Source: an uncultured Lachnospiraceae bacterium (lineage in GTDB: Bacteria; Bacillota; Clostridia; Lachnospirales; Lachnospiraceae). Taken from it: a DNA stretch of 38,808 bases. The first letter of the stretch is position 1, and every line of letters begins with the position of its first letter. Under the pieces are notes generated by a model that did not search any database, had not been told where the DNA came from, and saw nothing but the letters and a program-made list of their open reading frames with translations. The stretch lies in contig CANQPM010000028.1 in assembly GCA_947625775.1 (NCBI GenBank), forward strand, positions 1 through 38,808, written 5' to 3'. Of this stretch, positions 1-38,808 are shown one piece after another. A program made the translations under genes and the position numbers.

Positions 1-13
1 TTACAACACTGTT

Positions 14-114
14 TTTGTTGGACTTTGGGATGAAATAGTATTACGGCGTATAATAATGTATTACCGCGAAAAAATTTGTTGGACTTTTGTTGGACTTACA
101 ACTTTTTGTTGCAC
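14..114. repeat. Short direct repeats in the spacer downstream of hemZ
   Basis: The 12-base word TTTGTTGGACTT occurs at 14-25, 75-86 and 86-97, and a related TTTTTGTTGCAC lies at 103-114. A second, different pair, GTATTACGGCG at 38-48 and GTATTACCGCG at 58-68, matches at 10 of 11 bases with a 20-base period. TTACAAC at 1-7 and again at 96-102 precedes a similar T-rich word, so a larger unit may be partly duplicated. The block ends about 35 bases before the hemZ stop codon. I see no ORF and no intrinsic terminator in it. It could be the edge of an intergenic repeat element or a protein-binding array; the sequence does not decide. Confidence 0.6.
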
Positions 115-150
115 GAAACACTCAATTTTTATTAACTAAAATCTTGAATA

Positions 151-1635
151 TCAATCACTGAATAACACACGTTTTCGCTCGATCATCTCGTCGATTCGCT
201 CGATATATTGAGCGACTTCCTTGACATTCTCGCGCCGCTTAATGTTCCCGTCCAGGTACACCCGCTTTGAGATGCTCCCGGCTCCCAATGCCACGATGGT
301 CTGTTTCTCCTCCATAATCAATATATTATAAATCCCATACTTCCCCTCCCGCGCATAACCAACATTTTCAAAATTCCCCGACATATTTTTCTGCCTGTAC
401 AGATAATACGGCTTCATTCCAAGCCTCTCTGCGCCCTCTCTTGCGATGCGCATTGTATTGTCCGTGTTTATCAGCATACTGATGCCGTTCTCCTCAATCC
501 ACTGGCTGAGCCTTGACGCGCGCTTTATTGCAAGCGAATGAACCGTCAGGCTGTCAGGATTAAGCATTTCTATCTCATGTATCGTATTTTCAACATCTGC
601 CTCAATCTCATTAGGCAGCCCAAGTATCATATCCATGTTTATATTGTCAAAGCCGACACTCCTTGCCATGGCAAATGCCTCTTTTACCTGCAAAACCGTG
701 TGCCGCCTGCCAATCAGCCGCAGAGTTTCCTCCTTCATAGTCTGCGGGTTTATCGAAATTCTGGTAACGCCATATTTTTTCATGACCTCAAGCTTTTCCC
801 GCGTAATGCTGTCCGCGCGCCCCGCCTCAACAGTAAATTCCCTCACGCCGCTAAAGCTAAAGCTTTCCCTAATCTTTCCAAACAGCCGCGCAAGCTCGTC
901 AGCCTCAAGCGTAGTGGGCGTGCCTCCGCCGACATAGACCGTATCAAGCGGCTTACCATTGTAGATTTCCGAAATAAAATCTATCTCCTTAAAAAGCGCA
1001 TTAAGGTATTCATTAATTCTCTCCTTCCAAGCCGCTATCGGATAAGAGGTAAACGAACAGTAAAGGCAGGTCGTAGGGCAGAACGGTATCCCTATGTAAA
1101 GGCTGTAGCCGTCACGGCAGTTGACTGTGTCAAGTATCTGCATTTCACGTCTGGCAATGTCAACGCTAAGCCGCGCTTTCTCATCGCTTACCGCATGCTC
1201 CTTCCGTAGCCACTCAACCGCACTGTCATCATCTACACCCTCTGCCAGCATGCCCATCGCAAGCTTGGTTGGCCGCACTCCCGTAAGATTCCCCCACGGA
1301 AGTGTCCTTCCCGTATAATCGCACAGCTTTTCATACAGCGTAAGCTTATGCCATTTTTTTGACACTTGTGTCATATTTGAACCAAAATAAGCGGAATAAT
1401 TTTTCCCTTTCGCGTCAATTCTTATATACAGTTCAAGCCTGAAATCGTAAAACTCAACCCGCACCTCGTTCCCGCAATCATCTTCTACACTGTACTGGGC
1501 TATATCCATTGTCCTGATATCATGCTCTGGATAAAACGCCTTTATAAGCGCATGCAAATCATACTGATAATTTATTCTGTTTGTATAAACCCTAATCAAC
1601 TCTATCCTCTCCTGCCGCCTATCCGTCTTTTGCAT
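151..1635 (-). CDS. hemZ: HemZ-type coproporphyrinogen III oxidase-like radical SAM protein
   Basis: Likely an oxygen-independent coproporphyrinogen III dehydrogenase-like enzyme that uses a [4Fe-4S] cluster and S-adenosylmethionine. The cluster motif is visible as CPTTCLYCSF (CxxxCxxC) after the sequence YIGIPF, followed by the family's VYVGGGTPT strand and the conserved arrangement of HemN/HemZ proteins. A long N-terminal region (about 170 residues) before the radical SAM core is typical of HemZ rather than HemN. About 494 residues, normal for the family. The ATG at 1635 was chosen over an upstream TTG at 1656; neither has a clear ribosome binding site. A terminator lies between it and the preceding hydrolase gene, so it may be transcribed separately. 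Whether it makes haem or serves another radical SAM role is not shown by the sequence. Confidence 0.88.
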   Translation of the reverse strand: MQKTDRRQERIELIRVYTNRINYQYDLHALIKAFYPEHDIRTMDIAQYSVEDDCGNEVRVEFYDFRLELYIRIDAKGKNYSAYFGSNMTQVSKKWHKLTLYEKLCDYTGRTLPWGNLTGVRPTKLAMGMLAEGVDDDSAVEWLRKEHAVSDEKARLSVDIARREMQILDTVNCRDGYSLYIGIPFCPTTCLYCSFTSYPIAAWKERINEYLNALFKEIDFISEIYNGKPLDTVYVGGGTPTTLEADELARLFGKIRESFSFSGVREFTVEAGRADSITREKLEVMKKYGVTRISINPQTMKEETLRLIGRRHTVLQVKEAFAMARSVGFDNINMDMILGLPNEIEADVENTIHEIEMLNPDSLTVHSLAIKRASRLSQWIEENGISMLINTDNTMRIAREGAERLGMKPYYLYRQKNMSGNFENVGYAREGKYGIYNILIMEEKQTIVALGAGSISKRVYLDGNIKRRENVKEVAQYIERIDEMIERKRVLFSD

Positions 1636-1707
1636 TTTTATTTTATACGTAGTCAAACAATAACAACCAAAAACGCACTATGCAAACTTTCTAATATGCC
1701 ATTAATT

Positions 1708-1738
1708 AAAAACGTGCCTGAGCATCACCCCAGACACG
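1708..1738 (-). terminator. Intrinsic terminator after the MBL-fold hydrolase gene
   Basis: On the minus strand CGTGTCTG (1738-1731) pairs with CAGGCACG (1720-1713) as an 8-base stem with one G-U pair. It is followed directly by five T residues (1712-1708). The stem begins inside the last codons of the hydrolase and contains its TGA stop, so the terminator overlaps the gene end. It would separate hemZ from the rel-hydrolase transcript. Confidence 0.7.
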
Positions 1739-2360
1739 GATTATATTTTCTCTCATACCCTACTGTCGTCGCATCGCCATGCCCCGAATACAGCTTTGTG
1801 TCGTCAGGCAGCGTCATAATGCGCTCTCTGATGGAATCCGCAAGCGCCCTCATCGAGCCCGAATACAAGTCTGTCCGCCCTACAGAGCCGTTAAAAATCG
1901 TGTCGCCGCAAAACAGCACATTATCGTCTTTGGCGTAAAAACAGCAGCCGCCCTTTGTATGTCCCGGCGTATGGATTACCTCAAACTCCACTCCCGCCAT
2001 TGTAAAGACCTGTCTGTCATGAAAATACTCGTCAGCCTCAAATCCGTAAGGCTTTCCAAACCACCCCGAAACATTCCTGTCAGGCTCGCGCAAAATCTCC
2101 GCCTCGTCCTCATACGCATAAATCTTAGCGCCGCTAAGCTCCTTTAATTCAAGCGCCCCGCCCGTATGATCGGCATGCCCGTGCGTGAGCAGAACGCCCG
2201 CTATTTTTTCAAAGCCTAAGTCTTTGACATCATTCCAGATTACATCTCCGCGGTCGCCTGGATCAATTATCACTATCTCATCTGCGCCTTCCCTGTACAC
2301 ATAGTAGCAGTTCGTCTGCACCCCGCTGAGTACCCTTCTCTTTACCTTCAAATCCGCCAA
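1725..2360 (-). CDS. MBL-fold metallo-hydrolase (glyoxalase II-like)
   Basis: A 211-residue zinc-dependent hydrolase of the metallo-beta-lactamase fold, close to hydroxyacylglutathione hydrolase-like proteins. The metal motif reads LTHGHADHTGG (HxHxDH); further ligands are the His in VIHTPGHTKGG, the Asp in LFCGDTIF, and the His in YSGHG near the C-terminus. It starts with TTG at 2360, preceded by a G-rich ribosome binding site (GGGGGG, about 6 bases upstream); no ATG exists before the core motifs. It lies downstream of rel in a block conserved in many Clostridia. The substrate is unknown, and glutathione is generally absent in such organisms, so a different thioester or lactone is likely. 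Confidence 0.88.
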   Translation of the reverse strand: MADLKVKRRVLSGVQTNCYYVYREGADEIVIIDPGDRGDVIWNDVKDLGFEKIAGVLLTHGHADHTGGALELKELSGAKIYAYEDEAEILREPDRNVSGWFGKPYGFEADEYFHDRQVFTMAGVEFEVIHTPGHTKGGCCFYAKDDNVLFCGDTIFNGSVGRTDLYSGSMRALADSIRERIMTLPDDTKLYSGHGDATTVGYERKYNPCLG

Positions 2361-2491
2361 GCTAATCCCCCCTTATCGCTCTCACAGCTCAAATCCGCCT
2401 GAAAATAACTGCTCCAAGCATTTTTCTAAATATACAGAACACTTTAACATTTGCAGAATACCCTCTGCCATTTTAGAGTTTTCCAATATTT

Positions 2492-4852
2492 TTAGCCTGT
2501 CGTCCTCTCAATATCCAGCACATTTTCAATCGTCCGTATCTTATCTATAATGGCATTGAGCTCCTCGCGGCTCCCAATCTCAAAGCTGGTCGCCATAGTA
2601 GCTATTCCCTGCTTGCTCGTTCTTGTGTTCATCGAGCGGATATCTATATTTTTCTCAGTGATAGTCTTTGTGATATCCGCAAGCAGACCGTTTCTGTTCT
2701 GCGCGTAAATCACAATCTCCGCAAGGAACTTGTCATTTTTGGAATCAAGCACCTCAGGCTGCCATTCAGCGTCAATAAGTCTTGACCGCTCGATATCCGT
2801 AAGGCACAGGATATTCACGCAGTCAGTCCTGTGAATGGACACGCCCCTGCCCCTTGTGACAAACCCCACAATCTCATCGCCCGGCACAGGCGCACAGCAG
2901 CGCGAAAATCTCACCGCTACATCATGTATGCCGTTTACCGTGATGCCGCTCTTTCCCTTGGGGCGCATCGGCTTATTCTGGTTATTTTCCTGAATAGCCG
3001 TCAGAAGCTCATTGTCAGTCACCTGCTTTTTGTGGTCTCTGGCGTAAAGCTCCAGCATACGGTTTACAACCTGACCTTCTTTAAGCGCGCCGTGACCGAT
3101 TGCCGCAAGTACAGCCTCCCAGTCGTTAAAGCCGTATTTATGCATGACTGAAGCCCTGTATTCAGGCGTATTTACGTCACTTGGGTTTATGCTCTTTGAT
3201 TTGCAGTAGCTGTACAAAAGTTCGCGGCCTTTTACTACATTTTCTTCCTTAAATTCATTTTTAAACCACTGTGATATTTTATTTTTCGCCTGCGACGATT
3301 TGACAATGTTAAGCCAGTCACGGCTTGGACCTTTGGAATTTTGCGACGTCAGGATTTCAATACAGTCGCCGTTGTTTATCTTGTAATCAATAGTAACCAG
3401 CTTGCCGTTTACCCTCGCGCCTATCATCTTGTTGCCTACGGCGCTGTGTACGCTGTACGCAAAATCAATCGGCGTAGAACCCGCTGGCAGATTTTTGACA
3501 TCACCTGACGGCGTAAAGCAATAAACGTGATCCGAAAAAAGATCCAAATCGCTCTTTAAAAGCTTCATAAACTCTTTGTTGTCGGACACGCCCTTCTGCC
3601 ATTCAAGTATCTGACTGAGCCACGCAAGCTTTTCCTCCTCGCCGCCCGTTGATACTTTGCCGTCGCTTGCCTCCTTGTATTTCCAGTGCGCGGCAATGCC
3701 ATACTCCGCAACCCTGTGCATTTCAAAGGTTCTTATCTGTATCTCAAACGGCTGTCCCGTCGAGCCGATAAGCGTAGTGTGGAGCGACTGGTACATATTT
3801 GCCTTCGGCATAGCTATATAGTCCTTAAAACGCCCTGGCATCGGCTTATACATCTCATGGATAACGCCAAGCGCCGCATAACAGTCCTTCACGGAGTCAA
3901 CAATAATCCGCACGGCAAAAAGATCATATATCTGCTCTATGGTTTTGCCCTGGTTTTTCATCTTTTTGTAAATGCTGAAAAAGTGCTTGACGCGCCCGTC
4001 TATCTGCGCCTGTATTCCCGCGCCTAAAATGTGCTCCGATACCTCGTCCACAATATCCTGCACATACTTCTCACGCACGCTTTTCCTGAGGGCAATCTTT
4101 TCCACTAAATCATAGTACGCGTCGGGCTCGAGATATTTAAGCGCCAGATCGTCAAGCTCTATCTTTATAGTGGAAATGCCGAGCCTTTCCGCAAGCGGCG
4201 AATAGATGTCAAGCGTTTCACGCGCAATGCGCTTCTGGCTTTCTGGTGATTTGTATTTGAGCGTGCGCATGTTGTGAAGCCTGTCGGCAAGCTTTATCAG
4301 TATTACGCGAATGTCCTTTGCCATAGCAAGGAACATTTTGCGCAGATTTTCAGCCTGCAGCTCCTCGCGGCTGTTGAGCCTGTCTGGCGCGGCGTCGCCC
4401 GTGTACTGCAGCTGTTCAAGCTTTGTCACGCCGTCTACAAGCAGCTCGACATCGGGTCCAAACTGCGTTTCAAGCTCCTCGTTTGTCATAATGGTGTCCT
4501 CGACGACATCATGAAGAAGCCCCGCGATGATAGTTTCCTTGTCAAGCTCCAAATCGGCAAGGATAATCGCCACACACAGCGGATGGATAATGTACGGCTC
4601 GCCTGACTTGCGCACCTGATCCTTATGCGCTTCGCACGCCGTGGCATACGCCTTGTCAATCATGCTTATGTCGTCTGACGGGTGATATTTATGCACACGG
4701 CGAATAAGCCCCGCATACAGCGCGTCAGGGGACTGAAATTCTTTGATATATTCAATTCTGCGTTCGTCTATTCTTTGGGATTTCGCCCTGCTGCCTTTTA
4801 TAATTAGAGAATCCTCATAGGTTCCTGTCTTAGCCTGTTTGTCCTCTGACAT
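2492..4852 (-). CDS. rel: Bifunctional (p)ppGpp synthetase/hydrolase, RelA/SpoT family
   Basis: Makes and degrades the stringent-response alarmone (p)ppGpp. Domains in order: HD hydrolase (about residues 60-210, with HDVVEDT), synthetase (about 255-370, with GRFKDYIAMPKANMYQSLHT), TGS (about 410-470, near FTPSGDVKNLPAGSTPIDFA), a helical and zinc-finger region (with RFSRCCAPVPGDEIVGF), and a C-terminal ACT domain. The intact HD and ED residues and the RFKD form of the synthetase loop both fit the two-activity Rel enzymes of Firmicutes. Length of 786 residues is normal. The ATG at 4852 is preferred over a TTG at 4858. It sits 29 bases downstream of apt, probably in one transcript; a link between purine salvage and alarmone genes is common in this phylum. 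Confidence 0.97.
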   Translation of the reverse strand: MSEDKQAKTGTYEDSLIIKGSRAKSQRIDERRIEYIKEFQSPDALYAGLIRRVHKYHPSDDISMIDKAYATACEAHKDQVRKSGEPYIIHPLCVAIILADLELDKETIIAGLLHDVVEDTIMTNEELETQFGPDVELLVDGVTKLEQLQYTGDAAPDRLNSREELQAENLRKMFLAMAKDIRVILIKLADRLHNMRTLKYKSPESQKRIARETLDIYSPLAERLGISTIKIELDDLALKYLEPDAYYDLVEKIALRKSVREKYVQDIVDEVSEHILGAGIQAQIDGRVKHFFSIYKKMKNQGKTIEQIYDLFAVRIIVDSVKDCYAALGVIHEMYKPMPGRFKDYIAMPKANMYQSLHTTLIGSTGQPFEIQIRTFEMHRVAEYGIAAHWKYKEASDGKVSTGGEEEKLAWLSQILEWQKGVSDNKEFMKLLKSDLDLFSDHVYCFTPSGDVKNLPAGSTPIDFAYSVHSAVGNKMIGARVNGKLVTIDYKINNGDCIEILTSQNSKGPSRDWLNIVKSSQAKNKISQWFKNEFKEENVVKGRELLYSYCKSKSINPSDVNTPEYRASVMHKYGFNDWEAVLAAIGHGALKEGQVVNRMLELYARDHKKQVTDNELLTAIQENNQNKPMRPKGKSGITVNGIHDVAVRFSRCCAPVPGDEIVGFVTRGRGVSIHRTDCVNILCLTDIERSRLIDAEWQPEVLDSKNDKFLAEIVIYAQNRNGLLADITKTITEKNIDIRSMNTRTSKQGIATMATSFEIGSREELNAIIDKIRTIENVLDIERTTG

Positions 4853-4881
4853 TCCCAATCACCAGCCATTTTAGATTAAAA

Positions 4882-5406
4882 TTATTTTCCCTCATATTTT
4901 ATAGCAGAATCAAGCCTGTAGCCCGCAAGCCTTTCGCGTCCCTTCAAGCCCGCAAGCTCCATAAGCACTACAACGCCGACAACCTTGCCGCCAAGAGATT
5001 CAATTAATTTAATCATAGCCTCTGTCGTGCCGCCCGTAGCGATCAGATCGTCAACTACAAGCACTTTTTGTCCCGCTTTGATGGAATCCTTATGCATCTC
5101 AATGGTAGCCGTGCCGTACTCAAGCTCGTAATCAATGGAAACTGTCTCAGCAGGAAGCTTTCCCTTCTTTCTGATGAGGACAAACGGCTTGTGGTTGTTG
5201 TACGCTATGGGCGTGCCGAAAATAAATCCCCTCGACTCGGCGCCTACTACAACGTCATAATCCAAATCCTTGACAAGCTTTTCCATCTCGTCAATCGCAA
5301 GATGCAACCCGTCCGCGTCCTGCAAAACGCTTGTGACATCGCGGAACATTATGCCCTTTTCAGGGAAATCAGGTATGGTTCTCACGTATTCTTCCAATTT
5401 CTTCAT
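4882..5406 (-). CDS. apt: Adenine phosphoribosyltransferase
   Basis: Converts adenine and PRPP to AMP and pyrophosphate in cytoplasmic purine salvage. The PRPP-binding loop reads VLVVDDLIATGGT, and an earlier conserved VVGAESRGF is present, followed by the family's KLPAETVSIDYELEYG segment. Length of 174 residues is standard and the protein appears intact. Start ATG at 5406 lies about 30 bases downstream of the predicted transcription start, with GGAG as the ribosome binding site. It is the first gene of the apt-rel-hydrolase block and has a strong promoter of its own. Confidence 0.97.
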   Translation of the reverse strand: MKKLEEYVRTIPDFPEKGIMFRDVTSVLQDADGLHLAIDEMEKLVKDLDYDVVVGAESRGFIFGTPIAYNNHKPFVLIRKKGKLPAETVSIDYELEYGTATIEMHKDSIKAGQKVLVVDDLIATGGTTEAMIKLIESLGGKVVGVVVLMELAGLKGRERLAGYRLDSAIKYEGK

Positions 5407-5443
5407 AGGTCAGCACTCCATTTCCATAAAATTATAATAATAA

Positions 5444-5472
5444 ATTATAGTATTATTTTATAAATAAGTCAA
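5444..5472 (-). promoter_or_regulatory. Sigma-A promoter of apt
   Basis: On the minus strand TTGACT (5472-5467) is followed by a 17-base spacer and TATAAT (5449-5444). This is one mismatch from the full vegetative consensus with ideal spacing. The predicted start of transcription is near 5437, about 30 bases before the apt ATG. Confidence 0.8.
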
Positions 5473-5483
5473 TTATAATATGT

Positions 5484-6230
5484 TCAATGACTGGGCATCA
5501 ATGACTGGACAGCCAATTTATTATCAAACACTAAACAAACAACTTCTCTCAAATCCCTTATCTCAAAATCAATCCTTACCTCGCCAGACATCTCATCTGG
5601 CAAAGCCCTTGCCTTCCCGTCGGGATTGTACCAGCAGCACAAAATCCCCGCATTATTCCCTCCAAGCATATCACTTGTAAGCGAATCCCCCACAATCATT
5701 ATCTCATCTTTGTTTATACCATTGTCAATATTTCCAAACACATACTCAAAAAATCCCGCATTTGGCTTCTCCACTCCAATCACATCAGAAATAAAAACTC
5801 CGTCAAGCAGCTTGTCAAGCCCTGAATTTGCAAGCTTTCTGCTCTGTGCTGCGAGTGTCCCGTTCGTTACCGCATACTGCAGGACTTTCCCTTTTAGCCT
5901 TTTTACAGCCGCCTCTCCGCCCACGCAGAAAAACGCTTTATCCCCAAGCCTTATCTGATACTCCGCGTTAAACGCCGCCGCCTTTTCCACGGGCAGCCCC
6001 ATTAGCGCAAAAAAATCCTCAAACCGCCCTTCAAGCACGCGCTTTTTCTCAATCTCACCGCGTTCAAGCCGCTCCCAATAGCCCCTGTTTATCTTGGAAT
6101 ACTGCGCTATCATCTCATCCGTACATTCGCCAAGCCCGAATATATCAAAGCACTTTCTAATCGCATAGCTCTCCGCTTTGTTGAAATCCAAAAGCGTGTT
6201 GTCAATATCCCATAAAACCGCCTTAATCAT
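5484..6230 (-). CDS. HAD-superfamily phosphatase, YjjG-like
   Basis: A 248-residue HAD hydrolase. Motif I is VLWDIDNTLLDF, motif II is in YAVTNGT, the motif III lysine is in GVEKPNAGFF, and motif IV is MIVGDSLTSDMLGG, so all catalytic residues are present. The cap is helical and N-terminal, as in the YjjG group of pyrimidine nucleotide phosphatases, which act on dUMP, UMP or non-canonical nucleotides. ATG at 6230 has GGAGGGG just upstream. It is followed by the apt promoter, so it ends its own short transcript. Assignment to YjjG rests on overall layout; another small phosphate ester could be the substrate. Confidence 0.82.
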   Translation of the reverse strand: MIKAVLWDIDNTLLDFNKAESYAIRKCFDIFGLGECTDEMIAQYSKINRGYWERLERGEIEKKRVLEGRFEDFFALMGLPVEKAAAFNAEYQIRLGDKAFFCVGGEAAVKRLKGKVLQYAVTNGTLAAQSRKLANSGLDKLLDGVFISDVIGVEKPNAGFFEYVFGNIDNGINKDEIMIVGDSLTSDMLGGNNAGILCCWYNPDGKARALPDEMSGEVRIDFEIRDLREVVCLVFDNKLAVQSLMPSH

Positions 6231-6276
6231 CTCACCCCTCCATACCGCATTGACAGTACATCATAATTAAAATACA

Positions 6277-6310
6277 GCGCCCGCAAACTGTATCCTTTGT
6301 CTGCGGACGC
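6277..6310 (-). terminator. Intrinsic terminator after the PfkB kinase gene
   Basis: As minus-strand RNA, GCGUCCGCAGAC (6310-6299) pairs along all 12 bases with GUUUGCGGGCGC (6288-6277) if two G-U pairs are allowed. A 10-base loop separates the arms and UGUAUUUUAAUU follows. On the plus strand the same two positions would be C-A mismatches, so the structure favours minus-strand transcripts. Confidence 0.65.
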
Positions 6311-6344
6311 CTGTTTTTCTTGCCTGAAAACCGTTTAGGGACGA

Positions 6345-7370
6345 TTATCTGTTCATTTCAAGCTGCGGGCCTGTTGACTGGTGGTTTCTTATGATAGAAT
6401 CAATCTCCCTCAGATTTGACGAAGGCAGGTCGCCTGGTATTGTGTTCTTTACAGCCGCCGTAGCGTTGCCGTACTCCATAGCCTTCTGGCAGTCCATATT
6501 GTGGGCGAGAAGTCCGTAGAGCGCGCCTGAAATATAGGCGTCACCGCTGCCGATACGGTCTACGACGTCAATATTTTCATATGCGGGTTCCTGCACGAAA
6601 CGATCGTTGATTGCGTCGTAAACGCACGAGCCGAATGAATGTACCTTTGGAGAATGTACCGTGCGCTGAGTAGATGCGACTACGCTGATTTTGTAGTCCT
6701 TTGTAAAGCTTTTCATCATCTCCTGCACTGTGCCTTCTTTTTTAAATGTAAGCCTTGCCGTCTCCTCCGAGCAGAAGAACACGTCTACATATGGAAGTAT
6801 CTGCTCTATGCACTCCTTTGCCTCCTCGCCTGTCCAGAGGTTGCCGCGGAAGTTTACGTCAAACGAAATGAGCGTGCCGTGCTCCTTGAAACGCTTAATC
6901 ATCTCGATTGCCGTCTTCCTTGTCTCGGGGCAGAGCGCAAGCGTGATGCCTGTCGTGTGGAAGCATCTTGAAGCGCTGAACATTTCCTCTGGGAAATCAT
7001 CTATTGATATATCTGCAAAAGCGGTGCTCTTTCTGTCGTAAATTACATTCGGCTTTCTGGGATGCGCGCCGTATTCATAATAATAGATGCCAAGACGCGC
7101 GTCCTTTGCATGGTCGTAAACGAGATAGTCGTCGCTCACGCCGCAGAAACGCACTCTGTTCTGTATGTAATTGCCAAGGTCGTTGGCGGGAACCTTTGAA
7201 ATGATACCTGTCCTGAGACCTAAGAGCGATACTCCCGATACTACGTTTAATTCTGCTCCGCCTGCCTGCTTTTGAAACGCGTCTCCTCTGGTAAGACGCT
7301 CATTTACGGGCGGTGAAAGACGCAGAAGTATCTCGCCAAGCGCCAGTAAATCAAATCCTCTTTTTTTCAT
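6345..7370 (-). CDS. PfkB-family sugar kinase, likely 2-keto-3-deoxygluconate kinase
   Basis: A cytoplasmic ribokinase-fold enzyme that transfers phosphate from ATP to a sugar or sugar acid. The catalytic signature is DRIGSGDAYISGALYG near the C-terminus (GSGD in place of GAGD, catalytic Asp kept). The N-terminal substrate side shows the usual GGAELNVVSGVSLLG. SFDVNFRGNLW is typical of the 2-keto-3-deoxygluconate kinase branch. Length of 341 residues is normal. ATG at 7370, with AAAGG about 11 bases upstream. It is transcribed divergently from the solute-binding protein gene across a 263-base AT-rich spacer, and ends in its own terminator. The exact substrate cannot be read from the sequence. 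Confidence 0.85.
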   Translation of the reverse strand: MKKRGFDLLALGEILLRLSPPVNERLTRGDAFQKQAGGAELNVVSGVSLLGLRTGIISKVPANDLGNYIQNRVRFCGVSDDYLVYDHAKDARLGIYYYEYGAHPRKPNVIYDRKSTAFADISIDDFPEEMFSASRCFHTTGITLALCPETRKTAIEMIKRFKEHGTLISFDVNFRGNLWTGEEAKECIEQILPYVDVFFCSEETARLTFKKEGTVQEMMKSFTKDYKISVVASTQRTVHSPKVHSFGSCVYDAINDRFVQEPAYENIDVVDRIGSGDAYISGALYGLLAHNMDCQKAMEYGNATAAVKNTIPGDLPSSNLREIDSIIRNHQSTGPQLEMNR

Positions 7371-7437
7371 AACACACCACGACCTTTCTAAATTTATTGA
7401 ATTTATGTACTAATGTATATAGTTTATCATACAAATT

Positions 7438-7449
7438 TGGAAATTTCCA
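7438..7449. promoter_or_regulatory. Palindrome in the divergent promoter region
   Basis: TGGAAATTTCCA is a perfect 12-base palindrome between the divergent PfkB kinase and solute-binding protein genes. Its place, about 70 bases upstream of the kinase ATG and 120 bases upstream of the plus-strand promoter, would suit an operator for a dimeric regulator. Only the symmetry is seen; no regulator gene is adjacent. Confidence 0.3.
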
Positions 7450-7567
7450 CATTTATTCAGATATTTAGCAGATATTTTTTGTATATTTTTTGTGAAATAA
7501 ATATATTTTTTCATTAATCTAAATTTCCAGAATGATTGCATGCTTATTAAGTCACAATTTCTCGCCC

Positions 7568-7596
7568 TTGCCAAATATCCCCCACATTGCTATAAT
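7568..7596 (+). promoter_or_regulatory. Sigma-A promoter of the solute-binding protein and sensor kinase genes
   Basis: TTGCCA (7568-7573), a 17-base spacer, then a perfect TATAAT (7591-7596). Transcription would begin near 7603, leaving a leader of about 30 bases with a G-rich ribosome binding site before the ATG at 7634. This position also shows that the ATG at 7532 cannot be the real start. Confidence 0.8.
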
Positions 7597-7633
7597 TATT
7601 TATAACAATTTTTATTTGGGGGGACTATTATTT

Positions 7634-9088
7634 ATGAAATTCCGTGCATTGGCGCTAAGCTGTATATTTATGACGCTTTTTTCCATAGGGGGGTGCGGCA
7701 GCGCAGGCGCAAAGGGTGTTAAGCTCGATCCTGACAATCCCACGCACATTACCGTGTGGCACTATTACAACGGCACTCAGCAGATTGCGTTTGACCAGCT
7801 CGTTGAGGAGTTTAACCAGACCGAGGGCAAAAAGCGGGGCATTTATGTGGAGGCTGCAAGCCAGGGCAATGTCAACGACTTGGAAAGCAGCGTGCTTGCC
7901 GCGTTCAACGGCGAGGTCGGAAGCGACACCCCGCCTGATATTTTTTCATCATATGCCGATACCGCATATACTATCGAGCAGATGGGCATGCTTGTCGATT
8001 TAGACGAGTATATGACGGAAAAGGAGCTTGATACATATGTCGATTCTTTTATAGAGGAGGGGCGCATCAGCGCTGACGGGAAGCTGCGCATTTTTCCCAC
8101 TGCAAAATCAGGCGAGGTCTTTATGATGAGCAAGACCGACTGGGACGAGTTTTCGGCGGAAACGGGCACTTCTCTTGACGCTCTGGCGACAATGGAGGGC
8201 GTAGCGGAAACCGCGCAGCTCTATTACAACTGGACTGACGCGAAAACAACCGACATTCCAAACGACGGCAAGGCTTTCTATGGCAGGGACGCCATGGCTA
8301 ACCTCTTTATAATAGGCTCGCAGCAGCTTGGCGTGCAGCTTTTTAAGCTTGAAGACGGCAATGTCACTCTCCAGCTCGACAAAGACGTTATGCGCAGGAT
8401 ATGGGACACATATTATGTGCCTTATGTAAAGGGGTATTTTTCTTCATACGGGCGTTTCCGCTCCGACGACGTGAAAATCGGCGAGATTATCGCCTACACG
8501 GGCTCCACTTCATCGACGAACTATTTTCCCGACACCGTGGAAACAGACGGCGGCACAAAAGAAATTGACTATATGATACTTCCCGCTCCTATTTTTGAGG
8601 GCGGCAAAAGCTATATGGTGCAGCAGGGCGCGGGAATGGTAGTCACCAAAAGCACGCCCGAGCGCGAGTACGCCTCTGTCGTATTTCTGGAATGGTTCAC
8701 GCAGACCGACAACAACCTTCTTTTCAGCTGCACATCAGGATATATGCCTGTCAAAAAGGAGGCGTTTTCAAAAGAAAAGCTTGACGCCACCATAAAGGAC
8801 AAAGGGCTTGAAGTTTCAGCCAAGACCTACGACACTATGATTTCGTGCTTCGATATGACAAAAACGTCAACCTTCTATACCGACAAGGCATTTGAAAACG
8901 GGGCTGCGGCGCGCAAGGTGCTGGAATACAATCTGTCCGACAAGGCGGCTGCCGACCGTGAGCTTGTGCTTGAAAGGCTGGACAGCGGAATGAATCTGTC
9001 GGAGGCAACGCAATGGCTTATAGACGATACGGCATTTGAAGCGTGGTATGCGGACTTTTATCAGGCGCTCATGGATGCCATTTCATAA
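7634..9088 (+). CDS. Extracellular solute-binding lipoprotein
   Basis: A 484-residue periplasmic-binding-type protein of the ABC sugar-binding class, anchored to the outer face of the membrane. The N-terminus has a lysine/arginine start, a hydrophobic stretch and a lipobox-like SIGGC with Cys at residue 21. The mature part opens with THITVWHYYNG and later shows the family's typical VVFLEWFTQ helix. The start at 7634 was chosen because it yields the signal peptide, follows a run of six G residues, and lies downstream of the promoter; an upstream in-frame ATG at 7532 precedes that promoter. No permease or ATPase gene is next to it. The following gene encodes a sensor kinase only 41 bases away, so this protein may present a ligand to that sensor instead of, or besides, a transporter. 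Confidence 0.9.
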   Translation: MKFRALALSCIFMTLFSIGGCGSAGAKGVKLDPDNPTHITVWHYYNGTQQIAFDQLVEEFNQTEGKKRGIYVEAASQGNVNDLESSVLAAFNGEVGSDTPPDIFSSYADTAYTIEQMGMLVDLDEYMTEKELDTYVDSFIEEGRISADGKLRIFPTAKSGEVFMMSKTDWDEFSAETGTSLDALATMEGVAETAQLYYNWTDAKTTDIPNDGKAFYGRDAMANLFIIGSQQLGVQLFKLEDGNVTLQLDKDVMRRIWDTYYVPYVKGYFSSYGRFRSDDVKIGEIIAYTGSTSSTNYFPDTVETDGGTKEIDYMILPAPIFEGGKSYMVQQGAGMVVTKSTPEREYASVVFLEWFTQTDNNLLFSCTSGYMPVKKEAFSKEKLDATIKDKGLEVSAKTYDTMISCFDMTKTSTFYTDKAFENGAAARKVLEYNLSDKAAADRELVLERLDSGMNLSEATQWLIDDTAFEAWYADFYQALMDAIS

Positions 9089-9129
9089 AGACGAGATTTC
9101 ATAAATAATTTGGCAGGGGAGGATTAAAA

Positions 9130-12100
9130 ATGAAACGAAGGCAGTCAAAACCAAAGCATATTTTCAGACTGTTTCTTGTACCGCTTTTGCTGCTGGTAGT
9201 TATGCAGGCTGTACTTTCGTTTGGGACAGTTATTTTCGGCGGCACTTTTTCTGCTCTGCGCAATTACTCCATAGACCGCCTAAGCCAGGTGACGGAAACG
9301 CGCCAGATTATCCTTGAAAACAATATGGTGCAGCAGTGGTCAGCCATTTCCGAGGAATACGAGACGGCAAACCAGACGCTTTCAGACCTGCTTTCCGAAC
9401 GCAATGTGACGCTTGATGCATTTTTTTCAAGTGATGAGCTGCAGCAGGAATTTCTCACGGAGATTTTGCCCACTTGGGGATATATGATGCGCAAAAACTC
9501 CACGACTGGCGTTTTTATAATACTCGGTAAGCCCGACATTGAAAAAAACGGCGGCTCGCTCAACTCCATATATATACGCGACAGCGATCCTGATTCAAAT
9601 CCCGCTGACTATTCGGATTTTCTGCTTTCTGTGGGCTCGTCAAACATTGCAAAGGAGTACCGCATACCTTTTGACCTTCAATGGAAATCAAAGCTTTCCG
9701 TGCTGCCCTTAGGCGTGCGCGCAGCCGATGACTTTTTTTACCAGCCTTACATGGCAGCCAAGGAGCAGCCAAAGCATGACGCTGAAAATTTATGCTATTG
9801 GAGCCGCCCTTTCTGCCTTGAGGACAATTCAGCCAAGGATTCCTACTATATGGTGACATACTCCGTGCCGCTCTCTACCGAAGACGGCGAGCTTTACGGC
9901 GTTATGGGCATTGAAATTTCGATTCCGTATCTGACCGAGGCTATACCCTACCGCGAGATAAACTCAGTCCAGAACGGCGGCTATCTTATCTTAGAGCCGT
10001 CGCAGGACAACGCCTATGACATTATCTGCTCATCTGGTCCGCTTGTCACGCAGGCGGCTGATGAGCTTGGAAGCATAGAGATTGAACCCACAAAGTATTC
10101 CGAGCTTTACCTTATGAAAAATTCGGGCGCGGGTGAGTCGCTCTACCTTGTGATAGAGCCGCTGCGCCTTTACAACACAAACACTCCGTTTTACAGCCGA
10201 GGCTGGTATCTGGCGGGAGTCGAGACGCACAGCTCGCTGTTTGGATTGAGCTCACAGCTTTTGGGCATTTTTATTGCCGCTACGCTCTCCTCTCTTGCGA
10301 TTGCGGTACTCCTTGCATATCTGCTTGTAAACTATATCACGGGACCGATAAGGCGTCTGCATGAATGTATTGCCGCCAGCAAGGGCAATGAGCTCAATTA
10401 TTTTGAGACGGGACAGGTGGTGGAGGTTGACAATCTCTACAGCACTATTTCAAGCCTGATGCAGCGGCAGAAGCAGGCTGAGTATGACCTTTTGGAAGAA
10501 AAAGAGCGCTACCGCCTCGCCCTGCGCAACAACTCGGATATCCTTATAAATTTCGATATGGACACAGGCAGGGCAATATTTTACAACCTGCAGAATGACA
10601 GCCGCGACGAAATAATAGTGAATAATCTGCTCGACAGGCTAAAGACGGGCGATTTCATACACCCGTCAGACAAGCGTGTTTTGATTGCGCGCATCCAAAA
10701 TATGCAGTCTGAGCTTTCCATAGCCTTCCGCTCCAAGTGGTACACTCCCGACGGCGATTACCAGTGGTTTGAGCTGAACGGCAAGGCGCTCCCCGCCACA
10801 GACGACAAACATTCCACCTTTATAGGCTCCATGCACAACATAAATGACCGCAAGCAACAGGAAAAGGAGGAGTACGAGCTGCTCCATATCGATCCGCTCA
10901 CGCACCTTTACCGCAGGACATCAGGGCTTGATATTGTGCGCAGCAGTATTCAGGGCGGACATAAGGGCTGCCTGCTTTTGATGGACGTAAAGGGATTTCT
11001 GCACATAAATGAACAGTTCGGGCTTGTGGTAGGCGACACCATACTGGAGGAGCTCGGCAATATGATGCTCGAGTGGAAACAGTCTGTTGACGCCGCAAAG
11101 GTTACTCTTGTGCGGATAGGCGGAGACGAATTTATGGCGTGGCTTGAGGATTACGAGCCAGAGGCAGGCAAAAAAGCCGCCGCCGAGCTTTGCCGCAGGG
11201 CTAAGGACATTTATCCTGATGAAAATATTCCCATACAGCTTATGTGCGGAATCGCCATGTCCTACGGCGGCGACTACAGCGCAGCGTATGCGAGGGCTGA
11301 AAAGGCGCTTGCGCAGTCAATTGAGCGCAATGAGATCTGCGTCTCCGATGACGATGCCGCCGTTCTTGAAAATGTGCCGCACATAGACCTTACGCCGATT
11401 GAGCATATCAGCATGCCGCTAAGGAATATCGTGCCGCTTACCTTCAGCTTTTTTGACAAGAGCAATGATGTTGACGGCATTATCGCCGTGCTGTTTCCAA
11501 AGCTTGGCAGGTATTTTAATGCTGACGATATATGCCTCGTGCAGGTAAACAGCGAATTTTATACCGTAAAAACCATATACCAGTGGCACAGGGCGCCAAA
11601 TGCTGCTGATGACGACGAGCTTGTGCATTTTACGGCTGAGGAATTTTTTGAATATGAGTACGCGCTCTGGGGCGGGCAGCCCTTGAGACTATCCTTAAAG
11701 GAGCTTTCCGCAGAGCAGCGCTACTATCTGCGCGTGCCTATCGGAAAAAGCGGCATCGCCTATCCGCTGTACGACAACGGCAAATACACTGGCTGCGTGC
11801 TGTTTCTGCGCTCCAGTGAGCCGCAGAAATGGGCGGAGGCGCAGAAAAATGAAATGCATGAGGTTGTAAAAATCCTTGAATCCAACTTAAACCGCCAGCG
11901 TTATGACTCGGCAAACCGCGCAAAGAGCGATTTCCTGTCGCGCATGAGCCACGAGATACGCACACCGATGAACGCGATTATCGGCATGACTTATATCGCG
12001 CAGACGCACAAGGACAACGCGGAGCTAATTTCCGAGGATTTGGGCAAAATCAGCCAGTCGTCGCAGTATCTGCTCGGCATTATCAACGATATCCTTGATT

Positions 12101-13035
12101 TGTCAAGAATCGAGAGCGGAAAGCTTACCATAGAGCATGAATCCTTTAACCTGCTCGAACTGATTGAAAATGTCGGCAACCTGATACGCCCGCAGGCGCA
12201 GGGCAAGGGGCTCAATTATGTGACTGATATTTCGGTTTCAAGCCCGCATTTAATAGGTGATTCACTGCGCATAAACCAGGTGCTTATAAATCTGCTTGGA
12301 AACGCTGTGAAGTTTACTCCCGAGGGCGGCACGATAACGCTTGGCGTAGCTCAGCAGGACGATGAATATGTGCGTTTTTCCGTAAAAGATACAGGCATCG
12401 GCATAAGCGCTGAAAACCGTCTGAGGGTTTTTGAGGCATTTGAGCAGGCGGAAGGCAGCACTACGCGCCAGTATGGCGGCACGGGGCTTGGACTTGCGAT
12501 AAGCAGCCGTCTTGTGCGCATGATGGGCGGCATTATCGAGCTTGAAAGCGAGCTTGGAAAGGGAAGTGAATTTTTCTTCTCTGTCCTGCTGCCAAATGAC
12601 AGCTCTGAAAAGGACAGCGAGGTCAAGGCTGTTTCAAGCGAAGATGTTTCCATTGCGGGGCTTCATATCCTGCTTGTCGAGGACAATGAGCTTAATATAG
12701 AGATTGCGCAGACTATACTTGAGATGGAAGACGCGGTTGTGACGCAGGCGCACAACGGACAGGAGGCGCTTGATATTTTCACAGCGGGCGCTGAGGGCGA
12801 ATTTGACTTGATTTTGATGGATATTCAGATGCCTGTTATGGATGGCTTGGAAGCGACAAAACAGATACGCCAGTCGCAGCACCCTGACGCGGCGAAGATA
12901 CCTATTATCGCCATGACGGCGAACGCGTTTGACGAGGATATGAAAAAGTCAGTGGAGAGCGGCATGAACGGGCATTTGTCAAAGCCGCTGGATATTGGGA
13001 AATTGTTTGAGACTATTGCGGAGGTTATGAGGTGA
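9130..13035 (+). CDS. Hybrid sensor histidine kinase with GGDEF-like domain
   Basis: A 1301-residue membrane signalling protein. Order: transmembrane segment (about 11-35), extracellular Cache-like sensor (about 36-370), second transmembrane segment (about 376-400), HAMP, PAS-like domain (about 455-580), GGDEF-like domain (about 585-745), GAF-like region (about 760-920), HisKA with phosphorylated His in SHEIRTPMNAIIG (near 941), HATPase with DTGIGIS and GTGLGLAIS, and a C-terminal receiver with LMDIQMPVMDG and SKPLD. The GGDEF motif itself is intact (RIGGDEF), but the metal and substrate loop reads LMDVKGFLHINEQ, which departs from the usual DIDHFKxxND pattern, and no RxxD inhibitory site precedes it. 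Activity as a cyclase is therefore doubtful. GGGAGG lies 7 bases before the ATG. Probably co-transcribed with the solute-binding protein. Confidence 0.93.
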   Translation: MKRRQSKPKHIFRLFLVPLLLLVVMQAVLSFGTVIFGGTFSALRNYSIDRLSQVTETRQIILENNMVQQWSAISEEYETANQTLSDLLSERNVTLDAFFSSDELQQEFLTEILPTWGYMMRKNSTTGVFIILGKPDIEKNGGSLNSIYIRDSDPDSNPADYSDFLLSVGSSNIAKEYRIPFDLQWKSKLSVLPLGVRAADDFFYQPYMAAKEQPKHDAENLCYWSRPFCLEDNSAKDSYYMVTYSVPLSTEDGELYGVMGIEISIPYLTEAIPYREINSVQNGGYLILEPSQDNAYDIICSSGPLVTQAADELGSIEIEPTKYSELYLMKNSGAGESLYLVIEPLRLYNTNTPFYSRGWYLAGVETHSSLFGLSSQLLGIFIAATLSSLAIAVLLAYLLVNYITGPIRRLHECIAASKGNELNYFETGQVVEVDNLYSTISSLMQRQKQAEYDLLEEKERYRLALRNNSDILINFDMDTGRAIFYNLQNDSRDEIIVNNLLDRLKTGDFIHPSDKRVLIARIQNMQSELSIAFRSKWYTPDGDYQWFELNGKALPATDDKHSTFIGSMHNINDRKQQEKEEYELLHIDPLTHLYRRTSGLDIVRSSIQGGHKGCLLLMDVKGFLHINEQFGLVVGDTILEELGNMMLEWKQSVDAAKVTLVRIGGDEFMAWLEDYEPEAGKKAAAELCRRAKDIYPDENIPIQLMCGIAMSYGGDYSAAYARAEKALAQSIERNEICVSDDDAAVLENVPHIDLTPIEHISMPLRNIVPLTFSFFDKSNDVDGIIAVLFPKLGRYFNADDICLVQVNSEFYTVKTIYQWHRAPNAADDDELVHFTAEEFFEYEYALWGGQPLRLSLKELSAEQRYYLRVPIGKSGIAYPLYDNGKYTGCVLFLRSSEPQKWAEAQKNEMHEVVKILESNLNRQRYDSANRAKSDFLSRMSHEIRTPMNAIIGMTYIAQTHKDNAELISEDLGKISQSSQYLLGIINDILDLSRIESGKLTIEHESFNLLELIENVGNLIRPQAQGKGLNYVTDISVSSPHLIGDSLRINQVLINLLGNAVKFTPEGGTITLGVAQQDDEYVRFSVKDTGIGISAENRLRVFEAFEQAEGSTTRQYGGTGLGLAISSRLVRMMGGIIELESELGKGSEFFFSVLLPNDSSEKDSEVKAVSSEDVSIAGLHILLVEDNELNIEIAQTILEMEDAVVTQAHNGQEALDIFTAGAEGEFDLILMDIQMPVMDGLEATKQIRQSQHPDAAKIPIIAMTANAFDEDMKKSVESGMNGHLSKPLDIGKLFETIAEVMR

Positions 13036-13047
13036 TAACCTCCGCAA
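13016..13047. terminator. Perfect inverted repeat holding both stop codons of convergent genes
   Basis: The arms 13016-13028 and 13035-13047 are exact reverse complements over 13 bases, around a 6-base loop. The plus-strand kinase stop (13033-13035) and the minus-strand isomerase stop (13025-13027) both fall inside, and the two genes overlap by 11 bases. It would act as a shared bidirectional terminator; the T tracts on either side are weak, so efficiency is uncertain. Confidence 0.6.
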
Positions 13048-13963
13048 AATATTTACCGATTTTTGCTATCATTTCGAGCGCTGCACTTTTCATCTCCTGC
13101 GGAAACGCGGTAAGCACAGGCGCGGTTTCAAAGCTTAAAACATTATTGTATTTTATCGCCTTTAAGCCATTTATGAAGCCTTTCCAGTCTGTCGAGACGG
13201 TATTTTCACGGCTTTTTGTAAAGGTAAACGGTATCTGGTGCAAATCGCCCATGCCATCATTATCATGAATGTGGAGCACCTTTATACGGCTGCCAAGACA
13301 TGTGATGAAACGCTCAAAGTCAATTCCCACAAGATTGGCGTGACCTGTATCAAAGCAGAAGCCAAGCACCTCCGCCCCGTACTTTTCGTTTATCATATCA
13401 ATCCTTCTCGCCGCCTTTCGCGCGTCACAGCATGGTCCCTCTACGATATGACCGCCTATGCTGTTGTAAATGTTTTCTACGCAGACTGTAATTCCCATTT
13501 CGCGCGCCATAGGGGCAAGAAACTCCAGAAATTCCTGTGTCCGCTCCCATTCCGCTTCCTCTGAGCCGAGATTACGCGCAAGCTTAAAGCCATGCACCAC
13601 AATATATCTGCACTCAAAAAAATGGCATATCTTCATGCTTTTTACGGCGACTGTCTTCTTAAGATAACTGTTTAATTCTTCATCCGCACTCGGCACATAA
13701 TTGGGATAGGGCATGTGCATCTGGTTTATCTGTATGCCTGCTGCGGCTGCGGCTTTTTTATGCGGGGCAAAAAAAGCTTCAAGCTCTGTTTCCGACTTGT
13801 CAAAAAAAGTATTTACTTCATGCCTGTACAGCGATATATTGCTAAGGTACGCATTAAGGCTGAAATCAGCACAGGAAAACCCTGCGGACTTTAACAGCTC
13901 AAAGCCTTTTTCCGGATTGCTGTCGTCAACTGCATTTTTAGTCTGTACGCCTATTTTAAGCAT
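13025..13963 (-). CDS. Xylose isomerase-like TIM-barrel sugar epimerase/isomerase
   Basis: A 312-residue protein of the AP-endonuclease-2/xylose isomerase-like barrel, a family that isomerises or epimerises sugars, sugar phosphates or inositol derivatives with a divalent metal. The ligand set looks complete: Glu in VCVENIYN, Asp and His in FDTGHANL, His in VLHIHDND, and Glu in LSFETAP. ATG at 13963 has GGAGG four bases upstream; an ATG at 13978 overlaps that site and is unlikely. It is the last gene of the long glycan run and one of only five without the shared Rossmann-like module. The next gene upstream encodes a clear paralogue with damaged ligands. It could prepare a sugar for the glycan; the substrate is unknown. 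Confidence 0.82.
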   Translation of the reverse strand: MLKIGVQTKNAVDDSNPEKGFELLKSAGFSCADFSLNAYLSNISLYRHEVNTFFDKSETELEAFFAPHKKAAAAAGIQINQMHMPYPNYVPSADEELNSYLKKTVAVKSMKICHFFECRYIVVHGFKLARNLGSEEAEWERTQEFLEFLAPMAREMGITVCVENIYNSIGGHIVEGPCCDARKAARRIDMINEKYGAEVLGFCFDTGHANLVGIDFERFITCLGSRIKVLHIHDNDGMGDLHQIPFTFTKSRENTVSTDWKGFINGLKAIKYNNVLSFETAPVLTAFPQEMKSAALEMIAKIGKYFAEVITS

Positions 13964-13993
13964 ATTTCCTCCAAACATTTAAACATTTTTGCC

Positions 13994-15244
13994 TCATCTC
14001 TTTATTCTGTCAAAATGAAAAGACGGCATGTATTCATCATTAAAAAACTCTATATTTTTTACTCCCATACGCTCAAGCTGCTTTTCTATTTCCCTGTAGT
14101 AGATATTGCAGATAAATATGCCGCAGCCGTCGGGCACGGATTTAAGCGCTTCTGGCGGCTTTACCTCTAACCCGCAAAAGCTTGTGCCCCAGAGTGATTT
14201 ATTGTTGTCGCAGGTAAACAGCGGAGGATACTTTTCGCCGTAGCATTTCATATAATTCCTGCACATGTTTCCCGCGCCAAAAAGGGCTATGGAACTGTAT
14301 TTTTTCAGATGCGCTTCTATCTCAATCTGCCATTTAAAGTAATCTGCGACAGATTTAGCCAGCGATACGAGCTGCGGGCGCAGCAGCGGTGAAAAACCTG
14401 CCGCCGTGTCGGAAAAATCCATGATAAGCTGTCCGTCAAAGCTTATTTTTCTAAGACCTCTGATGAGTCCGAGCCAGTCCGTCTGAACCGAACCGTTGCT
14501 GACGCAGGTAAACGGTAGGAGCGACGCCTCGCTGTGACCGTCGCAATCGCGCAAAATCACAGCCTTTAGACGTGTGCCAAGCGCTGATGTAAATTCGTAC
14601 ATATCCTGTCCGCACAGATTGCTTATACCCGTGTCAAGGCAGAAGCCGAAGCGTTCTTCACCCGCTTCACTGTTTAGCCTGTCAATCCATTCTGCGGCAG
14701 CATATGCGTCTGAGCATATGCCGCGCACGAGGTGTCCGCTGACATTTCTGCATTGATTCTCCAACAAGATTGTTACCTGATTTTCTCTTGCTGTTTTTAC
14801 AAGCCCAAGAAAAAACTGCTTATTCGTTTCCCATATATCTGAAATACCGAAAAAAAGTGAACGGATGATAATATATCCGCACCCTGCCTGTCCACAGATT
14901 TTTATGCTCTCCTCCGCAAGCTGCCGCATTGTATTATTCAGGTTTGTACGTTTTGTATCCCGTAAAAGATATGGCGCGCGGGCAACTGGCATAGCCAAAC
15001 CGCTTTCTTTTGCCTTCGCAAGAAAATCGCCTATTTGCTCCTGCAGCAATCGCGGTTTTTCTACTATTTTTTCCGCCTTATGTGCACACAGATTCCTCTT
15101 TCCGAAATTTTCCAATATCCATGTCGGGCAGACCATCGAAAAGTCTAAAAATAACAGCTGAAAATCCGCATTTTTCATATCACGTATTCCCTGCCCCGGT
15201 CTTTCGATGTCACAGATTCCCTTGTGTGAACATAAAATCTGCAT
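13994..15244 (-). CDS. Degenerate TIM-barrel protein fused to Rossmann-like module
   Basis: Residues 25-305 are homologous to the neighbouring TIM-barrel isomerase, sharing matching blocks such as WIDRLN, GFCLDTG and QTDWLGLIRGLR. Metal positions are altered: FDTGHAN becomes LDTGISN, HIHDND becomes ILRDCDG, and the C-terminal SFETAP becomes DFSDTA, so two His and probably a Glu are lost. Residues 317-402 are the shared module, with IALFGAGNM, CDNNKSLWGTSFCGLEV and EIEKQLERMGV. A good ribosome binding site (AGGAG, 7 bases) supports ATG at 15244, and the start overlaps the upstream gene by 35 bases. This looks like a non-catalytic or re-purposed copy. It might bind the same sugar as its sister or serve as a partner subunit; both are inference. 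Confidence 0.75.
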   Translation of the reverse strand: MQILCSHKGICDIERPGQGIRDMKNADFQLLFLDFSMVCPTWILENFGKRNLCAHKAEKIVEKPRLLQEQIGDFLAKAKESGLAMPVARAPYLLRDTKRTNLNNTMRQLAEESIKICGQAGCGYIIIRSLFFGISDIWETNKQFFLGLVKTARENQVTILLENQCRNVSGHLVRGICSDAYAAAEWIDRLNSEAGEERFGFCLDTGISNLCGQDMYEFTSALGTRLKAVILRDCDGHSEASLLPFTCVSNGSVQTDWLGLIRGLRKISFDGQLIMDFSDTAAGFSPLLRPQLVSLAKSVADYFKWQIEIEAHLKKYSSIALFGAGNMCRNYMKCYGEKYPPLFTCDNNKSLWGTSFCGLEVKPPEALKSVPDGCGIFICNIYYREIEKQLERMGVKNIEFFNDEYMPSFHFDRIKR

Positions 15245-17495
15245 CCTTTTTCTCCTCTTCTTTTTCTTCCTGTCTTTGTTCCAACTGTACTTTTAATTTT
15301 GTAGAGCTTACCTTTTCCGTATATGGAAAAAACACAATGTCTGCCCCATTCCTCCGCAGAAATTCCTGATCAGCCTGCCAGCCGATATTGTCTCCATGAT
15401 CATCGCCTGAGAACATGCAGTCAAATTGAAACAGCTTATACGCATCACGGATGCCGCCGTAATCAACGGGCAATGCCTCGACCAGATCCGTATACCTGCA
15501 GGATTTTAAAACCTCCACACGGTCATCACAGGGAATCACGGGATACTTGTTTTTTTGCCTGTATGCCAATTCATCCGGCACTACGCCGACAATCAGGTAA
15601 TCACATTGCTCTTTTGCCCGACGAAGAATATTGACATGCCCGACATGAAACATGTCAAATACGCCTGCTACGTAGCCGATGTGGTATTTTTTTTGTTCAC
15701 TATTTTTCCGTTCAGGATCTGAAGCAGCCGCGGGACGGCTGATTGCATAGGATTTACCCGAATCGTAAACCGCATAATTTTTTATCCCCATTTCCTCAAG
15801 CTGCTTGATTACAGACAGATAATTCTTAATGCAGACTATTACCTTATAATTATCCTTCTGCAAATCTTTTAACATTTTCGGGGACTGTATGAGTATTCCC
15901 TCTACCTCCTGTCCCCATCTGCCCTCACTATTATCAACAACCGCAGTTATTGGATAGTATCTGCCGTACATAACGATAAACCGCTGTGCAAATCTTCCCG
16001 AACCAAATAGAATCAATTTTCTGCCGTTTATGTTTTTAAAGATATCCGTAAAAATTCTTTGATATTCATTTTCTGAGTAATTCATGCGCTGACGGTTTAC
16101 GTTAATAATCTCAACATTCCGCCTCAGCCTTTCATGGTAAATGCGCAGCGGCTCTTCATTGCGTAACTTCACAAGGAAATCCCATTCCATCCGTTGCAAA
16201 TTTTCACGGTTTTTATTTAATCCATAACGTTCAAAAAGCACTGTTTCTGGCATAATTTTACGAAATTCCGCATTACCGGAATAAAATGTCGCAATTATTC
16301 GCATGATGATCGCATCCGCAGGATAATATTCCTCACAAAACTCCTGATCGTAAAAAACAAACTTCCCGTCTATGTAAAAACTGTTTAACGGCACCATATC
16401 CAAGTAGCCTTTTTGAAGTATGATTCCGTTTTCACCGTCTGATTCTGCAATTTCGGATGATTGCAGAATCAAATCCCTGAATTTATCCATCTCATTTAAA
16501 AATCGCTGCCTGTCTGTGTACAAAAGACGTTTTAAATACAGCTGGCCTGTTTCTGCATCCATATATGGCATAACATAAATGCCGTCTTTTATTTCCGCAT
16601 CAACAACAGCAATGCCATGCTGCTTCAAGTCTTCATTATGTTTGACAAGCTGTTTTAAACGTTCTTTTCCCGTTTCACTGACCGCATGTTTTTCAACAGA
16701 ACCGTTTTCTCTTATAACCGTAAGCAGCGCATTTTTCGGACCGCGTTCCATGGAGCTTGTTACATGCAGAACATCTGAAAATTTCCCGTTCAGCGGACAC
16801 TCAATCAGATATGCATTTGCCATCGCATGAAACATTCCATTGGCAATCAGTGTGCCGTACAATGTTTCTTCTTCCAGAAAAACCGTATCCGGATAATTAT
16901 ATGTCGGGAAAATGCGGTTTGACAGATCTTCATTTGGAAGATAATCTTCAGCATAAATAAGGCTGGGATTATTCAGGTCTGTCAGCACAGAATAAAACTT
17001 ATGATGGATAAAATGCGAGCTTTCAAGCATTGCTTCTATCTCCTGCTTCGCATATGTCCTGCCGCGAAAATCATCTTCTTCGCGCATATATGCCCTGCGG
17101 TAGTTCTCAACGCCGTCGAAGTTGCGCCCCGTATACGGATCGCGGTCGCCGCAGAAATAACGCAGTCCTATGCGGTTATTCATTCCCAAAAGCAAAGTTC
17201 CAGATGGCTTCAACAGAATATGGAATATTTCAAGCAGATTTTCCAGCACGGCTTCCTGTTCCAGTTTCTCTATGCATACGATATAATCAAATAAGCTCAA
17301 CCAGCTTTGCTGCCAGGACTTTTCGTAAAGCTGCTCGCAATTTACAGAAACTAATATTAAATTTTCTTCAAAAATAAGTTCTGCTAATGCGTCTGATTCA
17401 TCGCCTATGTATAATACTTTTGAATTTCTCTTAAACCTGTACCATTTGAGTAAACCTTTTTGTATTCCTCGTATTAGATTTTCTGTATCTTCCAT
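15210..17495 (-). CDS. Methyltransferase-like / kinase-like / Rossmann module / cytidylyltransferase fusion
   Basis: A 761-residue four-part protein. Residues about 25-190 resemble a class I SAM methyltransferase (KVLYIGDES, DYIVCIEKLEQ). About 225-410 resemble a kinase-like fold with YLDMVPLN and YDQEF in the places of a catalytic loop and metal Asp. About 490-580 are the shared module (LILFGSGRFAQ, VDNSEGRWGQ, VIKQLEEMGI). About 605-735 are a nucleotidyltransferase of the TagD / ethanolamine-phosphate cytidylyltransferase family, with GVFDMFHVGH (HxGH), FSGDDHGDN and SSTKLK. The last domain would activate an alcohol or polyol phosphate with CTP. The C-terminus is a charged, glutamate-rich tail. 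ATG at 17495 has GGAGG 6 bases upstream and is preferred over one at 17519. The order suggests a CDP-linked substituent is made and handled by one polypeptide. Confidence 0.8.
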   Translation of the reverse strand: MEDTENLIRGIQKGLLKWYRFKRNSKVLYIGDESDALAELIFEENLILVSVNCEQLYEKSWQQSWLSLFDYIVCIEKLEQEAVLENLLEIFHILLKPSGTLLLGMNNRIGLRYFCGDRDPYTGRNFDGVENYRRAYMREEDDFRGRTYAKQEIEAMLESSHFIHHKFYSVLTDLNNPSLIYAEDYLPNEDLSNRIFPTYNYPDTVFLEEETLYGTLIANGMFHAMANAYLIECPLNGKFSDVLHVTSSMERGPKNALLTVIRENGSVEKHAVSETGKERLKQLVKHNEDLKQHGIAVVDAEIKDGIYVMPYMDAETGQLYLKRLLYTDRQRFLNEMDKFRDLILQSSEIAESDGENGIILQKGYLDMVPLNSFYIDGKFVFYDQEFCEEYYPADAIIMRIIATFYSGNAEFRKIMPETVLFERYGLNKNRENLQRMEWDFLVKLRNEEPLRIYHERLRRNVEIINVNRQRMNYSENEYQRIFTDIFKNINGRKLILFGSGRFAQRFIVMYGRYYPITAVVDNSEGRWGQEVEGILIQSPKMLKDLQKDNYKVIVCIKNYLSVIKQLEEMGIKNYAVYDSGKSYAISRPAAASDPERKNSEQKKYHIGYVAGVFDMFHVGHVNILRRAKEQCDYLIVGVVPDELAYRQKNKYPVIPCDDRVEVLKSCRYTDLVEALPVDYGGIRDAYKLFQFDCMFSGDDHGDNIGWQADQEFLRRNGADIVFFPYTEKVSSTKLKVQLEQRQEEKEEEKKDADFMFTQGNL

Positions 17496-17509
17496 AATGG
17501 TCCTCCATA

Positions 17510-18835
17510 TCACCAACATACAATCCGTCCATTGCTTACGCCAAGTGCAAGGAGCTGCTCTTTCATATCCTTCTTATATTTCCTGCTGGTAATAACATAC
17601 AACGCATCGGGCATTTCGCTCACCGCTTTCTCAGGTTTCCACACTTCACAGCCATCAATTTTATTACCGATAAGTCTTTCTGCATTATCTGCAGCCCCTA
17701 TAAACGGCAGCCCCATAGATACCATATATGCGAAAAGCCTTTTTCCCCTTCCAAGACACCCAAACAGAACAACGCCATTTTCTTCTTTTGCCACGCGCTG
17801 CAATATTTCCCATAACTTCTTATGTTGTGCTTCTTCTGCACATGAAGCTTCATCAATATGCCTTGCCGATTCCTCCTCATTCCACTCTATCATGCCTTCT
17901 GCCATACCGCGAAAACCGCAAAGCCTATACTTTTCTATCATTCCCCGATCTTTCTCCAGCTCTGCCCTATATCTTTTGAAAAGCCTGTTTCTGTTTTCAC
18001 CTTTTAGATTCAGATACGCCATATTTCCGAAAAAATCCTGATATTTCCATTGAAGAGCCTCATGCCATACCCATTCATCTGTTATTCCTCTTCTGTGCAG
18101 CTCATTCCATAAATAATCGTGCTCATCTGCTATCACGACTGTCTTTGTGGAATCATGCATCGACGAGCCCGGGTTATCCGTCCTATACCAATACAATGCC
18201 TGATCCAGATGATACATCCGTTTTGCCAATACACTTATCAGAAACCGAAAAGACATATCCTGATAGGAAGCTCCCGGCGATTCATTCATTATTATGCCTT
18301 CACTTATTAGAAAACTCTTCTTGAAAAGTCCTGTCCAATACCGTGAAATCAGCAACGGAATCCTGCTGCTTAAATCATTTTCTATTACTTTATTGTACTC
18401 ATCAGGTCCATACATATGAACAATACTGCTGCATCGACGGCTACCCATGTCAAAAAAAGAATAATAGTCTGCATTGACAAAATCGACATCTTCTTTTTCC
18501 ATAATTTTATACAAAACAGAAAGCATATTTGTATCATAAAAGTCATCCGCTTCCAGCACTGATATATATTCTCCATGTGCTTCCTGTATTCCACGGTTTA
18601 TTTTATGGCCATAACTTGTGTTTTTATCCTGTATTATTCGTACCCTGTTGTCTCTTACTGCATATGCTTCCAAAATTTCCGGTGTCTTATCCGTGCTTCC
18701 TCCATCTATGCACAAAATTTCCAGGTTTTCATAGGTCTGGTTTAACAGGCTGTCCATGCACTCACGTATGTATGGTTCGGAATTGTGTACGGTAACTATG
18801 GTTGAAATTAATTTTTTCAACGGATAATTTTGCAT
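17510..18835 (-). CDS. GT2 glycosyltransferase with C-terminal Rossmann-like module
   Basis: The N-terminal 230 residues are a family 2 GT-A glycosyltransferase: STIVTVHNSEPYIRECMDSL, ILCIDGGSTDKT, and the metal site VLEADDFYD. Such enzymes use nucleotide sugars with inversion. Residues about 353-441 are the shared module, here with a longer glycine turn (VVLFGCLGRGKR) then ADNAERLIGNKIDGCEVW and MKEQLLALGV. The protein is 441 residues, the same length and layout as the enzyme at 20191-21516, and the two are evident paralogues. GGAAG lies 9 bases before the ATG. No membrane segment is seen, so the enzyme should be cytoplasmic. Donor and acceptor are unknown. Confidence 0.87.
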   Translation of the reverse strand: MQNYPLKKLISTIVTVHNSEPYIRECMDSLLNQTYENLEILCIDGGSTDKTPEILEAYAVRDNRVRIIQDKNTSYGHKINRGIQEAHGEYISVLEADDFYDTNMLSVLYKIMEKEDVDFVNADYYSFFDMGSRRCSSIVHMYGPDEYNKVIENDLSSRIPLLISRYWTGLFKKSFLISEGIIMNESPGASYQDMSFRFLISVLAKRMYHLDQALYWYRTDNPGSSMHDSTKTVVIADEHDYLWNELHRRGITDEWVWHEALQWKYQDFFGNMAYLNLKGENRNRLFKRYRAELEKDRGMIEKYRLCGFRGMAEGMIEWNEEESARHIDEASCAEEAQHKKLWEILQRVAKEENGVVLFGCLGRGKRLFAYMVSMGLPFIGAADNAERLIGNKIDGCEVWKPEKAVSEMPDALYVITSRKYKKDMKEQLLALGVSNGRIVCW

Positions 18836-18904
18836 ATTTGCGCACTTCCAATCATATATGTTCTTTTCCGTTCATTTTATCAAATAAATGCACTATTCTT
18901 TAAG

Positions 18905-20158
18905 TCATTTGATACTATCTTTTTGACTCATCTGACAAACACCCTGCCTAATTGCAAATTTCTCTGGATGTTCCTGATAATATTGCATCATCCTTTTCTT
19001 TTGACATCCAAAAGCTAAATGTCCGGCAAGAACATTGAAAATCTCATAAATTGCCATGTCCTTTTCTCTATTATCCGCACAAATCCAACGTTCGTCCCCT
19101 CCCATTCCTGAGCCCTCATTATTGTCAGGCCATCCTCCCATCATAGCCCATCTTTCTCTCGTATACATAATGCATCCGATGTTATAATAACTGTCTAAAA
19201 CACTGTATCCCGTATTTTTCAAAAACCTCTCTGCCATATTATCAAATGAATCCATTGTATTCCAAAAATATTCCGCAGTTTCAACCACATCTTGTACTGC
19301 ACTATATCTGCTCCTATATGCTCTGCCAAAATTGCTTTCATATTCTTCTTTTTTCCCGATCAGTTTCAGATAAGAAACATATCCACAACAATTAAGTGGA
19401 ATTACAGGCACTGCAAACCCTATCCTATACTCTCCCTGTTCTTCTATATGCTGATATTGACTAATCATTTGTTTAAAAAAACCTTCACTGATAAAAATGT
19501 CTTCATCCATTTTAATAATATATTTTGCGTTGGGGTGTAATTGTAATACAAGATTTTGGATAAAGCATACCTGATTTCTGTCCGTATATAAATATGACCA
19601 GCCATTCTCTTTCGCAATACTTTCCAATTCTTTATCAAATATTCCAGAAGATACGATACAATAATCAAAGCTATCATCTTTAAAAAGTGATAACCTCTTC
19701 AAAGTATTATCCCATAATCCCCTTTCATATCCCGCAAGTATATAACACAAATTATTACTTCCACGGCTTCTATCAATGAAATGATATGGTATATCTGATT
19801 TTTTTGATTTGTAATCCCAGTTCAAGTCACGCAGATTATACACTCTTAATATATTGTATAGACTTAACTGCCGACAAATGGATTCTGCAAAATCCGTTGA
19901 AAGCAATACTATAAAATCGTCCTGTTTCATTTCTGCAAGCTCATATGGTCTTATTATAGGTATTCCCTCCCATTTATTCCAAAAAGTATATTTAAAGTTA
20001 TCTACTATGGCAATTATTTTATCATTCCCATATTCATTTTTAATCCATTGCGTAATTTCAGCTGTCTGCACTCCTATCCCCCATAAAACAATAGAAGTTT
20101 CCATCTTTTTTGTATTCTTTAAAGCTTTCAAATTTTCAATAATCACTGAATTACTCAT
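18905..20158 (-). CDS. Rossmann-like module fused to an unassigned GT-A-like glycosyltransferase
   Basis: Residues about 18-110 are the shared module: IVLWGIGVQTAE, AIVDNFKYTFWNKWEGIPI and SICRQLSLYNI. The rest (about 130-380) looks like a GT-A transferase not obviously in GT2: YIIKMDEDIFIS supplies a DED metal site, and GMGGDERWI resembles the acidic motif found late in such folds. Cysteine-rich NCCGYVSYLK lies between them. I chose ATG at 20158 because AGAGGA lies 7 bases upstream; a GTG at 20194 overlapping the previous stop as GTGA is possible and would add 12 residues. The gene belongs to the AT-rich middle of the run. Family assignment is tentative. Confidence 0.75.
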   Translation of the reverse strand: MSNSVIIENLKALKNTKKMETSIVLWGIGVQTAEITQWIKNEYGNDKIIAIVDNFKYTFWNKWEGIPIIRPYELAEMKQDDFIVLLSTDFAESICRQLSLYNILRVYNLRDLNWDYKSKKSDIPYHFIDRSRGSNNLCYILAGYERGLWDNTLKRLSLFKDDSFDYCIVSSGIFDKELESIAKENGWSYLYTDRNQVCFIQNLVLQLHPNAKYIIKMDEDIFISEGFFKQMISQYQHIEEQGEYRIGFAVPVIPLNCCGYVSYLKLIGKKEEYESNFGRAYRSRYSAVQDVVETAEYFWNTMDSFDNMAERFLKNTGYSVLDSYYNIGCIMYTRERWAMMGGWPDNNEGSGMGGDERWICADNREKDMAIYEIFNVLAGHLAFGCQKKRMMQYYQEHPEKFAIRQGVCQMSQKDSIK

Positions 20159-20190
20159 TGCCATTCCTCTGCTTTCATTCAATCTATTTT

Positions 20191-21516
20191 TCACTCTCTA
20201 AAAGACATAATCCGTGAACCGTCAATTCCCATTGTCACCAGCTGCTTTTTGATATCTTCTTGATGTCTTTTTACGGAAATAATTATTTTGGCGTCAAGAT
20301 ACTGTGTCAATAGCTTTTGAGGACATTGCACACTATATCCGCAATATTCCGTTTCCCACAATTCATGGTTATTATCACAAAATGCAGCAATGACTATATT
20401 ATGCCTGTCAAAAAAGAGCAGGCTTTCCCTTCCATAATTCCCGCACCCAAAAATAATTATTCTGCTGTTTCCAATTCGATAAAGCAATTCCTTTTCCGCA
20501 CATTCTTTCTCCCTCCAATGTTTCTTCCATTCATCACAAAAGACTTTCTCATTGTTTATCAGAATATTTGCTTTCTCCCATATATATTCACCCACATTCC
20601 CAGCTGTGACTCTGTGGTTCTTTACTGCTTCTTGCAATGTTTCCTTAAACCATTCAATGATTGGTCTGAACTCTAAAATAAAGTTCTCATTACACTGCAT
20701 GGCTTTTTCATACTCTCCTACGAATATATGCATCATCCGTCCGTACAGGTAGCTGTAAAAGAGTTCTTTGTTTCCTGTGATGATTCTCTCTTTCAATAAT
20801 CTGCTGTACTCTTGGTATGCAAAACGTATTCCGCATGGCTTATTGGATGAAGAATCGCTGTTATCCCGCCTATAGTAATAAAGCATGTCTTTTATATACA
20901 TGCCTCTATTTGCACAACATAACAACAGATGCCCAAAACTGATATCCTGAAATGCTGCACCTTCTGTTTCGCTCAAACTAATCCTGTTCTTTTTCAGGAA
21001 ATCCCTGCGGTAAATACCTTTCCATATGTTGACATCGCGCAGATACAACTCCGGGAAATCCTCCACGGAAACCACTTTCCCATACAATTCATCATTATGC
21101 CATACTCTACCCTTATCGTAAATCCTGTGCCCATTACCCAGTGTACGAAATCCTTTGAAATCCGCTTTTACAAAATCAAGGTCATTTTCTTCTGCAATTT
21201 CATACAGCTTCTCATACATGTGCATTTCAATGAAATCATCCGTTTCCACAACCGCAACGTATTTTCCCTTTGCCATATGAAATCCCATATTTACCTGTCT
21301 GCCATAACTCTTTTTGTTGCTTTGGATTACTTTTATGCGCTCATCATTCTTTGAATACGCTTCAAGAATTTCCAGCGTCCCATCCGTGGAACCAGCATCA
21401 ATGCATAAAATTTCCAATTCCGACAGGCTTTGATAAGCCACGCTGTCAATACATTCTCTAATATACTTCTCAACATTTAACGAAGGTAAGATAACTGTTA
21501 CCAAGGGTTTATGCAT
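20191..21516 (-). CDS. GT2 glycosyltransferase with C-terminal Rossmann-like module
   Basis: GT2 core in the first 230 residues: VTVILPSLNVEKYIRECIDS, ILCIDAGSTDGT and VVETDDFIEM as metal site. The shared module (about 352-439) is one of the clearest copies: IIIFGCGNYGRESLLFF, FCDNNHELWETEYCGYSV and DIKKQLVTMGIDG. It is 441 residues, a paralogue of the enzyme at 17510-18835. ATG at 21516 has AAGGAG 7 bases upstream, which overrules an ORF start at 21585; with this start it overlaps the upstream glycosyltransferase by 8 bases (ATGCATAA), implying translational coupling. Its partner genes suggest it adds one sugar of the cluster's glycan. Confidence 0.88.
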   Translation of the reverse strand: MHKPLVTVILPSLNVEKYIRECIDSVAYQSLSELEILCIDAGSTDGTLEILEAYSKNDERIKVIQSNKKSYGRQVNMGFHMAKGKYVAVVETDDFIEMHMYEKLYEIAEENDLDFVKADFKGFRTLGNGHRIYDKGRVWHNDELYGKVVSVEDFPELYLRDVNIWKGIYRRDFLKKNRISLSETEGAAFQDISFGHLLLCCANRGMYIKDMLYYYRRDNSDSSSNKPCGIRFAYQEYSRLLKERIITGNKELFYSYLYGRMMHIFVGEYEKAMQCNENFILEFRPIIEWFKETLQEAVKNHRVTAGNVGEYIWEKANILINNEKVFCDEWKKHWREKECAEKELLYRIGNSRIIIFGCGNYGRESLLFFDRHNIVIAAFCDNNHELWETEYCGYSVQCPQKLLTQYLDAKIIISVKRHQEDIKKQLVTMGIDGSRIMSFRE

Positions 21517-22933
21517 TTGTTTCTCCTTTTTTATTCGAAAAGCAAAATGTCTGTACAAGCCACTCCGCATAATCTGCAAGATCACACTTCTTTTTTATCA
21601 GCCCTATGTTAAAGTTTCCTGCATTCTGCAGCAGTTCTCTATTTTTTCCCAGCATTTCGATTTTGTCAGCACATTCCAGCCAACTGTTTACAGGCACGAC
21701 AAAGCCATTTTTGCCATCGTCAATCAAATCACTTACTCCACTGACATCTGTAACAACCGGTACTACTCCACATGCCATTGATTCAAGCATTGCCAAACTC
21801 ATGCCTTCAAAATCTGAAATATTAAGATAGACATCCTGTTCTTTCCAAAAATCCGTCATTTTTTCAGGGGAAATCCATCCAAGAATATGTACTGTATGCT
21901 GCAGCTTTCGGCTATTAACATATTCAACAAGCCTATCCTTTGCCTCACCTTCTCCTGCAATGTTAAATTCCACATTTAACTTTCTTTTTATACATTCTTC
22001 TATGATTGCTGGCAAGAGATGCACCCTTTTCTGCCGTTCCGTTAATCTTGCGGCAAAGCCGATTCGAAGTATTCCATCATTACTTATTCGCCTGACTACC
22101 TGATGTTGTACATATATTGGATTGGGATGATATATTAATTTATCAGTCGCCACTTTATATCTATCCCTAAACTCTGCAATCATTTTTTGACTGATACATA
22201 TAATCTTATCAAGTCGATCTGACCAAAATTGAAATCTTTCATATGTGTTGATTTCATCTCCATGCGCCACGGCAATTAATTTAATTTGATCAGGAAAAAA
22301 AGATTTAACAATTTGTGCGGCATACAATGCAACCGAACAATGCGTAAAAAATACACATGGCAAAAATTCAGCTATTTTTATAGTCATCTCCTTAATCAGT
22401 TTCAATTCATCTGTGCCGAAAAAGTGCAGACAATTCTTCGTACATTCATCAAATTTTTTATTTTGCCCACATATTACCTGTGTTTCCATGCCTAAACATA
22501 TTAATTGATTTGTCACTATGCAGCTCCAGCTTTCTATTCCGCCCCAATTAGAGCCTGTAAAATAAGAATCAAATATAAAAGATGTTTTATTGCCACCCCT
22601 TACTTTTGACAAATCAATATTAATATCTTTGCTAGAAACGGCTTCTTTTTTAAATTGTTCAAATCCAAGTATTCTCCCCTGATAAGATATTTCACTCAAT
22701 TGGTTTTCGATTTCCTCTTTATAAGAATCAGAAACTAATATAGTACTTCTGTATCCTTCTAGTATTTTGGGAGAATGCACAGGAATCCCTTGTATTACTC
22801 TGCCCCACTTCTCAACATCATTATCAACAAAAAATATTATATGATATCCAGCAAAGGCTGCCCACCTATAGTTTTTTTCTGCCGCTCGACCAGCCCCCCA
22901 TATTACTATTTCTTTCAAATACTCTACCACCAT
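21509..22933 (-). CDS. Rossmann-like module fused to GT4 glycosyltransferase
   Basis: Residues 8-95 are the shared module (IVIWGAGRAAEKN, VDNDVEKWGRVIQGIPV, IENQLSEISYQG). Residues about 118-470 are a GT-B retaining glycosyltransferase of family 4: the acceptor-side SNWGGIESWSC, the hinge-following IGFAARLTERQKRVH, and the nucleotide-sugar motif FEGMSLAMLESMACG with Glu residues seven positions apart, then TDVSGVSDLI. The length of 474 residues equals a normal GT4 plus the module. The ribosome binding site before the ATG at 22933 is weak (AAGA, very close), so the exact start is less certain than the product. It would transfer a hexose or similar sugar in the cytoplasm. Confidence 0.88.
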   Translation of the reverse strand: MVVEYLKEIVIWGAGRAAEKNYRWAAFAGYHIIFFVDNDVEKWGRVIQGIPVHSPKILEGYRSTILVSDSYKEEIENQLSEISYQGRILGFEQFKKEAVSSKDINIDLSKVRGGNKTSFIFDSYFTGSNWGGIESWSCIVTNQLICLGMETQVICGQNKKFDECTKNCLHFFGTDELKLIKEMTIKIAEFLPCVFFTHCSVALYAAQIVKSFFPDQIKLIAVAHGDEINTYERFQFWSDRLDKIICISQKMIAEFRDRYKVATDKLIYHPNPIYVQHQVVRRISNDGILRIGFAARLTERQKRVHLLPAIIEECIKRKLNVEFNIAGEGEAKDRLVEYVNSRKLQHTVHILGWISPEKMTDFWKEQDVYLNISDFEGMSLAMLESMACGVVPVVTDVSGVSDLIDDGKNGFVVPVNSWLECADKIEMLGKNRELLQNAGNFNIGLIKKKCDLADYAEWLVQTFCFSNKKGETNA

Positions 22934-23009
22934 TCTTCAACTATTCGTACAAAGTTATCTGCCTTTAATTATCCAACTTATTTTCGTAGCGCTATTTATA
23001 TTATTTCAC

Positions 23010-23930
23010 TTATTTTACGTACATTGCGGTTAATATAGCATAATTGGCTAAATGATATCCTTCATCAACCATTATTTTATGAATTTTAGTATTTAATATT
23101 TCATCTATTGATTTTTTATTCAAAATTTCAACCAAAACACATTTAGGGCTATACTTTTTCCAATCAAAAGACATAATTATTTTTTCGTCCATTCCTTCAA
23201 CATCAATGTCTAAAAAATCTATGTTGTGCATATTATTTTCTTCTAATATTTGATTTAATGTTTTTATCGGAACTTTCCTTACTTCCTTTAATTTTAGACC
23301 ATGGGAATCAAAAATATCCTTGTCAAATGTAGACTCGCTTAACGCGCTGCTCACCAAAAAATCTATCTCTCCTTCTACATCCGAAACTCCGCAATTAATA
23401 TTTATGTCCTCTGGTCTAAATTTTTCAAATAACTTTATACATTCAGCATTCGCATCTATATTTATGCCACGCCATCCTGCATCATAGGCCCATCTTGAAT
23501 TTGACAGAAAAAAAGGATGAAATGCCCCAACATCAACATAAGTTCCTTTATAATCCATCGGATAAGAACTAAAATATGACTTCAGCCATAACTCCTCCCC
23601 ACACTGTGAATTTATAGCTTTATTCCAATAATCTTCATATAATACCATTCCAAATTTTCTATTGTATAGCCTTTCAACAAAAGATTCCAAACTGTCATCC
23701 ATTAGTTGCATATACATTTCATTCAGATATACACTTGCAATAATAATTCTTTCACTATTTTTATCAAAAATCATCTTGAATTTGTTGTATGAAATTATCG
23801 GCAATTCAAAGCATAACGTATTAACTTTGCTTTCATCATTATCAATAAAACCACATATATTCATCTGACTATTATAGATTTCATAAAATTCTCTTCCAAA
23901 TTTACCCGCTCCAAATATCCAATATTTCAT
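23010..23930 (-). CDS. Rossmann-like module fused to FkbM-family methyltransferase
   Basis: The protein begins directly with the module (YWIFGAGKFGREFY, GFIDNDESK, followed by a helix near MQLMDDS). Residues about 125-300 are an FkbM-type SAM-dependent methyltransferase: TYVDVGAFHPFF is the SAM-binding glycine loop, GINIDANAECIKLFEKF the next acidic strand, and IDFLDIDVEGMDEKI the family's signature. FkbM enzymes usually O-methylate sugar or polyketide hydroxyls, so this probably methylates a glycan residue. ATG at 23930 has GGAGG 8 bases upstream; the longer reading from 23990 has no ribosome binding site and would add an unrelated 20 residues. The 133-base spacer before it shows no terminator. 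Confidence 0.87.
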   Translation of the reverse strand: MKYWIFGAGKFGREFYEIYNSQMNICGFIDNDESKVNTLCFELPIISYNKFKMIFDKNSERIIIASVYLNEMYMQLMDDSLESFVERLYNRKFGMVLYEDYWNKAINSQCGEELWLKSYFSSYPMDYKGTYVDVGAFHPFFLSNSRWAYDAGWRGINIDANAECIKLFEKFRPEDININCGVSDVEGEIDFLVSSALSESTFDKDIFDSHGLKLKEVRKVPIKTLNQILEENNMHNIDFLDIDVEGMDEKIIMSFDWKKYSPKCVLVEILNKKSIDEILNTKIHKIMVDEGYHLANYAILTAMYVK

Positions 23931-24063
23931 CCTTGTAACCTCCACATATAATTTCATATTTCCATAATTAAACACATCAATCCAAATCAAACCTTTGTTT
24001 GCCTCTAATCTCCATTATGCGACAAAAATAAGCTTAAAATCATATGCGCCTACCTCTCAGTTT

Positions 24064-25233
24064 TTAAAACAAATAACATTTTTCTACTAGCAACCATACT
24101 GGAAGCCCCGAAAACCTTTCTTGTACTTTTTGAATCAACTCTTTGGAACATGTTTTCAATGTTATGCAAACGCTGTCTACAGAAGGTACATCATCCTCTA
24201 AACAGTATGCCTTTTTATCTGATATTGACTCAGCATTCTTATCAATCACATATGCTACTTTTATACCTAACAGCTTTAGATAGCAACAAAGTCTATGTCC
24301 ATAATTTCCGTATCCATACAGGGCAATTTCTTTCCAACCATTTTCTTTAAAAAGCTTGTCCAATGTTCTCTTTATGTTATCATATCTGTCAAAATATTTT
24401 TCTGCTGTTTTCGCTTCTATATTAAGCAGACTGCATATTTCGTTCCTAGGCATTCTGTCCACCATAAGCTCTATGAATTGGAAAATCTGCGGCTCTAATT
24501 TTGCAAAATCCGTATAGCCATATTTTATCGCGTCACTTATGTATGCTCCCCATCCTATCGGATTTCTCCTGAATATATCCCTTCCTTGGTGTGTCAGACC
24601 ATCAGACAGATATTCGCAGCAATATATGGCTTTATTGAACCATCTCACTTTCAATTTGTTATAGGCTATTTTATCCCATACTATGGCTTCTGTTATAAAA
24701 TTTTCATTTTCATACTCTGGAAAGGGAAATTTTTTCAAACATCTGGTTTTGTATATTTCTGCCTTGTCACCTTCCAATCCATATTTTTTTCTTTCAAGAT
24801 TTGTACTATCGACATAATCAGAAAAATCCGGTCTGCCTCCTATTATTGTGTCGTTTAAATATGAACATCTCAAACCCGATATTCCTGCAAAACTTTCATC
24901 ATTTTCAATTTCTGGAAAATGCAGATTGATAAATTCCACTGCGTCATCTGTTAAGTAATCGTCGCTGTCAACAATAAAAAACGCCTCTGTCTCTGCCATT
25001 TGCACACCCATATTTATCGCTCTATGCTTTCCACCATTTTTGACTTTTTTTATCTTTATTGGGAAATCATGCGTCTGCTTCTGCCACTTTTCCAGCAACT
25101 CGTATACATTGTCTGTCGAACCGTCGTCAATGACAATCCATTCAAAGCGTTTGTCTGTCTGTTCACATAGTGATTCATATAGTCTTCTGATTATGTATTT
25201 TCTGTTGTATATGGGGGTAAAAACTGTTACCAT
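24064..25233 (-). CDS. GT2 glycosyltransferase with C-terminal Rossmann-like module
   Basis: The N-terminal 230 residues form a GT2 domain: MVTVFTPIYNRKYIIRRLYE, WIVIDDGSTDN, and FIVDSDDYLTD for metal binding; KKVKNGGKHRAINMG is typical of a GT2 subgroup seen in capsule and flagellar glycan loci. The last 90 residues are the shared module (IALYGYGNYGHRLCCYL, AYVIDKNAESISDK), here shortened after the second strand. Length 389 residues. AGGAGG lies 11 bases before the ATG at 25233. Part of the same co-directional run as its neighbours; sugar and linkage are unknown. Confidence 0.86.
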   Translation of the reverse strand: MVTVFTPIYNRKYIIRRLYESLCEQTDKRFEWIVIDDGSTDNVYELLEKWQKQTHDFPIKIKKVKNGGKHRAINMGVQMAETEAFFIVDSDDYLTDDAVEFINLHFPEIENDESFAGISGLRCSYLNDTIIGGRPDFSDYVDSTNLERKKYGLEGDKAEIYKTRCLKKFPFPEYENENFITEAIVWDKIAYNKLKVRWFNKAIYCCEYLSDGLTHQGRDIFRRNPIGWGAYISDAIKYGYTDFAKLEPQIFQFIELMVDRMPRNEICSLLNIEAKTAEKYFDRYDNIKRTLDKLFKENGWKEIALYGYGNYGHRLCCYLKLLGIKVAYVIDKNAESISDKKAYCLEDDVPSVDSVCITLKTCSKELIQKVQERFSGLPVWLLVEKCYLF

Positions 25234-25286
25234 TCGTGGCGATGCCTCCTGTTATGTCTTATTTGCATAAACAATCATCCTGCAAA

Positions 25287-26360
25287 TTAACGCTGATGCT
25301 GCTTAACAAAATTAATTAATGAATTCCAATCTTTCTTAACACTCCCTTCCTGCCAGCTTGCCGAATAATGATGTATAGAATGAGTATTTTTCGTAATTTT
25401 GCCAAAACCCTTTCTGTAGCTATATGGGGAAAAAAAATCTTTCGGATAAACAGCTATATTGTTTTTTTCCTGCGGCGTCCCATTTAGTTCAAATCCATGT
25501 TTTCCCATAACAGATGACTGGATTACTGGGCAGTTAATTAAATTTAAAGTACCGTCATCTTTCTCAATATTCATTTGCCCATATACATCCAAAACTTCTT
25601 TTAATATTTCGTGTCCGCACACTGCTCCAAATCCCAGCCCCCAATTAATATAACTATTGCTTTCAAAGCCGCAAAACATGTCCCATTTAAGAAATTCGTC
25701 AAAATTCCTTAACAATTCAACATCTGTATCCAAATACACCCCGCCATATTGATAAATCACATCAACACGCGCATAATCTGAAACAAATGCCCATTTCCCA
25801 TTCTTATATGTCTTCCTGAGATATTCATTCTTTTCCACATTATAATTGCTTTCATCCCATCTTATCAGCTCATAATCAGGACAGTGTTTTGACCATGTTT
25901 TTATGTTTTCCAGATACTCACTTGGCAAATCACTCTTTCCAAACCAGCAGTAGTGAATTTTCTTGGGTATTCTAAATGCTTTTCTTTTCGATATGGGATA
26001 TTGGGAATAATGTTCAGTATATTCTTTTAAAAATATGTACAGATAACACTCCATTTCGTCAAGTTCAGGCATTGAATCCATTTGTGTTATAACTTCTTCA
26101 TATTTTTGACAAGTTATAATAACACTTGTATTTTTGTCACATTCCTTCGCAAATTGTTCTAGTGAAATTATCGGAAATAATTTCCCGTCAATTTCATTTA
26201 TGCTTCCACTCTTAAAGTTATCAATAACTTTCCTAATATGAATATTAGGATTTTCTCTGATAAAATTAAAAAAAATTTTCCCTGCTCCAAAACAGTACAT
26301 ATTCTTTTTAAACGATTTTGATGTTAAGCAGCTTTCGCTGCTGTTAACTATTCTTACCAT
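25287..26360 (-). CDS. Rossmann-like module fused to GT32-like glycosyltransferase
   Basis: Residues about 18-105 carry the module (MYCFGAGKIFFNFI, VIDNFKSGSINEIDGKLF, VITQMDSMPEL). The second part begins IPKKIHYCWFGKSDLPSEY and contains ELIRWDESNYNV and GGVYLDTDVELL, the features of capsular/OCH1-like GT32 sugar transferases with a DxD metal site. It is a paralogue of the 29913-31013 gene, with matching N-termini and the same domain order. Length 357 residues. ATG at 26360 follows GGGTGA about 4 bases upstream. GT32 enzymes of bacteria often add galactose or mannose, but the donor here cannot be told. Confidence 0.87.
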   Translation of the reverse strand: MVRIVNSSESCLTSKSFKKNMYCFGAGKIFFNFIRENPNIHIRKVIDNFKSGSINEIDGKLFPIISLEQFAKECDKNTSVIITCQKYEEVITQMDSMPELDEMECYLYIFLKEYTEHYSQYPISKRKAFRIPKKIHYCWFGKSDLPSEYLENIKTWSKHCPDYELIRWDESNYNVEKNEYLRKTYKNGKWAFVSDYARVDVIYQYGGVYLDTDVELLRNFDEFLKWDMFCGFESNSYINWGLGFGAVCGHEILKEVLDVYGQMNIEKDDGTLNLINCPVIQSSVMGKHGFELNGTPQEKNNIAVYPKDFFSPYSYRKGFGKITKNTHSIHHYSASWQEGSVKKDWNSLINFVKQHQR

Positions 26361-26443
26361 TCATTCACCCATTAATATATAATTTCAACAAGTAATAATC
26401 TAATTAATATTATTTTTCTTATGTTATTCCACCAATATATATC

Positions 26444-27622
26444 CTATTCAAATAAATACTCTTTCGGTTCCAACCATATAATATATTTATTGTCTATGCC
26501 ATAATCCCTTTCTATTTCTGCCTCAATTTTTTCTGCCAACAACCTACTTTTAACTGCAATTAGTATTTTATCATATTCAATTTTTTTAATTATTTCAGGA
26601 CTTACTATATTAGGATTGTTGCTGCATAATTTTTCCCAGTTTTTATCAACCCACAAAACAACCTTTAACTGCGAATCCACTTTAAGCTGGTTGTATAAAT
26701 CTACCCCCACTACTCCTCCGCCATATACCACAATTTTATACCCCTGTAACTCACTGATGTCTATTTTATATTGTGGAATGTATATATTCTTATACAATCC
26801 CAGCCTGTTTAATCCCTGTATTGTCATCTTAACAATCATTCTATCAATTTGTTCTTTTACTATATCTTTGCATGGCAGATTTTCAGATGCTCTTATCAAT
26901 TCTATGTATAGTCTGTTTACTTGAATCAAATAATCTGGATGATTTCTATGCACTATACTTTGAGAATGCATTCGATAGTTATAAAATGCTTCATGGCAAA
27001 TATAGACCGATTTTGCTCGTTGAATATAAATAAAATTTAAAACACAATCTTCACCAGTTATTACATCCTTTGAAACATCATTCATACACCCTCTCAAAAT
27101 TTCCGCATTATACAATTTTACGCATTTTGAATATATCATTCCTTCCGTGCCACATGTTTTCAAAAAGTGAGTGTATAGATACGCTTTATCCGCATCTGTA
27201 AAATATTTCTTTTCCACTAGTCTATCTGTTATTTTGCTACAGTATGAATCTCCGCCTTTCCTATAGTAGCCAGATGTCACTAAATCCACATCTTGCAACT
27301 CCATAAACTTAACTAATTCTTCATACATATTAGTTTCAATCCAATCATCAGAATCCACAAAACCGACATATTTTCCTTCTGCGTACATTAAGCCTTTTTT
27401 TTGTGCGCTTACTTGCCCTTCATTAGTTTGATGAATCACCATGATGCGTGAGTCAATATTAGCATAATAATTACATATTTTTAAAGAATTATCAGTAGAA
27501 CCGTCATCCACCAATATAATCTGTATATCTTTTAATGTCTGACTAATAATACTATCCAAACATTCACTTAAATATTTTTCACTATTATATATAGGAACTA
27601 CTATGCTAACCTTTAAATTCAT
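26444..27622 (-). CDS. GT2 glycosyltransferase with C-terminal Rossmann-like module
   Basis: GT2 domain at the N-terminus: KVSIVVPIYNSEKYLSECLD, IILVDDGSTDNS, and GFVDSDDWIETNMYE. The C-terminal 95 residues are the module (IVVYGGGVVGVDLYNQL, VLWVDKNWEKLCSNN, and the later helix around LLAEKIEAEIERDYG). 392 residues. The ribosome binding site is AGGGG, about 6 bases upstream of ATG at 27622. It is followed on the gene's upstream side by a 134-base spacer that contains a plus-strand promoter-like sequence. Cytoplasmic; sugar unknown. Confidence 0.87.
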   Translation of the reverse strand: MNLKVSIVVPIYNSEKYLSECLDSIISQTLKDIQIILVDDGSTDNSLKICNYYANIDSRIMVIHQTNEGQVSAQKKGLMYAEGKYVGFVDSDDWIETNMYEELVKFMELQDVDLVTSGYYRKGGDSYCSKITDRLVEKKYFTDADKAYLYTHFLKTCGTEGMIYSKCVKLYNAEILRGCMNDVSKDVITGEDCVLNFIYIQRAKSVYICHEAFYNYRMHSQSIVHRNHPDYLIQVNRLYIELIRASENLPCKDIVKEQIDRMIVKMTIQGLNRLGLYKNIYIPQYKIDISELQGYKIVVYGGGVVGVDLYNQLKVDSQLKVVLWVDKNWEKLCSNNPNIVSPEIIKKIEYDKILIAVKSRLLAEKIEAEIERDYGIDNKYIIWLEPKEYLFE

Positions 27623-27710
27623 AAATAACCCCTAAACTTTTCATCATACTTACATTTGGGAACTACACCCACAATATCGCTTTGATGGAATGACATACAA
27701 AACCAATTGA

Positions 27711-27740
27711 TTGACAAACTGTGGACATTTGTAATACAAT
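27711..27740 (+). promoter_or_regulatory. Promoter-like sequence antisense to the glycan genes
   Basis: A perfect TTGACA (27711-27716), an 18-base spacer, and TACAAT (27735-27740) face right, against the direction of all genes here. Transcription would begin near 27747 and run antisense into the 3' end of the 27757-29310 gene. No plus-strand ORF follows. In AT-rich DNA such a match can arise by chance. Confidence 0.35.
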
Positions 27741-27756
27741 GAATATTTTCAAGTAT

Positions 27757-29310
27757 TTATTTCTCTTCATTTAAATATTCTGAGCCATCAGCGATAAACA
27801 AGCCTAATTCTCTAAACTTCCCAGTTCCATATGTATAGCCTAAATGCACATAATTCTTAAATTTTGTATTCTCAATAATACATTTTTTTTCTTTTTCTAT
27901 TTCACGCCCAGACTCCCAAAAAATCATTTGCAAAATATTTTTGTTTAAATTATTGAGAAACTTTTTACAAACACTTTCGTTTTCCATACACCAACAGAAA
28001 ACTGTTAGCATGATGGCAACATCAAACACACTATCAGAGCTATATTCTTCAAATGTATTAGTAATCATATCCATATTTATGTATAACAGCTTGTTGACTT
28101 CTTGAGCAAGTCTATAATGATATGGATCTGGCTCTATTAATGTTACATCAGCTCCCAGTCTGGCAAACTGCTGTCCAAAATATCCTAGATTGCCGCCGAT
28201 ATCAATTACCTTAATACCATTAAACCTTTTGTTGTTAAAATATTCTAACAATAGCTGCAGTCTGTTTTTGACCGTCATATCTCTCTGCGAGCGTATATTC
28301 ATAAAATATGGATTTAAAATTGGTTGATAAAAATCCATTCTATTCTCATCAATAATAATATTTTTTACAATTTTCGCCTGCTTTGGATTACTCCATATTT
28401 CATAATCCTTTCGAGTAATCTGTACAGGAATTTTACTATAACCAGCGCTATACAAAAACATTGTCCTATGATGTCCATCCATCAAGTTAAAATATCCTTT
28501 TGTATTCCAAACAGCAATTGCTGGATTTTCAATAAAAAAATCCAATCTGCCTGTCTGTAGCTCCGTCCTCATAAGCTGATACTCACGATAACGCTTTTCA
28601 ATGATCATCTCATCTGTATATTCTGATTTTAATCCTCTTGTCCTGTATAAATTTTGAAACCACTTGCAATAAGTCCAAGGAAAATTTTTACCATATTGGA
28701 AAAAATTAAATAAATTCCTATATGGTTCAAATGAAATAATCGGCAAATCCTGATACTCTTTATTCTGCCTTTCCCATTCCTCTGTACATGATTCTACAAA
28801 AGGTACATCATTGCGTTTCTCTGAAAATAATAATTCAATCGGTATCCATGCCACTATGTGGTTTTTATCAATTGTCTTAATTTCAGAAAAATCTTCCATA
28901 TCAGGCTTTAGTGCCTGCTTGTTATTCATGTAATTAAATTGTTCTTTTTTTGCTTCTATGCGCTTTGCTATAAGCGGATAATCTTTTTCAATCAGTTTTA
29001 CTTTATCAGCAAAAACTCTCTCTGTCACACCATCATATATCGTTTCATTATGTATAAAAAACAATCTGTCAGTGTCTATTCCTTCAGCCAAGCATGTATT
29101 AAGTATCTCTTTATTATGTCTCAATACGCATACAATCAATCTGTCATAATCCAGTGCTTTCACTTCTTTCGGGCTATAAACCGAGCAATCTAAAAACAAT
29201 TCACTTTTTTTATATGTGTCAATAAAACCAACTATTGTATCAGATTCAAAATATCCAAATCTCATAAAATTAGCTGCCAATGAACCTGTTCCCCATATTA
29301 ATAGTTTCAT
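27757..29310 (-). CDS. Rossmann-like module / ParB-like / SAM methyltransferase fusion
   Basis: A 517-residue three-part protein. Residues 1-85 are the shared module (LLIWGTGSLAANFMRF, FIDTYKKSE, LNTCLAEGIDTDR). A middle region of about 250 residues contains NLMDGHHRTMFLYSAGY, residues 276-292, which resembles the DGHHR core of ParB/sulfiredoxin-like folds; such a motif binds nucleotides in known members. Residues about 350-500 are a class I SAM methyltransferase with VIDIGGNLGYFGQQFARLGA and VTLIEPDP. GAGGAG lies about 11 bases before ATG at 29310. The most likely role is methylation of a sugar or its carrier, with the middle domain recognising a substrate or nucleotide; that is inference. 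Confidence 0.72.
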   Translation of the reverse strand: MKLLIWGTGSLAANFMRFGYFESDTIVGFIDTYKKSELFLDCSVYSPKEVKALDYDRLIVCVLRHNKEILNTCLAEGIDTDRLFFIHNETIYDGVTERVFADKVKLIEKDYPLIAKRIEAKKEQFNYMNNKQALKPDMEDFSEIKTIDKNHIVAWIPIELLFSEKRNDVPFVESCTEEWERQNKEYQDLPIISFEPYRNLFNFFQYGKNFPWTYCKWFQNLYRTRGLKSEYTDEMIIEKRYREYQLMRTELQTGRLDFFIENPAIAVWNTKGYFNLMDGHHRTMFLYSAGYSKIPVQITRKDYEIWSNPKQAKIVKNIIIDENRMDFYQPILNPYFMNIRSQRDMTVKNRLQLLLEYFNNKRFNGIKVIDIGGNLGYFGQQFARLGADVTLIEPDPYHYRLAQEVNKLLYINMDMITNTFEEYSSDSVFDVAIMLTVFCWCMENESVCKKFLNNLNKNILQMIFWESGREIEKEKKCIIENTKFKNYVHLGYTYGTGKFRELGLFIADGSEYLNEEK

Positions 29311-29427
29311 TATAATTTACACTCCTCATATTATAAAATGTTAGTACTTATAGGCCTCTCTAAGTTCTGTGTACTATACTGTTAAAGCACTCCTTCAAAG
29401 CACTGGTCACAATGCACTGGTCTCCTT

Positions 29428-29916
29428 TTAAAGCATTTGCCTCTTCATCCATTCGATAAATTCCCTGACCGCTCCTTTTCCGCCTTTAGTCTTCGTTACA
29501 TAATCCGCAACTGTCTTTATCTCCTCTGCTGCATCACTCGGACAGCCGCTTAATCCCACTAAAGACATACACTCATAATCATTCATGTCATCTCCAATAT
29601 ATGCCGTTTCTTCTATACCGATCTGTTCTGTTACAAGCGCCTTTTTCAAATCCGCAACCTTATCAACGCTCCCCTGCACAATCCGTGTAATCCCCAGCTC
29701 ATCACATCTCATCTGTACAATCTTTGAGTTTTTTCCTGTAATGATAATTGGAATGATTCCCATCTGCGGCAAAATATGCTTAATTGCATATCCATCCTTC
29801 ACATGAAACATCTTCATTTCTTCCCCGTCATTGCCTAAATAAATTGCCCCGTCTGTCAATGTCCCATCCACATCCATCACTAGCGCCTTTATTTTCATCA
29901 TTCTCTCAGCTTTCAT
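29428..29916 (-). CDS. kdsC: KdsC-type 3-deoxy-octulosonate 8-phosphate phosphatase
   Basis: A small capless HAD phosphatase of 162 residues. Motif I is VMDVDGTLTDGAIY, followed by the KdsC-typical FHVKDGYAIK, motif II in IIITGKNS, and motif IV in YIGDDMNDYECM. KdsC removes the 8-phosphate from Kdo-8-phosphate, the step before CMP activation. Its start overlaps the preceding GT32 gene's stop as ATGA. It is separated from kdsD, kdsA and the CMP-sugar synthetase by one glycosyltransferase gene, but all lie on one strand. Without the Kdo neighbours a related KdsC-like nonulosonate phosphatase would be an alternative. Confidence 0.88.
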   Translation of the reverse strand: MKAERMMKIKALVMDVDGTLTDGAIYLGNDGEEMKMFHVKDGYAIKHILPQMGIIPIIITGKNSKIVQMRCDELGITRIVQGSVDKVADLKKALVTEQIGIEETAYIGDDMNDYECMSLVGLSGCPSDAAEEIKTVADYVTKTKGGKGAVREFIEWMKRQML

Positions 29917-31013
29917 CCAAATAAATCTTGAAATAATTCCTGTGCTTCTTTAATACTTGCATGCCATTCTTTAGATGTCCAGGAACCATCATAATGGTGT
30001 ATCATAAATGTATTTTTTGTTGGCATTATCCTTCCCGTCCAATTACATTTTGCAGACAGTACTTTTTCGGGATAGATTGTCACATCGTCAATCACCTGAT
30101 AATTTCCATCATTTATGTATCCTTTTTTTTGAAAAATATCTTTTTGCAATGTCGGAATTGCGGTTAGATCGTAACTTCCATCATCTTTGATAAACTTTCT
30201 TTTTTCATATATATCCCGCAATTCTTTTATGATTGGATTATGAATTAGTGAACCAAATCCCAATCCTAAATTAATTAATCTACTACTCTCTACACCCATA
30301 AAAGCTTTTTGGTAGAGCAGATCATCTATACTGCGTATAACCTCAACATCCGTATCGAGATAAATCCCGCCTTCATTATAAACAATATCCAATCTCGCAT
30401 AATCAGAAACAAAACTCCACTTTTGAGCCTGATACGCTTCATACATATACTGGTTTTTGGTCACATCATAATTACTCTCATCCCACCTAATAATTTCATA
30501 ATCGGGACAGTACTTCTTCCAGCTTTCCATCCACATCAGATTCCTATCTGGGATTTTTTTGCCGCCAAACCAGCAATAATGAAGTTTTTTAGGAATAAGT
30601 GGTTTTTCCGTAAGTTTGTAATTATTAGGATACCAACGGTTTTCCTCCTCGCAACGGTTTGTTTCGCTTCTGATATATCCCACAAAATAACATATCGTAT
30701 TTTGCATTTGCTCATATGCATTGAGCTGTTTCACAATTGGCATAACATCAGCACAAGAGATCAAAATAATTACATTTTTCATTTGTTTTAATTGTTCAAC
30801 ACATATAACAGGAAACGAATATTCTTTATACCTCCACTCTGTTCCAACTTTTTTTCCGTCATTATCTGCGATATAGTCAATCATTGATAAAATTTGTTTT
30901 TCCTCATATGCTTCAACAAAAGATCTTAACATCTTTCCTGCTCCTATACATACAAGCTTCTTTCCTTTAACTTCTTCACAAAATTGACTAATTGTTCCAT
31001 TTACAATTTTCAT
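29913..31013 (-). CDS. Rossmann-like module fused to GT32-like glycosyltransferase
   Basis: Module at residues about 18-115 (LVCIGAGKMLRSFVEAYE, IADNDGKKVGTEW) with a slightly longer insertion than in its paralogue at 25287-26360. The transferase half begins IPKKLHYCWFGGKKIPDRN and has EIIRWDESNYDV and GGIYLDTDVEVI with the DxD site. I chose ATG at 31013, giving 366 residues, because the sequence from there (MKIVNG...) lines up with the paralogue's start (MVRIVNS...); a TTG at 31088 would add 25 unaligned residues. It lies between kdsC and kdsD and may attach a sugar to or next to the Kdo-like residue. Confidence 0.87.
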   Translation of the reverse strand: MKIVNGTISQFCEEVKGKKLVCIGAGKMLRSFVEAYEEKQILSMIDYIADNDGKKVGTEWRYKEYSFPVICVEQLKQMKNVIILISCADVMPIVKQLNAYEQMQNTICYFVGYIRSETNRCEEENRWYPNNYKLTEKPLIPKKLHYCWFGGKKIPDRNLMWMESWKKYCPDYEIIRWDESNYDVTKNQYMYEAYQAQKWSFVSDYARLDIVYNEGGIYLDTDVEVIRSIDDLLYQKAFMGVESSRLINLGLGFGSLIHNPIIKELRDIYEKRKFIKDDGSYDLTAIPTLQKDIFQKKGYINDGNYQVIDDVTIYPEKVLSAKCNWTGRIMPTKNTFMIHHYDGSWTSKEWHASIKEAQELFQDLFG

Positions 31014-31084
31014 AACAATACCGTATCCCCCGTCGATAGCATATGTGCATTTAGTTTTTCTAACAGAGCACTCCTTCCGAATAC

Positions 31085-31180
31085 TCAATTCTCATATACC
31101 TGTATCTGCTTTAATATCGTTTCCGACCACATGAATGCAATACGGATTGCATCCTCCTCATAGGTCAATCTCATATGCAT
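31085..31180 (-). CDS. Possible 31-residue small protein or gene remnant
   Basis: In the spacer between kdsD and the GT32 gene, an open frame of 31 codons starts at ATG 31180 with AGGTGA 6 bases upstream and ends at TGA 31087-31085. Its product opens MHMRLTYEEDAIRIAF, has a believable helical pattern with acidic and hydrophobic residues, and ends QIQVYEN. I do not recognise it. It could be a true small protein, a short leader, or the end of a decayed gene. Nothing in the sequence gives a function. Confidence 0.3.
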   Translation of the reverse strand: MHMRLTYEEDAIRIAFMWSETILKQIQVYEN

Positions 31181-31219
31181 TTTCAATCACCTAATTATTA
31201 TTTTGCTGCTCTTACACCA

Positions 31220-32182
31220 TCAGCCCACGATACCTGCATTTAAAATCGCTTGCACATTAATCGTACCAATAGGTTTATCATTATAAACTACAGGCATTGA
31301 AAATATGCTATTGCGCTTCATAATGTTTAATGCCTCAACCGCCAGTTTACCTTTCTCAATTACTTTTGGGGTTTTTGTCATTACTTCTGATACCTTCTTA
31401 CTGTATATGTTTACTCCCGCTTTTAACTGTCGCCCCAAGTCGCCTGTCGTAATAACTCCTTTAATATTACCATTACTATCTATAACAGTAACTAAACCAA
31501 GCTTTTTTAATACTAACTCTGAAATAACGTCATTCAACTTAGCACTAATGTCTATTATCGCATTATCCTCACCTGTCGCCATAATGTCCTCTACCTTATA
31601 TATCAGCTTTTTTCCCAACGCACCTGCAGGATGAAATTTGCCAAAATCCACATCATTAAAGCCATATATTTCACTTGCAACTACTGCCAATGCATCTCCA
31701 TAACAAAGCTCTACTGTTGTGCTTGATGTGGGTGCCAGCCCCAAATGACACGCCTCCTGGAATTTTGGAAGTACTTGGGATATATCCGAATATTTTGCTA
31801 ATGTTGACTCACAATTCCCTGTTATTGAAATAATCTTCGCCCCAATTAACTTTATTCCAGGAATAATTTCAACAATCTCACTGCTTTCTCCGCTATAGCT
31901 TATTATTACAACAATATCCACAGAAGAAATCATTCCCAGATCCCCATGCATAGCCTCCGCCGGGTCTAAATAGAACGAAGATGTTCCTAAACTTGAAAGA
32001 GTAGCTGCTATTTTTTTTGCTATATGCCCTGGTTTTCCCATACCTGTAAGTATAACTTTTCCCTTACAATTCACAATTTCTTCAACTATTCTTTCAAATG
32101 TCCCATCTAATGCATCTCTAGTTGCCTCAAGTGCTTTAATCTCGGTGTCAAACACTTTTTTGGCATCAAGTATTATACTCAT
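31220..32182 (-). CDS. kdsD: Arabinose-5-phosphate isomerase
   Basis: Converts ribulose 5-phosphate to arabinose 5-phosphate, the precursor of Kdo. A SIS domain occupies about residues 30-190 (ILTGMGKPGHIAKKIAATLS, ISYSGESSEIVEIIP, LAPTSSTTVELCYGDALAV), followed by GKFHPAGALGKKL and two CBS repeats (about 205-320). This KpsF/KdsD layout and the 320-residue length are standard. AGGGGA precedes ATG at 32182. It sits 14 bases downstream of kdsA, clearly in one unit. This enzyme is uncommon in Gram-positive bacteria, which usually have no need for arabinose 5-phosphate. Confidence 0.94.
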   Translation of the reverse strand: MSIILDAKKVFDTEIKALEATRDALDGTFERIVEEIVNCKGKVILTGMGKPGHIAKKIAATLSSLGTSSFYLDPAEAMHGDLGMISSVDIVVIISYSGESSEIVEIIPGIKLIGAKIISITGNCESTLAKYSDISQVLPKFQEACHLGLAPTSSTTVELCYGDALAVVASEIYGFNDVDFGKFHPAGALGKKLIYKVEDIMATGEDNAIIDISAKLNDVISELVLKKLGLVTVIDSNGNIKGVITTGDLGRQLKAGVNIYSKKVSEVMTKTPKVIEKGKLAVEALNIMKRNSIFSMPVVYNDKPIGTINVQAILNAGIVG

Positions 32183-32196
32183 AACACACTTGTCCC

Positions 32197-32973
32197 CTAA
32201 TGAACCGCGTCATATACATTAATTATTCTTCTCAGCATATCTTCGAAACCATCCAGCCTGACCATATTCGGACCATCAGATAATGCCTCGTTCGGCTTTG
32301 GATGTACTTCGAAAAACAATGCATCTGCACCAACTGCTATTGCTGCCTTTGCAAGCGGTTCTGCATATTCTCTATTGCCGCTTGTTGATGTCCCATTACC
32401 TCCGGGTTTTTGCACACTATGTGTTGCATCCATCACAACAGGGTAGCCTAACTTTTTCATCTCAACTAAACCAGTCATATCAACGACAAGTGTATTATAA
32501 CCAAACGAAGTTCCTCTCTCACATAGCATTATATTATTATTGCCTGCTTTAACTAATTTTTCTGTTACGTTTTTCATATCCCATGGCGCCATAAACTGAG
32601 CCTTTTTCACATTAATAATTTTTCCCGTTCTCGCAGCAGCAACTAAAAGATCGGTTTGCCTGCATAGAAAAGCCGGTATTTGAATTATATCTGCTACCTG
32701 TGCTGCTATCTCCGCCTGCCACGGTTCATGAATATCAGTAGCAATCTTTACGCCATATGTTTCTTTTACTCTTTTTAAAATCTTAATTCCTTTTTCAATT
32801 CCAGGTCCTCTAAACGATGTTATGCTTGTACGATTTGCTTTGTCAAAAGATGCTTTAAAATAATACTCCAATTCAAGTCTTTCGGATATCTCTTTCATTT
32901 TTGCTGCTATTATATTCACATTCTCTTCTGACTCAATAACACATGGACCAGCTATCAAAGTAAATCTTTTCAT
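32197..32973 (-). CDS. kdsA: 3-deoxy-D-manno-octulosonate 8-phosphate synthase
   Basis: Condenses phosphoenolpyruvate with arabinose 5-phosphate to give Kdo-8-phosphate. Conserved stretches: [40 protein letters not shown], and [11 protein letters not shown]. Cys11 in [10 protein letters not shown], the His in MDATHSVQ, the Glu in FFEVHP and the Asp in LSDGPN match the four ligands of the metal-dependent class of this enzyme, unlike the metal-free Escherichia coli form, which has Asn in place of the Cys. 258 residues, slightly shorter than average. Its ATG overlaps the synthetase stop as ATGA. Confidence 0.95.
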
Positions 32974-33617
32974 AGGTTCTTTCCCTCTATTAATTTACAA
33001 GCTAATTCATAATCCTCTTTTTCATCTATATCAATGGCTTCTATTCCTGATACTTCCTGGATATATGGAGCAAACCCAATTCTTCTGTGGTATTTGGTAA
33101 ATATTTCTTTTTTAAAAATAAAAAATGCGCTTGTTTCTACCCATATAGGCTCCATATCCTGAGTACGCGGCACATCATTTAAATTATAGTTGATAGGAAC
33201 GCCTTTGTACCATGCGAAGGTCTGAATACGCTCTGCCGAGAAAGCCGAATCATACTCACCACTAAGCACATGCGCCAATGAGTTTTTAATGCTTGTTCCT
33301 TTAATAAATGGCGAAGTAGTATGTGCTAATACATAAATGTCCGCATCAATCTGCTCTACAAAACTTTCATATATATCAAGCCCCTTTACTAAATCACCAT
33401 CAAATTTTTTGTCCCTTTTTAAAAACTTAACCTTACAAGGCAAATATTCCCTTACACGTTCATCACTGCAAAATACATATACATCATCTATTTCATTAAT
33501 ATTCACTAGCGTATTACTTATATGCCAACATAGAGGATGTCCCGCAATAGGCAGTATATTTTTATTGGGGAGTCTTTGCGAATTTAATTTAATCGGTATC
33601 AAAGCTACGGTTTTCAT
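32970..33617 (-). CDS. CMP-sugar synthetase (NeuA/KdsB-like cytidylyltransferase)
   Basis: A 215-residue nucleotidyltransferase that activates a 2-keto-3-deoxy sugar acid with CTP. The CTP loop reads [17 protein letters not shown], followed by GHPLCWH, then [10 protein letters not shown] and an [13 protein letters not shown]-terminal motif. The P-N-K-N ending of the loop is nearer to acylneuraminate synthetases than to classic KdsB (usually LPGKxL), yet the neighbours kdsA, kdsD and kdsC point to Kdo or a Kdo derivative as substrate. Start ATG at 33617 is preferred over a TTG at 33620. It is coupled to kdsA and lies 30 bases from a gene for a putative CMP-sugar transferase. Confidence 0.87.
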
Positions 33618-33647
33618 CAATACACTCTTTCACCCTTTCCGCAAATA

Positions 33648-34892
33648 CTATCTTTTATTTTTGTTTGTGTCAAAAATTTCTTCAAAATTTACTCTTTCAA
33701 ACACATCCAAATGCCCACCACGCGTTGCATTATATATTTTTATATTATAGACATCCGCATATCTTTTTGCTGCAATATATGCATTATATGTTTCTCCCTT
33801 ATATTTCATAAAATCCCTCACAATATTATCATCCATGTAATTCTTACAAAAATGCGTATCTTTTCCATCTTCTCCCCATGAAAAATCCACTCCTAAAAGA
33901 TATATCTCCTTAAATCCCATATACACAGCCATCTGTAACATGACATACATCACTGTCCGCCCTGCATATACCCCATTTGAAAAATCATCCGAAAAATCCG
34001 GATACCCTGATTGATACCTTTTGTCAAACATTCTAAATACATTTGCCGAACCATTATCTTTTTTTATGTCTATTCCAAAAAAATCCTTTACGAAAACAGT
34101 AAAATCACAGTTACTAATTTCCTCTGTAACCTCTCTATACATGTTTTCATCTATAACAACATAATAATCAGGTTTCCAGTGAGTATTTGGAAACATCAAA
34201 TATATTCTATTGCATCCAATAGAAATCATATCATGTGAGGCAATCTTATCTAAATCCGATGGAAGTAAACTCGGACCATTTCCTATCAAAAAACATTTTT
34301 CACCCATATGAATATTTTTGTACTTTAAAAGCGGCAAATACCTACTTTCAGCTTTATGTGCTATATCAGACCAAAAATTTATAACTTTGCAGTTCCCACA
34401 CAACAGCTCGTCCAAATCACTGTTTTCTTTCATATTTATTATCACATCAGAAACCGCGCAACAGCCCGCATTTATATGCAAAATATTTTTAAACGAGCAA
34501 TTACTGTTTACCTTTTTTAATTCTGCCATTAATGTATCTGATATAGGATTGCCAAATAATATTGCAAACGAATCATATTGTGTCAAATTCCACATTTCAA
34601 TCATTTCTTGGCATGAGAAAAAGCCTGCACCTATATATGGGCATTCGAAATAATTGTTCACATTGTTAGCCTCAAGCTGACTAACAATTTCCCTACTTGC
34701 AGTAAAAGCAGTAATGATAACCGTTTCGCCAGTCCACTTGCTTAAAAAATCATCAAAGCTGATAACTCCAATACCCTCATACAGAGTTCCAACCTTCCTA
34801 TCATTATTATCAATTATGGCAATTACATTTTCTTTTCCAAAGAAGCGTAATGCCGCGTAACAATTTAAGCTTGCTCCAAAAAAGTAGTACAT
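33648..34892 (-). CDS. Rossmann-like module fused to DUF115/GT42-like transferase
   Basis: Residues 1-90 are a divergent copy of the module (YYFFGASLNCYAALRFF, AIIDNNDRKVGTLYEGIGV, IVSQLEANNVN). From about 195 the protein has CFLIGNGPSLLPSDLDKI, a later SNGVYAGRTVMYV, and GFKEIYLLGVDFSW, which correspond in order and spacing to motifs of Maf/DUF115 proteins and of GT42 sialyltransferases. Both groups use CMP-linked sugar acids. Placed directly before the CMP-sugar synthetase and Kdo genes, it is the best candidate for the enzyme that transfers the Kdo-like sugar. AAGGAG lies about 5 bases before ATG at 34892. 414 residues. Whether the acceptor is protein or glycan is unknown. Confidence 0.75.
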   Translation of the reverse strand: MYYFFGASLNCYAALRFFGKENVIAIIDNNDRKVGTLYEGIGVISFDDFLSKWTGETVIITAFTASREIVSQLEANNVNNYFECPYIGAGFFSCQEMIEMWNLTQYDSFAILFGNPISDTLMAELKKVNSNCSFKNILHINAGCCAVSDVIINMKENSDLDELLCGNCKVINFWSDIAHKAESRYLPLLKYKNIHMGEKCFLIGNGPSLLPSDLDKIASHDMISIGCNRIYLMFPNTHWKPDYYVVIDENMYREVTEEISNCDFTVFVKDFFGIDIKKDNGSANVFRMFDKRYQSGYPDFSDDFSNGVYAGRTVMYVMLQMAVYMGFKEIYLLGVDFSWGEDGKDTHFCKNYMDDNIVRDFMKYKGETYNAYIAAKRYADVYNIKIYNATRGGHLDVFERVNFEEIFDTNKNKR

Positions 34893-34908
34893 ATTGCTCC
34901 TTTAAACT

Positions 34909-34983
34909 CTATGTCTTACCAATACTTATTTCTATAATTTCTGCGCCTTCTGTCATAAGACTCAGACTAACTTCCCTAACCAT
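34909..34983 (-). CDS. Possible 24-residue small ORF
   Basis: A 25-codon frame starting at ATG 34983 and ending at TAG 34911-34909, in the 103-base spacer between the radical SAM gene and the DUF115-like gene. The product begins MVREVSLSLMTEGAEII. The GGGAG upstream is only 2 bases from the ATG, which is poor spacing. It may be chance, or a short coupling ORF. No function is suggested. Confidence 0.15.
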   Translation of the reverse strand: MVREVSLSLMTEGAEIIEISIGKT

Positions 34984-34995
34984 TGCTCCCTAAAA

Positions 34996-36147
34996 TCATT
35001 GCACCCCAGCCACCACTAAACTTTCATTATCACTCCCGCATCCACCACAATACCTGCAGAGCGATATACTCCCATTTTCAACAAATCCCAAATCATGCGA
35101 TAACAGCTTCTTCCTTTCCGCAGGGCTTTTTATCTCCTCCAAATCTACAAAATCAGCCTTATCCTCTTTCAGCAGTCCTGCCTGTACCGCACTCCATACT
35201 ATATGGCAGTAATAAAATTTCTTATCATTCAACCCTCTAAACACAGGATTGCAGCACAGCATATGCTCCCTCGCAGACTCAAAACTCACTTTCTGCTTCT
35301 CCTCAGGAAAGAAAAAATTCTTCCATTTCATCTCTTTATTAATTTCAAATTCAATGCCGCTGTTCTCTAATTCATCTTCAAATCTTTTTAATTTTTCATC
35401 ATACGGAACGCTCGCCGTATAGTCGCTGATGCTTATTTTAGCGCCTGTTTCTTTCAGCACTTTTATAAGCCTTTCCTGAACCGGCACTGTACCATTAGTA
35501 ACAATAACAATCTGACCTACACGGCTCCCGTATTCTTTATGCAGCCAGTCCAGCATCTGCGGCAGCTCCCTATTGAGCAGCGGCTCACCACCCAGGATTG
35601 ATACCTTATAGCAGTAATTTACACTCCTAAATAGAGCATTAAAATTCTCCCTAAACTCTTCCATACCGATATTTCTTCTTCTGCTGTCCGCATAATGGTT
35701 AATAAACATATTGCAGTTTTTGCAGTTTAAAGAACAGTATGTCGTTACTGCCGTATGAACATCCAAAAGATGTATTTCACCCTTTTTGCGCCAGTAGTAC
35801 ATAGAAACAAACATATGCATATCAATAAAGTCTATGTTTTCCACATACCCGGCATTTTTTAGCTGTTCTGCTATCTCACTGTAATGAGCCGACACAAGGA
35901 TTTTCTTTTTTACGCCATTTTGTGAAATATTTTCTTTCAGGAACTTTGAAGCAGCTTTTATCTGAATGCCTCCAAAGTATGTATTGTCCAGTGCATCATT
36001 ATTATCCAGTACGGCTTCTATATGTATATCATCCGCTATTACTGCAAGATAAGCCCTTGCACGGATTGTGTACGGCATTACTATATACCCTTTTTCATTT
36101 TCCCAATACTTTTCAAATAATTCTTCTAATTCCTGTATAGTCTGCAT
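34996..36147 (-). CDS. Degenerate Rossmann-like module fused to radical SAM enzyme
   Basis: Residues about 18-108 keep the second half of the shared module (AVLDNNDALDNTYFGGIQI, IAEQLKNAGY) but the glycine turn is replaced by YIVMPYTIRARA. The rest is a radical SAM enzyme: TTYCSLNCKNCNMF gives CxxxCxxC, followed by SILGGEPLLN and VTNGT. Additional Cys residues near the C-terminus (MLCCNPVF, YYCHIVW, LCRYCGGC) could bind an auxiliary cluster as in SPASM-type enzymes. ATG at 36147 has GGGAG 5 bases upstream and starts 2 bases after the previous gene's TGA. It could catalyse an unusual sugar or peptide modification, such as epimerisation or cross-linking. Confidence 0.8.
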   Translation of the reverse strand: MQTIQELEELFEKYWENEKGYIVMPYTIRARAYLAVIADDIHIEAVLDNNDALDNTYFGGIQIKAASKFLKENISQNGVKKKILVSAHYSEIAEQLKNAGYVENIDFIDMHMFVSMYYWRKKGEIHLLDVHTAVTTYCSLNCKNCNMFINHYADSRRRNIGMEEFRENFNALFRSVNYCYKVSILGGEPLLNRELPQMLDWLHKEYGSRVGQIVIVTNGTVPVQERLIKVLKETGAKISISDYTASVPYDEKLKRFEDELENSGIEFEINKEMKWKNFFFPEEKQKVSFESAREHMLCCNPVFRGLNDKKFYYCHIVWSAVQAGLLKEDKADFVDLEEIKSPAERKKLLSHDLGFVENGSISLCRYCGGCGSDNESLVVAGVQ

Positions 36148-36149
36148 CT

Positions 36150-38303
36150 TCACTCCCATATAGGCACTTCTTTATTATTCAGTATGCCATTATCATAATA
36201 AAAACTTTTTTTCATTTTATCCGACGGCTCAAAGCCTCCGTCCATAAAACAGCCAAACAAATCCTCCGCAAAGCCTGTATCATTGCATAAGTCATCAAAA
36301 GCTATTTTCTCCTGTATATCTGCCATTTCACGCATAAACTCAAATATGCCCTCCTGCATTTCCAGCCTTATGTCAAAAGCCTTCTGGTTTGACATCGGCG
36401 CGGCATATTTTGCATTGGCATCTTGATCCATAAAAATCAGCATCCCATTCGGACTTGTAAAAAAAGCTTCTATGAAATTTGAATTTTTCCATACTTTAGA
36501 CTGCTTTCCTGTCGTGTCTTCTTTGTTTTGGAAGCATCCTTTCATGTTTTGACGGCGGCAGCATTTATTATCATTGTCAAGGCATGCACAGAAATAATAT
36601 CCGTTCATTTTTTGTTTCATTATCTTTCCCAGATAATATTGTGTGTTGCCATACAGCAGTGAATCAACTACTCCTATTTTCGGCATCAGTCCAAGCTTGG
36701 ATATGTATTTCAGATACCCTGCCCTTTCTTCCGATGCCTTACGGTATATCTCGTCTGCATACTTACCCAGTGCTTTTTCCAGTGTGTCCCTGTCTTTTTG
36801 TATGTCAATAACCGCTGTTGTAAGTGTTTCTTCATCTTCACTTTCCACCCTGAACCTGTCATGCAGAAATCCTGACAGATTGCCTGTGTATGGAAACATC
36901 GCTGCTTCATATATATCATCTTTCACTTCAATGGCGGCATTTATTACTGCCCTTCTGGAAATTTCCATATATACAGCTTTGGGGAATTTACTCCCTTTCA
37001 AAAGAGAACACATATATCTGTATTGTTCAATAAGCAGATATCCTTCACGGGCAAAAAATACTATCTCCTCAACCCCGTCCGAAACAGAGTTCTTCATCAT
37101 CCAGTACATAAATGAACAGCATAAGCTTCCCAAAAGACAATACCCGGCTTCTTTTTCATCATTAAATTTTACCCCTCTCCCAGTATTTGCGAAGGGATTA
37201 TTAAAGATTTTTACAGCAGTCATCCCTGCAGCCAGCGAAGCATATAAGCTGTTGACCTGCGGCAGGATCTCCCTCAAAGATGAATTTGCCATCATTTCGC
37301 CTGCACTTCTGATAAAATATGTGTCTATGCCGTATTCTTTTGGACGCATACAGTCACTTTTTTCATTATCGCCTATATGCAGGGCATTTCTTCCTTTAAC
37401 CACGTTCTGCCTGTAAAATTCCCACAGGCTTCCGTCTTCTTTGCTCCTTTTGCAGTCACATGATACGATGATCCTGCTGCTGTCTATATCCAAGCCATTA
37501 TAATGAAGTATCTTTTTTATATAATCCGCCGTATAATACATATCGCTTACAAGCCACACTTCTTTTTCCTGCATCAGTTCCCTGCACAGCTCTGTCATAA
37601 CATTTCTTGCGGAAATAAGCTTAAAATCCGTTTCCAATTCACATTGCTTTACTTTTTCCGTCAATGAAACATCCCATCCTGTCATCTCCCGTATTTTGGA
37701 ATATATTTCATCTATGTTTGGATTGTCTGATAATGCTGCGGCTTTTCTGCGTATCTCCGCAAAGTTAATGTCTGTATCGGCAAATCCTTTTATTTTTTTA
37801 TCAACTAATCCAAATATGTCTGACGGAAGATATATTTTTCTCATTATTAATGTATCAAAAACATCAAATGATATAACGTCATACTTCTCAGCCTTCTGCC
37901 TTAACTCATCATATGATTTGTTGAAATATTCATCTGCCGCCCTGTTTTCTTTCTCACTTTGTGCCGCTAACATGCCATTTCTGAAATATATTGGAATATT
38001 CCAGTCCTTGATACGGTTATATATTGTCCTCCAGTAATTTTCTGCCGTGTTTATGACTATCATGTCGGCATTTCTTTCAGCGGCTTCCCTGCTTATTATT
38101 TCAACACCATATTGGCTGCTGCCTATAAGAGCTTCTTCTCTGTCCAACAAGCCTACTATGTTGAAACCCTTTATCCTGCCAAGCAGCGTAGCGGTCATTC
38201 GCCCTGTACCGTATATGGCTATCCTTTTATCCCGCTTACCATCAAAAGCCTGTTCAAATTCTTCTATTTCGTAATCAAATTTCGTCTTTCCGTTGTCTGC
38301 CAT
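36150..38303 (-). CDS. Rossmann-like module fused to large HAD-type hydrolase-like protein
   Basis: A 717-residue protein. The module is near residues 25-115 (IAIYGTGRMTATLLGRI, GLLDREEALIGSSQYGVEI). Next is a HAD domain (about 130-340) with VISFDVFDTLIMR as motif I, WLVSDMYYTADYI as motif II, and LHIGDNEKSDCMRP as motif IV, typical of large predicted HAD hydrolases found in polysaccharide loci (COG5610-like). The remaining 370 residues are unassigned, with EEIVFFAREGYLL. ATG at 38303 has AGGGTGG 8 bases upstream; a GTG at 38315 is less likely. It is the first gene of the run, with a terminator for the preceding gene just upstream. Its chemistry is unknown. Confidence 0.75.
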   Translation of the reverse strand: MADNGKTKFDYEIEEFEQAFDGKRDKRIAIYGTGRMTATLLGRIKGFNIVGLLDREEALIGSSQYGVEIISREAAERNADMIVINTAENYWRTIYNRIKDWNIPIYFRNGMLAAQSEKENRAADEYFNKSYDELRQKAEKYDVISFDVFDTLIMRKIYLPSDIFGLVDKKIKGFADTDINFAEIRRKAAALSDNPNIDEIYSKIREMTGWDVSLTEKVKQCELETDFKLISARNVMTELCRELMQEKEVWLVSDMYYTADYIKKILHYNGLDIDSSRIIVSCDCKRSKEDGSLWEFYRQNVVKGRNALHIGDNEKSDCMRPKEYGIDTYFIRSAGEMMANSSLREILPQVNSLYASLAAGMTAVKIFNNPFANTGRGVKFNDEKEAGYCLLGSLCCSFMYWMMKNSVSDGVEEIVFFAREGYLLIEQYRYMCSLLKGSKFPKAVYMEISRRAVINAAIEVKDDIYEAAMFPYTGNLSGFLHDRFRVESEDEETLTTAVIDIQKDRDTLEKALGKYADEIYRKASEERAGYLKYISKLGLMPKIGVVDSLLYGNTQYYLGKIMKQKMNGYYFCACLDNDNKCCRRQNMKGCFQNKEDTTGKQSKVWKNSNFIEAFFTSPNGMLIFMDQDANAKYAAPMSNQKAFDIRLEMQEGIFEFMREMADIQEKIAFDDLCNDTGFAEDLFGCFMDGGFEPSDKMKKSFYYDNGILNNKEVPIWE

Positions 38304-38339
38304 TTTCGAAACCACCCTAATTTATATCCAAAACACAAA

Positions 38340-38391
38340 AAAATCCCGCTATAATATAAAATGAACTATTTCATACTTATAACGGGATTTT
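38340..38391 (-). terminator. Hairpin terminator between the nuclease tail and the glycan run
   Basis: The arms 38340-38354 and 38377-38391 are reverse complements over 15 positions with one mismatch, around a 22-base loop. On the minus strand the stem ends in GGGA followed by seven T residues, so it should stop transcripts of the nuclease gene. On the plus strand it is followed by fewer T residues. The first gene of the glycan run begins about 37 bases further on. I see no convincing consensus promoter in that gap. Confidence 0.75.
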
Positions 38392-38451
38392 CCTTATTCT
38401 TTCTTATTATTCAATTGTCGTAATCTGCAGTTCTGCCCCTGCCTTGCACCT

Positions 38452-38808
38452 TTACGCTTCACTGGCAAACATATCGTAATACTGCTCCGCCTTCTCTTTG
38501 GTAAGCTTGAAATATTTCTGCAGCTTGTCAATGCTGCGTTCTTTTGATACCTGCTCCGCAATGCTGTCAAGCACTAAAACACGTATTCCCTTCTCTATTC
38601 CTTTCTCTATTCCTACCTCCACACCGTCATTATAAACACACTGCCCAAGCCCTGTCACTTCCGATGCCTCCTTCCACAGCTCCTCTGTTTCAGAGAAGTC
38701 AATATATTCCGATACAGTCTCAATAAAGTCAGCCTTATGGGGATACATCACTGTATTAAGGAAATGCAGCAAATCATAGTTTTCTTCCCCCTTTTCCCCA
38801 TTATACAC
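38452..38808 (-). CDS. C-terminal part of an Rpn/YhgA-like nuclease or transposase-like protein (runs off window)
   Basis: The last 118 or so codons of a longer gene. The repeated glycine-rich GIEKGIEKGI, followed by a helical tail with EQYYDMFASEA, matches the C-terminal region of Rpn family recombination-promoting nucleases (PD-(D/E)XK fold), whose catalytic domain would lie beyond position 38808. The first codon of the readable frame is a GTG that is probably internal. The repeats could change length by slippage. These genes occur in many copies in Clostridia and are often near variable regions. Confidence 0.65.
   Translation of the reverse strand: MYNGEKGEENYDLLHFLNTVMYPHKADFIETVSEYIDFSETEELWKEASEVTGLGQCVYNDGVEVGIEKGIEKGIRVLVLDSIAEQVSKERSIDKLQKYFKLTKEKAEQYYDMFASEA

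Follow-up and report, generated by a model that had tools for sequence, protein, structure and literature searches.

A homologous module of about 90 residues is attached to 15 of the 20 genes of a locus in the window analysed here (38,808 nucleotides of a contig from an uncultured Lachnospiraceae bacterium), and across genomes this module is linked to flagellin, both by phyletic pattern and by position. It is carried by enzymes of unrelated families, with a lean towards those that act on an acceptor over those that make precursors, and it also occurs as a stand-alone protein whose neighbours are often module-less; the one copy that was modelled has a Rossmann fold. We put at about even the chance that the module serves flagellin glycosylation in the cytosol as an adaptor with no catalytic role, acting in cis or in trans, and the common acceptor is probably flagellin, as we infer also for this genome.

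All 15 modules that a sequence-only reading of this DNA had pointed out were present where it placed them. Following the check proposed there, profiles were built from the segments: each module (P1–P15) was found by the profile of the other 14, with 14 of 15 recovered at E < 1e-3 and P10, the weakest, at E = 0.0077 (13.8 bits), compared with a top score among 3000 shuffled decoys of 13.4 bits across all 15 runs and 9.1 bits in the P10 run. This leave-one-out recovery rules out a chance resemblance of Rossmann loops. No Pfam family passed its cut-off across the module region of any window protein, and our literature search, to which the term undescribed is limited here, found no description of the module. 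Of the proposed signature, GxGxxG plus an acidic end of strand 2, the Asp after strand 2 is kept in 15/15 modules (TCDNN in P1, whose loop reads FGAGNMC), GxG occurs in 12/15 and the exact GxGxxG in only four (P5, P7, P8 and P10). The glycine loop is lost in the radical SAM protein P14 and altered in P3 and P13. Ahead of the first Gly, an aromatic residue is present more often than the third Gly itself is: it was found in 13/15 modules at the locus and in 96% (weighted) of 617 modules.

The module-bearing genes all lie on the reverse strand and, unless stated otherwise, their partner domains scored over the Pfam cut-off. The module is C-terminal on a TIM-barrel protein (AP_endonuc_2) in P1 (module 14027..14302; gene 13994–15244) and on GT2 glycosyltransferases in P3 (17513..17785; 17510–18835), P5 (20200..20469; 20191–21585), P8 (24073..24339; 24064–25233) and P10 (26456..26746; 26444–27622). 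It is internal in P2 (15747..16028; 15210–17519), before a cytidylyltransferase domain, the first 490 residues of this protein being methyltransferase-like and kinase-like by eye. In the remaining proteins it is N-terminal: on GT4 in P6 (22661..22918; 21509–22933), on an FkbM methyltransferase in P7 (23652..23933; 23010–23990), on Gly_transf_sug proteins, which we take to be GT32-like, in P9 (26037..26309; 25287–26360) and P12 (30672..30968; 29913–31088), on a methyltransferase-like protein barely over the cut-off (22.3 versus 21.2 bits) in P11 (29059..29310; 27757–29310), on an MptE-like (Maf/DUF115) transferase in P13 (34620..34892; 33648–34892; 64.0 bits versus a cut-off of 34.6), on radical SAM in P14 (35836..36099; 34996–36159), on a weakly HAD-like protein in P15 (37986..38234; 36150–38315), and on a partner without a convincing family in P4 (19835..20101; 18905–20194). 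An NCBIfam search gained no family names for P1 and P4. The families named by the earlier reading were thus largely borne out by Pfam (GT2, GT4, Gly_transf_sug, FkbM, MptE-like, radical SAM, TIM barrel and cytidylyltransferase); for P15 the HAD match is a weak one (E = 4e-4 to NCBIfam DREG-2, well under the cut-off), and the methyltransferase of P11 had gone unlisted.

The same reading had correctly named five genes without the module, a TIM-barrel protein (13025..13978) and four Kdo enzymes, also on the reverse strand; the count of 15/20 leaves out a 118-residue ORF that runs off the contig end (38455–38808). The span of the Kdo pathway (29428..33620) adjoins P13 and comprises KdsC (29428–29916), KdsD (31220–32182) and KdsA (32197–32973), whose models were over cut-off, and a KdsB/PseF-like cytidylyltransferase (32970–33620) whose match was under it; the P12 gene sits between KdsC and KdsD. 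The Kds genes and P13 together provide what a flagellin glycosylation island would hold, i.e. a supply of CMP-Kdo or CMP-nonulosonate and a Maf-type transferase, and the genome has 11 flagellin matches, at least eight of them on contigs other than that of the window. Excerpts of PMC11339370 describe a Maf that acts on flagellin with CMP-Kdo, and they name the central Maf/MptE-like domain pfam01973. P13 shares this central domain with the Maf flagellin glycosyltransferases, although it reached just 24.1 of 670 bits against the full-length family NF050051 (FlagModPseD). Among the GT2 matches of the genome, the module is found on 4/4 in the window contig and 0/32 elsewhere, and hence it is not a requirement of GT2 catalysis.

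An AlphaFold2 model of a single module, that of P5, gave a confident Rossmann topology (order E-H-E-E-H-E-H-E; pLDDT 92.7, pTM 0.85). Relatives were sought with 110 modules, i.e. the 15 of the window and 95 of 160 non-redundant modules from named loci. The kinship suggested earlier to PglD-like domains and to the C-terminal domains of C-methyltransferases was upheld: PglD_N (PF17836), which shares with the module the glycine loop and the Asp after strand 2, was the most frequent Pfam match (33/110 at E ≤ 0.01), and Methyltransf_14, the sugar C-methyltransferase C-terminal domain, matched 7/110 (best 2.9e-7), the module profile also matching the C-methyltransferase structure 4rv9 (E = 0.023). 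Every window protein missed the PglD_N gathering cut-off of 23.4 bits, the best being P7 with 20.1 bits. TIGR03570, the N-terminal domain of NeuD-PglB-VioB acetyltransferases, matched the modules of P5 (2.4e-5) and P7 (1.2e-5), and the module profile matched the VioB acetyltransferase at 3e-4; the window partners, in contrast, are transferases and other enzymes, with no acetyltransferase among them. Methyltransf_14 stands at the C-terminal end, like the modules on GT2s, yet there the domain belongs to one enzyme family, unlike the module. C2185-like_N (PF22674), for which the literature search found no functional description, matched 15/110 modules (best 1.6e-9) and P11 weakly. The profile also matched Rex structures (Rex/CoA_binding) at 6.6e-11; Rex is defined by a winged helix DNA-binding domain and a CoA_binding domain, whereas the partners in the window belong to other enzyme families and have no winged helix. 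A 214-residue protein of this genome, Rex-like by eye, scored 7e-7, and frames of this size are probable false positives of the module profile. The Maf of M. magneticum carries an N-terminal degenerate Rossmann-like domain whose function is unclear (PMC11339370, in excerpts), and no chain named Maf was among the 25 PDB sequences that matched the module profile. For the Rossmann-like domain of WbaP, the literature search yielded no paper.

These relatives bear on the strongest alternative, to which we give roughly one chance in four: that each enzyme is gated by its own module through the binding of a nucleotide (NAD(H), UDP, CMP or a nucleotide sugar), which would make the entire set answer to one metabolite, on the model of Rex and PglD-type proteins. 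Besides the matches to Rex, VioB, 4rv9 and PglD_N, it draws on the conservation of the loop, since across the 617 modules (weighted) the first Gly is kept in 98%, the second in 93% and the Asp in 79%; GxG and Asp are better conserved than a docking surface alone would need. Against a sensor speak the altered loops of P3, P13 and P14, the loss of the second Gly in 11 of 12 aligned members of the stand-alone family, the GT2s of this genome that do without the module, and the precursor enzymes, which would be most in need of feedback and are mostly without it.

This last point extends beyond the window. Over 51 named loci, a random 125 of 272 module-bearing partners (43 P2-type and 12 short ones being left out) were mostly glycosyl- and other transferases among the best 25 of 32 families, while the 97 interleaved module-less genes (98 minus one antisense ORF) were enriched in epimerases (12) and nucleotidyltransferases (nine), each numbering at most one among the module partners. 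The module thus leans to acceptor-side enzymes, in support of the earlier suggestion that it marks enzymes working on one common acceptor; as an absolute rule that suggestion fails, for P1 and P2 bear the module and 9/97 of the interleaved module-less genes are GT2s. Four distant loci with a relative of P2 (L148, L152, L155 and L165) had no module in the stretch examined.

Among 298 genomes of the same family, flagellin was found in 64/64 with at least two module matches and in 89/234 others (p = 8e-23), and in 17/17 with a P2-family protein compared with 136/281 others (p = 1e-5), p-values that overstate independence because the genomes share ancestry. The module counts are lower bounds, at most 17 candidates per genome having been scored; 12 genomes of the family lacking flagellin have one module match. 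A positional test on 40 genomes, drawn roughly in the order of our list of places from 62 genomes of other genera with at least two matches, found 11 with flagellin no more than 20 kb from their best module, where flagellin counts led us to expect 1.84 (P = 1e-6), an approximate figure as the counts of some genomes are lower bounds. Four named loci (L132, L142, L149 and L151) lie beside flagellin or flagellar genes. In a sample of the phylum, flagellin was present in 16/16 genomes with at least two module matches, a test made uninformative by the background of 248/299. By eye, flagellin lies 9 kb from a module in genome G150, which was eligible for the positional test and stood outside its 40.

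Such loci might instead make ordinary lipid-linked surface polysaccharide and be tied to flagellin indirectly, motile lineages happening to have them. We regard this as improbable, even though partners typical of cell-surface glycans (GT2, GT4, WbsX, LicD, RgpF and glycerophosphotransferase) were found and no flagellin gene was seen on the window contig, nor in the stretches examined of the two other module clusters of this genome (C11 and C12). LicD served as a control: by presence it showed no link to flagellin (100/184 genomes with LicD and 53/114 without, p = 0.19), and in its positional control flagellin was within 20 kb in 0/10, although at two or more copies it leans to flagellin (57/93, p = 0.02) and at three or more does so clearly (33/44, p = 9e-4), as the polysaccharide account would have it. 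Both the co-occurrence in 64/64 genomes and the positional association run counter to that account. A hydropathy scan of the 20 locus genes gave no membrane segment and Pfam no flippase or polymerase, which makes a carrier-bound glycan, proposed earlier as one possible shared ligand, unlikely at this locus. In the named loci, no more than one membrane segment is predicted in any of the 327 module proteins, and four of 101 interleaved genes have at least four.

Stand-alone modules, 47 in 34 loci, suggest how enzymes without a module in cis might be served. Among their counted neighbours 45/75 are module-less, compared with 288/1089 genes in module runs (p = 2e-10); these 45 include 14 GT4, 12 GT2, two WbsX and two GT11, and the remaining 30 bear the module. 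A hydrophobic N-terminus was found in 33/47 stand-alone modules and in 20/855 module enzymes of at least 200 residues. P8 carries the one window module that a profile built on the stand-alone family picks up as well (E = 1.1e-13). The family is not unusually conserved: its within-genus mean pairwise identity is 56%, P2-type modules averaging 48% and P1-type modules 75%.

Modules follow their enzyme family: the best module from another locus has a homologous partner in 235/330 cases, with 42.5 expected, which rules out recent shuffling inside the locus. Sharing a locus does not make modules on unrelated enzymes more similar (11.61 bits within a locus, 11.73 bits between loci); this rules out a locus-specific docking code and fits better with a common target. 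A generic oligomerisation or stability domain, gained several times and with no system-specific partner, is the least probable of the alternatives and in our view quite unlikely, for although Rossmann domains often dimerise and four proteins of same-genus loci bear two modules each, the module is inherited with its enzyme and not shuffled, is missing from the GT2s of this genome outside the locus, and in its stand-alone form adjoins module-less transferases.

Genomes with several copies of the module encode flagella, and it also exists as a separate protein; for these reasons its probable role is to bring together the enzymes that put sugars on the flagellum. On the adaptor reading, a small Rossmann-fold domain, kin to PglD_N, the sugar C-methyltransferase C-terminal domain and Rex, would have been acquired in each enzyme family once or a few times, for the most part by acceptor-side enzymes in islands for the cytosolic O-glycosylation of flagellin. 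Taking no part in catalysis itself, it would bring transferases and modifying enzymes alike to one target that they share, of which the likeliest is flagellin before its export, or a complex built on it. Transferases without a module in cis often adjoin a stand-alone module gene, which may supply the module in trans, and the hydrophobic segment usual at its N-terminus could place it at the membrane near flagellar export. The bolder version, which we hold somewhat more tentatively and at less than even chance, is that in Lachnospiraceae and Selenomonadaceae dozens of unrelated enzyme groups share an interchangeable docking module, fused to them or provided in trans as a small membrane-anchored protein, and that this module builds, at the membrane, a factory for flagellin glycosylation, which new enzymes join by gaining the module. 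There is an analogy with dockerin-cohesin and polyketide docking domains, where a small module is common to unrelated enzymes and also has a stand-alone form, with the difference that no repeat scaffold protein was seen here.

Enzymes that glycosylate flagellin look like those for capsules, which makes them hard to pick out. A single profile, should the module mark them, could tell flagellum-directed from surface-polysaccharide transferases in many gut bacteria, and glycan pathways would have a route by which to gain new enzymes; if the docking factory is real, presence of the module would predict which enzymes act on flagellin. It also raises the testable question of how a set of soluble transferases acts on the same flagellin before export.

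Two proteins sit uneasily with an adaptor: P1 and P2 look like small-molecule enzymes, yet both bear the module, at this locus as in those relatives that were aligned or listed. TIM-barrel proteins are the commonest family among the flank genes of named loci (20/145 in a random sample from 220).

A run of 20 genes on the minus strand of contig 28 (13025 to 38315; genome size 3.75 Mb) encoded 15 proteins (P1 to P15) that share a module some 90 residues long, and five proteins without it. The recurrence proposed in the sequence-only reading proved real, as each module was found by a profile of the other 14, at E < 1e-3 for 14 of the 15; the remaining one, in the GT2 protein P10 (E = 0.0077), scored 13.8 bits against 13.4 bits for the best shuffled decoy (3000 decoys, any run). 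Of the dinucleotide-binding signature cited in that reading, the Asp is present in 15/15, GxGxxG is exact in 4/15 and GxG is found in 12/15, the glycine loop being absent from the radical SAM protein P14. The P5 module (from a GT2 protein) was predicted on its own, from a 110-row alignment, to adopt a Rossmann fold with high confidence, in keeping with the earlier assignment, and in a Pfam scan of the window proteins the module region exceeded the cut-off in none. P2 (15210-17519) is a single protein made up of the module, a cytidylyltransferase and two parts that by eye resemble a methyltransferase and a kinase. It adjoins the TIM barrel P1 (13994-15244), an arrangement of the two types also seen in L065, L068, L070, L073, L075, L076, L080, L089 and L091.

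Among 110 diverse modules, Pfam matches (E ≤ 0.01) were to PglD_N (33), C2185-like_N (15), CoA_binding (8) and Methyltransf_14 (7). Against solved structures, the profile matched 3nkl, whose chain is named UDP-D-quinovosamine 4-dehydrogenase (1.4e-11), Rex (6.6e-11), VioB (3e-4), WbaP (2e-3), a C-methyltransferase (0.023) and, weakly, the FkbM protein 2py6 (0.034). The strongest positions in 617 distinct modules (weighted) included an aromatic residue (96%), Gly (98%), any residue and Gly (93%), with Asp after strand 2 in 79% and Val there in 15%. By count, Val occupied this Asp column (profile column 30) in 78/617 modules, 26 of them seen in a GT2 group of 86, and GxG was retained in 73/78; an alignment shift, another ligand or no ligand are possible explanations.

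At E ≤ 1e-3 the profile matched 28 places in the window's own genome, 2 to 53 per genome in 23 other genomes of the genus but 0 to 3 per genome outside the family, in 16 genomes of the same order, the latter possibly including a Rex-like match. One own-genome protein (L063, 9267-9908) is Rex-like by eye and was matched, probably a false positive and a caution for weak matches. With iteration, the profile gave 293 matches across the window and 40 fetched loci together, and 353 across 80 named loci, some of which had none. Named relatives were mostly Lachnospiraceae, which suggests this family for the window genome; named carriers of several modules were Lachnospiraceae as well as Selenomonadaceae (e.g. 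Anaerovibrio sp. RM50, L142) and, as outliers, Paenibacillus arenosi (L162) and an Accumulibacter bin (L156). The distant loci L148, L152, L155 and L165 contained a P2 relative (a partial match in L148, 26–29% identical to P2 in the others), but the stretches fetched there gave no match to the module, which tells against a simple rule. Proteins with two modules were encoded in L076 (5104-8580 and 8626-11442), L089 (17440-19254) and L073 (9432-11669), one of them joining a P2-type protein to an extra module and, by eye, a glycosyltransferase-like tail.

In the 51 named loci where three or more genes carried the module, 327 module genes were interleaved with 98 genes (≥ 150 residues) lacking it. 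The non-module parts of 330 modules fell into 58 similarity groups, and the end carrying the module was largely constant by group (C-terminal in 93/93 GT2; N-terminal in 12/14 GT4 and 8/8 GT32-like). Among the matches listed (25 of 32 families; some partners possibly have no family match), 125 sampled module-bearing partners included GT2 (35), TIM barrel (14), GT4 (7), RgpF (6), LicD (6), WbsX (5), glycerophosphotransferase (4), radical SAM (4), methyltransferases and others, while 97 module-less genes (25 of 86 families listed) included epimerases (12), nucleotidyltransferases (9), GT2 (9), IspD (5), SIS (3) and others. The sequence-only reading had the module mark enzymes working on one common acceptor and be missing from makers of precursors. 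This split agrees with the excess of epimerases (p = 3e-4, allowing for one unlisted match on the module side) and nucleotidyltransferases (p = 0.006) among module-less genes and of GT2 among module-bearing partners (35/125 versus 9/97, p = 6e-4), but P1 and P2 are exceptions. Within the window's genome, presence of the module goes with the locus and not with the enzyme family: it was found on 4/4 GT2 matches in the window contig and on 0/32 elsewhere.

In a same-family set of 298 genomes from 280 genera (module threshold E ≤ 1e-8), flagellin was encoded in 64/64 genomes with at least two module matches versus 89/234 others (p = 8e-23, inflated, like the other co-occurrence p-values, by shared ancestry), in 86/98 with at least one versus 67/200, and in 17/17 with a P2-family protein. 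Presence of the general glycan gene LicD showed no such link (p = 0.19), although its copy number leaned the same way (57/93 with at least two copies, p = 0.02; 33/44 with at least three, p = 9e-4). In 11/40 genomes the best module had a flagellin gene at most 20 kb away (P = 1e-6; 1.84 expected from flagellin counts that are 'at least' values for some genomes), compared with 0/10 LicD neighbourhoods. Several named loci (L132, L142, L149 and L151) have flagellin near several modules. In a phylum sample, presence was uninformative because 248/299 genomes encode flagellin; by eye, modules and flagellin shared a contig within about 16 kb in five genomes (G389, G420, G495, G519 and G629). The window's own genome has 11 flagellin matches, none of them in the window or in the stretches fetched around its other module clusters.

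The fetched loci also encoded 47 short proteins (< 200 residues) consisting of the module without a recognized enzyme part, one of them in the own genome (C11:25559-26032). Full-length matches assigned 35/47 to a family some 158 residues long, in which a hydrophobic segment at the N-terminus is followed by a stretch containing a conserved Trp and then by the module (e.g. L060 10560-11075; also L074, L078, L085, L086, L093, L097, L115 and others). A hydrophobic N-terminus (19-residue mean ≥ 1.5) was found in 33/47 stand-alone proteins versus 20/855 module enzymes, and the second loop Gly was missing in 11/12 aligned family members. The family is not unusually conserved (mean pairwise module identity within the genus 56%, versus 75% for the P1 type and 48% for the P2 type). 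Among counted neighbours of stand-alone proteins, 45/75 were module-less, versus 288/1089 across whole runs (p = 2e-10). These 45 were mainly glycosyltransferases (GT4, 14; GT2, 12; WbsX, 2; GT11, 2; 25 of 29 families listed), with single cases of LicD, GT8, polysialyltransferase, pyruvyltransferase, radical SAM, sulfatase, Epimerase_2 and aldo-keto reductase, besides methyltransferases. The stand-alone protein thus looks like the same module given in trans to transferases that have no copy in cis.

We see an even chance that the module serves as an adaptor to a shared acceptor or assembly, either fused to the enzyme or, through the stand-alone protein, supplied in trans. Such a target fits better than a donor nucleotide, because most precursor enzymes and the other GT2s of the same cell are without the module, and this also makes it rather unlikely that the module is a nucleotide sensor, despite the glycine loop and Asp retained in most modules; given these residues, a bound nucleotide may coexist with an adaptor role. 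Other or indirect explanations take up the remaining probability. Modules are inherited together with their enzyme, the nearest module from another locus being on a homologous partner in 235/330 cases (42.5 expected). On unrelated enzymes, modules from one locus resembled each other no more (11.61 bits) than modules from different loci (11.73 bits). These results make a locus-specific lock-and-key unlikely; a conserved target or ligand shared by the modules is likely instead. The Rossmann fold and the concept of a flagellin glycosylation island are already known; a search of largely open-access literature returned no description of one accessory module tied to flagellin and found on dozens of unrelated enzyme groups and as a stand-alone protein.

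Hydropathy scans detected membrane segments in 0/20 window genes and, in the named loci, at least two in 0/327 module genes and at least four in 4/101 interleaved genes, as would suit glycosylation in the cytosol. P13 is built around the MptE-like domain known from Maf transferases, and KdsA, KdsC, KdsD and a KdsB/PseF-like cytidylyltransferase are encoded beside it. In E. coli, according to PMC11339370, a Clostridium Maf put Kdo or sialic acid on flagellin; the same paper describes a Maf with a solved structure whose N-terminal Rossmann-like domain has no clear function. We infer that Kdo may be the sugar linked to flagellin in the window genome. The CMP-sugar synthetase (32970-33620), however, scored higher as PseF-like than as KdsB-like, both under the cut-off, so a sugar other than Kdo may be the one activated. 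Beside the locus, a large sensor protein (9130-13035, plus strand) has by eye a GGDEF-like stretch, a histidine kinase and a receiver. In a second own-genome cluster (C12, L061 3174-18047), the module is carried by one MptE-like, one GT8 and two methyltransferase proteins and is absent from a GT4 protein of 651 residues that has an MptE-like match below threshold; ORFs of 123–151 residues alternate there with the module genes.
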